From NCBI GenBank assembly GCA_000697055.1, contig JNDT01001581.1, positions 1 through 64,000 on the forward strand: a DNA stretch of 64,000 nucleotides. Direction: 5' to 3'. Below are positions 1 to 64,000 of the stretch, piece by piece (the stretch's first letter is position 1; each line of letters begins with the position of its first letter). The notes under the pieces were generated by a model. That model saw nothing but the letters and a program-made list of their open reading frames with translations, did no database searches and had not been told where the DNA came from. Position numbers and translations under genes: made by a program. This DNA is from Saksenaea vasiformis B4078 (taxonomy: Eukaryota > Mucoromycota > Mucoromycetes > Mucorales > Saksenaeaceae).

Positions 1-1738
1 TGATATCGTCATATGACCTTCCACCGGCAGAAAAACCTGGACTCCGTTCAGCCTTTGCGCCAAGTTGCACCATACTCGCTCTCCAGTTGTTCGATTGCAG
101 GACGACCAGTAACTCCAACTTTGTACTCTCGCCAGACGTCTGTTACCGTATACAACTACCTGTTAAGCTTTTAAGCCGTAGTTCCTGATGGCGCTTCTAC
201 TGCAGCCGTCGCCAATCCTGCAGTCTGCGAACTGTTGCCACTCTGAATCTCATTTCGCGCAATCGACACATGAAGTGGCTGTTGAACCACTATGATCATA
301 TCTTGCACCTTTTTTTCTAAATCACTGAATCTATCTGTCTGCATGTCCATACATTGCTTTAGACAGTCAAAGCCTGTTTGACAAGGTCAGTCATTAACGG
401 CATTACTTGCGCAAACTGCTGTTCAATCGGGTCATCCTCAGCAGTAGACGCAATGCCACAAATATTGGCCTCAAACTGTCTAAATTATGGTATGCAGAAG
501 ATCGGACGCGTGAAGACAACGTGGTCTGGATACCTCGCCTTCAGCAAAGCAGTACCCTGATTGTAAAACGTTAAATACGAGATGCGCTTTCCCAGTTCTC
601 TTTTTCTTTTCTCTCACGTACCTATAAGAATATCACTCGAAGATACTTCAGAAGCGCCAGGAAATTAGGACCCGCGATATCTTTTTGAACTTCTCCTCTT
701 ACAAACTTGTCCTTCCACTTCTCGATATCTGGAAATACCATGGGCTACAGTGCTGCAGGAGGTTCCTGAGTTGCTCGAAGGAGAAAATAATTATCATGGC
801 GTGAGACAACGAAGTCTTTCCAAAGCACGTATGACCTGTTTGGGAAGTGATGTGAGATATGCTCCAACCATCCGGTCCAACACGCCGCTGCTGTTTATCA
901 GAGACTTGATCGTCATCAATTGGCGGACTGCGCTTCCTCGGTTGATATGGGTAACCTTGGTCGAATATACCCCCCGCAGCTTTCAAAGCACGTTTATATC
1001 CATCCGACTGTGTCCTGTAGTTGATTGGATTCAATAGATTGATTCCTACAAAACATGAATTTGGTATCACTTTTCTCTCCTAGAAAAATTTGCGAATGGT
1101 TTACTGAGCTGGTGCCATCAATAAAAAAATAGAATGCTAAAGCCCCATGACAGCATAGCTCGACATTTTTGTGACGCATAGCAGCGCCTTATTCCAGACG
1201 GTCGTGCTGGTTCATCTTGCCCAGGGTCATGGTAACTACAAGTGAAATGCAACGAGGCTACCTTCACCGTGACACTCAAGGGCGAAAAGTTCCGGCAGCT
1301 GCGGCATCCGCTTGCATTTACCACGGGCAAGAATGGTGTGGCCTAGCAAGAAATCAGGCCGGTTTTTCAAATCGGCCGTACTGTCTGCTTCGAGATAATA
1401 GCGACACACACCAAGGAGCTCCTCCCGTAGGCATCGTTGAGTGCATTTTTTCCTCGGTCAACGTAAACCGATCGGCTTCTTTCCACTTCCTGGCGATCCT
1501 GCATATCAAGCGATGCGTTGATCACGCCCCCACGTGGATGCGAGTTATTGTTGTTGTATAACGTCACCTGCTGTTTCCAGAGATTTGTCATGGCCTTCAC
1601 CCAAGCTTCAATCGACGATTTGATAAAAGGGATGACCGATCCGTCTTTAGCCTTGAATCTCCTGTTGCCACGGTGAACGACAACCCCGGTCAAATAAAGA
1701 GCAAGATTGCCTTCCAAGACAATGGCTCCATCCGACAA
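1..1738 (-). pseudogene. Crypton-like (Ndc10-type) tyrosine recombinase relic with GCR1_C-like tail
   Basis: The minus strand carries pieces of one protein in several frames. The N-terminal piece (1738-1367) has HPRGG and VDRG motifs typical of fungal Ndc10/Crypton-like DNA-binding recombinases. A middle piece (about 1240-994) reads TLGKMNQ, then RHKNVELCCHGALAFYFF, the conserved region before the catalytic core. A further piece near 1030-960 reads NPINYRTQSDGYKRALKAAG. The C-terminal piece (about 150-1) reads DVWREYKVG..GRPAIEQLESEYGATWR..FFCR, which fits a GCR1_C DNA-binding domain. In-frame stops and frame changes are present throughout, so this is a dead copy. The family assignment rests on motif recall. 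The last residues may lie beyond the window edge. The region 2-3.2 kb upstream of it shows no gene. Confidence 0.72.
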
Positions 1739-3215
1739 TTGTTTTGTCTACAGGCATCAATCATAATAGTTTAGGCAAAACAAGACAGAAAAGTAAAGTT
1801 AACAACAGACCATACATCTAATGTCCACACAGCGATCGGACTTTTTTCTCGTATGTGTCCCCAACTTACTCTGAACTCTTTCTGTGTTTGTTGTGATACA
1901 CTTTGAACTAGACTAATTTCATGATTTCTAGAGAACTTCAATTAAAATTTTCTTGCGACATTACTCCTAAAGAACTTCCAGTCCTAGTCCAGGTACTACT
2001 TTGTGAATAAATGACGTGCCATAAATTGGGAGGACGTTACATTATTTCCTTTGTTTTCGAGATTGATCAATGAATTGCCCATTTTTAGCCTTTCTACTCC
2101 ACCTTTTTTGATGTTAGTTCTCATGGGTGCGTTCTTCCTTTTCTACAATTTTCCCAAGAAGTGCCGTATCTTGTTCATAAATACTTTACCGAACGATTCC
2201 AGACAAGCTAACATCGTTCTCTCTTTCCAGATATATGTTATGAGTGCAATCCATCTGTTGAGACGATATATAGCCGGAATCAGTGCTGTAGGCAGACTAG
2301 GAACATTGTGGATCGGTCAATGGTGGTGCCAAAGACATTAAAGGCACTGTAATCTGCATCCTACTTTAAACCCGCGTCACCCACAGCATAGAGATCCACG
2401 ACGCTCTAGTTCATGCTCTGAAGTTCAGATGTATTGAAACACTGCATTGCAGCAGTATAAAGGAAAGAGACTCCAATCCACACTTACTGGGTCCTTTACC
2501 TTTAAAGAAAATACGTCATTTTTATTCATCCGTGAAGGGCCTGTTGCTCAAACTTTCTCGTACAGTTAGGGTAAAGCTACTTTTGATTTCTAAAGTTAAG
2601 TCATGCTGCGATCATAGGACAATCGATAGGCAGATAGGGACAGAAATACATCGACTTCTGGATAGCTCTTTATCGGACTCTTCGTCCGGGTCGTATCCGC
2701 AAATGCCATAAGATGATTCAGTCTTTTTGATACATCGAATACCACAAACACAATGGTTACCTAGTGGCATTGTGCAATGTACATGTTTTATTTTGCTTTG
2801 TAATCTATCTATAGATGTCATTACCATCCTTCTGTTCGATCTGAGTCACCCTTGCTGATCGTGACCCCTTCATTCCTTTACTGATCTGAAGCTATGATAA
2901 TTACCTCTTGGCTCTCTGTTGATGGTTTTACCTCAGAAGCATATATACAAAATATCAGCAAATGCATCGCTTATTGTGGTATATTGTTCAAGGTTTACGG
3001 ACTGCTGCCTGATTGAACGTTGAACAGGTAACAGGATCAAAGATGATGTCAAGACCCATAGGACCGTTAAAATTTTGAAAGAAAGAAAAAAGACCGTCTA
3101 CTGACAACTTTTTCTTCTCCTTATCTCACATACGCGTATTGAATTTTACAGAGTGAGACTTTGTCGAGCGATATATGCAGAAACTTAATAACCAGTTATA
3201 TTCTGTTTATTAAGC
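1739..3215. other. Intergenic region, nothing supported
   Basis: The stretch between the recombinase relic and the first Fanzor holds only short ORFs on both strands with no recognisable motif, and no clear repeat or RNA gene. It could contain the promoter or an unrecognised 5' exon of the Fanzor gene that follows. Confidence 0.5.
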
Positions 3216-6200
3216 ATGACCGTACCACCACCCCAGTTACGCTTGAGGCGCAAAAGGAAAAGGGCGGCTGAATCAGGGATATCAGTAGACCAAGCACTTG
3301 AGGCCTTGTACAGTGTCTTCCACGACCAACTGAAAGCGATAGTCCTAAAAAACTTGAAGATAAACCCAAGAAAAAGTCTACAAAAAAGCACAGAGAAAAA
3401 CATTGCAAGAACTACGAGAAAGTCTGGAGAAGGCAGATCGCGTTCCAAGGTCGTCGTTCGAACAAGCTGATGATATCCTTAATGCAGAACAAGGGACTAC
3501 CAGGAAGACTCTTGCTTCAAAATATCCTGGATTAGGGCAGATTGGTGCCCTTTGGCAAAAATACGCCATCGCAAATTTTGATGACGCTGCCGAAAAAGCA
3601 CAGAAAGAAATTGACGAACAAGTGCAGGCGAAAGAACAAGGCTGCAGCATGGATACTACTGAAAACAATGAAAGCGACGGCGAAGAGGACACGATCCGGG
3701 TATGCTCGGTTCGATTATCTGGAATCTTACGAGGTGATCTGGATGATGAAGTGAAGCAAGTGTTTCTCGATACCATAACTGCCACATCCGAACAAGTTAC
3801 GGACTACGCTGCTGAACTTGGGGCAGCAGTACATGCAACCATGCTAAACTACGCTGCCAGTACCGTCATATTGGATCCGCATTCAAAGCAAGCTCGTTAT
3901 CAGCAGGACAGCCCAGAGATATTTAACATTTTGGAAGTTATTCCCAAAGAATCAGTCCGCAATCCAGAAGCTCTGAACTCGAATTTGACAATACCAGTGG
4001 CGCCACTGCCTGAAAATGTGTCGAGTTATCTGAAAGCTTTGCCACAGAAGAGCAATGATGAATTGAGCAACCTATTCAGCGAAGCCCATTTGCAATTTAT
4101 CCATTCGAGCTGTTTCGGGAGGCAGAGTTATAAAGCTAGTGAGAAACCTTTCTGGTCTGCGCTGCAACACTCAATGTTGAAGGATTTGCCAAAACCACCT
4201 GCCGGCTTAAGCACCACAATGCACTTTCAGCTGAAGCAACACTCCGCCAACCTACAAAACATGTGGGCAGGCGGTTTGTTCCATAAATCAAATAAACACC
4301 TGCTCCGTATACTTCTTAAGCTAAATCTCGCCCCTGAAAGGGAGCAAAAAGTCCGTCAGATTGCCGAGAAAAAAGCAAGAGAGAAAGAAAAACAGCAGGA
4401 GGAGAATATCAAACCAATGAAAAGGAAAAAGGAATGGCATCGGCGTCAGATCAAAGGAAGAATAAAACAAGAACGCAAGAATCTAAGACGCCTGAATAAA
4501 CGGCAGGAGGTGGAAACGGACCAATATCAAAGGGCTAAACTATTGCGACGTGAGAATTCGTGCACAGATGCAATTACAAGATTGCAATCACGCACGAGTG
4601 AGGAATACATGCCCAAGAAAGGTGAAAATCCACAGTCTCGGAAGAATGAAAAGGTGAGCACAATATCCGATGTCGTCGACAAATTAACCGAAGGAACATT
4701 ATGTAGCCTAAAGGTGAGGTAACCGAGTTGGATATCCCTGTAGATATAAGTGGGATGGACGATGAAGGAATAGATGAGGCAATTGAGATGGCAATCTCGG
4801 AGATGCAAGAGGAATCAGAAGAAGTTCAGGCGAATGACGCGAAGAAAGAGCCCAGCAGAAGAAGATTGATACGAATTCAAGCTATTACAAAAAAAATGTT
4901 ACTATCAGCAGACATTGAAGGAGAAGTGAAAGATGCTGATGTCTCAGGGTTATGGAACGACGACTATAACAACCTCCAGAAGGTCGAGATAGATATCATC
5001 GTGCAGATTACGAATGCACTAAGATCATATGTATCAAAAGGTCGATCAAGCACTGCGATTTCCTTGGGTGTTCGATTTGCTTTGTTATCGAATACCGTTC
5101 TCCGTGCTACGGGTTACAGCAAATCCACTGCTAACATCTACCCAGCGATCAGCCCTGCCTCAATCCATGCCCTGCCTCTCGATGCGGCGTCCATGTATGA
5201 ACTCTTTGGTTCGACTTCGGCAAAATTTGATTTATACAAAGAAGATGGAACTGTGATTGCAAACATTAGACAAGCTCGAACGAACAAAGCCGCCGTAATC
5301 GGCTCCTTCTTTGATCAAGACAAAATCACCCACATTTACAATGCTCGCGGTTTGGAACCACGGTGGCGAGTAACTGTTACACCCCATCAGATGGCGAGAA
5401 TTGATGGGAATGTCCAAAAAGGAAAGATTGTAAGTGTATCTCACTATGAAGAAAGAAGAAAGAACGCAAAAGGGGAGAGTACGGATGCGGGGAACAGCTT
5501 CTTTGAGAATGGATCAAATCTAGATATTTCAACTGTTACAGCATCGCTGGAAAACACAAAATATAAGGTGAAATCTCTGGAGTCGACAGAAAGGGAATCA
5601 AAAAAGGCCTTACAACAGGCAGAAAATGTTGTCCAAAATCGGGCAGAAGAGCAGCGGCGGAGAAAAGACACTGTCCAAAGGAAAATCCGGGACAAGCGTA
5701 AGCGCGACAAAATAAATATCAGCGATCCGAGGGCGAAGGAAAAGCAAAGCGAGAGCTACAAAGATTTGAAGATGTCGAAATTGGAGTGCGCAAACAAACA
5801 ACATAATTTGGGCAAGATACGGTCTGAACTGGCAGATCAACGAAGGCGGCGATATGTATGTCAGAAGGTAACTGAAGGATATCGCATGCACCAGTCAATC
5901 AACCGAATTAAATCAAACTATAGCAACTGGATGGTCTCAAGAAGAAGCAGAAGGGAAAGGAAAAGAAGTCGGAGGGAGACGATGAAAAGGAGGAGGTAAA
6001 GATGTGTAAGGTTACAAGTTGGACTCGCCCAGGTTGCGAAGCCAGTACACAGTTCCTTGACATTACAGAACTGGATCGGCAAGTCAGCCAGGATCACAAG
6101 AAAGCTATTACCTTTGGCGGAACGGATTATGGGTTGAGGGTTCTGGCGACAACTGTCCCCCTTACAACGGAGCGCGCTCGCCTACATTTTGACTTACACA

Positions 6201-7144
6201 ATCGCCAATTGGACGATACCCAGAGACCAGTATCCATTCCCGAAGAAATTTCCAAACTTCCCAAACCAATGCGGATCACGGCAGGATATTTGGAAGAGAA
6301 AACATTTTCCAGGAAGTTTCGCAAAAAAAGAGAAAGGAGGAAAAGGGTATAGTAATGGCAGTCAGTAAGTTCAGGGTCTCACTTCATATTAGAACGACTT
6401 GACGGTTAAAAGCGCAGAAAAAAGTTTGAAAAAAAGTTCATCAGTTTTAGCAACCACTGTAGAACAAGTTTTAGAGTCGCAAGAGGTGCTATCCTTTTTT
6501 TTTTCTTCTACCTCTAATTCTTCAATACATATTAGGTGAAAAGAAACTGCCGAAAACGACTGCGATCGTTTTACCACTCAAATCACGCTCACCATGAGAA
6601 ACGTACCCAGGCACTGTTTACTAGTCGAGTCTATGATCAGATTGCTGCGCAGGAGCGAAGGTTTGTGAAGACAGCTGCCAAGACCGAGAAGCATGGTGCA
6701 CAAAACATCGTGCCTATCATGGCCATAGGAACTCAGGGCACCGGTGTCAGTTCCCGACTGAAGGGTCATATTAGACGTGGAGGGGCATGGCTGCGTAGAC
6801 GACATCGCATTTATGTGTCAGTGTCAATGACGAACGAGCACCGGAGTTCTCAGTTATGTGTCTACTGTTTTGGAAGAGTGGAGAGGGCCAAAACTCGGCG
6901 AAGAAAGAAGGGAGAGTGGAAGACAGTGAGGGTAAACGGTGCCTCTCAGTGTGTCAATCCGAGTTGCACAGTGTACCGATCGGGCCATGCTACACAAAAT
7001 AGAGACGTTCAAGCAGCTCTTGCAATAGGTCTGGCATGCGCAAGCAATGTCCTGTCTGTAGATAGAAGGACGTTAGCACCTTTCGACCCCAGCAATTTCT
7101 CGGCTGGAAGACCATTCATTCCCGGCGCCACCAATTATCGGTAA
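3216..7144 (+). CDS. Large Fanzor-type (TnpB-like) RNA-guided nuclease, catalytic motifs retained
   Basis: This is a predicted five-exon gene: 3216-4653, 4707-5867, 5924-6346, 6393-6485 and 6536-7144, with GT..AG introns of 46-56 bp that restore one reading frame. The product is about 1,200 residues. The N-terminal half is alpha-helical and lysine-rich, with a conserved TTRKTL..YPGLGQIGALW block and a basic coiled coil near the middle. The C-terminal third has the RuvC-like fold: GGTDYGLRV (RuvC-I Asp), TNEHRSSQLC (candidate alternative Glu), a CVYC..CVNPSC zinc ribbon, and NRDVQAALAIG (RuvC-III Asp). Fanzors are transposon-encoded homologues of TnpB that cut DNA using a guide RNA transcribed next to the gene. 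The frame before 3403 is unsettled: frames shift at an A5 run near 3396-3400, so the ATG at 3216 is tentative. There is no in-frame stop in exons 2-5. Confidence 0.82.
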
Positions 7145-7400
7145 ATTACCGTCAACCGTATGACATGTATACACTAATATTACGCCCATATTTTGAAGGT
7201 GCGCGACCTCTCCACGGAAGCTCTGCGAAGAGTAAGTACTGCCTCTGCCTTTGCGATAATAACCCTTTTATCAAATGAAGGTTGAGTGGATCGGGACCTG
7301 TCGCCATGACAGGAGTTATCGTGAATTCTGGATCAGGTAAAGAAAATCAAACACAGTATTACAGTTTTCTGACTTTTTTTTGTGAGACACAGATGAGATC
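7145..7400 (+). ncRNA. Candidate guide-RNA (omega/fRNA) region 3' of the large Fanzor
   Basis: TnpB and Fanzor guide RNAs normally overlap or follow the 3' end of the nuclease ORF. Here the sequence after the stop contains a perfect 6-bp stem with a 5-nt loop at 7297-7313 (CCTGTC/GACAGG). This is position-based inference; transcription was not observed and no right-end boundary of the element was found. Confidence 0.2.
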
Positions 7401-7992
7401 TAGGGTTCAGATACAGGAGTATGTCCCGCAGCAATAGCGTACGACGCTCAGCATATTTCAACTACTTCTCTCTATATTTACTTCTATGTCCTATATTTAA
7501 CCATAGATACGCATTGCCTTTAAACTATTTGATCTAGCTCCAAATAAACTCTACGTCGGATGTAGTCCTCCTGCATGCTGTACCGGGAATCGTCTAGAAT
7601 ATATTAAGACGGCACTGATGTGATTGAACGATTATTTCCTTGTGCCCTGTTTTCTAGACACATATTGATAATGTATTCCTAAGTTTGAGAAAGGCGTACC
7701 TCCTGAAGACGGTTACCTTACCAGTAACATTGATCTATCACACTTGTACCTGGGAACGTTTTGAACTGGGATCAAAACTTTGGAACGGAACCTGAAAATG
7801 TCTTTTTCTCGATCTCCTTCCCTGAGACAAAGAGACAAAGTACATGTCTACTCGGTGATAACACAGCAGCTGTGATAAAGTAGTACATGGCCACATTATT
7901 GCGTTTCGCAGCAGCTGTGACACGTTTTCGCTGCGAACAAACCGAAAAAAGGTGCGGAGGCGTTGAGAGTTCTTGGCATTCGTGCTTTAGCC
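7401..7992. other. Intergenic region, promoter side of the Zn2Cys6 gene
   Basis: No coding feature is supported here. AT-rich sequence leads to the ATG of the downstream transcription-factor gene at 7993. An in-frame extension back to 7963 exists but starts with TTG, not ATG. Confidence 0.5.
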
Positions 7993-10373
7993 ATGTCATC
8001 CCGGCGTAAAATTAGTTGCATGCCATGCCGCTTGAAAAAGCTCAAATGTGATGGAGAAAAACCATGTGGACGATGTCAACAAAAGAATGCACAACATGGA
8101 TGCACTTACCGAAAGCCAGCAGCAACGGGCCGGCCCCCAAAAAACGCTGTGGTTAACAAACTAGTATTGTCGCGAGCTCGCAATGACATGTGCGGTTCAA
8201 TAACACCAAACTTCTCTACCGAGTTCATATTTGAGCAGGGATTATTAGGAACAAGGCCCGGCTGTAGAAAGTACCTCGGTGAATCCAGAGGGGTTCCGTT
8301 AGCATCCTACATTGAAGCTATCTTTGTCAATTATTTCAAAGATTTTATCAAGCTTACCGTCTCCAACGACAGCTGCGACGACAAATCTATACATCCTTTG
8401 GCTCAGTTCGAAGTATATGACCTGAAAAATTACTTTACATGGATCCACAGCGATGTTGTGAATATTTTACTTCAACGTATGGGACAACTCCAACTAGAAC
8501 ACTATAGCGATATGGACTTCGCTGGAGCTGCTATGAGCATCGACACAAGTGTAACATTTTTCGATCCGTGCATAGATGTGACCAATCCACTCAACGCTTT
8601 GCCACCACGAACAGCAATCCGACTCATCGATTGTTTTTACAGAGTTCATCCATTTTCATTTCTTCTAAACAAAACTTTACTTCTACAAAGCTACTGGACG
8701 GATACGGCTGATCCCTTATTGCTCAGCGTGATATTCGGTACCACAATCTATAAGTCACGGATGCTTGAAGGAAAACCGCTGATGTTCTGGCAAACTTGCG
8801 ATCGCGATTATCGAAATCCGTTTTTAGATTACGCATATGTCTTGCTTTCCAAAGCATCATCCGAAGCAACATCAAGCCGATACCAAGCTGTGGTACTGCT
8901 TGCACTATTTGAAACCATATTCGGTCATGTAAAGCGGAGTGTAGTCCTGCTTTCACTTTCGTTCATGATGGCCGTCCAGCTAGACGTGTTCAAGGAAGAA
9001 GTCTACAGGCCTGTTGCTGATCGCACTGCCCATGATATGAACGATGTTGAGTATGAGCTTTTGCGTATGACAGTTTGGTGCACATTTTCCTCTGTCGTAC
9101 GTGGCAATTGTGGTGGGTGCCGTCAATGTAAGTACTTTATGCTCTTCCTCTGCTTACTGCTCCAGAATAACGGGACATAATGGCAGGGTTTCGCGTGCCA
9201 CAGAGTATCGTCACGTTCTGCCTACAGAATCCACCTCCTGTGAACATGCATGCATCCCTCTCCTACCAACTAGACGTATCCTCCGGCAACGAACCATTGT
9301 TCAAAGGCTTCCCGCACCTTTATGAGACTTTCTACTCCGGTGCTATGATCTGTGCATTTAGCGCTCGCATCCTCCGACATATCCCCACACCATGTAATAG
9401 TTTCTACGAGAACATACCAAAGGAACCGTTGAACGCAGCCGATCATAGGATTATAGACATTGGAGCTGCGATTGAAGCCGAACTGAGCGATATTGCAGCG
9501 CTCATTGAGACTAACCGATGTGTATTGTCTGGTATCCAGTACTATACACTTCATTCAACGTATGTCCTGTATGTGCTCCATTTTAAATTTTTGCAATGGA
9601 TGTACAGGGCAGAGGCGTATCAGTCGACAGCTGAATACGTGCATGGTCTTACACTAGCAGTGCAGCGCCATAGGATCAAACCGCCCAGTGCACTGCCTAC
9701 GGAAGAATTCGATCCTGACGATCCCGAGACGATCAAGCGCATTCATGAAGTAGTCCCTATAGTGATAGATGCTGTCGAACGTACTTTGCTATTTATCCAC
9801 AAGCATGGTCCTCATCGACAAGAATACCCGCTGCCATTGAACATAATGATATCGCTTCTCGAAACTTGCACTCTCCTACTAATACTTGACTACGAACGTT
9901 TTTACAATGAACGATGCTGGGTCTGCCTCGACACGACCATGATCGTCGTGGAAGACCCTGTCTGGGACGACTATACGACTATTGACGCTGTCAAAGAGAA
10001 AATCAAGCGATTCAAGCAAAGAAACCCGAGAACACTGTACTTGCCGCAAAGCATGGACATCTCTACCAACTGCACTGATATTCTAAACGAAGCAAACGAC
10101 GCACTTAATCTAGCAATCATGGACAATTTCTCTGGAATAGATATTGCCGAGTCTGCTTTGATCGAACTACTCTCCTTCCCGCCTGATCCAATGGCCGATG
10201 CCATACTTTACGGGCAGTACGCCCCTATACCGGAGGATATCATCCAATTTTCCTACGATCAATTTACAAGTCAACGTGCGGAATCGACGACACAAGTCCT
10301 TGTACAACAACCACCATCATTTCCTTACGTTACCAATGATGACTGTTTCACCGGGTATCCTATTTTTAGATAG
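7993..10373 (+). CDS. Zn(II)2Cys6 fungal transcription factor
   Basis: Two exons (7993-9127 and 9187-10373) are joined by a 59-bp GTAAGT..CAG intron. The nearer acceptor at 9165 would create a TAA and is rejected. The product is about 773 residues. Residues 9-36 form a binuclear zinc cluster with spacing C-x2-C-x6-C-x5-C-x2-C-x8-C and a basic RLKKLKC segment, the Gal4-type DNA-binding domain found almost only in fungi. A regulatory middle region with helices typical of fungal MHR domains follows (for example a RVHPFSFLLNK stretch near residue 220). The start is the first ATG just before the zinc cluster. Target genes cannot be inferred: the neighbours are a Fanzor and a PLC-like enzyme with no obvious shared pathway. 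Confidence 0.88.
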
Positions 10374-10868
10374 GATTAGAGTAGCTGATCTCGAAGACAT
10401 TGTATTTTTTAACAACTAGGTTGACTGTATATATTTCAAGCAATGGCAAAAAGCAGCAACTTGCACTCTAAAGACAATAACGGATAAGTCTGCTATAGAT
10501 AGTTTCATATTAATCCCCTTTACCTCAGTACCACACTCGCTATAGTTGCCATCTAGACTATTTGGATAGTACCTTTGAATGTTTCGGAAAGCTTCAGTAG
10601 CCAGTTACAGAATTGAAGTGATATTACCCGGACGCATGAATCGCATCACGTTGGTAGCTATAGTTGGCGCAATCATCACATTAACAGTACTTGTTATTCT
10701 ATTATCTCGAGGAGCATACTAATTCCCGTTCTATTTGGTCGGGTAACCGCTCCTGTGTCTGGATGTTGACGGTAAGCAACCTTCGCGGTTGTATTGAAAG
10801 TCAGTTGTCGATACGATGAAGGCAGTTTGCAAGTTGTGTTACCTTGCTCGTCGCGTTCCTGTTTTCTC
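10374..10868. other. Intergenic region between TF and PLC-like gene
   Basis: About 500 bp. It contains one short ORF with a membrane segment (listed separately, 10579-10722) and otherwise no recognised feature. Confidence 0.5.
10579..10722 (+). CDS. Possible 47-residue single-pass membrane peptide
   Basis: This ATG-initiated ORF of 47 codons has a charged N-terminal half and a C-terminal hydrophobic helix of about 22 residues (LVAIVGAIITLTVLVILL) followed by a short SRGAY tail. It could be a small tail-anchored protein, the last exon of an unrecognised gene, or chance. No homologue is recognised. It lies between two well-supported genes on the same strand and does not overlap either. Confidence 0.3.
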   Translation: MFRKASVASYRIEVILPGRMNRITLVAIVGAIITLTVLVILLSRGAY

Positions 10869-12362
10869 ATGAAGATTTGGGCAGCTATCTTAAGCACAGC
10901 GCTTTCACTGAATTTAGGTGTATTTGCTCAAGGCAACATCGTCGACTCGATATTCGAAGAAGCCGACAGCTCGACGACAACTAGGTAAAGGGCGATGGTG
11001 GCATTATCCAACGAGATGGAATCACTGAATGCATGTCGCTCAATTGTAGTGCTATTCAAGAAGGTCTTCTGCCCTGCAATGGATTTCCCGAGTATAAAGA
11101 CATTCCTGTCAACCAATTCTTCTACCTGGGTGCCCACATTGGCGGCTTAAAAGACAATAAGCACTGTGGCGCCATTCAAGATCGCAATGTCACTACTATG
11201 CTACAAGACGGTGAGTCTAAGAGAGTACATCTGTATAACTGAAGTTTAACTGCTTCTCTGTAAAGGTATTCGTCTCCTAGATTTGGAAGTGTGCACACGG
11301 TAACGTAAAATGGATCCGTATTGCGTAAATATCCTCTCATACTATTTTGATTAGCGGCGCTCGATCGGTACCCTGCGCGAATCCAGATCAAACACTCCAC
11401 GATTTTACAGATGAAGTCTTCGACTATGCGCGGTTACACGAAAAGCAGCTCGTTGTAGTGCACTTGAATGCGAAAGAACAGACGACATCTCAACACATTG
11501 AAGACGTGATCGACGAAGTGTGCAAAATCCACACCGAAAGAACTTTGGGAACGAAATTATTCAAGAAACGCGAGGTACACTAAAAAGTATATATATGTTA
11601 GCTGCTCTAAAAGCAAATTGAGTGTCCTTTTATCTATACCCATCCCCAAGCATTAAGCACTTGGTTTACGATGGGTGAGGTCCTCAACTATGATCCTGAC
11701 ATGGCAGAATGGGAAGGAGATGGCGAACTCGTCGGTGTACAGAGCATGATCGTATTTACATATGAAGGAAGTATTTCTAATCCACCAGGATATGCACCGG
11801 CGTATTTCTCTCCCGTAAGTTGAACTAAAGACCGGAGGAAGATAATTTAGCTCCCCGTCTCTGTTAGACATTCTGGAAGTCCTCCCGTAGAACTGGTCAA
11901 GACATTGATGATTTTGAGGAACAGCTGCAGTATTTATGTAAAACGCCGGGTGGCATCTACATTCAAGGTGAGCTAAGATAGCATATATGGTTGGTCTTAT
12001 AGCCCATTGCAGCATATCCCGCTACAGCCGCTGGCAATTGTGCAGCAGATGATAAAGTAGGTTTACAAACAGATGATACTAGTATTAATTTGAACTACTG
12101 TTAGCGCTATGATCCATACTACCTAGAGAGTGCTATAGGTGGATCTAAAGGATGTAATATGTATACCACGCCTCCAGCTGCATACGTGAGCGCGGTGACA
12201 GTAGATTTCTACCAAAGACATTTAGAATATCTTACCGACTTGCAAAAGCGGATGCTACAGGTGAATTACGCCAAGTGGGAAGGTCAAGAAAAGAAACTAG
12301 AACCTTCGCGTTTGGTGGATCTCGAGTCCAGAAAAGAGAAGAATGTGAGAGACGAACTCTAA
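10869..12362 (+). CDS. Secreted PLC-like phosphodiesterase with C-terminal RDEL
   Basis: Eight predicted exons: 10869-10984, 11050-11210, 11266-11299, 11355-11574, about 11614-11814, 11868-11967, 12013-12056 and 12105-12362. The start gives a signal peptide (KIWAAILSTALSLNLGVFAQ). The body matches PLC-like phosphodiesterases of the PI-PLC X-domain TIM-barrel superfamily: LPCNGFPEYKD, FFYLGAHIGG (position of the first catalytic His), MLQDGIRLLDLEV, VVVHLN, and a late STWFTMGEVLNYDP block. Such enzymes hydrolyse phosphodiester bonds of phosphoinositides or glycosyl-inositol lipids; the substrate here is unknown. The chain ends RDEL, resembling the KDEL/HDEL ER-retrieval signal, so it may reside in the ER rather than be secreted. 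Intron 4 (11575-11613, 39 bp) is unusually short and is the least certain junction. Confidence 0.85.
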
Positions 12363-12449
12363 ATAAATATGTCTATTTGGTCCTGATAAGATAGCAGCAC
12401 TACAGTCACGTGACAAAAATGGCAAAATTTCAGCATTATCTTATTCAAC

Positions 12450-12815
12450 CTGTGTATTGTGCGTTTGACGAATGAAGAGAAAAACAGGATTTCATCAAGC
12501 TGCTGTAATAACCAAGAGAGATTGCAAGCAAAACTTCGGCGCATTTAAGAACTGTCTATAACGTCTTACATAACTGTGAAACGCGAAGTTCGGTTGAACG
12601 ATCGAAAGGATCTGGAAGGCCAAAAATACTGTGGCAGCGTAAAATTCGAGGCTTAATGAGAGAGGAAGATAAGTCGCCGCGCAACATGAAATGAAATTGC
12701 AGATGCACTGCCGGTCGAAAGTCAACAAGTCATCTAAGCAAAGTCTACAACGACGGCTTCCCTAAAAAAAATTCGACCATTAACAAGTGGAAGAAGTTAG
12801 TTTGGACGGATTAAA
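12450..12815 (+). pseudogene. Tc1/mariner-type transposase relic (DNA-binding N-terminus)
   Basis: Reading across frames, the region gives RTVYNVLHNCETRSSVERSK followed by GSGRPKIL..RKIRGLMREE, the paired helix-turn-helix and GRPRKL linker of Tc1-family transposases. After a gap it gives KWKKLVWTD, the block that precedes the first catalytic Asp (usually W..V.WSDE). Several stops interrupt it and no C-terminal DDE part is seen downstream. It is a dead, truncated fragment lying between the PLC-like gene and the second Fanzor. Confidence 0.6.
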
Positions 12816-13253
12816 TGCCGTTTGGAAAAATGAACTCTCCAAGTGCTCGTCTCCAATGTCTTGCGTATGAAGCAGACAAAGATGCACCTATAGCTGAATA
12901 TCAATCTTTGCAGAATGAAGTGATCCGCTTACTACATTTAATCCAGTCGGATGCTAGTTTGATGTAGAAAACTGTAAGCGTGGCGGGATTGATAAAGTAC
13001 AAAATGCTGTCAGCTGAGCACCAGCTTGATTTGGAAAATTTATCAGACAAAGAAGCGTTATGATATATAATACACCGTTACTTTGAAAACTCTATCTTCC
13101 ATTTCAAAGGATGTCACCGAAAAAAAAGCAAAAAGGGTGCTTTTGTAGCGATGCATTTAAGTTTGAAAATGCGTGCTCTGATAACAGGTCTTTAGGAAAG
13201 AGAAAGCGATAATAACAGAAAAGTCGCCCAGTCCGGGTACATCGTAAGTTGGA
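12816..13253. other. Intergenic region upstream of the second Fanzor
   Basis: It holds a 50-codon ATG ORF (12815-12967) that continues in frame past one TAG to about 13063. No family is recognised. It could be debris or an unrecognised 5' part of the Fanzor locus. Confidence 0.35.
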
Positions 13254-16200
13254 ATGAAAGAGCACTCAGTATTGCTCATGAATACATCTCCAAGTGAGAC
13301 AGAGGACATAGAACTTCAGGCGGCTATCACAGAGAGCCGCCGCGTAGCCAGTCATAGTGGAACATCGGAGGCAGGTCCCTCCACCGTATCGGTATGGCCT
13401 CGCCAGCTGCTGCCAGCTAAATCTGCCCGTCGTCCCGAGCCCGTCGGACATCGCTACTCTGGTATGTCGCCTTTGGATATAATCCTACAGAAAAAGCGTG
13501 AAAAGGCGGAAAAGCTTGAACAAGAGGCAAAGGAGCAAGAACAAGGTAGTGCCATGATACTTCCCTCACAAAGCTAGCTCACATACCCTTATTATCTGAT
13601 AGTTGTATGCAAGCGATGCCATATATTAGGCCACCGCGATGCCCGAAGCCGGCAATGTCCCTTAAACAAAAACTTTGACCCTACTGCTCAGGACGGCAAG
13701 CACAATAGATGATATTTTATCTATTTTCTAATACATATTCGTAGACAATACAGCATTCAGGAGCCATCGTAAGCGAAAGCTTTCTGAGGCTGAGAAAACA
13801 GTAGGGAAAGCTGAGAGACGTCGGGGAAAACGTCAGCATAGAGAAGCCGTTCAAAACGTAGACGAGTTGAAACGGTATCCTACCTGTGTTGCAAAAGGGT
13901 GCTACGATGATCAAGTCCCTCACGCCTTCCGGCGACATCGACAGTGCCCATACCATATTGAGTCACTCGAAGAGAGGCTCAAACATACATTGGGTGACAA
14001 ATACCAGATATTTGTCCGAAAGATCGGCCTAAGCACCGTGTTACAGCAAACACCAAACCAGAGTGCTGAATTTATACGACAGTCGACGACTTGGTCGATT
14101 TTCAGTGAGAAGTGCTGTCAAATCTCTCTGTTTTGCTTCATATTATGTGCTGCAAGTTTTGGCTTCTAACCGCGAACCAATGCCTATTCTTTTTTCACAA
14201 ACATTCTTCTATGCTTGTATCCAGCTGGTGCTTGGTACATCGATCACAAGCAAAAACCGAAAACTTCCACGAACCGACATGAGACGGTCCTTCCAAGAAT
14301 TTCATAGCCAATTTCCATCCTGTCTTGTAACAAGCCGTGATCTACCTTATGCGCACGCAATGACATCTCTGGCCGTGCAATCGGCGACTATATTCGTCAA
14401 TTCCGTCACAGAACCATTTGAATCTCGCACAATCAAATATTTCTTTTTTAAGTTACGAGACCTAGTACAGTACATACTCACAACCATCTTCTTTACGAGA
14501 GTTATTCATCATTATCATATAGGAAATTACAAAGAAAGATGCGAATGTGATGGCTTGTTACATCTACGACCGTCTATCATTGGTGCAACCTCCAAGTTGG
14601 CCATCCACCGTTCGGCGCACCAATGCGTTGCAAACGGCCGTTCGTGATATCATTCAAGGTTGCCGTCCTCGTCTTCCTCCTGGCCGAATTACTTTGGAAA
14701 CTCTCTCAGCACATCCCGAGAAATATCTGCCTTTCTTGTATGATATTCTGCAAGGGTTAGAAACATATAACAGGGGAGAAGTGGCACTTGCTGAAGAAGT
14801 CCAAACAATTGCAAATTGTAGTTGGGCTTACTCTGTCATCCGAACTCTGGATAAATTCGCTGGTCTAGGCCGCCGATATCGTTCTCGACTGGTTACAAGG
14901 ATAGTTAACGCTGTCAATTCCTCGCAACCAACACCTCTTGTTGCAGAGCGCTTGTCGCAAGGAACACTTTGGCAGCTGGAGAATACTGTTGAAACAGCAA
15001 GGGCCCAAATACGAAATTCAAAGCGATACTTACAAGAACTCCAGCAGCGAGGTTCCACAAGCATAAGGCGGAAGGAGTGCTTTTTACCTGAATCCTTCTT
15101 AACAGCGAAGCAACGTCGCGTGTTTTCCTTGATGCCAATGTATGGTCTCAGAAGGCAGTATGTCACTATCGATGTCCAAACGTTTCGACAGTTACTACGT
15201 CAGAGCAATATCCCTCTAATTGCGGAACCAGAGGGCGATGACCGGACTACAGCACAGTATAAAACGGCAACACGGCAGTTCGCATCAATCATGGACTTTA
15301 ACAAGATCCGTTGCAGAAGGTAAGAACGAGAAAAATTAGCAGCGCGTTTTTAACGCATTGAAATAGTTTGTTAGAAGATTTGGAGTCGGATAATCCCCCT
15401 GAGATTTTCACGAATCTACTGAGAACTGTTGGTTACGCAGTCAATTTTGTGTTCGCTCGTGGCATTCATGAGAACGATCGTTTACCTGATCTCGAGACTA
15501 GTGATTTTGACACCTGGGACCTGGAACATTCGTTCGAGCTGTGGGGCGCCGACCCCGGTATGACGGAAGTTTATGTCGCCAGCAACGGTCATGGCACAAA
15601 CTCGCATGAGCAACGAAGGATGTCAACCGCAGAATTCTACACGATGGCTGGATATCGAAAGACGAATGCCAAAGTTCTGCAAATGAAACGAGAAGAAATA
15701 CAAGCAATTGAACAATGAATTACGACTAACAAAACAGCCGACATTGAGACCTTGACTACATTCGTGCGGTCACTTTTATCGCGATTACCGCAACTTTTCC
15801 GTTTTTACGATGAAAGACTTACATCTCTGAGATTTCTCAACTATATCGGCAAACAGCGAGCAGAAGCTGAGATGATCAATATCTTTTTGGACGGCGGAAA
15901 AAAGTACAATAGACGGAGGCTAACAACAAAACGACAAAAACACAATCAAGAGACTAAATCCAGACGAAGAAACCAATGGAAGAGAAAAAAGAAAGGCACC
16001 AAGTATGTTCCTGAACGAGCAATCATTGTACCTTTATTTGCTTATATATCTAAATTTTGTAGAAAACTGAAAAGAGATAATCCAAAGACGAGGTATTGAA
16101 ATGTGTTTAGATACTCGGGATCGGTTTACCAGATATACTGTAGAAAATGGCGTAAAGCACCATTGTCAGCACCAAGCAACAAGATCTCTTTAATTGCCAA

Positions 16201-16579
16201 GTTCCAGACCAGTATGCGTGGAAAGGTGTCAGGCCTCGCTGACAGATGTCGCAAGATACTCAAGCGTGCTGAGCGGCAAGGCTTGTTGGTGATGGTGAAT
16301 ATGAAAGAGTACAACACATCCAAGGTACAGCCCTCATTGTGCATACGGTCCGGTTGAACTAATTCTTATGTTTTTCCTTTTTAGGTGTACTCATTCTGCC
16401 GCAACAAGAGCCTCGAAAACCTGCAGCTGGATAACATTGAGGGAACGTTGTACAGTGTACTCGCTTGTAATAACTGTGGTACACTGTGGCAGCGCGATGT
16501 CAATGCCAGCCGCAACATGCACTATATTGCCACGGTGGAAGCTGGTGGTCAAGAACGTCCAGCCATATTCCTTCCGTAG
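13254..16579 (+). pseudogene. Second Fanzor lineage (WGADPG type), nonsense-interrupted
   Basis: Multi-exon Fanzor read from splice signals: 13254-13545, about 13604-13695, 13745-14464, 14523-15319, 15367-about 15997, about 16059-16324 and 16385-16579. The N-terminus has a CKRCHILGH..QCPLN zinc knuckle, then a second Cys/His cluster (CVAKGC..HAFRRHRQCPYH). The catalytic part shows FELWGADPGMTEVYVAS (RuvC-I Asp), RFLNYIGKQRAEAEMINI, GGKKY, a basic linker, VNMKEYNTSK (alternative Glu), a zinc ribbon (VYSFC..CNNC) and WQRDVNASRNM (RuvC-III Asp). Lesions: an in-frame TGA at 15716, a frame change near 14060-14110 with no matching intron, and the first zinc-ribbon Cys appears as Tyr. The intron at 13696 has a GC donor. 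It is probably a recently dead copy. It shares architecture with the locus at 48.7-51.6 kb rather than with the one at 3.2 kb. Confidence 0.8.
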
Positions 16580-16994
16580 CTCTCTATCCGTGTAACAAAA
16601 ACACGCTAGAAGTTTACAGGTCAGCCATGTTTTATGTCAGGCGACTGTAGTCTCGATTCAAGAAAATGATTAAGGCCCTATCATGGATCATAGGAATATA
16701 GCATAGCAATTCATATTACCAAACTGTTTCTGGAGGATCTAAAATCCCATGCCCGCGCTAACTATGGGATTCACGTCATTGAAATACGTGCTTGTCATCC
16801 AAGCATACGCCACAACGCAAGAGTTCTCGCTGTTTCCCAATTTCTTATTAGTATCATAACCAAGGATTTAATTGTACAAGCATAGTCACCCAGATATGGG
16901 CCAAATATTACACAGTATTTTTTTAGATGTTATTCTGTATCAGAGTTAATGAAGTTGCATGCGACGCCGGTCTTCAGTCGATAGCGTTTCTATA
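16580..16994. other. Intergenic region between Fanzor and CHFR-like gene
   Basis: About 415 bp between two convergent loci with no recognised feature. If the second Fanzor had a guide RNA, its template would be expected in the first part of this interval, but no strong hairpin stands out. Confidence 0.4.
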
Positions 16995-18691
16995 TCAAAC
17001 AGAAAAGCAAATTGCGTTATTTCCATGTCTGCTGGTGGTTTGAGTCAATATACCGTGTAAGTGATTAAGTCTTCTTGCATGTGCTACGATAAAAGGATAT
17101 GTCAACAACACGATTTATTGCATAATACTGGGCCACTTACTTTGTTTATGCCATTGTGTTCGACAGGCCATTCCCCACCAGCACTTTTCCCGATATTGTA
17201 AACGTTCTACTCCGCATTATTAGCAACATGAATGGGCAGCATTAGGACTCACCAGGTAGCTCGTCATACGGCACTGATTTCCAGTAACCAAAAAATTGAC
17301 CGTTGACAACATTCACAGCGCATGTATAACAAGCTCTTAAGTTTTGAGATGGCTTATTTCGTTGTCCATGCGCCCCTGAACGTTCCCGTGTTTCGGCATT
17401 TGCCGTTCGTCGATGCGATATATCTGTGTCTCGATTGGAATAGAGGTCGCGCGCTGCACCTGATAATTCCGTAGCGGTGTCTACAATTCGTTTATTTTTA
17501 AGCTGATAGAACGTTCTGTTGACTTACGGCAGACATATGCTCGCGAATCTAACATTTCGAGGCAGACTTTCCACGCATCCCTCCATGTCATATTTTTTGA
17601 TTCCAGATATTCCTGTAGATATTCGATTTCCGAGGTGTTCAGGTGCCCTTCTTCTGGAGAATCCAAGCATTCGATGTCGCAGATCATCGCATTGATGTCG
17701 GCGATATCTAATTCCATAGATCAATACACATATTGCAATGAAACGGAAAAACATGTACCTTTAAGTGCATATAGTTTACGATGTTCATTTGTCGCTGGGC
17801 AGCCCCAGTACATATCGCACGAAACTGTACCACAGAAACTACCTATATTGTTTGTAAATAAACGAACGGGTCATTCATTCTACGCACAAGCCTGATCAAG
17901 TGCGGGTAAGCCGAACGGGCCACGTGCAGGCATATAACCCTCACAAAAGATGCACAATATATGTCCTGGTGGGTTCATTCGATGTCGCGTGTTGTCTGCT
18001 GTGATTGGGATGGGACATGTATACCCAGTGTTGTTGCGGGGAATACATGATCTGCAAGGTCTGGAGAGAGATCAATCAATGATCATAGGAAATGACATGA
18101 ATAATGCCTTACTGTATGGAAGAATTGAGCATGTAAGCCAGAGAGGGCGTTGTCTGAAGCACATGTCAAAAGAGAAAACTAAATAACAGCAATCGAGGAC
18201 ATACCGCTAAATAGCCTATTGAAGAAGCGCCTTGATTTGCCGATGGAGCTACGGAACTTTCCGACTGTGTTGTGCGCGGAGTAGTCGATGCTTGTGTCGA
18301 TTTGAGGTAAATTTGCAAAATATTGTCAACCATGAAGTTTTTGCGCATGCCATGGACCCTTTCTCTACAGATCGGACAACGCGTTGTCTGACCCTGAATA
18401 CTGTGTATGCATTGTTTTAATGTTACATGGATCAACGAACAATAAGAAAACTTAGGGACTCACAGTGGGAGGTTATCCAAACAGTTTGAACAGAACGTAT
18501 GTAGACAAGGAACAAAAGAAACAGGATTTGAATAGATATCCTGACAGACAGCTGTAACATGCATAAAAACTATGAGATCCCCATTACAGATCCCTATTAG
18601 TACGCTTACCGCACGTTAATTCGGCTGCCATTTCATCCTGACATGTGTGATGAGATCTCTCATTCTGATGCGTCTGTGTACCTGTCTCCAT
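16995..18691 (-). CDS. CHFR-like RING ubiquitin ligase with Cys-rich domain and PBZ finger
   Basis: The exons read on the minus strand give LTCAVCQDIYSNPVSFVPCL then HTFCSNCLDNLP and RCPICRERVHGMRKNF (a complete C3HC4 RING). These are followed by a cysteine-rich region (PCRSC..GYTCP..HILCIFCEGYMPAR..CDMYWGC) and a helical segment (SEIEYLQEYLESKNMTW). After that come ACYTCAVNV..YWKSVPYDELP and a terminal CWWGMACRTQ..HARRLNH. The order matches CHFR-type E3 ligases, where the last module is the poly(ADP-ribose)-binding zinc finger (C2H2). CHFR acts in a mitotic stress checkpoint. Clear exon edges include 18464-18551, 18205-18400 and the last exon ending at 16995. The start at 18691 (an ATG) is tentative: a usual N-terminal FHA domain was not resolved upstream (18.7-19.5 kb), so the gene may extend further. 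Confidence 0.78.
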
Positions 18692-20200
18692 TTCGCATCG
18701 GTGTTCATTTAGCAAAAATGTCAGGTATAGACCAAAGGCGAGGAAGAAAAAAGATCAGCCTTATTTTTATTCTTTCAAATTTGGCCCTGCGCCTCTCGCA
18801 ACAGGTGGTACTGACTGAGCCTTGTGGCACACCACACAGAGTCGCCGAAGAACTCTAGTTCCCATATCCCTTACCAGAAGCCATGGCTGTGCTACTGCCA
18901 CATCGTGCGTAATCTATCTAGTAATGTCCAGATAGATGCACCATTCTATTTTTATCCAATATAATTCCCTTTGTTAATAAGATGTCTATGGTACCAACGT
19001 TTGGAGTAACACAAGGTTTTAGGCTCCACTCATTAGAAAATGCTTTCTGCCAGCGTTTGTCTAACAATGATTGCTTGTAGGAGTACCAGAACGAAGCGAT
19101 CCAAGATGTAATCGCATACCTGCAGTGATATATTATGAGACAAGTTACACGCTTCATTCGTACGCGTTAAAAACGCGAAACAAAACGTACGGAGCTATAC
19201 CTATATCGGATGTTCCGCAGAATACACCTCTTTTTCGGTAAATGAAACCTTTACTTCGCGAAACTTTACAATAAAGCTTATACGTGAAATCGGGGCATCG
19301 ACTTCTGACAATAACATATTTGCAGAAAATGTTTGGTGGGGTTGCTTGGCTGAAGATCGGCTGCAATGACCGTAAGCTCTTGATGCCGCTTGCCAGAATT
19401 TTTTTTCCTTTTACTTTGTGTTAGCCCCGATAGAGAAGCAGGTGTCAAATATGGCTGCTTAGGTAATACTATACCAAAACTGTCTTGGTTGAACGCAATG
19501 GGAGATAGTTAGATCTCTTTGCTCCATACGATAATAGCTGAGATTAATTCCTTCCCTTTTTTGTCCACTTTTTCCCCAGCTCATAGTGGCACACAGGCAC
19601 TTGCAACTTTGGATCCAACGCCTGAAGAGGCGCACGCATGCGTTCCGCCCATTTAAGTTATTCAACTGTGTGGGATGCATACGCCAATTATCTTAACAAT
19701 TTTGGCTCGGCAATGCTACCACAACAGCCAACTTAAAAGGGTAGCGCAAGCGCATTGCAGACAATACCAAAAAAGACATTCATGTTTCTTCTCCAAAGAC
19801 GTGCTAGATATATGAATTCTCTAACTAGTTAACTGATGTTCACCGTCAATAGACGCAAGTTTGAATGGTGACGGCGGATTATTGTTACGTCTAGCCATAT
19901 GTAAAAATACGCCACGAACATATGCAGCAGCCATTGCACCGCGGCGCTACCAGTGCTGTAGACTTGGCTTTTTCACAAATGAAAACAGCGTGGATTTTGC
20001 CAGCTTAACCGTAAGCATATGGCTTTTCTTGTGCACCTTTCAAGTTTGAGAAGAGAAGCGCGCATCAATTACGATGATACGTGTAGACACCTATAAGGAG
20101 ATGCCATAGGATCATAAAGTACCTTCTTTCTTAAAGTAGCTACCTTGAGCGGCTTTGAAATATTTCTGCCCTAGCAGATCTCTTCCCCGTAGTCGAATCC
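18692..20200. other. Unassigned stretch upstream of the CHFR-like gene
   Basis: Short ORFs occur on both strands (for example 19154-19366 and 18918-19157 on the minus strand). An FHA-encoding exon for the CHFR-like gene was looked for here and not convincingly found. No repeat was recognised. Confidence 0.35.
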
Positions 20201-20241
20201 GGGAAGATTGTATTGACAAAACCAATGATTAACGGCTTAGG

Positions 20242-20685
20242 CCATGGGAAAAACCAACGGGAAAAATACTGGTTAATACCAAGTTTAGGCACTTTTCCCG
20301 GCGTGAAAAAAAAAAAATCGGTATTTATCTACATCAATCCGGATTTCTTAAGATCTACCCGTCGTGTACCAGTATCTCCACGTCATCTCCTGGTGTTCCT
20401 GCATATTTCTCTCATTTCTCTGCAATTTCCTGTTACCTTGATCAGTGGACGTACTGCAGTCTACAAAAAAAAAACGCAATTTCTTAAGACAGGAAATTGC
20501 ATAAAGTCTCCCACTTGTATTGCTCACTTATCAACGACAACCAATGAGGTGGACTCGGTATTACTACGTATTTCTAAGTATTTTACCGTCGCGATGGCAG
20601 ATAATTGCGGGAAAACTTCTTAAAATCGGTATTTCTCGTAGCTGTCTACATTTCTCTGCATGTATCGGTCAAGTCTTTCCCATAG
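20242..20685. repeat. Possible foldback/MITE-like element
   Basis: The ends are similar inverted sequences: CCATGGGAAAAAC on the left and the complement of CTATGGGAAAGAC on the right (11 of 13 match). Inside is a perfect 13-bp inverted repeat (20421-20433, TGCAATTTCCTGT, with 20489-20501), and several short TATTTCT-like and CGGGAAAA motifs recur. Homopolymer A runs are present. A 136-codon ORF in the interval has no recognisable domain. The boundaries are uncertain. Confidence 0.35.
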
Positions 20686-20839
20686 TGTTATACTGATCTT
20701 CCTTTCGGTCGTTTGGTTCAAGAATTCGGAACTGTTCGCGGGATACGCATTTTCGAATAGATTTCGCAGTACCTTCGTTATATCTTTCGCTTTCACGCAA
20801 AAGATGGTTGGCAGCTTTACTGTTTATTGAAAAACATTT

Positions 20840-20999
20840 TACGCTACTCTAAATAAATTATGCGTTCATGAAGAGCCGAGTTTGCGCTAAGAAAATAATT
20901 GAATATGCGATCATTAGTTAATGAATTGGAAACAAAATCACATGTTTACTTTCATCAACTTGGTCCTCAAATAGACGCATAATTTATTGGAGCAGCATA
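20840..20999. repeat. MITE-like element, 160 bp
   Basis: The two ends form an imperfect inverted repeat of about 34 bp sharing the core AATAAATTATGCGT (left arm from 20840, right arm to 20999), around an AT-rich centre. No coding capacity. The arms fit a non-autonomous DNA transposon; no clear target-site duplication was found. Confidence 0.55.
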
Positions 21000-21878
21000 A
21001 AAAATCATTCACGGTTAGTAAATGGAAAATACTTTGATGTCAATTTACTTACCCCGAAGGTAATCAGGCCAAAGAGCCTAGGCCAAGCCCGCACTTGAGT
21101 CCGGTGGAGTAATAAGATTGTAAGCCGTGCAGAGGACTTGAAGCAATGCGAACGTGTGGCGAGTTTCTGTTGTGGATGATGGATAAGGCAGCGTGCGATA
21201 ATACTTGCTTACCTGGTGGTGAACAGGGGTTACATCACGGGCGGGACGGTTCGGGACAGAGGTCATGCAGGCTAAACAATAGACGGAAAAACATGAATAA
21301 TTCTATATGTATAAATTGACATCCTTACCGGAGACGTTAAAGATGAACAGAGACAAAGAAAAAAGGAAATTCGTGCGTTCCTTTAAGTATGTACTATTTG
21401 GGTGGAACTTATGCTTATCTTGAAACATTTGTACTGCCTTCCGATGGGATACAGGAATACCATCGCTGAAACACTTCAATGCAACAATGGAGTTACTCAG
21501 GTGTGAATTATACTCCTTGGATTAACGCAAAATAAACCACTTCTCACCGCAAAGACGCATCACTTTCCAGCGCAAAAGTTATTCAGCTAGGACGCTATGT
21601 GACATTTATATGATGCTAATGCTCAGTCATTTTCAGTATTCACTCATATTTGCCTGTTTAATCTTCATTGAATTTTGCAAACCTCTATTGATAGATGTTA
21701 GCTTGACACTTTTTTTTACGTACCTCATCTCACAATCATAAAACCCAGCAATAGTTTCATGATACAGCAAACGAGTGAGTGGTTGAAGAGAGATGTTCGC
21801 TAGATCCGCTGTCCTGATCGACGGAATTTTGTGGAACATTGGTCTTTTGTCCTTCCATAACTTCAAATATCTTATTGC
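21000..21878. other. Non-coding stretch
   Basis: Short ORFs only, none with a recognisable motif. Confidence 0.4.
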
Positions 21879-21974
21879 CACTACGGGAAAAAATCTTAAC
21901 TGTTGTATAATCTTGGAAAAATCTTAGAAAACCAACAAGATTCAAGATTTTTCCAAGATGTTGTTCCCGTAGTG
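21879..21974. repeat. MITE, 96 bp, CACTACGGGAA termini
   Basis: It begins CACTACGGGAA and ends TTCCCGTAGTG, an 11-bp terminal inverted repeat (one mismatch allowed beyond that). The interior repeats AATCTT/AAGATT words, so most of the element can fold on itself. A related element with the same right terminus lies at 58.18-58.28 kb. Confidence 0.6.
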
Positions 21975-23752
21975 TTATCCTCGGTCTTCTTGATGTTCTC
22001 CGCCATGATAAGAGTTTGCTCTTCAATATTCGGATGAAAAGATCAATTTTTGAAATTGTTATATTAAGCTTGTAATATTGGTAAGCTTAGATACTGTAGG
22101 GCAGTAGCCTGGTACAACCCTTTGAGGCTGTTAGGCGTGTTTGTTTCAATTAGCTTATCTGCTAATTTGTATGAATCAGTCTTTCATCACTAATATGGAT
22201 TATCGTATGGACCAATAATAGTGATGGTACAGTGCTACATTAATGTACTGAACTCGGTGATGAGTCTGTTATGGCTGACAAGGTCTACTTGAGAAGTCCA
22301 CTGTATGTGGGAACACAATAATCCCGATCTTTCCTGTTATGGAACGCAATTCTTTCAAGATGGATATTGTGACAGTCAATATATAGCACATTATCATTGC
22401 ATTTCCACAGTTTGTTTGACACTGTAGCTACTATGTAAGACCATTTCCTGGACCGCAACATCTGCATTTCATGCTTATATGGAACTTCGACTTGTCAAGC
22501 AAGGTGCAATCTTCTTCCGTAGTCAATTTCGGTCTTGCGCCATGGCAACGACAGCTGCTCTAGGGCAATCGACGGATTCTAAGATAACTGATGGTCTCCA
22601 GATTCATATATTTCTTCATCAGCAACGTAGGACTGCTCATCTTCATAAACGTTGCTTTCTCATTTGGAATGTAAAAGTGTAAAAATGGGAGATCTCTTGT
22701 TTCGGAAAAGCTGATAGGTTTATATACGAGGTAGATGTGCCAAGCCTTGTGCGACAATATTTTCTGTGGATTGAGCTCAAACGTTTCTGACCTCTGTTTT
22801 TGTTCAACCTGCAATGTCGAAATTGGCGTGGTACGACATTGAGAGTGCCATTATGCGTAAGCAGTTGAATGACAGCTACGAATCACCAGCGACGTAAGAT
22901 GTGTGTTGATGGCGCCTCATAACAGGGAGCAGCGCCCATATCTCTCTTATTTTTTTTTCTTTTTGCCTGGGTCGCGACTATCCATAAACAATGAGCTATA
23001 AGGAATTGTCATCTGGGTATTTTAGTAAGTAATCAGAGTTGTAACCACTGGGAACATTCTCTTTTCGTACTCTGGTTACATTACCTGTATTCCGTTAAAC
23101 CTTTTGCGTCTTCATTCTTTACCTCTTGTCATATAAATTCATTGATAAATCAATGAGTAACGTGAGACACACAAGGAAACCGACTACCACAAGCTCGTCA
23201 TTCAACACACACACACGTTTTCAGGTTATTATAAGCGTAAATAGTGTCAGCATCCTTTTCTTTCAAAAGATATGCCAAGAGAGCTATCAAGTTCTTGCCA
23301 TAATTGTTCATCTCACTTGCCTAAAATAATAATAATAATAAATGTATTGTATTACGCTTAAGAAACTAAAGATGTTTCTTTCTTTATTATGATAAAGTAA
23401 AGGGCAATGATTTCCTATCATTAGAGTGCCTTTTACACTACAGTAGTGAATGACATGTTTTCTATAACGAGATGCTCCTGGTTACCAGCGGACAACATAG
23501 AATGATCACGTTTCTTCCCAAAAACAACTAAATGAATAGATTTTTCACTGGTCAATATACATTTTACGTTCTATCTTTTTTTTTATTTTTTGTTTGTTTG
23601 TAGCATTCTTTGTTTGCAACAACCTTATCCCAAAAAATATCAATGTTTTTAAACGTAAACGGGTATTTGATTTTCCGTGATTATGATTGGGTTTTGATGA
23701 TGGTGCATTTCACACAGCTTGTCTTTCCGCATCTCCTTCTTTCTTTGAATGA
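21975..23752. other. Non-coding stretch upstream of the forkhead gene
   Basis: No gene is supported. A short (AAT)n microsatellite lies at about 23326-23343. Long T-rich tracts near 23576-23600 precede the forkhead ATG at 23753 and may belong to its promoter. Confidence 0.45.
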
Positions 23753-24426
23753 ATGACGCTTAATGAGACTTTGTCATCGGGCGCAGCCTTGGATGTTGTT
23801 AGCAATCCCGCTAAAGTGGAGTATACGTCGACGTCTCCAGAGAATGACCGTCCGACCATGGCATCCTCCATATGTTCACAGGAAAGTCAACACACCCAGC
23901 CTGAGCCTTTAGCGGAAAAAAAGAAACGGCGACGTCCTCCCTTTTCCTATTCCTCATTGATCGCTCAGGCTATTCTGGCGTCAGAGCATGAACGAATGAC
24001 ACTTCGAGATATCTACAAATGGATCACGGATAATTATCCTGGATTGTATGATGCAGATGACACCGGATGGCAGGTTAGGAACTATAATACTTGGCTTTAT
24101 AAAAGGAGAGAAAAGAAACTCAATAACAAAATCTTGTTTAGAACACGATCCGACATAATTTGTCTTACAACAAAAGCTTTAAAAAGATCCCAAAGTCTGA
24201 GTTCGAGGGTCCCACCTGTCGTGGAAAAGGTGGCTATTGGACTGTCGATCCCAAATATATGTCCAAATTCAGAGGTGCTGTCTCTGCAAGAGGACATACT
24301 TCCCATCACCATCAGAGTAACATTGCAAACCAGCCTATTACCCGACACAAAAAACCACATTCGACTTTATCATTACCCAATTCTCCATCACTTGACAAGA
24401 TGCAGATAAGCAACATACTGAACTAA
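23753..24426 (+). CDS. Small forkhead (FOX) transcription factor
   Basis: Two exons (23753-24073 and 24142-24426) with a 68-bp intron inside the DNA-binding domain, joining GWQ to NTIRHNLS. The product is about 201 residues. The forkhead domain runs from about residue 62 (RRPPFSYSSLIAQAIL) through MTLRDIYKWITDNYP to the recognition helix NTIRHNLSYNKSFKKIP and the wing (GKGGYWTVDP). Forkhead factors bind DNA as monomers in the nucleus. The protein is short for the fungal family: it keeps the DNA-binding domain with brief flanks and lacks an FHA or other partner domain. The start is the first ATG of the frame. The stop lies 60 bp from the stop of the convergent MYSM1-like gene. Confidence 0.9.
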
Positions 24427-24486
24427 GTTAGACATGTTGTTGTTCATTTTATGTACTTTATGCCTATCATACACATTTCCGTTTTA

Positions 24487-26901
24487 TTACCAGCCCTTAA
24501 GGCTTACTTGTACCCTTTCCAAGAAAGGGTCAATACTCATGTCTGCCTCTTCCGTTTCCACCTGATCATTCACTGGTTTCTCCATTGTACCTTCCTCCAT
24601 TTGCTGTTGCCTTTGTGCCATTTTCTTCTGTATCCACGGCATACGCATGCCCAAACTCTTGATCAACTTAACCAGTTTGCTCTCCTGAATATCTCGACGC
24701 CAGCGGTCGGAAAAGTCGACCTTTTCTTCCGATTCCTTGTACACATCCAATAAATGGAACTGTAACATTGACAATACAACATTCATGTCAGACAATAAAA
24801 TACCTTCCCCACCCCCCCCCCCGAAAAAAAAAAGAAATTTACCAGGCGATTTGCTTCCTCCTCTGATAGGCATTCATCCTCTTGCAAATCGTACACAAGC
24901 CGCTTAGGTATCGCACGTTCATGCCGACTATCTCCGACGTAGAACCAGTTAATGACGGAAGCGGAACCAGGCAAACGAGGATCGTAGGGACCGACAATGG
25001 CACCCACGAAAGGCTCAACCACCTTATTTAGGGTTCCTTCGCAATGCTCATCACGACAAAGTATTTGATAGTTTCTTTGGTTCTCAATATCAACAAGGCT
25101 TGGATCAGGAATAAACGTAGGGTGCGAATGGTACCACCCGACAACTTTCATCTTATTTTCTTCGATAAGCTGGCGCGTTTCAATAGCACTGGTAGGATCC
25201 ATCTCCACATTCACTTCGTTTTGACCAGTATTGAGCGATCTACAAGGATAAGCTTGCTTAACCGTCATTACTAAAAGAACACACAGAATGTCAGCCAGGC
25301 TGGTATATACACGTTTTTTTTCACTCACAATTTTTCTCCTTGTCCCATTCTCCCGCAAGAAATCCAATGATTTCCGTGGTCATCAAATGAGCATGGAAAT
25401 CCATGGACAACAATACGTTCGAGTGAACCAAAATTTCAAAAGGTTGGCAACCACTCACGTCTGAGCCAGGCTTTCCCACAAAAGGTTCACACTTGACCAT
25501 CGTAAGCGGATCACTGACGATGATTGAATGAGGATCAACGTTACACTATAGTTTCTTACTCATCCTGGCCTAACTGGCTATGGTTAACGGAGGTTCGGTC
25601 GCGTGGTTGTCGTAAGCGCAATTTCGAATAGTTAGTGCGTCCACTTTCATCGTAAGCAGATTGAGGCCTTTCCACGGATGAACTTCGAGATCGTTCCTTG
25701 CTTTTCTTACTAATACTCGAGTTAATTGCTACTCCAATGCTTTCTCAAACCCACATCTTTGGGGAATTCTGCATTATTGGTGCCGACGCTTTCTCTGGTG
25801 CTTCGTTATTGCCATTTTGTTCAGGCTCCTTTCCTTGCTCGTCATTCTCCTTCTTCTCAGGATTCTGGATGGGATTCTCATCTGGATTTGTTGGCTCTGT
25901 AGTCAATTTCTTTTCGGATTTTGTAGTGGGCGTCTTGTTCGTTTCAGTACACAATCCCATCCTCATCAGATAAGGCTTTGCAGCAGCTGAATTAGGATCG
26001 AGTGGCTTTCCAGAGAGAGTATAGCCTTCACCTGTCGCTCGCACCTAGACAATACGACAATTAATCTTTTTGATTTTATCACAACCGTAAGAACGCAACC
26101 TTTTCTGGAAGAGGGATGCCATCACGAAACAATTTAATGAGATGTTTTTGTGCGTGGCTACGAATGGAATTGGCGTCGCGTGTAGCAATGTGTGCTTGAA
26201 GCTATCACACAGGACTTGATTACTCGTGTGTTGATCCGATAACCTTGTTACCTTTGTCCAGTCGCGTCCAAAGAGTTCCAAACCTTCCAGAAACCTTCGC
26301 TCTTCTTCTTCGCTGTAATTTCCGGTATTGTATCCTTCAGGTACAGGTTTCCTCGGTTTCTTTGACACTGGTTTTGCTTCATTCGGCTTTGCCGGCGTAG
26401 CTGTGGTGGTTGTAGTTGTACTTGTCGCCGTTGTACCATCATTGTCTTTCTCGGAGGAAGGTACCAGTGTCGCTGTTGCGTTCGATGAATCTTGTGTATT
26501 TTCCTCCGTCGCTGCCATCTTTCTCTTACGTCCGCGTCGGCCTTTTAGGATAGAGGACGTTTAACAGTGTTGACCTTCATCTAGAATATAGCTTTACCTG
26601 CTGTGCCTTCGTTTTTCGTTGTCTTTGGAGGTCGACCGCGACCTCTACCTTTGCCGTTCCGTTTTGGTGCATAATCATCTTCGCTTTCCTCTTCGTAACT
26701 GTCGTCTCGCTCGTCTGCACCATGATACGGGTCATAACCTTTGACATCATTGCTGTATTCGGCATAGTAGTCGTCATTCCCATTGGCTGCATCTTCCGCA
26801 AGTAATTTTGCAATCAGAGCGGAGCTCATTTCCTCTTCTTGAGCTTTGGATAACGGTTCATTTTCGGTAATATCGTTTTGGGGTGCTTTCTTTGGTGGCA
26901 T
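24487..26901 (-). CDS. MYSM1-like SANT/JAMM histone H2A deubiquitinase
   Basis: About eight exons. Exon 1 (26901-26598) starts MPPKKAPQND, is acidic, and ends in an AT-hook-like RGRGRPPK. A SANT/Myb-like domain follows (YSEEEERRFLEGLELFGRDW, spliced over 26251-26202 to HIATRDANSIRSHAQKHLI). After a low-complexity linker comes a JAMM/MPN+ domain: VHSNVLLSMDFHAHLMTTEI with its catalytic Glu, then WYHSHPTFIPDPSLVDIENQ, the canonical H-x-H-P-x6-S-x2-D zinc motif. The C-terminus is a helical tail (residues after FHLLDVYKESEEK) ending at 24487. Animal MYSM1 removes ubiquitin from histone H2A. All metal ligands are present, so it should be active. No SWIRM domain was found between SANT and JAMM, unlike animal MYSM1. 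The last intron begins with adjacent T11 and G11 runs on the coding strand. Confidence 0.88.
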
Positions 26902-27290
26902 TGTTATCTGTTAGCTTTCGATAGATGGTCCTAAGGTGGAAGCGTATCTGGAACATAGCTCAGTGAAAAAGCACACAAAATGACGCAAAGCTTCCTTTTT
27001 TTTATACACACTTGTGACAATAAATAAACACGAAGTTAAGGATGTGGCCCTGAGTTGACGCGTGTTACCGGCAGTGGGGAAGGGCCTGCAACAAAGAAAA
27101 AATTTCCACACGCGACTTTCAAGAGGAGTTTTGCTGAATTTTGCTTCCCAGTTGATTTCTGGCCAAAATCGTTTATTGAGCAAATTACTTCGTAACTTGA
27201 CCAAGTTCCAGTTCCTGTGGATGGAAAAAAAAGCTGATCAACACTAGAAAATATCAGGTAGATATCAGTTCTCTATCTATGCAACATACA
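26902..27290. other. Intergenic region 5' of the MYSM1-like gene
   Basis: About 390 bp with no supported gene; it probably holds the promoter of the minus-strand deubiquitinase gene. Confidence 0.45.
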
Positions 27291-27610
27291 GCGTAGCTGG
27301 TTGATCCACTGGGACACCAACAATCGTCCGTTCTGCGGTGTTTTGCACGGGGGAGCAAGCTCCACATCTAAGAAGAGAAAACTCGACGGAAATGAAACAA
27401 AAAAAAGTCAATTGCAAATCAGCTACACGAAAGCAAGATCACCTGCCTTACAATTCAGTTGTAATGGAAAAGTTGGGCCAATGCGTTGGGAAGGGCTACT
27501 GCATCGTGATGCATAATGTGCCAACACACGCACCAGGAACGATTCGTGATCTGATTGAGAGTAGCAATGACAAGATTCTGAATCATATTGACAGTTCTGG
27601 TCAAACGTAA
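27291..27610 (+). pseudogene. Tc1/mariner-type DDE transposase fragment
   Basis: The reading frames give LGQCVGKGYCIVMHNVPTH followed by APGTIRDLIES, matching the DDE_3 core around the second catalytic Asp (usually IVMDNAPIH..IRELIE). Here the Asp position reads His (VMHNV), so the motif is broken. Upstream words in other frames (for example KKRKLDGN) fit the preceding region. No YSPxLNPIE block was recognised downstream. It is a dead fragment. Confidence 0.55.
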
Positions 27611-29142
27611 AAGCTGTTGTCAGGAGACATACACTGTAAGCACTTGTGACTTCACGGTATCAGTGTATGCAGTATCGTTTGGGTGAGGCTTCTTCTTGAT
27701 CCAAGGCTTGCCCGTTGAAAAACTAGGTATCTTTCAGAGACTTTTTGAGGACTAATGCCCGCGCAGAATAGTTGCTTTATCTTACGATTTCGCGTAATAT
27801 CTGCGTTAGATCCGACGGCGAGGCGTCTTGCAGTAACGAATACGACTTCGCCTGTCGCTTGGTTAGAGAGCTTAATGAAGGACGTGTATGAACCTATAGG
27901 TCATATATTTGAAGAAGGAAGTTATGGCGTTGAAACATTGAGACATTTATACACAGTACAGTAGAGTATAAGGAAAAACAAATACTCGACATCCAATTTC
28001 CGGAACAAAAATGGACAAGAGGAGAATCCCTGTCGCCCTGCTTGTCAACGCGTTACAAGACAATAACTGTTAAAAACATGAGGATTGCGATCATGTGCGG
28101 CATATCATAGCGGCGCCCCGTCGCCCCTTTTCGGCGTGCACGATACTATCGGGTGAGGAGCATGGGCGACGGGAGTCTCATTTCGGGCGTGCGCCATTTT
28201 GCCACAACAAGATCGCGCCTACAAGAGAGGGGAGTATGGCATGGTCTTGGGTTGGGAGAAGGACCTGTTGGGCTGGGCAGTCTCGCCATCGACGCAATTG
28301 ATTGCTGCGAGATCGTTATCGTTCGTCAGAGCGAACTGTCAGCATGCTTCGGCAAAAAGAAACCAGCTAATTCAAGGATCTGTAGCAGTTTTCGCCCATA
28401 ATTCTGTGTTACTTTTAATCACACTCGTCATCGTTCATATTCTATAATAGAGCGCCAGACGTTGTATCACCTTAAGACCTCTGCAGTGCATATCACTAAA
28501 ACATTGGCAGTCGTCGCCAGGATCTCATCTCCGAGCCAGCAAAATGACATCCAAGTGTTATTCCATCTACTAACCATAAGTGTACGGTTATGATACTCCA
28601 TGTGAATTTGGAACTCATCGAAGAATCAACTTCACACACGTAGAGTATGAACTTGTCGCCAATTCATGCACTAATGACTGCATATTCAGTCCTTCGCTAG
28701 TCTAGACTTGGCTCTCCGCAGGCGCAAAAATTCTATGGGCTAGCATAAAAATACATTCAATAAAAAGTAGCAGACATTGCCATTCAATATAGCGATTGGT
28801 CTTAGTTCCGCTACTAGTGGCACAATGCTAACACATGGACGACAAGAGGAATGTTCAAATATTTCCTGCGATAGCTCAGCAATGACATGGTGCATTGCAA
28901 TGAACGAGGGCTCTTTATCCTGGATAACTTCTGCTGGGTATCAAATCGGATGGCTGGAAACCATCCAACGTTGAAATCCTCTTCTTTCCTCCAAACACAA
29001 CATCTACAGCACCCCGATGCCGGAATCATCAAGAACTTCAAAAGTTGTCATTGGTAATTATTGAACTATATGCCAATGGGTAGATAGGTTAACGAAAATT
29101 CCATGAACTATCACGTAGATGAGGTATACGCTGGACATAACG
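27611..29142. other. Non-coding stretch
   Basis: Apart from a locally GC-richer segment at about 28090-28300 with several overlapping short ORFs in one direction, nothing is recognised. Part of it may be further transposon debris. Confidence 0.4.
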
Positions 29143-29404
29143 CCATGGGAAATGGGGATTTAGTAGGATTCGATTTGACTAGAGCCGGATTGGGTTTGCC
29201 TAATTTTCCCTAACAAAAAATAATCCTATTGAATCCCCAGTCACCAGGATTCGGTAAGATTGAAAAGGATGCAGGATAGTTAAAAGAAATTTATCTTGCA
29301 AAAATTCAGCGGGATTTGATAGGATTTCTTTTTATTAGGGAAAATTAGGCAAACCCAATCCGGCTCTAGTCAAATCGAATCCTACTGAATCCTATTTCCC
29401 ATGG
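29143..29404. repeat. 262-bp MITE with about 70-bp terminal inverted repeats
   Basis: The left arm (29143-29213) and right arm (29335-29404) are nearly perfect inverted copies, starting CCATGGGAAAT and both containing TCGATTTGACTAGAGCCGGA. They differ only by a small indel and a few substitutions near the outer ends. The 120-bp centre is AT-rich and non-coding. A TA dinucleotide flanks both sides a few bases out (29138-29139 and about 29407-29408), compatible with a Tc1/mariner-type target duplication but not proven. Confidence 0.75.
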
Positions 29405-29639
29405 TGTAAGCAAGAACTAGCAGCATCAAAACTCTATGTCATCAGCACCGTATCAGAAGTGCTAGAAGACAAGGCAGCCCGAGACCTGAACTGGATTTAG
29501 AGAGTGGTTTCGATTTTCAAGCAGAACGAAGCAAAGGGACACTCTCAACTTTATCTCTGAATTTAACCCAGCACAGTTTGTCCTGAACTTTTTCATGTTG
29601 TATCAATTGAAGATTAACGAAATAGAGAAGTGGCTAGGC

Positions 29640-29860
29640 CTAGCAATTACATCAGGCTGCTCAATTGGATCCATCTCAGGGGAATATGAAATCTAAGCAC
29701 TTCAAGATTCTTGAGACATGATAGTTTGCTGTATCCGCGGGCTTGCGTATATAAAGTAGCATTGTCCATGATCGGAGAATGATCTTTAATTTGCGGATCT
29801 TCGCGCATCTGATCTAAAGCGGCTTCCAAAAGTCTGATAGCGTCGGGTCACAACATTAAC
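29640..29860 (-). pseudogene. Tc1-type DDE transposase fragment
   Basis: The minus strand reads ALDQMREDPQIKDHSPIMDN, then ARGYS, and after a frame change YSPEMDPIEQ. These are the IMDNAP and YSPELNPIEQFW blocks of Tc1-family transposases (second Asp and final Asp/Glu). The frame break between them and the absence of the rest show a relic. It lies 236 bp from the MITE at 29.14-29.40 kb, but no sequence link between the two was established. Confidence 0.6.
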
Positions 29861-32838
29861 GCCCTTATACCCAGATTCCTGTCCAGCATCTCTCTTCTTA
29901 TCAGATAGAGGCTATAATTAACCGTGTCAGCAATAGAACGGGCCCCAAGATGTTCGACAACTGCGCATTATGGTTTTCGTATAAAGGTTGGATACTCATC
30001 AGGACAAATATTCCAGTTAATTGTGATAAAATAAAAAGCCGAAGGACGACGAATAGCAGGCATACTTCCAATTTGTCAGCCTGATGTTGGGCTTTTTTGT
30101 TTTTTTTAGAATTTTTCCCATGACTCCGCGTTTATTTGAAGATATTTGGCGTTTTTTCTTTTCTTTGGCTCTGTTGGTACAAACATCCCCGGTACGGATG
30201 TCCATTTTTTATTACATATCCAGGGATCACTCATGTTTTCTGTATGCCGTTTAGGCTGCACGACCGCTGTCCCGAATCGTCTTTGCTGTGCTGATGCTTC
30301 TCGTCCTTCACTCAAGTAAGCAAATGTTGTCACGCACTCAGTATGATCCGCAACATGCTAATTATGGCAAAATAGTGTATCTTCAGAGCGGATGTGTATT
30401 TCGGTTAAACTATTGCCGAAAAAGGAAATTTATTCTTCCGCACGCAGGTACCATTTCTCTCACAGCGGAAGTTTGGTTTATCATAACACATTCGTTTACC
30501 CGGCAACTCTAGCTTCCATGCTTCAGAAGTATCCTGCATGCATGACTACTGTGGAACAAATGCAGTGAATTGCTAAGCACGAGTTAGTATTGGAAAGAGT
30601 CATTTCATGCACACAGTATGCTGGTTTTTCAAGTCAGCATGTCCGCAACCCCAACGCGTTAATATCGTCGCTTGAGTATCGCAACTTTTGTGCCATCTAA
30701 CCTAAATTAGCACTGCTCCCGTTTCAGAAATGGCTTAATCATTATGAGCTGATCATAACATGATGTTACAGGTCAATCAGAGTTGATATCACTGACTAGT
30801 CGTAATCAACTTCATGTGTTTCAGAACAGTAGACTTTCCCCTCTTTTCTTGTTTTGGTTTGATGGGAAAATCAGTATGGTGAAGAAATATGAAGAAGGAA
30901 TGTCATAAAAGAGACTTAGTAGCACAACGCATTTGAAATTCAGTTTCAAAAAGCGAGATAGAGCAACTAATATGCCGCAAGAAGTATTGAAGCCAGATTT
31001 TGCAAGCGGAAGGCGAACAAAGAAGATCCTGGAAGATTGCGAATTAGCACCGGAAACATATAGACGGAAGTACCAAGCAATAATGGAATCCTCGGAGGAT
31101 AACAAGTTGGGCTAATACTGCGTATTCATGCGCCATGCATCGTCTCTTTGAGGAGACCCTTCTAAGTGAAAATGAGTGTATTTTTTAAGAAAAGTTTGTA
31201 CTATCATATAGCAGCAATCGTTTCGATCAACTGTATCTCTTAGAACATTGGAAATAGCTCGGACGTTGCAGATTTATGTGTTATCTTTCGAATCAGGAAA
31301 CGTGTTTGTATTTACAATATTTCTGAGTAGTAGGCTTTTTCTGATGCAACACGTCTGCCAACCTTGGGCTAGTGCTTGCTACTTTATAGACAGCAGTTCA
31401 CCACAGTCAATCTTCTAATTGGATGGTATCCGTCACGTTTGGTTAACCCTCACCGCGCTGACCCCCGCTGTCCAATTATTATATCCCAATGTTTATCCTC
31501 GAGTAGGCTTGGTGACAATAGCACGAGTAGCGGAAACACTATGATGGTACATTCGCGCCATCCAAGTACTACCTTGCGTTGGTACCACACTAACCTTGCG
31601 CAGAGTAGCAGTAGGATTTTGCGAAAATGAATTTTTATGCTGCTTGAATAAATTTTGCATCCATCTGGGGACCAAGTTGATGTAACTCGAATATAGCGTT
31701 GTTGTCAATTCCTATATTAACGACAGCATATCCGATCACCTCCTTGACACAAACTTGGCGCTTCACGGACGCGTAGTTTACTTAAAGTAGCAAAAAATAT
31801 CCTTCAACAACTGAGTATGACTTCTATTCTGAAATGAAACTGATTTTGATCGGCCAGCGGCACCACTTTTTAATTCCTCAGCGACGTCGAGTTTGATTGG
31901 TCGAGACTTTGGAAGAGCTTGTAATTTACAACAGTTACGGGAAAAGTAAGACTGTGTCACCTTACTCAATTGCTATGTACAAACAATGATGCTTTGTAAT
32001 GTGTTTTCACCCCAGAAATATTTGCAGGCGATAAACTTGAGTGAAAGGTGGCCTTTAAAGAAAAGTGCATAATTTGGCGACACTATTTAGATTCAGGAGG
32101 GGAACGTGCAGAAAATCGCAGAGAGATGAATCATCCAATATAGCTGAGTTCACATGGATGCTATGCGAAGATCAGCCTTTACGGATTTTAGATTGGGATT
32201 GAGAACCTAAAAAAAGAATCTAGAATAGAAAACAAAAGAAAGGAAGAAGTTTTCATGAAGGGAAGAGCATCTGCTGAAACGGAGGAATACATGCAGAGGC
32301 CAGCGATGGAACTACATCCGATCGTTACATAAATATGAATGAGGTAATGCCATAGTAACTCTCCAATTCCTCAGTCTATCGTCAATTTTTCCTCCATGGT
32401 TGTCTTTTTTATTTCCAAAGCACTTGAGAAAAGCACGGATATTCAACAACGGTTTGTACATAGCATTTCCAAGCAATAAGTGAAGAATCCTTATACGGCA
32501 GCTTACGAAGACTTCCGTAAATTTGCTCACCCCGAGATGAAAAAGCTGATAACGAATGATTCAAACAAAAAGTGTTACAAAAACCTTGTATTAGCTTTTC
32601 CCATAAGCGGAATACAAGCCGCGACTTGTCGGACAAGGCATAGCAAGAAAACAAAAAGAGATACCCTCTCCACTTTTCCACCAACATAGATACAGAAAGT
32701 AATTGAGCACTTCAATATCTGCTGTAATATCCTATTCCGAAAAGAGTAAAAAAGGCAAGTGATTGGTTGTGTTGGATAGCATCACCCCGACCCCGCATTT
32801 TCACGATTTTTTTGTCCCACACTCAATCGCCCCAAGCA
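29861..32838. other. Gene-free stretch
   Basis: About 3 kb of short ORFs with no recognisable motif. A homopolymer T run lies near 30098-30108. No MITE or RNA gene was recognised. Confidence 0.4.
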
Positions 32839-32917
32839 ATGGATTTCTCTTTTTCTCTACTTTTACACTTTTTATCACTATTACTTTCTTTCTCTCACGT
32901 AACAGCTTAACACTGCG
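32839..32917 (+). promoter_or_regulatory. CT-rich promoter-proximal tract of the bZIP gene
   Basis: The 80 bases before the ATG are dominated by C and T on the coding strand (TTTCTCTTTTTCTCTAC and similar), a common feature just upstream of fungal start codons and transcription starts. Inference from base composition only. Confidence 0.35.
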
Positions 32918-34626
32918 ATGGACGTGATTCCTGTTGAAATACCAAGCGTTCCTCCTGCAGATCCCGCACGACCTACAGATCAACCTGTGAAGGTACGGAA
33001 AAAGCCCGGTCGAAAACCGAACCCAGCTTCACCAGCACTGCGTAAAGCACAAAACAGAGCAGCTCAGCGAGCATTTCGAGAAAGAAAAGAACGTCATATG
33101 CGCGAATTGGAAGTTGCTATTAAACAGACAAGAGAGCGATGTGAAAAGTTGAATGCAGAGAATGAACAGCTGAAAAGAGACAACGAGATTTTAAAATCCG
33201 AAAACTGGTATCTTAAGGGGATTGTTCTGTCACTGCAGCTGGTCTGTTTCCAACATCACATCGTTATTCCTCAACATGGACCTCATCTATCTAAGCAAAC
33301 GTTATCTGTTCTTGCTCAATCCATTCCTGAGCCGATTGCGGTTTATCTATCTATGAATGCCAACAGTCAGCAACCCTCCATACCATCAAAAATCCAGTCA
33401 GAAACAAGAAACAGCCGGCACACTTCAGCAGGCTCGATTATCATCACCCAAGATGGCGTTCATACGATACCAACTCATATAGCGTCAGTAGCGACACCCG
33501 CAGAACTTCAAAAGAATCAGCAACGATCATCTTCTTGTGATTCTCCACCCTCCATTCCTGGCCTGCCAGCCCTATCCCCAGTATATGAAACACAATCTTA
33601 CAGTGTAGATGAATCATCCTCCTCAGAAAAGAACTTTATCCCACAATCTACCGTGATAAATGAACCTGTAAAATTGGAAGACCCGCTATCATCAAATCTT
33701 GCTGCTATCCAAACGTTACGACTTCGATTACGACTACAATCTGCTTGTGTCCGAACACAATCCTCTCAATTTGCTATTCAGCCTACATTACTACAGGTAC
33801 ATTGAAGATTGAAATAGTATTAAAAGAAGGATGCATTTCATTCAACAAAAAAATTTTTTTCTTTGGGGCACATGTGTAGCTTACTGTACCACACGATCCT
33901 CGTATTGATCTGATTCCGACACCTCACATGCGGGACCGAATGATACTGTTTCGAGATCAGTTTGACTTGGTAATACACAGGCAGCCAATTAGCCGTTCTT
34001 CGGATTCATTCATACCTTTTTTTAACCTGTTTTAGGATGACTGCTTCAGTCGTTTACTGGGTGGTTCAGTGTTTCATGGTGGTGACCCAGCTATTGCGGG
34101 CAATTGGCAACTGCCGCCTGAATTTTTTGATAAGTACTGGTTTCTGACGATTGACTACGACCTGAGGCGGACAACAAATCGATGGCGACGTATGCAGGGT
34201 CTAGATGAATTAAAAGATTTTCGGGAGGGAACACAAACGCAAGCGGACATGATGGGTGCATTTGATTTGACATCTTTCCTCAACGTTGATTTCACAAGCA
34301 TGCCATCTGTCTGTTCACCCTCTGTTCTTTCAACGTCAACCGTGTCCACTAGCGCACCCTCTGTCACGGATAGAGCAAATCCTATAATCACACCATCTCA
34401 GTTTAACCATCAACCTCAGGGTGACTACCCCGGCTATGGCAACGCGACAGTTGACACCACGATGGGTCAACCACCCGCTCCACCGTTGGAGCAATGGGAA
34501 ACACTTATGCTGGGAAAGGACCACGGTAAGCTTCTCTTAAAAGTTATTGCACATAAATTGCTAAAACATTTGTTAGACATGAATTTGGACGACCTCGTTG
34601 ACTTAAATCAACCGGTACAACGATAA
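32918..34626 (+). CDS. AP-1/PAP1-like bZIP transcription factor
   Basis: Exons 32918-33796, 33880-33969 and 34036-34525, plus 34577-34626 if a fourth intron is removed. The basic region RKAQNRAAQRAFRERKERHM has the NxxAQxxFR signature of Yap/PAP1-type fungal bZIPs, preceded by a GRKP-type basic patch. The zipper follows with leucines at heptad spacing from about residue 65 to 107 (KLNAENEQLKRDNEILKSEN). The rest is Ser/Pro/Gln-rich, with a later conserved block (IDLIPTPHMRDRMILFRDQF, then FHGGDPAIAGNWQLPPEFFD). PAP1/Yap proteins govern oxidative and metal stress responses, but the usual paired Cys-rich redox domains are not evident, so that role is not assigned. The last intron (34526-34576) is 51 bp, in frame and stop-free, so retention would add 17 residues. 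Confidence 0.88.
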
Positions 34627-34956
34627 GCTGGTGTACCCGTTACCTTAATTGGAAGGATGGTTACTTATTCGCTCATTCATTTGCTTTGTTTTGTGTTTTC
34701 AGTTGCGTTAAAACAATTTGAAATAAGAAAATGTTCAATTTCTTTTACTTAAAAAGAAAGAACGACGGTTGGCCATTTGTAACGTCCCACAGAGACATGC
34801 GACCAAGGAATAATGATGTGAATGCGATGCGTATGAGGAAATAGGGTAAGGGAAGGAGGAGGAACTTGTCCAAATATCATACAAAAATGAAGTGAAGAGA
34901 GAAAAAAATGACGATGGTGAGGGAAAACTAATAAGAAAAGAAAAACAAAAAGGGAA

Positions 34957-37374
34957 TTATACGGCACGTAAAAGTCTATGACGTCGAGCTTGTTGTTCTT
35001 CCACATCATGTCTTGTCAAGTGAGGGAGTGTCCGATGCTGTTGCGCTACTTGATAGACCCGCATATAATCATGCACCGGTCCACTTTCCCGGTCCCAGGC
35101 CAAATTCAACGCAGTACGAATCATACGAAGGTGATATTCTTCTCTCAGTGCTTTGATCCGATTGTACCACTGGAAATCAGTGGCCGCGTCTCTAATGGCG
35201 TCTTCCATTCGATCAGAAAATAGATAGGCATTGTAAAATTCCTGACTGGTTACTGTTGGTGCCCGGGTTTGTTTATCACGGCGAATCCCGATTGCATGCA
35301 ACTGCGGATTGACCGTACCAGTATAGTTATTGTACTCCGCCAGTGCTGGTCGGTCTATCAGGAACTCGCTCAGACCTCCCACACCGGTGGATATGACAGA
35401 GGATCCGAACAACAGACCCTCAACTGCCACCATGCCAAAACTCTCTTCCTTGCTTGGTACGAACATAAAATCGGCAGCGGCTCGACAAAAGATCGTATAC
35501 TGGCGTTGTTGCTGAGGAGTATATAATAAAACAACATGCTCTGGGTACTTTTGCTGAAGCTTCTCCAGTGAACTTAATGGGTAACTACCCGGTTGACCAA
35601 GGATAATGAACTTCATGTTGTAGCGTGCAAAGAGCTCCGCCGCCTCCTCAAAACGGTCCAGGCCCCTATGGTATTCGAAAGGACCGAGGAACAAAACGAA
35701 TGGGCGTTTAAGATCTTCTTCACTTAGTACACCTCGGCGCATCATGAATTTTTTGGCGCGTTCCTTTGCTGTTGCGATGTAGTCTGTTGTATTGGTCGAA
35801 AGCAACCACTTTGCAGGCATTTGCTGTTGTTGTTCCTGAAGAATGTTGAGCGCGTGCTGAGGGAATCCCATTTTTCGCGTTATCAATTTATTGTCGGTGA
35901 ACGGGCTGAAGGCAGCGAAATCGATACCATTGCTGACACCAAAGAATCTGCGCTGATTTGCTTTCCGTAAGATGCTGCCCATAACCAGTTCTTTCAAATA
36001 GAAGTCCGTACGACCTTCGACGATGTCAGATGCCATGGTGCGGCTGGCAAGTGTGACAGCATCAGCATAATCAATGGCCAGGCTGGACATGAACATGCGA
36101 TGACCCAACACGTAGCGTGGGTCATCGACGTTGCTATTTTCGGAATCTAGGAATTTCTGTACATTACCGAGCGTGTTGGTGTACTGTGGCTCATCCAAAT
36201 GATCATGCATGGTGTAGACAATTGCCGGCGGCTTTGGGCCCAGTTTATCAGCCTCTCGTCTGTCCTGCAGGAGTTTGGCGATATAGGCATTGGTTGCACC
36301 ATGGAGATGTACGACGTCGACGCCGGGTGGGGCAGAATGGATGGGTGCAAAGAGCGATTCTTCATCTGCGGCTGTAGCCTGGTGAGTTACAAAGGCCGCA
36401 GCTGCTTTTCCAAAGTACTGATCACGCCATTCGTGCGGAAGTCCCTTGGGCGAGTTATAGATAGCTGAAGGATTTCGTGCACGGAAAGCTTGATTAAGAG
36501 GGGAACGATTTCCGGGGCCAATGAGGTACACCGGCACCATCTCGGTGATATCGTAACGAAGTGTGGCATCCACGGTGGTATCGTTGCTGTCGGAGGTTTG
36601 AATCGGCTCATTGAAAATATACATCATCTTGAATACCCGGAATTCCAGAGGAATCAGACGACCACGCTTATCCCGGACATTGATCACAAGGTCCACTACG
36701 GGATTAATTGTATATTTGTTCTTGAGAAATGAGTAAAATGGCATAACAATGGATACACGGGTGAGATCAGTGCGTTGCTGGGCTGCTGCAAGCGATGTGA
36801 CAGCAACACCCATGCTCCCCAGGGTTGCTGGTCCAAACTCCTTGGTAATGTGATAAATTGCGGTTTCCTTTTCGAGTGATACAGGGACACTTGTGTTAAG
36901 GTGTTGATAAATCATAGAAGGATACTGGCGTAAGGCTTTTTTTTTAAAAAAGAGAAAAAAAGAAAAGGAATTGAGATTTAGTGAATCTGGCAATCCGCTG
37001 CAGATGTCTTCCAAGAAATGTGAAGTTAAAAATGTTTGTCAATTCTTACCAATACGGATTGTGGAGCGCTCGTGTAGCCAGGATAGACCAGTTACAAGGG
37101 CCATCATTTGAAGTAGTCCGAGTAAAATGATAGTGAAGGATAAGAAATGCCACCAGCGCCATTTTCTGTCGGTTTTAGTAAAGATAGGTTTAGCGCGCGT
37201 TGAAGAAGAGTTTAAAGAAAGTCTGTGATGTTGTGTCGAATTTTTGCAGGCAGTTGTTGTGATGATGACCGAGGTTGTGCCTGAATTGCGACGGTAGGAA
37301 GGAATGACATGGCCAGAGGAAGACAAGCTGTAGACATTGTCGAACTCATTCGACAGTTGTGGTGGTGGTGACAT
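34957..37374 (-). CDS. Membrane-anchored GT-B glycosyltransferase (starch/glycogen-synthase-like)
   Basis: Two exons (37374-37050 and 36935-34957) with a 114-bp intron, giving about 767 residues. The N-terminal 70 or so residues are Ser/Thr-rich and cytosolic, followed by one membrane helix (HFLSFTIILLGLLQMMALVT), a type II signal-anchor layout typical of Golgi/ER or cell-surface transferases. The lumenal part has the two Rossmann halves of a GT-B fold. The N-terminal glycosyltransferase-5-like half has KEFGPATLGSMGVAVTSLA, VVHLHGA and TMHDH. The C-terminal Glycos_transf_1 half has GVSNGIDFAAFSP, FLGPFEYHRGLDRF and PSKEESFGMVAVEGLLFGS. Glycogen/starch-synthase-type enzymes transfer glucose from nucleotide sugars; a role in cell-wall or secretory glucan synthesis is inference. 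Convergent with the bZIP gene. Confidence 0.87.
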
Positions 37375-40300
37375 ATCTAAAGGAATTTCTTTTTTTTTTC
37401 AAAAGGAAAGGAGAAGGGAAGAGTTCATAACACGAACAAGAGTACCATATGGGTTGACAAAAGAATATCAACCCGTTATGGTTCTCCATTGGCCAATACT
37501 ATTTTTTCCTTTAAATGGAGCTTTAACCTGATTACCACAATGATTCGTTTTGGCCCGATTCCTATCTTTTGAAACGCGCCCGTGTTGCGCGCCACAGCTA
37601 CTTTTTTGTAACCAACCACGGCGAACACACGTGTGTCTTTGACTAAATGAAGACCCCTCCCACGAGTAATATACAATCCGGTTGTGGCGGGGGCGGGGAA
37701 ACAATGAACTGCAGAAAAGATCAACCGAGTGCCCATGAGAAAAATAGCTCCATACCCCCAGTACACGCGGTGATTCTCTATTTTTTGGTTTGCTGACTTT
37801 TTACCTAAGCGTTGCACCAACAAAGAAAAAAATAGAAACATGGATCTACTTTACAGCGGTAATCGCCTTTTTTGTGTACGTCGCGACAAATGAATCGGAC
37901 ATGGCCGATTTGCAAATCTTTAAATTGTGTAATTTAATAGCTACAACTTCACAACAATGTGGATAAAAAGGAAAAATGCGGGTCAGAGAATAAGTTTAGA
38001 TACCTTCAGGAAATTCCATACAACAATAAACAAAAGAAGAAGAGCTAACTATGTTTTGCTATGGTGTTGAAGTAGGAACAGAGCTTCAAAGGAGGCTAAT
38101 GGCCCTTGGATTGCTCTGTTGCATAGTAAACATAGGCGAACTATTACATCCCACTTTTTTAAACGTGGATCTGTCTACATTGCCCTACAATATAACTCTA
38201 ATAGGTCACGGTCCCCGTTCCTACAAACGCCTCTAAAGTTGATAGGGAAATGTACTATTACGAATCCAGTTGAAATAAGTATCTTAAGGTACCTAGTTCG
38301 TTCTTCTATCAACAATAACGTAATGGTCAACGCATTTCTTTGTTTGTCCTATCAAAAGGACATGTGTATTATTGAGGCACATTCATGTTATTAACAAAGA
38401 ATTAATGGACAATTCCTGTGGTTGCACTGTGACAGCAAGGTTTCAGACCACGCTAATCTTCCCAAACGCCTTCCAAAGATCCCTGATATTGGGACAGTTG
38501 CGACAATACCTTCTGAGGAAAACTTGGAAACACCGCTACAACGTGTTACACAAAAAGGTGGATCTTGTAGGTCACAAAACAGTTGATCGAGAATTTACGG
38601 CTGAGTTTTGCAGCGGGGTACAAAAATGCAAATATGAACTTCGGAAATGGTAACTTAACCTTTGAATAGCAGGCACGCTTACGATAACAGCACTCGGTCT
38701 AAAATAGACTGAAAGCGCTCGGCATATGACCACTGCAGATCATATTAAAATAAACCATGTCATTCTTTACAAATCACTAATGCTGTCTCTTGTGGACGTG
38801 TCCGTGCGACATGTTCATAACAACCCGCAAGATGGAAAATTCAGGAGTACGTTGGATCTTTGGAGGAACTTATGCTAGAATAAATATCCCCTTCTACTTC
38901 TTATTTCAGGATGAAAAGAATTTCTACAGGGAACACAACTGAAATACATAGGCCAAACTAACCATTCAAGAACAAGTCTGTTTTGGCTGAACCAATTTAA
39001 GTCCTATCATGAGTTGCGGTGTTTGTTTCACATTGTTCTTGGCATGTCTAACCCCTTGCAAAAAATTCTGTAGAGCTTGAATTGACGGAACTGTGGCTCG
39101 CCTTTTCGACTCTCCGATTCGGGATGCAGGAGAAAAAATGGAGACCCCACGTGTTTTTGCATAGCATTCATGCGTCTTCCAGTATAAGAAGAAATGTTAC
39201 TGTTCATTCATTAAGCTGATTTTCACACTGATCGAGAAGTCATTTGGTCTCAGCTTTGTGTCACATTCTATGTAGTCTATTTTCTGTCACCTTTAGCGCT
39301 AGTGTCAGTTTAGTTCATAGTCCAAACGCTGTTGCCATTTTTACATCTCTTCTTTTAGTTAAAGTTGCATAGCGTAATGTCTACATTGCGCACATGGTAG
39401 AAAAACAGAAAACAACACCAGTATTATATTGGGAACGGGATGCTTATAAAGAGACTCCGTGCTTGATAGCACCACCAATGTCCCAGCATAACCGCTTCCA
39501 AAACACCGCCGAAGAATCCAGTCCCCTTGCGATGCATCTAGCCTTGATCCATACGAATTCACTATTCAGTGGAGTTACTTCAATAAACGATCTTCGTTCC
39601 GATAAGCTTAGCACTGGGCCTATCGTGTGCTACAATTACGATTGGCTTGTGGCATAGATTCTTGTGTCAAAGTATTGGTGCTGCTAACGCTGAGATATAT
39701 TCTTACCTTTTGGTATGTTTGGACTACATCATTCAGAAGAGAGACAGATTAACACTAAACTCACATGATGTATATCGAACGGGTTTATGTGATTATATGG
39801 AGGCTGAAGATACTACGCTTAACATAGACGACGTTACTTTATTTGATATTTTCCAGATATGAAAATGAGGAAAGAAAGAAGGCTCTGAATATGATTCACC
39901 CAAACCTGGACGTAGTCAAATACTTTAACTCCTAATTTGCATGACGTCCCGGTGGCTAGACGTACCAAAGCGAACAGCTTATTGTATGTTCTGGGTAGCG
40001 TCAAGACATCCTGATAGAGACAAACTATATGTAATGTTAGCAATAAGGTATACTGGCGCGACAGTACCTAGTACAAACTATATATTTATACCTGAGCGCA
40101 ATCATCCTCTTCTAGCAAAATGCTGTAATCCTATATTATAAGCCGTCAGAACCATGCAAATGTCAAGCTTGAATAGACGATACGCGCACGTACATTATGA
40201 CTCGGTCAATGACAATGTCTGGGGGACGTAGATTTCTGCCACAGACGCTGTGGATACCTCTTTCCGCCTTCAAGCTAGCATACTGAACGCCAAAAAAGGC

Positions 40301-43300
40301 TCTTGGTTCTGTTAGAAGACGTGTACACTAAGAAAAATCACCTTTCTCCTCTAACTTTTTTGAGATTGTCTTGCCGAAATTGTCAGATCTCTTGATCAGA
40401 TGCAACGGAAAACTAGCTGACCAATGCTGATAAGTCAGTCAACTGCAGCTTATTGGGAATAGAAGCAACTAGTTTCACGTCGCGGGTCTGTTTCGGCATG
40501 GTTGTCCTGTTTCGCTACGCACAACCTGATCCCTGCAAAATGAGGAATATAGCGACGTGGTTGACCCAGCAAGAGGTGCAGTCTACAATTCGCTATCAAT
40601 GCAGAAGTGGTTCTTATCGCGTGTTTGAAATTTTAGAAATAGATAAGCCCTCTATATTTCAGGAATCCGGTACATTAAGAGGTTCTAACTGGCTTATGAC
40701 CTTGTGCACAAAAATGATTTATGCTGAACAAGAAACTCGTATCTAAATTAGCTAGAAACTTCTGTACGTCTATTTGCCCTTCAACATGCTCCATCCAAAG
40801 CTTAGATATTACCATCTACAAATCGATACACATCTTTCTCGTTGAACATGCTTCTTTCAGGCGATAAATGATAGCAGGTTGCTGTCTTTATAACATTGTA
40901 CTTTTATTGTGTATATTCCTTCGAGAGCATTTTTGCATTTATTCGTCAGATAATATCTGACAACGCGGATTATGGACATTATCTAGAAAACGTCTGCCTA
41001 CCACTAACGTCAGTCATGCCCATGTAGATGGCACCCATCATCAAAGATCAAACATCCTTTCGCATTCTGCTCATGCCTCGTGCACCAAAGTAGTACATCA
41101 CACTGTGATATATTATATGTAACTCAGAGTTAGGCCAAAAAAATGCATACTGAAAGCACCCTCCTTGAACCACTATGCCTCGCCTCCCCAACCACCCGCC
41201 CGCCCTCGCGAGGGCCGCTTTTATGCGTCCCTTGCCCCATTAAAAGATATATAGACCTCTGCTGGTACCATACCTTATGAAAGGGACAGCAGGAGAAACA
41301 CAAAGATACATATTGCAAGAAGGCGTTCGAACAAAGCGTATTATAAAACACATGGGCAATATACATTTTCAGAACCCAATAGTCTGTGAAAGCCATGCTT
41401 GCGCTAAGGAAAAATAGAGTAAATACCAACTAAAAAATTTAACTTCTATTGACATGTAAAACCTATCCGCGCAGTAAAGGATGTATACCAGCAAGAATCT
41501 TTACTGTACGCTCCTCTGGTTTATTTACCCTTCAAAAGACATTTCCATCCATCGGCAACAGCCAATACAGCGTATGTATGCTATTTGCAGAGGAGATGTT
41601 TTCACCATAGCATGCTTCTACAATGGTTGGGTTTGAAACGCATTGCATAGGATTTGAAGATTTAAGTTGTCTGACCCAAAAAAAAAAAGAATTCTCCAAT
41701 ACAACCTCCTACTTGATCTGTATGATATATACGGAGAGAATGCCCAACCAACCCAGTCTGTGTAGGGGTCTTGAGGATCAAACGATCGACAGAAAATATG
41801 AGCAATTCTGAATGGCATGGTCAATCCAGGCATCTACGGAGATAAATTCGATGATCCGAGGGTCTTCCTTAGGAAGAGACCTAATTATGTGCAACAATGC
41901 AGATATATGGAAAACGATGAGGGGAATCAATGGCGTGAGTCAGTGCCAGTTTGCCGAGAGGCCACCAAGTACAATGGCCATTGCCCTCGGATATACTTCC
42001 TTGTACTGTTTCTTAGTTGCATTTATCGCGCAACGTTCCCTCTTCCAACTTCTTTTTTTGCGAGAGATTTTCAACAGTACAATTTTAATTCGACGTACCC
42101 ACTTACCATACGCCGCTTGTACTTCCTTTTCGAAGTATATCTTAGTTATGTTGACAGTGGTCTGACACTTACTGTCGTAGATCATAACGTTGTCATTATC
42201 ACATGCGCCTGGAAAGGAATATGCAGAGACGATAGCATGGAATGAGTACACGCCATATCAATTAATCAAAATCTAATCACAAACCTGTTTGTATAGCCTG
42301 AAGCGTTTCACAATAGCTTACCTCTTTTTGGTTATATAGTATATCCCTTTCTTGACTTTGACTGATGGTGATAATCTTAGTCAACAGACCTGTACAAGTA
42401 TGCCACGACTGTTATCATCCAGTGTTGACTCATTCAAGGGCCACTTCCGCTGTGAGCTTTCCTTATTCTACATTACGCGAGATCCTCCCCAGAGATTGAT
42501 CATATCATCATCCTGCCATCCACGCTATATTAGCTTTGCAGCTGGTGACACAAGCTGTTGCCTTTGCTTACGGTATTTGGTAAGCTATCGCATACCAATT
42601 ATTCACCTTAATTGAGTCATTTGTAGATCCTAGAGCATTTGTTTGACTATGTTCTTTGCCAGGGCTTTTAATCGATCATTCCAAAGATTTGGATAGTTCA
42701 ATGCTGGCCAAAACGAGCTGCAGTTCCTTTTTGCCGCTATCAATATCTAACACGTTGCGTTGCACTGGATACTTTCGACAGCGATGATTGTCTCGCATGA
42801 GCTACTTCTATGGCGTCTTGTCGCCTAAAGGATTATATGGCCTCCTTGCGGTATACTAAGAAAATAAAGTCTTCGCTTTTCTTTTGAGATTCTACAATTT
42901 GAGATATTCCATTATCGCGAGACGTTTCATGTGAAAATGGTAGGATTCTATCTCTGGTGCGTGATATATGACGTATATAAGGATTTCCCCCAAGGTGTTA
43001 GATACCCATCAGATATACTTCCGAACACAAAGTTCAATTAGAACCCACGCACGCATGACAACTTTTAACCGTTAATTAAGATGTGGCTGAGGCATATACG
43101 TTGAATCCTACTCAGCTGAACGTGGAGAATACGCAGAAGGTAGCCTAAAACGGCTGATCAGCTGTATGTACTCTGCTGGATAGTGGAGGTTCTACCGTTG
43201 CTGATGCGAAAAGAGGTACTTCAAGCAGCTTATACATTGTTTACGATATTTACAAATAGAGCCAAATCTCCGAGCTAATTGATGGACTATGATCATGTAA

Positions 43301-43386
43301 CATCATATGACATACATTCAGTCAAAGTTAGCACCAGACAGCATTCGTGCTTGGATGGACGATATATTTGGAACACCTAGTTCCGT
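37375..43386. other. 6-kb gene desert
   Basis: No gene or repeat could be supported. Many short ORFs occur on both strands without recognisable motifs (for example 38372-38653, 39394-39657, 40453-40746, and overlapping plus and minus ORFs at 41812-42251). The segment is AT-rich and may be old, unrecognisable transposon sequence. The first few hundred bases are the 5' flank of the glycosyltransferase gene. Confidence 0.4.
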
Positions 43387-45163
43387 CTAATCCTTCTGTT
43401 ATTTGCGCACCATCTCCGATCTGTGGTCTTTCTTACCTTTGCTTCTGATATTTTTAAATTACTCGATGATGAATGTTCCATAGCATCAGATCCTGACTTG
43501 GAACAATGGTAAAAACCGCATTTCTAGTCGGACATGTTTGTTACATGGAGCACGAAGGACTCTTCTGTAACGTACCTCAGACCACGGGCACCTGCAGGCC
43601 CAGCAAAAGCAGAAGCCACATAATGAACAGTCGACTTTATTGCATCCTTCGTCACGATTGATCATGATGCAGCAATTAGGACATCGGCGGCTATAAATGG
43701 CCATGATATTAACATGCCCCTCTTTTCCGATATTATTTATTACTGACCTGTTCTCCAGTTTCCATCTTATGGTTTCTATCAATTCCGAAGGCGCCGTCTT
43801 ATTTCGCAGTATGTATTGCATATGTTCTTCACAGGTCATGTCTGCATGAGTGTTATAGCCGCAACGAAGACAGAACGTCATCAGGCATGTTGGGCTGTCA
43901 CGTGGGGTAGGTACAGCATACTCTGTGACTGATGTAACACTTACCAATCCATATTTGAAAAGAAGGATATGTGCGAAAATTGGAGTTGTTTCCATATCTC
44001 TGGACTCATATCGAGATAGCAAATCTCTCTCGATATGCTTCGAGTTTTGCTGGCGGATGGGCAACCTAGATGTTGGGTTTCAAATCGTATAAGAACAGGC
44101 ATTATTTGTTGATACACATCTGGCAAGCTGGCATTCGTCCAAGTCTGGCTGTCAAAATTTGGCAGCAGTTGGAGCATGGTATTGTGGATATTGTAGTCAG
44201 GGCACGAGAATTGCGAGCAGGTATTCAGTAGTGCTTCGATCATGTTGGAAATCAGTTGCGGACGACTGGATTTGTGCATAAAAGTGCCATAGTTAAGGTA
44301 GGAGCACATCAAACAAGTATTTTACCTAGGATTAATAGGTCTTGCTATATAGTTGCATGGCAACACTTCTGTCTCACAATTCGGGCAGCATCTCGAATAG
44401 CTGCGGTACGGCTGATTAAATCTATTGTAATGTTCTACAACATCGCTGGACACGAACTTGCTCCACTCGTTTTTTGGGATGGTGTCGTGGCATACTGGGC
44501 ACCTATGATAGAAAAATGAGACGCTGAAATGTTGCCGCGAGACATGTTACTCACATACCTTATACTAGTCACGCTGAGACCCCATGATGACATGACGACT
44601 TCCGTTACATATCTTTTTTTTTTTTTTTGGTACGCAGGCGTAAGCAACAACAACAACAAACGCAAAACAAAGAAAAAAACGCCCGCAAAAAAAATGAAAT
44701 AAAATAAAATACGCCAACAAGAAGCTCACCTCCGGAAACAACTAAGACAGAACTGGTCCCGACAAAACTCGAGACAAAGATCAAGCTGCGCATCGAAACA
44801 GATAGAACATCTCTGCAGCCAATAATCCAAATCTTCATGAGAAGGTGATTCTGGGTCGGATTCATCATCCATGGCGGACTGGGAGGAAGGCGACGAAGCG
44901 GTTTGCAGGTCTAACGCTTGATTTTGGTCAGGGACCGATGCAGATGGATGCGGCAACATGTGATTGACAAGGATAACAAACAAACTGGGCAGAACCGCGG
45001 TAAATACAATGACAGGAAAAAATAGAAGACTGAGGACTGCGACAAGTAGATGGTAGTTGAGAAGCTGAGTTCCGGATTTGATGACGTTCAAATCAAAGAT
45101 AGCTGCAAAGTGTAGATTCGATGGTCGCACGTCCCTGGGATGGATGTTGTTGGAGGAAGGCAT
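43387..45163 (-). CDS. RBR (RING1-IBR-RING2) ubiquitin ligase with N-terminal membrane segment
   Basis: Predicted exons on the minus strand: 45163-44730, 44612-44559, 44502-44326, 44265-43945, 43894-43748, 43690-about 43550, 43496-43437, and a short last exon to 43387 (tentative). RING1 is RCSICFDAQLDLCLEFCRDQ then FCLSCF, joined over two introns to MSSWGLSVTSIRCPVCHDTI. A second Cys set follows (SRCCPNCETEVLPC). The IBR-like part is PTCLMTFCLRCGYNTHADMT, and RING2 is RRCPNCCIMINRDEGCNKVD followed by CSLCGFCFCWAC. The Cys after GlyGlu-type DEG in RING2 is at the catalytic thioester position of RBR enzymes. Before RING1 lies a hydrophobic stretch of about 30 residues (LLVAVLSLLFFPVIVFTAVL), suggesting membrane anchoring. 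The ATG at 45163 is chosen because the longer frame starts with GTG. Confidence 0.83.
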
Positions 45164-48100
45164 TACTATGCAGCCAAGCCTAGAGACATACACATACAGT
45201 CCTAATAATTGTCCTTATACGTGGCGTTTAAGCAAGGAGGAGAAAGAAGGGAAAAACCTGCATGAATCTCTCCTGGAGAAATGTCTACGGCACTCAGACA
45301 GTCACGCGGGCAGTGAAGCCTTCTTCTTTCCCACAATCAAGCATGTTGAGTTATCATCCAACAGGATTGCGATCAAAGGGGAAAAAATCGACCACTTATC
45401 AGCTGCAGCAAGAGAAGTATTTTTTTTCCATTATCCACAGCCGAAAAATAAAACAAATTTATGTTGAAGGTATGCCGTATGCCGCTGTACGACTGTTGCA
45501 CACTTAGGTAACGTTGCAAAATACAGCATGGCAATCCGAACATAAATGAATTTGGTCTGGTACTGACCATCCTGTGGATACAAATCCATCCTCGCTTGGA
45601 ACCTATATTTTACGTTTGTTGATATTGTCTAAAATGCAAATAAATTGGCATAGCTGCTACTGTTAATATTCAGTAAAAAAATTGCAAAGTAACTGTAGTT
45701 TCTCCATCGATTGCATGCAGCTTTCTATTACTCTTACGTCCGCACTATGGCATGCTCCTGCACATTCAATCTTCTTCGCTCAATTTAAATATCTCTTGTT
45801 GTGTTTGTAACTGAAGTGGAATATAACGTTCACAAAAGATCGCCTTCCTTTTTAGCTCTACGATGGGAAATCAAGAATCGATTTACCAGCATGTTTTGGC
45901 TAACGATAGAAATGTGCTGAATATACACGCATCCAAAGTAGATAATAGAATGTCACATTGATTAAATATGCTTTCATTTTCTTTCTCTTTTTGTTGCTTT
46001 ACATAGCCGCAGATTAGCAATCAAACGATAAACTCCCGAGCACAAAATTTGCGTCATGTTGATCTAGTGTGTGTTGGTCCAAGCACCCTGCTTTGGTTGA
46101 AACTAGAGTTACGGTATAAAAACGGAGGGAGGAAATCCATATGAGGTCATTGATGGCTTTCAATGATCTCTTGTACTTAACGGGAAAGCATCGGTAAATA
46201 AAGAATCAAACAGGGGTTTGGAAATTTGTAGTGATTTTTCGCTTGAATATATGCTTTTCAGCTTTCCTAATGCATACGCATGCTATGATCAAGACCTTTC
46301 CACGAATAGAAATTGCCACTGTCTAATCCAAATGCGATTATACTATGCATGGTCAAACGGCTATAAGAAGGAAGGAAAATGACCAAAAAAACAAAACGTT
46401 TGAACGATGCAATAAAATGCATGCGGAAAGAGAGACGATTAACAGAACATGAGCAGGTTTTGCGCCAAAGGAAGTGAGAAAAGGAAGGTGCAGAAAAATT
46501 TCAAACGAATCAACATGATCAATGGTCACTGATAAACATACGTCGATAAATAAAGCCTGCAGCGCAATTAAAGAAGCTGCTGTACATCTGATGAAGGTCA
46601 TGTGGTTGTTCTCTTCTCAAAACACCTTGCGTGTCAACCTGTCGGAAATTTATAAGTTTTTCCGATCTGCATGAATTCTTACTATGACTTCAATTCATCG
46701 CTTACTAATAAAGATAACTACAACCAACAGTGGCCTCTGTACGGCTTATGCCGATTGCCAAGCATTGGCACGTGGTGTTACGGAAGACAATCCGATTTTT
46801 GGTATGTATGGCTAATCGACACCAGGAAATGTCTCTGTCTGGGAAAAGCTTATCTCAAACCTACATACAACGAATCTGTATAACAGAAACACACTACGCC
46901 AAAGTTGTCAGATAGTTGTGATGCAGCTGTGTCACAGATTCCTGGCAAGATACAGTTAATCAGAGAGTTTACCTTGCAATACTATACGGCTATCAAAAGT
47001 TTACTTCGTTTGAGGCGCAAGAAGGTTTACATAGTCATTGTCAAGATCACGAGAGTGAGGAAAGCGTGTTTTTGGTTCTTTGATTTGTTGAAAACCGTCT
47101 GTAAGTCCTAGAAAACGTTGCGAACCAAGTGATACGTTGCTTGTGGTGATGTATTCGGCTAGGCAGAGTAGAGGTGATCGTTGCAGAAAATAGCAATCAT
47201 AAGTAGCACCTTTTGCTTTTTGATGTGACGCAGCTGTCTGAGCGGTTAATCCAAGTACCTGACTGTGCTGCTCTATACCGGCGCAATGCATCGCCATGTT
47301 AAGTCCTTCCCACAACAAATGCAAACGTAATTTTGCGATAAAAGCATTCGATCATGAGGATATCATGCTCGAAGTTAGTTACGTTTGTTATTGATGTAGA
47401 CACATATATAAGAGGAGATACAAGCATATTTATATTATTCGGTATAGGGCAAACAAAACCAAACGCAATGCTGTCTATGGACTCATCGGACAAAGCCCAC
47501 CGTATGTCTCTCATAAGTAGAAATCGAAATTCAGCTTCGCTTGTAGAGGCAGAGCGATTTCTTTAAAGGAACTTATATGTAGTGTAATGGATACCTGACT
47601 AATTGACTGTAGAGGATCAGACGACGATGTACATGGAATTCGGTTAGCATTGTTCTTATTCCGCGAAATGATCCAAACTATATTGTCAGGCGAATATCCA
47701 AATATCGAGGCTGACCGTAATAGCGCCTAGACGTATGAACGTCGATTTATGACAAAGGTCTGCGTATAGATCATGCAATTCATTGGGAACAAAGCAGAAA
47801 TTAGAAGGCATGTGATGTTCAAACGATTTCAAATTCCAATCCAAAGAGAAAATGTAAAACTGATGGATATACATATATAACAGATTTTCCAATCACAGAC
47901 ATATTTGGAACCCTGAAAGTAGAATTACATCGCTATTCCACACGCGTGTTGGATATTCTTACGTGAGAAAGACCGCAATGCTTAATGTTGTACACGAGTT
48001 CTTTCAATCTTTTCAGCTTGTCATGATTGAGATTTACTGAATGAAAGGGAGGAGGTATGGTGCTATGGCATTTCATAAAGGTCATGTACGGCCACGTTTA

Positions 48101-48731
48101 GGAACCAATATAATTGGTTTGTATTGTAACTTATGTCTAACCGAAATTTGTGTAGCTTTAGCTCTCAGCAAGAACTATCGTCGGGTTGGAATGCAAGTGT
48201 AATTCCAACTGTTATTTACATTTTAAATAATGGCTTAGTCTACATCTTCACATTGACAAGATCCTAAAGCGCTTAAGCTAAGGGTCGCCATGTGCAAGCG
48301 TTTCATTCTTTTATTTCATGTTGACACAGTTCGATCATACCGGTCACTTTGCACGACATTTTAGGCAAGATTACAAATATATAGTATAGCATTAAACGCC
48401 GTTCCTCCTTGTCAATTGCTGCACCAGCCTTCTATCATTTCTCCTCTTACGCTTTTGGTCTGAAATTTTCGCTATATCCTTTTTCCGAGCACCTTTACAA
48501 GTATACACAGGAAAAGAATTTGAGACATTGGGCAATAATACTTGTACCTTGAGAGTGGGGATGCCAACGCGTTCTCTACGATAGATTTCGAGAGCGTTGT
48601 GCTTATTACATAGTGGGATCTGATAGCAGTGCCGAAACGTTTCATACAGCTGGTATCCAATTTCGATGTGTAATATAGTAGACGATCCCCATGCATATAT
48701 ACACTGCTGGTTTTATTTAGTCTATAAGAAG
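45164..48731. other. 3.5-kb gene-free stretch
   Basis: Only short ORFs without recognisable motifs were seen on either strand, and no repeat structure. The first part is the 5' flank of the RBR gene. Confidence 0.4.
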
Positions 48732-51630
48732 TTAACTAGTTAAGGGATGCGGCTGTGTGATCAGCCGCGTTCGTTCGCGGAAAGGAGGAGGGCGCTCGTT
48801 TTCGTTCCGCATCATGTACATGAAAACCTTCCAGATGTTACTGGCGGCCATGCGGTCCCGGTCCCAGAAATTCGCCGTGCATGGACTGTTTTGACACTTC
48901 AACACAGCGTGGATCTTCGTTGCTTGGCCGTCTGCATCTTGTTTTTCCTTGGCATTCTTTAAATCGCGTATACCACAGAGAGGACAGATTTGCGGTGTCA
49001 AATATTCATCTATCATAAAGACGAAAGTGGGAACCTAGAGACAGGTGTGAGTAATGTCCTGCCTTGAATATCACTTACACTTCGTTGTGTTTTGCCTTCT
49101 GTTTGAGTTTGCTGACTATTGCCTTCGTTGGTGCAGCTGGTCTGCCTTTCATACTCCCGGAGAAGGCGACATTCCCGTACGCGATGATGATCGGACGGTT
49201 TCTTTCATCGGCTTCACCATTCGGCGAACGCGGTACCCATTTTTTCTTGCTTACTTTTTTCATGTTTTTCGTATTCTTGTGATCATATTTCACGCTCCCA
49301 TACAGGAGACGACTAGCAAATTCATTTGAATTTCAGTTTGCTATATCTTAAAGTAAAGTTGTCAGTGCAAAGAGACTGTCATTCCCACAGTATACCTGAG
49401 GTCGCGGTCGTAATCCTGTCGTAATGGGTGAATATGTAGGACATTGCCGAAGTCATTTCTCCCAAATCTACTGTTTTCGGCGAGGGAATCTTATCGATGA
49501 TAGATTTCGTTTCGGGTTCTTGCTCAAGGTAAGAATTTCGTAAGCGAGTCGCATGATTAAATCCACAAAGAGAATAATACTCTTTGGTTGTGGTTCGGCG
49601 TACTGTGGGCTGTATTACCATCTCCATCCGCAGCCACGAATAAACTGGAGACCCCCGGGTCGACGCCCCAGATTACCGCGTCTGGATACTTGTCTTTGAT
49701 ATCGGCCGGCATAAGGGCTTTTCGTTTCGGATCGAAAGGAGTCTTGTATTTTTTAAAAGGAACTCAATATCCACGCCATTGGTGCGGATTGTGTCCCTAT
49801 GAACCATGTCAGAAGTACTCCCAAAAAATCGTACAAATTTACTAAAATATCGAAGTCTCTGTCTCAAGACTTTCAAAGGTTTTGTGCCCGATTTTCGCCA
49901 TATCAAACGCGCGAAAATATTCGCGCTGTACATCTGCCGTTTTCCAGGCCGAGTCACTATCAAGCATACCAGCTTGAGTGAGCAATTGACCCAACGCCTG
50001 ACTGTCGATGGTTATATGTCGCATCTGGAGACTGTACAGCGGAAGGATCGTAAATTTTCTTGATCCTTTTGGGTCCGTGTATTTGTGCGGGAAAAATGAA
50101 TCGTTTTCAATTGAACTTGTGGTATCTTTGATAAACTTCTCAACAGCTATGATCTCTGTCTCCGGAAGGGTTTTGATCTTCTTTGGTAGTTTTAGAGCGG
50201 AACGATTTTTGATAGCTGTTCTGATTGCGTACTCGAGACTTGACACGATCGGCTTGGACATATTGCTCGTGTTTACCAACTATAAAGTAGATCAGTCACC
50301 GGATGTATAGTAGGCAAACATTACCTCTTTCGTCTTTCGATGAATGTACCCTAACGATACATACTTCTGCGGTTTTGGTTCTTTGATTGACACCTTTTTG
50401 TTAAAGCGTTCCAGAATATGGAAGAACCAAGGTAAAAAGAGATGCGGTTCGGCGTTCAGTATCTTCTCGTCAATCTTGCTGATACCAATGATTTTCTGAA
50501 CCGTTGCGACTTGGTCATTTATATATTTCGATTCTCCTTCGTGCGCGGAATCGAGCCAGGCCAAGAGAGGTCATCACCACAGACTTTGTGATAGATTATA
50601 TCCGCGACCATTCGGCGATCTTTTATTGGTAATGCTTTCAGGACAGCAGAGTTATCGCCGTCAGACATGCACACCAGCAAGTATTGTTTGGTTCGTCTTT
50701 CAAAGTTCTCTGTAACGTGATTTCGGATTGTTTCTTCGTACTCCTTCGAAGCTGATGAGATGGTTGTCATGAATCCTTCGGAATGAAAATTTGAAGGATC
50801 AAAGCTAGGTATCAATAGCTTGAATGCGGCATACGTTTCTTGCAACGTTGCATCCGAAACTTTGCCGTAACCAGCGATAAGCGAGAACATGTTATAACAG
50901 AGGCTATGCGTAATCTGCGGCAGTTGCTTTTTCTCAGAGTATAGCTTTGTGAAGTAATAGTTTGCAAACACTGCCTCGGCATATGTGATATCTCTCACAT
51001 TTTTTACATAGTTTACGATGTGGCCGGCAAGGTTCGGGTCGCGGCAGACCGTGCTGAGCGATGCCTTTATCACGCTGGTGCGCTTGAAATCTATGGACAG
51101 TTTTCGCTTTTTGACGTGCTTTTCGCACAGTTCACTGGTGCTTCTTTGATGGTCGGTCTTGCCACACGTGGGACATCGCAATGTTCTTCGCTTTGAGAGT
51201 AACACCTCTCTTCTTTCTTTTGCAATCTTCGCTCGTGCTTCGTATTTTGCGTCCCGTTTGCCATATGCTTTCTCAGCCTTGGCAAGCGCCTTCGACTTTT
51301 TAGTTGACGTACTCGCTGAGGTTTGATAAAATTAATGACAAAATGAAATCTGAAAGTGGTCATACCTGATGTAGAGGCCACACCAGGATCGTCCTCAGAC
51401 AATGATGGAACGGAACGGAGATGAGAACTACTGCCGGATTCAGGCAGAGCTACCGCTTTTCCTTTCCTTTTTCTATGATGAAACAATGTCAAGTCTTTTT
51501 TTTTTCTTATCTTTGGAAAAAAGTCAAAGGAACTCCTGTACGTACCTAACCGTGTTTTCCTGCGTATTTTTATGGGAGTTGGAAATCTTCGTCGTCGGGA
51601 TCCAGTTTGGGCTTTTCTGATAATTCCATT
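48732..51630 (-). pseudogene. Decayed Fanzor of the WGVDPG lineage
   Basis: Minus-strand Fanzor homologous in layout to the locus at 13.25-16.6 kb. The N-terminal Cys/His cluster is LRCPTCGKTDHQ..SELCEKH (about 51190-51110), after a Ser-rich leader that begins in an upstream exon near 51.6 kb. The middle part has FTILPLYSLQMRHITID. RuvC-I is VIWGVDPGVSSLFVAADGDG. The later part reads KEYYSLCGFNHATRLRN, GNVAFSGSMKG and MIDEYLTPQICPLC (alternative Glu and zinc ribbon start), and ends with FWDRDRMAASNIWKVF (RuvC-III Asp). Lesions: frame changes near 50.53, 49.85, 49.75 and 49.6 kb, an in-frame TGA near 49.34 kb, and an apparent loss of the GRQ..GGKKY block before the second catalytic part. The last 94 codons (48732-49016) are intact. 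Confidence 0.82.
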
Positions 51631-53317
51631 TTTGATGAGACGACAAGGAAAAAGAGAGACGTCAGATCAATTTCGTGCTATTTGTATGATATGTACTACA
51701 GTCACATTAATGCGATCATTGCAATCGTCAAAGTGAACGAATCCATCTCATCAGTTACATCTAAGAAAAGGCAAGCGGAGCAAATCCAAGGACGACATTG
51801 CTACCGGGAACAGGCGGGGATCGATGATGTACTTCAAGAAGACCATCCGTAGATATATGTCACACGAAGTCGTCTCGTAAAAGAAACGCTAAACTGAAAA
51901 ATAAAGGCCAGTAGAAGTAGCGCAACAATGAAGCTTTACAAAAATTCGCATCACATAGGAGGACTCGAAAAAGTGCTGCTTACTGAGAACACTGCGTGTA
52001 CTTGGAGGAGGCTTTATGATAATCCTGAAAATCTTACAACAGTGATATATCAATTTTATGAGTCTGATATAAATCCATACAGCAGGGAAATCAAAAAGGA
52101 CAAAGGCACAACTGTATGATTCAGCCATACAAAGTAAGCAAACTTCATGTCAGATACTGGATCTTTGCTTCTTGGGAGCCGTAAAGGATTCCGAAACTCC
52201 ACCACGCTAGATTACCATTAGTTCATCTCGAAACTTTGATATCTTTTTTTTTTCTCAACAACCATGAGGATGTAAGGCTTTTGCTGACAGAAAAAAAAGC
52301 AGGGACAGCAGTATCAATAGTAGCAGGAAGCAAGAGTCAGTATGTTCAATGCGATGGCGGATGTCCAGAAGTTTTGTAGATATGAAATTGTTTTCCGAAT
52401 CGAAAGATGATGAATAAATATGCAACATCTGAGCGGCCGCCGATGTTCTAAGAAATATGGTTGATTGAAATGATCGCCGCTGTACGATAGTACAAACGTT
52501 TCTAAGAGGACGCACTCATTTTATTTAGAAGGGCTCGTTTGAAAGGGATGACGTGCGATGTCCGAACACGTAGCATTCATTAGACTTTCGGGTGTTCCAA
52601 TGAGACATGACCATCCTCCATACATGGAGAAAAAAAAAGGAAGCAGAACAGTAACAGAAAGCAGGGCTGGTATGGTCATTGCAGTTTGGGCCTCTCAGTC
52701 CATAATGCGATGCGGATAAACGCCAATGAAACGGTGGTTTGCGCTTTTTAGTCCAATCAAAGCTCTCGGTTAGAAAAGACTATTTCCTTAGTAAGAGGTC
52801 CTTTTCTAGATTTGCATTTCAAATATTTGACAGTGGCTAGGGCCTACATTCAGCAAGTAGTTAAAGAATAAAGCATGCGTTAATTAACCATGAATACTGC
52901 CTTCGAGAGCATTTCTTTTGCCTACGTCAAACAATTCTGACGAATACTCACAGAATCATTGGTTACGCGTATGTAGAGCTGAGGGATACATCTTAATGTT
53001 AATGTACGAAAAGGCCGCTGAACGCATCGGTCGCAGAGTCTGTACATACAAATTATTCACAGCAATATTCATGTTGTCCGTCTGTTTCCTGTATCGCGTA
53101 GTATTCATAAGCAAACAAATAGAGTCGTTAATTCGTTCGGGAAAAGATCGACCAAATGTTAAATAGTTTTACTGTTGATGTTGTACTATCAATGCGATGA
53201 TGTTTGTTAATTTGTGTTACAGATTTCCTTGTCGTGTCCTAATGTGACCGCTTATAGAGCCGCATGCGGAAATACGTTCACCCCAAGAGAAAAAGTATGC
53301 AGTTTTTGCACGACACC
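51631..53317. other. Intergenic region
   Basis: It holds short ORFs without motifs. An 82-codon frame at 52918-53166 with one hydrophobic stretch starts with TTG and matches no family. The 3' part is the promoter region of the splicing-factor gene. Confidence 0.4.
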
Positions 53318-54920
53318 ATGAACAACGAAAAGCCAAAACCATCTGAGTTCTCGTCAGATCCGCACATGAAATTTAATGAGGAGACCGCAAAATGGTCCTA
53401 TGTCGGCGATGATGGCGTTTCTTACGAATACGACGAGAATGTCGGCGCGTGGTTCCCCATGGTAAACAAGACTAATGTCGAAGCACTCTCACTGATGAAA
53501 TTATAGTACAATCCGGAGTTGATCCAATCCCAACAGTCAGCTTATGCTGTTGAAGGTGTAGATGAATCTGTAGGGAGTGAGCGCTACTACCATCGATGGG
53601 AATGCTAATTCTGTTATGCATAGGAGCCGGCCGTACAGCCACGAGAGAAGAAGAAAAGGGTGTATACATTCAATGAGGTAAAAAGGCGACTTTGTAAAAC
53701 AGAGAGCTGGAAGTTGAACTCCTTCCGTTTTATCTGCAGGAGGACGAAAATGATACGAAGAAAAAGCAGAAACGCGAGCAAAAGAGACCGATCACATCCG
53801 TTTATGTTACTGGTGTACCTCCAGATGTAACGATGGAGGAGATGAAGCAGGTGTTTACAAAATGCGGGGTTATTATGGAGGATCTGGAGACAGGTACGAT
53901 AGATCAGAAAAGAAAGAACGGCACGGATCCGACATTATTTCAGGTGAACCAAAGATCAAAATCTATCGCGACAGTGAAGGCCGTGTAAAAGGCGATGCCC
54001 TCGTCACATATTTTAAAGAAGAGTCGGTGCCGCTTGCGATTGAACTTCTGGATGATTCCGAACTTCGCTATGGGGAGCCATCAACGAAAATCAACGTTCA
54101 ACAGGTAAATATAAAAAGGAGAGAGGGGTCTTCCTCACTGCGCTACTGCAGGCTGTTTTCAAAGAGAAAGAACCTTCGAACGATAAAAAAAAGAATACGT
54201 CATTGAGTAAGAATAAGGCGAAGAAAAAGCTACATCAGTTACAAAGGTACTATCTTTACAGGTCAATGGTCTCGATTGTCTTAAAAATAGAAACTTGAAA
54301 ATTATACAGGAAACTCGATTGGGTTGATGAAGAAACAGGAAAAAAGGGCGAGAAGTTTGCAAAAATCGTGATCTTGAAGAACATGTATACACAAGAAGAA
54401 CTCGATGTAAGGAAATGAACAGTGGTCGAAACTTTTCCAATGTCACACACTATTCTGTTTCTTTAGGAGGATCCAACTTTACTATTGGAACTAAAGGAAG
54501 ACGTACGAGAAGAATGTGAGAAATTGGGAGAAGTGACAAACGTTATACTTTACGACGTAAGCATTTGACAACAAGGAGGGGAGGCCACGAATTAATCGGC
54601 GGCTGTCTTAGAAATCGCCAGGAGGCGTAATTTCTGTCCGATTTATGGAGAAAGAGAGCGCAGACGCTTGTGTTTTGGTACATAAACTTATGCTGAACCG
54701 CGTTACATATGCTCAATCTCAAAATTCCTAGCTAATGAACGAGCGATTTTTCGCTGGGCGCCAGATCACTGCTGAGATCTACGATGGGCGTACTCGATAT
54801 CAGAAGAGCGGAGCCAAGGATGCAGAAGATGAAGAAGCGGAAAAAGAAAGATTGGAACGTTATGCTAAATGGTTGGAACAAGGAAGCGATGACGAGGGAG
54901 GAAGTACTTCAAAAACATAA
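53318..54920 (+). CDS. CUS2: U2 snRNP-associated splicing factor (Cus2 / Tat-SF1)
   Basis: Ten short exons: 53318-53461, 53507-53569, 53624-53677, 53740-53893, 53944-54104, 54152-54246, 54310-54406, 54467-54556, 54612-54677 and 54732-54920, all with GT..AG junctions and one continuous frame. The N-terminal acidic segment is WSYVGDDGVSYEYDENVGAW; a basic nuclear-localisation-like stretch follows. RRM1 is TSVYVTGVPPDVTMEEMKQV to IYRDSEGRVKGDALVTYF. The second, UHM-type RRM is KIVILKNMYTQEELDEDP..LGEVTNVILYD..GVISVRFMEK. The acidic C-terminus is EAEKERLERYAKWLEQGSDD. Tat-SF1/Cus2 binds SF3b1 through its UHM and helps U2 snRNP folding and branch-site selection. The start could also be the in-frame ATG at 53297 or 53264. 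Confidence 0.92.
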
Positions 54921-55590
54921 GAAAAAATATATTTTGTACCATGCGTATAATGCATACCTGTGTGTGTCAATAGCAAGTGTTAGCGGAGTGTGCTATATGT
55001 ACGACAGAAGAGGGGGCCGTGCTTCAACAGGATTTGTTGTCATGGTGTCAAATGGAGAAACAGGATTTTGCAAGTAGCAAGATATATCTATTTGCCCCCC
55101 TGATATTCTATATGAGGCATCCTACTGACTGACGGTTGTTTACCTCCTCGATGTGCTTGTCCATCTAAACAGATACTGACAAACGGCTTTTCTTTACATG
55201 AACAAGATAAGAGCTTGATTTCACGGCTGGAATAAAAGTTAGTTCCGGACTCATGTATCTATTCTTGACGATTTAAGAAGGAACAAATGAGAAGGTAGCA
55301 CACGTACACAAGGATACGAAATAAGCATGGGTCATCTCGTTTTTCCGGCAAGTCCTAACCAGTTCAACTAATATTGCGTGTATAATCAAACAAATATGTC
55401 ACGCATACAATGCTAAAAAGAGTATGAGGTACCAGCAACCCTGCAGCCTGCCTGTGTGTCCTATCTCCTTATTTTCTCCAATGATTTTATCCGTTCTTCG
55501 GGGGCCGCAGAAATGACATACACATAACATCGAGATTAGCCTCCTTCCTTTCGAAGTTTACTCGTTTGCTTTGCGCTTTTTCTATTCTCC
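54921..55590. other. Intergenic region
   Basis: About 670 bp between two plus-strand genes, with no recognised feature. Confidence 0.5.
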
Positions 55591-56811
55591 ATGCCACACA
55601 AATCTACATACGAACCAAAAGACCCAAGGGCAGTCAGCCCATATCACAACAAAGACGAAGACGAAGACGACGTGGATGATATATTGTTCGATTCGGTCCC
55701 TGGGAATAATGGACGTAAAAAAGCTACTACAGGAACTCTTGCGCTCGCAGAGTTTCTTAATACAACGAGCCCGGAAGAGTTTCAACAACCAGAGCAATCG
55801 TCCAGCTCTTTCTTTCGACGTCGCAAGAATAAACGAAATCACTCTAATAACAACAATCATAACTCAACGACTGGCCGTCCTCCACCGTCCAGTTCATCAT
55901 CCAGTCCCACTCCTATGTCAACTATCTCTGCAGCCTCTAGAAAGTACATCGAAATTGTCACTAAAAGAGATTTGAAGCGTGAACCATCGACAAAGTCAGG
56001 AGCACATGATAGCATAGCGTCATCCATCACCAGTAATCCAATTTTGCCTTCAAACACCAGACAACGAGAACCAAGTCTGTACTCTGTGGTTCCATTAAGC
56101 AGTAACAGCACCAGTAGTCAGAGAAGGTCTTTACGGAGGCATGACACTGTAAGCAGCTCAATGACACGCCGTTCCAATCGTAGCGCAACAACAACAGCAA
56201 GCCAGTACTGTCCCCAGTGGATGGTCTCCGACCTCTCAACAACGGAAGAGGACGTATGTGCGGAAGATAGAGGGACTATGGAAACTTTAATGGCACGGTT
56301 TGATGGTATGGATACTATTGAAGCAGCGTTGAAACAACGGTTGGAGCGGCTACAAGTCACCCAACACGAAAAACCTAGTCAGATTGTTGCAGCTGGTCTG
56401 GCAACAGAGCATCTGCGGGCGTTACAGGTTTCGGTGTTGGAGGAAGAAAAGGTCAACAAGAAAAAAGTACGGCATATGCAAGTACAAACCCTGCCTATTG
56501 AACTGCCTGACACATCCGAAGTGCGTATCGAACATGTGGCAGGCACTCCTGTAAATGAAAACTTGGAACGTCAGCTTATGGAAGAAAGACGACAGCGCAA
56601 ACGATTAGAAACGGCGTTTGAATCATCCTGCGATCATTTTGAAGTACTTGCTGGTCTAGCGTATAAAAAGTTGCGGGAACTCTGGGAAGAGAAGATGCGA
56701 TGGGAAAGCACCTGTGCTGAACTGAGAGACCAATTGTTACAAAGCCAGCAGCAACAACAAGATACATCCATCGTGGAAATTGCACAGGTCGATTGTTCAA
56801 CAGAGGAATGA
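55591..56811 (+). CDS. Uncharacterised low-complexity protein with C-terminal coiled coil
   Basis: A single-exon ATG frame of 406 codons. The N-terminus has an acidic run (DEDEDDVDDILFDSV), then a short conserved-looking block GTLALAEFLNTTSPEEF, of a kind found in several fungal proteins. Asn- and Ser-rich low complexity follows (residues 85-110 and 130-200). The last 120 residues are a predicted coiled coil (NENLERQLMEERRQRKRLET and KLRELWEEKMRWESTCAELR), ending in a Gln run. No catalytic motif or membrane segment is seen and the family is not recognised. The length, codon-like composition and lack of stops support a real gene. A scaffold or cytoskeletal role would be a guess. Confidence 0.75.
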   Translation: MPHKSTYEPKDPRAVSPYHNKDEDEDDVDDILFDSVPGNNGRKKATTGTLALAEFLNTTSPEEFQQPEQSSSSFFRRRKNKRNHSNNNNHNSTTGRPPPSSSSSSPTPMSTISAASRKYIEIVTKRDLKREPSTKSGAHDSIASSITSNPILPSNTRQREPSLYSVVPLSSNSTSSQRRSLRRHDTVSSSMTRRSNRSATTTASQYCPQWMVSDLSTTEEDVCAEDRGTMETLMARFDGMDTIEAALKQRLERLQVTQHEKPSQIVAAGLATEHLRALQVSVLEEEKVNKKKVRHMQVQTLPIELPDTSEVRIEHVAGTPVNENLERQLMEERRQRKRLETAFESSCDHFEVLAGLAYKKLRELWEEKMRWESTCAELRDQLLQSQQQQQDTSIVEIAQVDCSTEE

Positions 56812-58178
56812 ATGGATAGCAAGTATTTTGTAATAAGATAACCAGTGTATTTTTTAATGGGTGGTATTTGACTCCTCAGGGTCAGTAACGATCTTTAACA
56901 AGCACTTGTTTCACCCATGTTGGAGATAACACACTAAATTACTATTTACGCAACATCTAATCTATTCTACCTTATGAAACCATATGAATGTAAAAGTGCC
57001 TGAGCAACAAGACATGGGCAAATCTCGGACGGGGCTCAACTAGGAACCCAGTGGAGAAGCCGGTATCTGCTTCGTCGGACATACAAAAATTCCTATTGAC
57101 CAGTTACAACGAATTCGACGCTGAAAATGCAAGTGCTGTTACATCTGCTGCTTTCTGTTTTTGCTCCTCATATCTTAAACCTTAAACTACTTTATAAGCA
57201 ACATCGTATCAAAAGTTGAGTGAATGCTGCGCATTCGCGCGTCATGCATCATCACTCATCGAAAGAACGTTTACAAATGAAGTGGCGTCTGTCTTCTCTT
57301 TAAAAACCTCGGTGTTATCAAACAGTAGCGATATTTTCAATCTAAGTCTGGAATTTTCTTCCAAGAGCACATATAATTCTGTCAGCAATATTATCTTCTG
57401 CCAGCTCTTCCTTGGTGATACCTATTTATTCTTGCAGCGTGTATTTTGTATAGCAGGGTGGAATAAACTCCGGTTAAAAAAAGGAACTAAAGCAGTGAAT
57501 TTCGGGAAAAGAGACCGCAAAGAAGAATGATTGCAGTATTCTGTACTGTTTGCGACTTGCTGGCTACATTCTGTATAGATAAGAATCAAAGAAACGACGT
57601 TCTTCGCATAAATGAAGTTCTATACAACGATGTCGCTTTTTCCCATCTTCAATTTTCTTTTGTCCACGATCTGTTCTTTTATGGAAAGACGGCCGCCTAA
57701 AATGCCGTCACAAGGATAACCATGTACCGAGCCCATTTGTGGAAGTTATCTTGCGTATTGCGCAGCGTAAGTTTACCCATATGTTATTATATATCTAAGA
57801 GGCTCTGTCTCCGCAGTCCAATTTGTAGATATAACCGATTCCAACGGTGACAATAATCGTAAAAAAAGTATCTAGGACGTATTTGCTTCAGTATCATTTA
57901 TGTATAACATATATTTTCCCTTTTGCAGTAGACAACAGACGCATCAGCGTTTTCGAATCTCGGATGATGTTATCAAGTTCGCTGCTGCTGACTTGCGTGT
58001 CTCTTTATCAACGGAAACTCTACGACGAGTGCTTTACTCTTGATGTTGCCAGAAAGATATAAATAGCACATATGCCCCTTTCCCTAATGCTATTGAAAGT
58101 AAGGCCTTAGTGTACCATAACAGTTGTACGGTTTATGACTTGTTAATTATAGATCAGTGAACCGCCTGCATATCACTG
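56812..58178. other. Intergenic region
   Basis: Short ORFs without recognisable motifs. A frame with two likely intron-like gaps around 57.7-58.06 kb gives a short helical reading (VIKFAAADLRVSLSTETLRR) that could not be assigned. Confidence 0.35.
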
Positions 58179-58279
58179 CACGACGGGAAAAGTCTTTTAA
58201 AAAAATGTTTTGTAAGATTTTGAGAGATCTTGCGAAGATTTGACCAAGCTTTGCGACAGTAAGGTAATTTCCCGTAGTG
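58179..58279. repeat. MITE, about 100 bp, related to the element at 21.88 kb
   Basis: The left end GCACGACGGGAAA and right end TTTCCCGTAGTG form an imperfect terminal inverted repeat matching the CACTACGGGAA termini of the element at 21879-21974. Internal AAGATT/AATCTT-like words recur. The left terminus has diverged. Confidence 0.5.
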
Positions 58280-58639
58280 TATTGTGAGATAGGTTTTGAG
58301 CTGGTATTTCTATCATATACAGGGATCTCAATCCATCATTTTAAGAGAAGCGAGTTTATGCAAAGCCGATCCACGACGATCGTTTCGAGAATTGCTATGA
58401 ACATCCAACAGGACACTCCATCACACGAATTTTATGTAAAACCGCTCAGTATCTCGTGGCATCTCCGTCATTCAAAACAATAAGTCAACTAACTAATTTT
58501 AACATATTTCACTGTTCCTAAAGATATTCCATTTGATATGGGCGTCTGCTTCGTGTATCCCGTCACCCGAGCCATCTTCTACTTTTGAAACGCTTCCACC
58601 GTTCGCAGCGTTCTAGCAATACTAATAACATTATATTCC

Positions 58640-59790
58640 ATCGGTTTTCAGAAAGAGAAGGGGCTCTTGTCTCGAAAATCTTTTGAATTTGAGGAAGCTG
58701 GCTGTCCCGATGGAACGTCTCTAGCAATTGCCAGAAAGAAATGTAGCAATGGAGGGTCCGCAAGGAAAAATCAAGCGGGCGCATCGGAAAAGCCTGCTGC
58801 ATTTGACCTATCATCTTTGATATCTGCTATTAAGGTGCTTGAATCTGATGAGAAGCGCCATCAGAACAAAATATCCGAGAGGTAGACGCATTTCCGAGGA
58901 GGAGAAACGACATTAATTGCTGCAGAACAATAGGAGTGGAAATGCTGAGGATGAAAATTCTAAAGCGAAGTTATCAAGACCTTAAGGACGCCAGTCATAC
59001 ATGTACATGTGCTGTAGAATTGAGCCGGTTTAGCGACATGAAACTCCGATTAAAAGATAAATGGACAATGCTTTATCAGGCGCAAAGGCTAATGATATCT
59101 AAAAGGAGACCAAACAAAGGGAAGAAAGATCGCGCGAACTACCAGTATTGACACCACGAATGCAGGCACTGGCTGTAGAGGATGATCCCTCTTTCATCGA
59201 CCTGCCAACATTAGGGAATGAAGATGCAGTCGCTGCGAGACCGTTGGTGTATAGCGGAACGGACTATGAAGTCAGATCTTCATCTGTTATCGATTATCAT
59301 TTAAAGAAATTTCCGATATTTTACAACCTGCCGATTCTGTTTCATAAAAAGATATCATAATATCGAGAACATCGCTATATCGAGCGACCACTGTAATGGA
59401 AATGCTGTGAAAATTTTGACTGGCAGCCACGCTCAGTAGGCTGAAAACGGCGCGCTGGTCCAGACAGAGAAGCTGTTATTAGAAAATTCGTTGAAACATG
59501 TTTTTATCAACCGGGATATAACGCGAAGACAGGATATGAAGTCGATATCTAGTCTTAGCAAGTCAATTGTTTTCTCATGTTTGAATAACAGCTCGCAAGA
59601 GAATCCAGGGAAAGCCTTGTAGGACTTTTACTATTTATCAAGGACATAGCGACAAGCTAAAGCACAGAATACCTGAGAAAGAAGGTATATGACAAAGTGA
59701 TATCGCACGAGAGGAGAGACTTCAAATGGACGCAAGACCAAAAAAAATACGATAGTAAACTTTCGAACAAGCAATAGCAGCCGATATTTT
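58640..59790 (+). pseudogene. Relic of the large Fanzor lineage
   Basis: Pieces line up in order with the Fanzor at 3.2-7.1 kb. A helical part (FDLSSLISAIKVLESDEKR, then SYQDLKDA) corresponds to the basic coiled coil. AARPLVYSGTDYEVR at about 59235-59270 corresponds to the RuvC-I block GGTDYGLR and keeps the Asp. After gaps come ENSLKH (versus EKSLKK), DFYYLS (versus SFYHSN) and KVYDKVISHERR (versus RVYDQIAAQERR) near 59480-59720. Stops and frame changes occur throughout. No RuvC-III or zinc ribbon was recognised, so the copy is truncated. Confidence 0.6.
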
Positions 59791-61887
59791 ATCTACGAAA
59801 GAGGGGTTACCATTGTCATTTTGTTTTAACTATAATATACCGCCTGCAGTACACATCTTGACGTAGAAACAGGAAAGGATTATAAGTAGCAATTCAATAA
59901 AGAAAGAGCTGGACCTCTAAGGAAAGGCGCATCAATTAAGCCTTAATTTGCATTCGCTACGATTGATATTCCCTCGCTAAGACACGTTATAGCAAATGAT
60001 ACCACGCACAGGATTATAGATACCACAGATATAAAAGTCTGTTTGCACCATAACCTTGTTACCGATACAAAAATATATCCCTTACAGCATAATTGAAACA
60101 AATGGTTAGCGTATCCGTGGCGATGCATTTAGCTCTACGGCAAGCGTCTATAGTTATTGTGCATGAGCATGCACGAGAACCCTGACCGTCATCTGACTGG
60201 AAGTTCTAGGAGTGGACGGTGTATGAGCCAGTTGGTTCTGAGCTTGTGCAGACCGGAATCGGAACTGGCCACCAAAAAACTCCTTCATGCCGATATATTC
60301 ATACTCAGACCGAAATAGTCGATATCGTCTTTGTAGCGGTGCTACAGATAGGTCTTCATGACCTTGTATGCGGATTGGCTCATAGTTAGCGACGATTAAG
60401 ATAGCGATGATATTGTATTCAATGCCATTTGTATATATTTGCCCTCCGCATACAGACGCGTTCATATAAAAGGACGGGATCCTAAATCCAGGATCCCCAC
60501 GTTTTTATCATTAAGAAAACGGTACTCACCATTCCTAACAAACATCCTAAAAGCTCGCTTCCTCGCCCACATCCCCTTTATCTACGAATCCGATCTTTGT
60601 AAGTTAATAGCGACATTGGCCATGGGCCGTGCTATTACAGTCTTTCCGGAGGAGGGATATGACTGCGAACAGTACACTACTAAATTCAGACTATATTCAT
60701 TTGTGATAGGATTATATATCGTATAATTCTGCTACTAACAAGGTATGCCAAGCGTTAATGTTCTGAAGAAGGACACACGTTTGGAAGGGAGTCACAGGGC
60801 CTTTTTCCTGAATGAAGCACGTGTTGTCAATTTCTGGCTGCTATGGTCAGTGAATCAGTCAAAAGACGATACCTATCCAGTAAGATACAGAAGACTTCCT
60901 CTATGGAGCATTTACTAGGCGTCTATTACGTGCGAAATAGTATAGGTTTCCTGCCACTCTTTTTAAACAATTAATTCGAGCCTCGCAGCATTGAGAGGCT
61001 ATTTTGACATAAATAGATTTGTAGTGTTGGATGCATGTACTGAATCATACAAAAAGGCAAATGATTGCATATACCGCGTGACGCACGAATTGTTTCTGTC
61101 AATTTCGCCCCCATACTGAAGGACGCTGTCAGTAAGTATGCTGCAATTCCGAATGACCGTGTGGTTTCGTCCACTACAGCCATACGATCTCCACAGGATG
61201 TCAGTTCCCTAGTACATGTATCTGCGTAATTTTGCGTCCCAAAAAGACTACGAATTCTCAGCGGGAAGTAACTACATCTTCCGCACGATTTTGTGAGGGT
61301 CTCAAGTTGGATTCTCAACTTATACTACGTAGGATGTGAATATTCCCAGGTGGCATTGCCCAATGACGAGCAGATAGCAACACTGCATCGTATTCTTTCT
61401 CTTATTATGATGAATACTTCATCAGCAGAGATAACAAGCCTTGTGTGGTTGATAATAAGCTGTAAAATGTGGGAAGATGAATAAATAAAGATGAATGGTC
61501 TGTGTTTTGTAGAGCACCACGAAGTTGCCTAGCTAAGATGCCCACTCCGTTTATGCTGGAAACTCCTTAACACGGTTCACCCTACCCGGTATCCGATTAA
61601 CATCGAGTAATTTTCTTTTCTTCAGTAACGATACTGAACCAACCCCGGTTCAAGCTGAATTGTCTCGTAACTAATAGCTGTGGTAAGCAATAGTAGGGCA
61701 CAGTGAAACAGGTTTTGTTAGGTTGCACCTTGACTAACACTGTCCATTAGCACTCCACAGGTAGCACCAATACTTTCCTTTCCTGCGCGCAACGCACACT
61801 TGCTAAATGACGTAATAGTCGTCAATTTGCGGGTCTCGCTTGAGTAGCGGGTTGGCCCCCGTCTCCTTTCCCTTCTATCCCTAAGTT
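59791..61887. other. Intergenic region upstream of the RING-H2 gene
   Basis: About 2.1 kb. ORFs at 60439-60726 (+), 60971-61318 (-) and 61293-61484 (+) have no recognisable motif. The last 250 bp are the likely promoter of the RING-H2 gene. Confidence 0.4.
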
Positions 61888-63057
61888 ATGGGTCAGACAC
61901 CTTCCACCGCAAGACAGGACAATGCATCGACTCGGACACTTCATTCATCATCCATCAACTCACGCCGACCCATGTCTTTCCTGAGACGAATCTCGCAAAG
62001 GTTAAATGCACATCCCACGCGACGATTCGGACGGCAACGAACAACGGCAACAACATCAGCAACATCGACCACGGTGCCAGTCTCATCCTCGGCCTCCATG
62101 TCGTCCTCTGTACGACGAGCCACAGTTGCAGCTACGAACGCAGCAGCTGCAGCAACTGGCCCTATCCCTCCCTTACCTTTCTTAAATATTGACTCGCACT
62201 TTATTAATTCTTCGAGCGAAAGTTCTGCGGCATCCACCACCTCGGCTGTGTCTAACGCTTCCGATTTATCACATATGCTGTCTGAAATCATCACTTCAGC
62301 CGTTTTATCAACTATTGCCCGACAGCAGCGACCTGGCTCGGATCAGACAAATGACCCTGATCGTGGCAGTTCATTCTTTCGGTATTTACATATGCCGCTA
62401 CGGCAACCCGACCAGAACGATCAACAGCAGCCCAGACTTGTGCCAGTATTTATTCTAGGATATCGGACCTCTCCTCCACCCAACTCAGACCCTATTTCAT
62501 CGTCATCGTCGCCACCATCTCCACCACCTTCTTCGACCACGCCATCCCACCGCAGCATCCGCCGTCCCCGCTCCACTGTTTCCACAACCTCCTCCTTAGC
62601 CACACTGCAATCGATGCCATTATCACTGCAATCTAATCGCACCAATCAACCAAGGGAGTCTGGGCAATGGCTAATTTATGTTGTCAGCGGTCAGCATCCC
62701 CATCCTGCTTTTTCCACACTATCGGAGAATCCTACATACGAAGATTTATTGTGGTTATCTAATGTGCTCGGCCCGGCAAGGCCGAACACAACGACACAGG
62801 CGGCCATCGATGCCACTCTGCCTGTAATAGCCTGGTCAGACGACACCAAAAAAAGCATGACCGCTGAGCGTTGTCCGGTATGTTTGGATGATTTCGTACT
62901 GAAGCAGCCTGTACGCGTGCTCAAATGTCACCACGTGTTCCATATGGAGTGTGTGGACCGTTGGCTGTGTGAGGCTCAGAACTCATGTCCTGTATGTCGT
63001 GGAGTACCTGTCGATCAGCTTCCAGAGCAGCAGGAACAACAGGCGCAGGCGCAGTGA
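61888..63057 (+). CDS. RING-H2 ubiquitin ligase with N-myristoylation signal
   Basis: A single-exon ATG frame of 389 codons. It begins MGQTPSTA: Gly2 with Ser6 fits the N-myristoylation consensus, so the protein is probably membrane-attached. The first 270 residues are Ser/Thr/Pro/Ala-rich low complexity. Near residue 255 is a conserved-looking segment (QWLIYVVSGQHPHPAFSTLS, then NPTYEDLLWLSNVLGPARP). The RING-H2 finger lies at about residues 328-370: CPVCLDDF..VRVLKCHHVFHMECVDRW..CPVCRG, with all eight ligands. The tail is Gln-rich. RING-H2 proteins recruit E2 enzymes; the target is unknown. The start is supported by the myristoylation motif. Confidence 0.88.
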   Translation: MGQTPSTARQDNASTRTLHSSSINSRRPMSFLRRISQRLNAHPTRRFGRQRTTATTSATSTTVPVSSSASMSSSVRRATVAATNAAAAATGPIPPLPFLNIDSHFINSSSESSAASTTSAVSNASDLSHMLSEIITSAVLSTIARQQRPGSDQTNDPDRGSSFFRYLHMPLRQPDQNDQQQPRLVPVFILGYRTSPPPNSDPISSSSSPPSPPPSSTTPSHRSIRRPRSTVSTTSSLATLQSMPLSLQSNRTNQPRESGQWLIYVVSGQHPHPAFSTLSENPTYEDLLWLSNVLGPARPNTTTQAAIDATLPVIAWSDDTKKSMTAERCPVCLDDFVLKQPVRVLKCHHVFHMECVDRWLCEAQNSCPVCRGVPVDQLPEQQEQQAQAQ

Positions 63058-64000
63058 ATAACTTAGTAAAAAAAAAGAAAAAAGAAAAGAAAGATCAAAT
63101 CGTTTTATCCATTCAAATCACGCACACAGACGCTTACATACTCACACAGAGGGCAGACAGATACAATCTACAATATATCAAAACGGTAGCTCGGACGTTT
63201 TTCTTTTTTCGTTGAGAAATTGCCACGTGAACTAATGCGACTGCAATTCATTCTTTTACATGAAATGATCCTTGTCTAACCTCAATTAACGGCTCGCCGT
63301 TGCACGTTGCTTTCTAACAGCATGATTTCACTAGAGCTTCTAAGCTCGTGGAAGATAGTAAGAAAACATTTCAGTGGAAGGTACAAAACACTCTTCTACG
63401 TATCCAGTCGTTACTTTTCGTTAGAAAAGGGAAGTGCAACTGTATAGCGTATACTATCTCCTTTCAGGGAACAATGTAGCTCAAATATTGTTGGATGCAA
63501 ATTTCAGGTCGATAGTGACACCCAATTATGTGCTTTATCATAGTTGCAGTCGTTCTGGGAAGTAAAGTTTCAATATGGTGACTTGAAGTTGCACTGGCCC
63601 AAGAGCGAACATTGCGACTTCTATAAATAAGTGTTGCTGCACTGACAAATCAGATGTTGCATTCTAGGATGTGATGTTCCACGAGACCTGGCGACTTCCT
63701 GAGACACATAAAACACATCACAGTTATGCTGCACCATTTCACCATAATGAACATTCAAGTATTCGTACGAAGATGGAGAGGGAATCGTTGTTAATGGGTG
63801 TGGCAGACCCGAACCTATAAATTATGGTCGATGAGGAGCAGTATCATGTTGAATCATCGAGCTCTTGTACACAGTTATTATCAACAGGTTTTTCTTTTGC
63901 TAGATTAGACTACAACATAAGAAAACCAGTAGCACGGAACACAGATGGTGAATGAATATCAACATAAAAAAATGAACGAAGCATAGCATTAGTAACGTCT
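63058..64000. other. 3' flank, nothing supported
   Basis: After an A-rich tract just past the stop there is no ORF or repeat that can be supported up to the window end. Confidence 0.5.

Follow-up and report, generated by a model that had tools for sequence, protein, structure and literature searches.

The 64-kb window studied here (the whole stretch of 64,000 nucleotides of Saksenaea vasiformis B4078 that was analysed) most probably holds five dead or dying Fanzor1-type genes of two lineages, three of them with carriers that belong to three different transposon classes. We give this reading, including the RNA-guided mechanism proposed below, a probability of about 85%. None of the copies in the window is fully intact, and locus 1 comes nearest. 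Given that the genes are broken, their present role is probably that of decaying repeats. The non-IS607 eukaryotic transposon carriers and the PDB matches to Fanzor1 alone argue for Fanzor1 rather than Fanzor2, a placement by carrier and PDB match, as the lineage tree contains no Fanzor2 sequences.

A preliminary description of this DNA had reported four Fanzor loci (eukaryotic TnpB homologues), ranging from apparently intact to relic. All four are Fanzor genes or remnants, as indicated by profile matches to loci 1-4 that exceed those in reversed-window controls, but a fifth relic at 19.8-21.8 kb on the minus strand had been overlooked. The relics are real, but no copy in the window is intact; a copy with an open frame sits elsewhere in the genome, at C160.

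Fanzor genes in the window

Locus 1 (3216..7144, plus strand) is matched in five pieces (577.6, 492.8, 350.6, 214.5 and 56.4 bits) by the GTDY profile A1, which includes a locus-1 sibling; the best match to the reversed window is 3.6 bits. Its splice pattern is that of the C160 copy, which encodes 1225 aa in an open frame. Exon 1 has a broken frame near 3340-3400 and then runs over 3364-4652, exon 2 starts at 4707, exon 3 spans 5924-6345 and exon 4 spans 6536-7144. A frameshift at 5924-5996 was considered and rejected: the frame change follows a TATAG acceptor across the copies and is therefore read as an intron. The motifs in open frame are GTDYG, TNEHRSSQLCVYC, CVNPSC...QNRD and VYDQIAAQERR. 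GTDYG contains the RuvC-I Asp codon (6125..6127), TNEHRSSQLCVYC contains the 'alternative' RuvC-II Glu codon (6836..6838, E-x6-CxxC), and the C-x4-C half of the zinc finger precedes the RuvC-III Asp codon of NRD (7004..7006). The published Fanzor motif, D-X(125,275)-[TS][TS]XX-C4 zinc finger-X(5,50)-RD, is present, with 177 residues from D to SS when exons 3 and 4 are joined, followed by CVYC..CVNPSC and RD. Differences between the window and the C531 copy amount to 7.1/4.9/12.9% at the three codon positions, a third-codon bias between copies.

Locus 4 consists of two collinear scraps on the plus strand (59103-59357 and 59661-59774), with a dispersed repeat at ~59297-59383. Profile A1 matches them weakly (9.3 and 7.2 bits; E 0.03 and 0.13), scores that are individually insignificant. 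Only GTDY (~59260) and VYD..ERR (~59690) survive, and both blocks are present in locus 1 as well, just as the preliminary description had stated. An 84-bp segment is shared at 81% with C501:125839-125922, directly upstream of another GTDY exon match.

Loci 2 (13732..16578, plus strand) and 3 (48735..51331, minus strand) are DPG-type pseudogenes that the DPG profile A4 spans piecewise (profile positions 64-733 and 13-736, respectively; best reversed-window match 5.2 bits). Locus 2 has a frame break near 14.1 kb and a stop at 15716; another stop, at ~15365, was rejected as a gene-breaking lesion because it falls in an apparent intron common to the siblings. Locus 3 has at least four frame breaks relative to siblings C371 and C10, and retains WGVDPG, an N-terminal CPTCGKTDH..CEKH, IDEYLTPQICPLC and WDRD. 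It had been claimed that these two loci share WG[AV]DPG and N-terminal Cys/His clusters. The first holds (WGADPG in locus 2), and so do the clusters, except that the first Cys of the locus 2 cluster is a Tyr (RYPTC; RCPTC in siblings C391 and C630). The C-terminal zinc finger of locus 2 has also lost its first Cys (VYSFC; VCSFC in the same siblings). Where the published motif has [TS][TS], locus 3 has TP, whereas its sibling C371 keeps LTSKICPLC.

Locus 5 (19827..21848, minus strand) is a DPG-type relic related to C527 and broken up by repeats. Profile A4 matches it at 21636-21923(-) (E 8.3e-5) and 19824-19946(-) (E 0.0035), and three collinear tblastn matches link it to C527 (best E 1.4e-10).

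Two lineages

Loci 2, 3 and 5 are of the DPG type, and loci 1 and 4 belong to a long 'GTDYG' lineage, whose database and genome relatives measure 937-1,285 aa. In a tree whose 14 rows are sibling copies and relatives from the database, with the window's broken copies represented by one piece in the locus-2 row, GTDY and DPG lie on either side of a 100/100 branch. The claim of at least two lineages is upheld, and the tree did not give a single clade, the outcome that had been named as counting against it.

The DPG relatives C371 (28.4 bits) and C527 (28.7 bits) pass the curated PF07282 cut-off of 26.3 bits, as do C443 and C202 (27.8 bits each), both of which match locus 2 at 50-54%. Locus 3 itself scores 21.3 bits (E 3e-4), below the cut-off, and none of the 137 PF07282 matches listed (150 of 388 candidates scored) lies in the window. 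Against PDB, the DPG profile matches SpuFz1 (E 1.5e-7), and the C-terminus of C527 matches GtFz1 (E 0.0033). Single-sequence phmmer searches of PDB with locus-1 exon 4, P0006 and P0001 returned no Fanzor, and when the GTDY alignment served as a profile query, the matches listed contained P0001 alone. At RuvC-I the GTDYG lineage departs from DPG, with GTDYG in the window, C160, P0001, P0002 and C634, and GTDNG in P0003 and P0004; the alternative Glu stands six residues before the first CxxC in all six rows compared.

That loci 1 and 4 could be unrelated proteins merely resembling RuvC motifs is hardly credible. Pfam scans of three locus-1 exons (exon 3 left out) found no family at E ≤1, and those of four database relatives (P0001-P0004) found only insignificant families below cut-off, with no PF07282, as such a reading would have it. 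However, the C-terminus of the GTDYG paralogue C634, a 45% match to locus-1 exon 4, exceeds the PF07282 cut-off (28.5 bits) with GTDYG upstream, and the GTDY profile matches both SpuFz1 (8gkh; a modest E of 0.0022) and the DPG profile (probability 93%, E 2.7e-7 over RuvC-II/zinc/RuvC-III). A different origin for the GTDYG proteins, as an independent eukaryotic lineage derived not from Fanzor1 but from a clade of bacterial TnpBs that have the alternative Glu together with D-hydrophobic-G, would fit the pairing of DYG with E-x6-CxxC, a combination that the available text of PMC10711439 assigns to a separate TnpB clade while calling DPG near exclusive in Fanzors. We regard this as very unlikely, because the C-x4-C zinc half (C[VT]NPxC), the long spacer and the RuvC-II stretch align with SpuFz1, and the GTDY profile finds no TnpB structure at E ≤1. 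A Mucor relative has DNG at RuvC-I, which suggests that this position drifts, and one pattern scan each of prokaryote and viral contigs, a method of limited reach, found no GTDY relatives. Quite improbable, too, is the broader proposal that GTDYG forms a separate eukaryotic TnpB-family branch that breaks the fingerprint of DPG plus alternative Glu, maybe by a further capture from bacterial D-hydrophobic-G TnpBs, and that, accompanying a tyrosine recombinase, it spread within a single fungal genome to more than 100 loci, fragments counted.

Carriers and a proposed mechanism

Carriers were recognised for loci 1, 2 and 3, in line with the earlier statement that Fanzors are transposon-borne. Locus 1 probably rides on a Crypton-type composite, element 1 (1..7414, plus strand), which C561 shares along its whole length with different outer flanks. 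Its 3' end is 7414; its 5' end would lie ~0.7 kb outside the window, at C267:67933 (equivalent to C561:6870), if C267 joins the window's contig (C282), a join suggested by an overlap of 68 bp. A relic tyrosine recombinase with six internal stops (625..1185, minus strand) lies in divergent orientation to the Fanzor gene and matched NDC10_II (PF16787) at 43.5 bits (E 4.1e-10) in a search of the own genome; a piece of the C561 recombinase copy scores 26.8 bits (cut-off 26.3). The tails of 23 of 25 element-1 copies align through the last base, AARTRC occurs at 12 of the 14 five-prime junctions listed, and between 2 and 9 bases match after TAC. Element 1 combines the tyrosine recombinase and short terminal direct repeats of a Crypton with the lack of terminal inverted repeats (TIRs). 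C309 was dropped as an autonomous partner because its arrangement was not as expected.

The non-coding 3' tail of element 1 (7145..7414, plus strand, ending ...GGGTTCAGATAC) is conserved and is a candidate guide (omega) RNA scaffold: 21 of 29 rows, the window among them, keep it at ≥84%. In three close copies 7271-7414 is 97.9-100% identical, compared with 88-96% for exons and 82-98% for introns, although intron 2 (98.2%) is conserved as much as the tail. Three more distant copies retain the tail at 89-92%, no better than the exons. Folding of the element-1 tail is not unusual (z -1.25), the tails fold no better than shuffles, the covariation score of the element-1 tail is reached in 188 of 500 shuffles, and an Rfam search gave no match at gathering scores.

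Element 2 (12401..16649, plus strand) is probably a Tc1/mariner-like carrier of locus 2. Tc1/mariner elements have TIRs that begin with CAGT, with a TA duplication; the TIRs TACAGTCACGTGACA / TACAGTCGCCTGACA can be read as TA + CAGT... and agree with this. The 15-base terminal pattern has 28 matches (the backward pattern has 0), and for 21 of these a Fanzor match is no more than 5 kb away. Two ORFs scanned showed no transposase family, no row of the window's contig is among the DDE_3 matches listed, and no transposase was linked to the element.

Locus 3 lies in element 3 (48736..52810, minus strand), which is Helitron-like, 5'-TC...CTAG-3', with a 3'-subterminal hairpin GCGGCTG-ATCACA-CAGCCGC (48749..48768, minus strand) 13 nt from its end. 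Helitron1 inserts between A and T. In the four copies listed, the TC start, hairpin and CTAG end are followed by T in all four and preceded by A in three. These ends agree with the Helitron1 hallmarks of 5'-TC, a 3' hairpin and CTRR-3', as given in the available part of PMC3627910. Helitron proteins are present in the genome. The PCNA-binding-like peptide of paralogues C527 and C633 is absent from element 3, and in element 1 the pattern matches inside intron 3 only.

We infer a mechanism in which an RNA guide, a target motif and cleavage would benefit the transposon. In the intact state, movement of the carrier would most likely depend on a recombinase or transposase, either encoded by the carrier itself or acting in trans. 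An RNA derived from the element's 3' end, with a guide that extends into the 3' flank, would be bound by the Fanzor protein, which would cut copies of the locus that do not have the element; repair would then favour retention or copying of the element. Applied to locus 1, this puts the predicted target-adjacent motif inside AARTAC, the motif of the 5' junction, and lets the predicted guide begin just after 7414.

Abundance and origin

The genome contains at least ~329 Fanzor-like loci, fragments included, or 8.5 per Mb. Three detectable loci per 64 kb have a Poisson P of 0.018 per window, and there are ~604 such windows in 38.7 Mb; with ~329 loci among the matches listed, several per 64 kb are not exceptional.

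Two alternatives concern how these genes came to lie here. One holds that each lineage entered the genome separately by horizontal transfer, and the preliminary description had favoured such repeated independent invasions. That two clearly separate lineages and three carriers lie next to each other would suit it, and horizontal spread of Fanzors is considered likely in the available text of PMC10432273. We nevertheless consider it unlikely, given the copy density and the relationships. The nearest database relative of locus 1 is from Apophysomyces, and its family is sister to a protein of that genus; Mortierella and Mucor have GTDY relatives, and DPG relatives are known from Apophysomyces, Rhizomucor, Radiomyces, Helicostylum, Umbelopsis and Thamnidium. 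Paralogues of the last exon of locus 1 span 23-98% identity within the same genome, and so many divergent paralogues point to families that have long been resident and have amplified. A better fit would be old families, already settled in the genome, that different transposons have multiplied. The other alternative would make the relic recombinase a chance neighbour of locus 1, which would then not be a Crypton passenger. The recombinase-bearing 5' part is common to only two copies, and the remaining copies with a 5' part seen have a different one and no recombinase. Even so, we think it quite unlikely: both recombinase-bearing copies (window and C561) start and end at the same points within different flanks, divergent recombinase-Fanzor pairs ~5 kb apart also occur at C140 and C641, no TIR is visible by eye, and the available text of PMC3212892 gives fungal Crypton ends as short direct repeats. 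Counting by hand, however, only 4 of the 20 recombinase loci have a GTDY match within 8 kb, with ~1 expected by chance, which weighs against the Crypton reading.

Comparison with known systems

As compact nucleases guided by RNA, Fanzors have potential for editing. Here, a natural series of copies, from near-identical to diverged and including one or more with an open frame, may allow target motif and guide to be read from the element ends, and three carriers within 64 kb show that, in one genome, several transposon classes carry Fanzor genes as passengers. Mucoralean Fanzors and such carriers are already published. An abundant Fanzor lineage with D-Y-G replacing the near-exclusive DPG was not found in the open-access literature (supplements and many subscription papers lay outside this scope). 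Given that the lineage would largely be missed by Pfam and the published DPG patterns, surveys may undercount Fanzors.

Fanzor1 structures have been solved from Spizellomyces punctatus, Parasitella parasitica and Guillardia theta. The alternative Glu before CxxC, the C4 zinc finger and the final RD are common to these and to the proteins described here, and SpuFz1 and GTDYG further share the C-x4-C half and a long spacer. Unlike the solved proteins, the lineage to which loci 1 and 4 belong replaces DPG with GTDYG/GTDNG, and it has relatives of 937-1,285 aa and scanned exons that match no Pfam family.

Among carriers, element 1 resembles CryptonF, as described in the available part of PMC3212892, in its Ndc10-related tyrosine recombinase, short terminal direct repeats and lack of TIRs, but here the recombinase has decayed to a relic, next to a Fanzor gene. 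In element layout it also resembles the MCi-2 family of Mucor circinelloides, as described in the available part of PMC3627910. Both have differing 5' regions joined to a shared 3' Fanzor portion, no recognizable TIRs and, at each end, a short invariant motif after which the bases vary, and one MCi-2 subfamily has a partial Crypton transposase. The MCi-2 duplication pattern is ATAATTNNNN(N), compared with AARTAC/AGATAC and then 2-9 matching bases in element 1. The same text describes Fanzor1 in elements with Helitron or mariner ends, like elements 3 and 2; its Helitron cases are Helitron2 of Chlamydomonas, whereas the ends of element 3 look like Helitron1 (TC...CTAG).

Fanzor loci in the window

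The window spans 1-64000 of contig C282 in an assembly of 38.7 Mb in 666 contigs, cited here by C-numbers. A preliminary description placed four Fanzor loci between 3216 and 59790; the motif blocks it named are present at all four, and the loci themselves are recovered by our profiles, but the number four did not hold, given a fifth relic. Profile A1 was built from five GTDY-type proteins, namely the C160 copy and the database relatives P0001-P0004 (Apophysomyces, Mortierella, Mucor hiemalis), and profile A4 from nine DPG-type proteins (nine of ten database hits, P0014 omitted). In the window, A1 matches the exons of locus 1 and, as two collinear scraps, locus 4. The nearest database protein to locus 1 belongs to Apophysomyces ossiformis (67% across the part searched), which suggests that the genome is that of a mucoralean fungus close to this genus. 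Loci 2 and 3 are covered in order by A4 over most of the profile length. The best scores in reversed-window controls were 3.6 bits (A1) and 5.2 bits (A4).

The fifth locus, a DPG-type relic on the minus strand (19827-21848), was found by A4 at 21.8-19.8 kb and confirmed by three collinear matches to the paralogue on C527. Dispersed repeats at 20818-21065 and 21231-21628, which match approximately C561:17200-18350, interrupt it. Between the Fanzor loci are ORFs with Zn2Cys6, Forkhead, Myb, bZIP, IBR and RING domains, and an inverted repeat at 29156-29392 (82-nt arms, 93% complementary, 73 nt between) is possibly a small transposon.

Identity of the two lineages

For the DPG-type proteins (loci 2, 3 and 5), A4 finds SpuFz1, the Fanzor1 of Spizellomyces punctatus, in the PDB at E 1.5e-7, followed by TnpB and Cas12 chains at E 0.07-0.66. 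Against Pfam family PF07282 (cut-off 26.3 bits), C371 and C527 score above the threshold with their C-termini, and locus 3 remains under it at 21.3 bits. Among the relatives of locus 2, C443 and C202 (both 50-54% to it) pass at 27.8 bits, and C455 (26.0 bits) and C410 (24.5 bits) fail. Outside the window, matches on four contigs (C29, C33, C74 and C428) have equal PF07282 scores of 54.2 bits and a 146-residue open frame, and perhaps represent a Fanzor family with recent activity. Two DPG-type paralogues carry, near the predicted N-terminus, a PCNA-binding-like peptide (QTLITSFF, ~751 in the stretch taken from C527; QTLIISFF, ~463 in the reversed stretch from C633). This pattern was not found in element 3, the carrier of locus 3, or in P0001-P0014, and in element 1, the carrier of locus 1, it occurs inside intron 3 only.

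The preliminary view that at least two lineages are present is borne out by a 14-row tree of sibling copies and database relatives, in which GTDY and DPG groups split at 100/100; this tree contains neither Fanzor2 nor bacterial TnpBs, and its locus-2 row, on a long branch, is unsurely placed. In Pfam, three of the exons of locus 1 matched no family, and P0001-P0004 had no significant hit. A1 finds SpuFz1 in the PDB at E 0.0022, with an alignment spanning the RuvC-II stretch, the alternative Glu, both zinc halves and RD, and aligns with A4 at E 2.7e-7. The paralogue on C634 has GTDYG, matches locus-1 exon 4 at 45% and passes PF07282 (28.5 bits); among the matches listed, 7 of 124 GTDY loci overlap PF07282 loci.

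PMC10711439 gives as the Fanzor fingerprint DPG together with a Glu placed six residues ahead of CxxC. All six GTDYG-lineage rows have this Glu, and their RuvC-I reads D-Y-G or D-N-G, not DPG. A second zinc half, C-x4-C after a 27-residue spacer, is found in five of the six rows compared and was not found in P0004; it is as in SpuFz1 and lies outside the published Fanzor search pattern. Because the alternative Glu is kept and C-x4-C and spacer are shared with SpuFz1, we read the GTDYG proteins, from their sequences, as a derived Fanzor1 branch; an independent bacterial origin, with which the departure from DPG might be compatible, is unlikely.

State of the copies and candidate guide RNA

The frame of locus 1 is open apart from one break in exon 1 (near 3340-3400), and that of the C160 copy is open across 1225 codons. 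Loci 2 and 3 have frame breaks as well as substitutions at zinc or Ser/Thr positions, and loci 4 and 5 are reduced to scraps. Locus 1 and C531 differ by 7.1/4.9/12.9% at codon positions 1/2/3, so selection probably acted on the genes from which these copies derive.

In the conserved non-coding tail that follows locus 1, the stretch 7271-7414 has an identity of 100% to C531, 97.9% to C604 and 98.6% to C561, and every exon of these copies is below it (88-96%). Intron 2 is as conserved as the tail (98.2%), and introns 1 and 3 are at 82-84%. In the more distant C160, C458 and C472, the tail (89-92%) is similar to the exons. The obvious reading is a candidate guide RNA, for which neither folding nor covariation gave proof. 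A 98% copy of the tail at C264:3710-3918, with no listed Fanzor exon adjoining, is like the 'ghost' Fanzor loci of PMC10432273.

Abundance in the genome

Merging 476 rows from the PF07282, GTDY and DPG searches within 5 kb gave, among the matches listed, 329 Fanzor-like loci (124 GTDY-type, 216 DPG/PF07282-type, some in both), a count lowered by the limited number of candidates scored and raised by relics, fragments and possible contig-break splits. Among these matches 0.54 loci are expected per 64 kb and the window has three at that detection level, with one other place having four and several having three; thus the genome is remarkable and the window's cluster is not.

Carrier elements and proposed mechanism

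Helitron, Crypton-type and DDE_3 proteins are encoded elsewhere in the genome. Element 2, the Tc1/mariner-like carrier of locus 2, has inverted repeats TACAGTCRC[CG]TGACA at 12401 and 16649. This 15-base terminal pattern has 28 matches genome-wide, 21 of them at most 5 kb from a Fanzor match, and none in backward form. The Helitron-like element 3 (52810 to 48736) has ends TC...hairpin...CTAG, then T, in 4/4 copies shown, excluding the C115 copy, whose flanks are the same as those of C10. The Fanzor stop codon in C371 and C10 is the TAG of the terminal CTAG.

The Crypton-type element 1 ends at 7414: 23 of 25 tails examined (of 29 tail matches) align through that base, and TG directly follows in 17. 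Its copies have two alternative 5' parts. One, >2 kb and 97% alike in the window and C561, begins AAATAC (C267:67933, C561:6870) and contains, on the strand opposite the Fanzor gene, the relic of an NDC10_II tyrosine recombinase; the other, ~560 bp, is found in C531, C604, C270, C160 and C458. AARTRC is present at 12 of the 14 five-prime junctions shown, the exceptions being C177 and C394. The bases after AARTRC are repeated past the 3' end (CAGA in C160, AG in C270, TGTAAGGGT in C458, TGT in C139), with only TG repeated in C531, C604 and C548. AGGAGT past the 3' end in the window (7415-7420) equals C561:6876-6881, after the 5' AAATAC there, and C267 differs, which hints at an assembly mis-join or an exchange between the window and C561 copies.

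RNA-guided cleavage by Fanzors has been published, and a benefit to the transposon proposed, in PMC10432273 and PMC11423790; we propose a similar benefit here, and our own tests concerned the anatomy of the elements. In the intact state, carrier recombinases would mobilize the elements. Sites lacking the element would be cut by the RNA-bound Fanzor protein, after which repair would restore or copy the element. For locus 1, the predicted target motif would lie within AARTAC, with the guide starting after 7414. The junctions of element 1 resemble those of published Cryptons (PMC3212892), and are similar to those of the MCi-2 family (PMC3627910).
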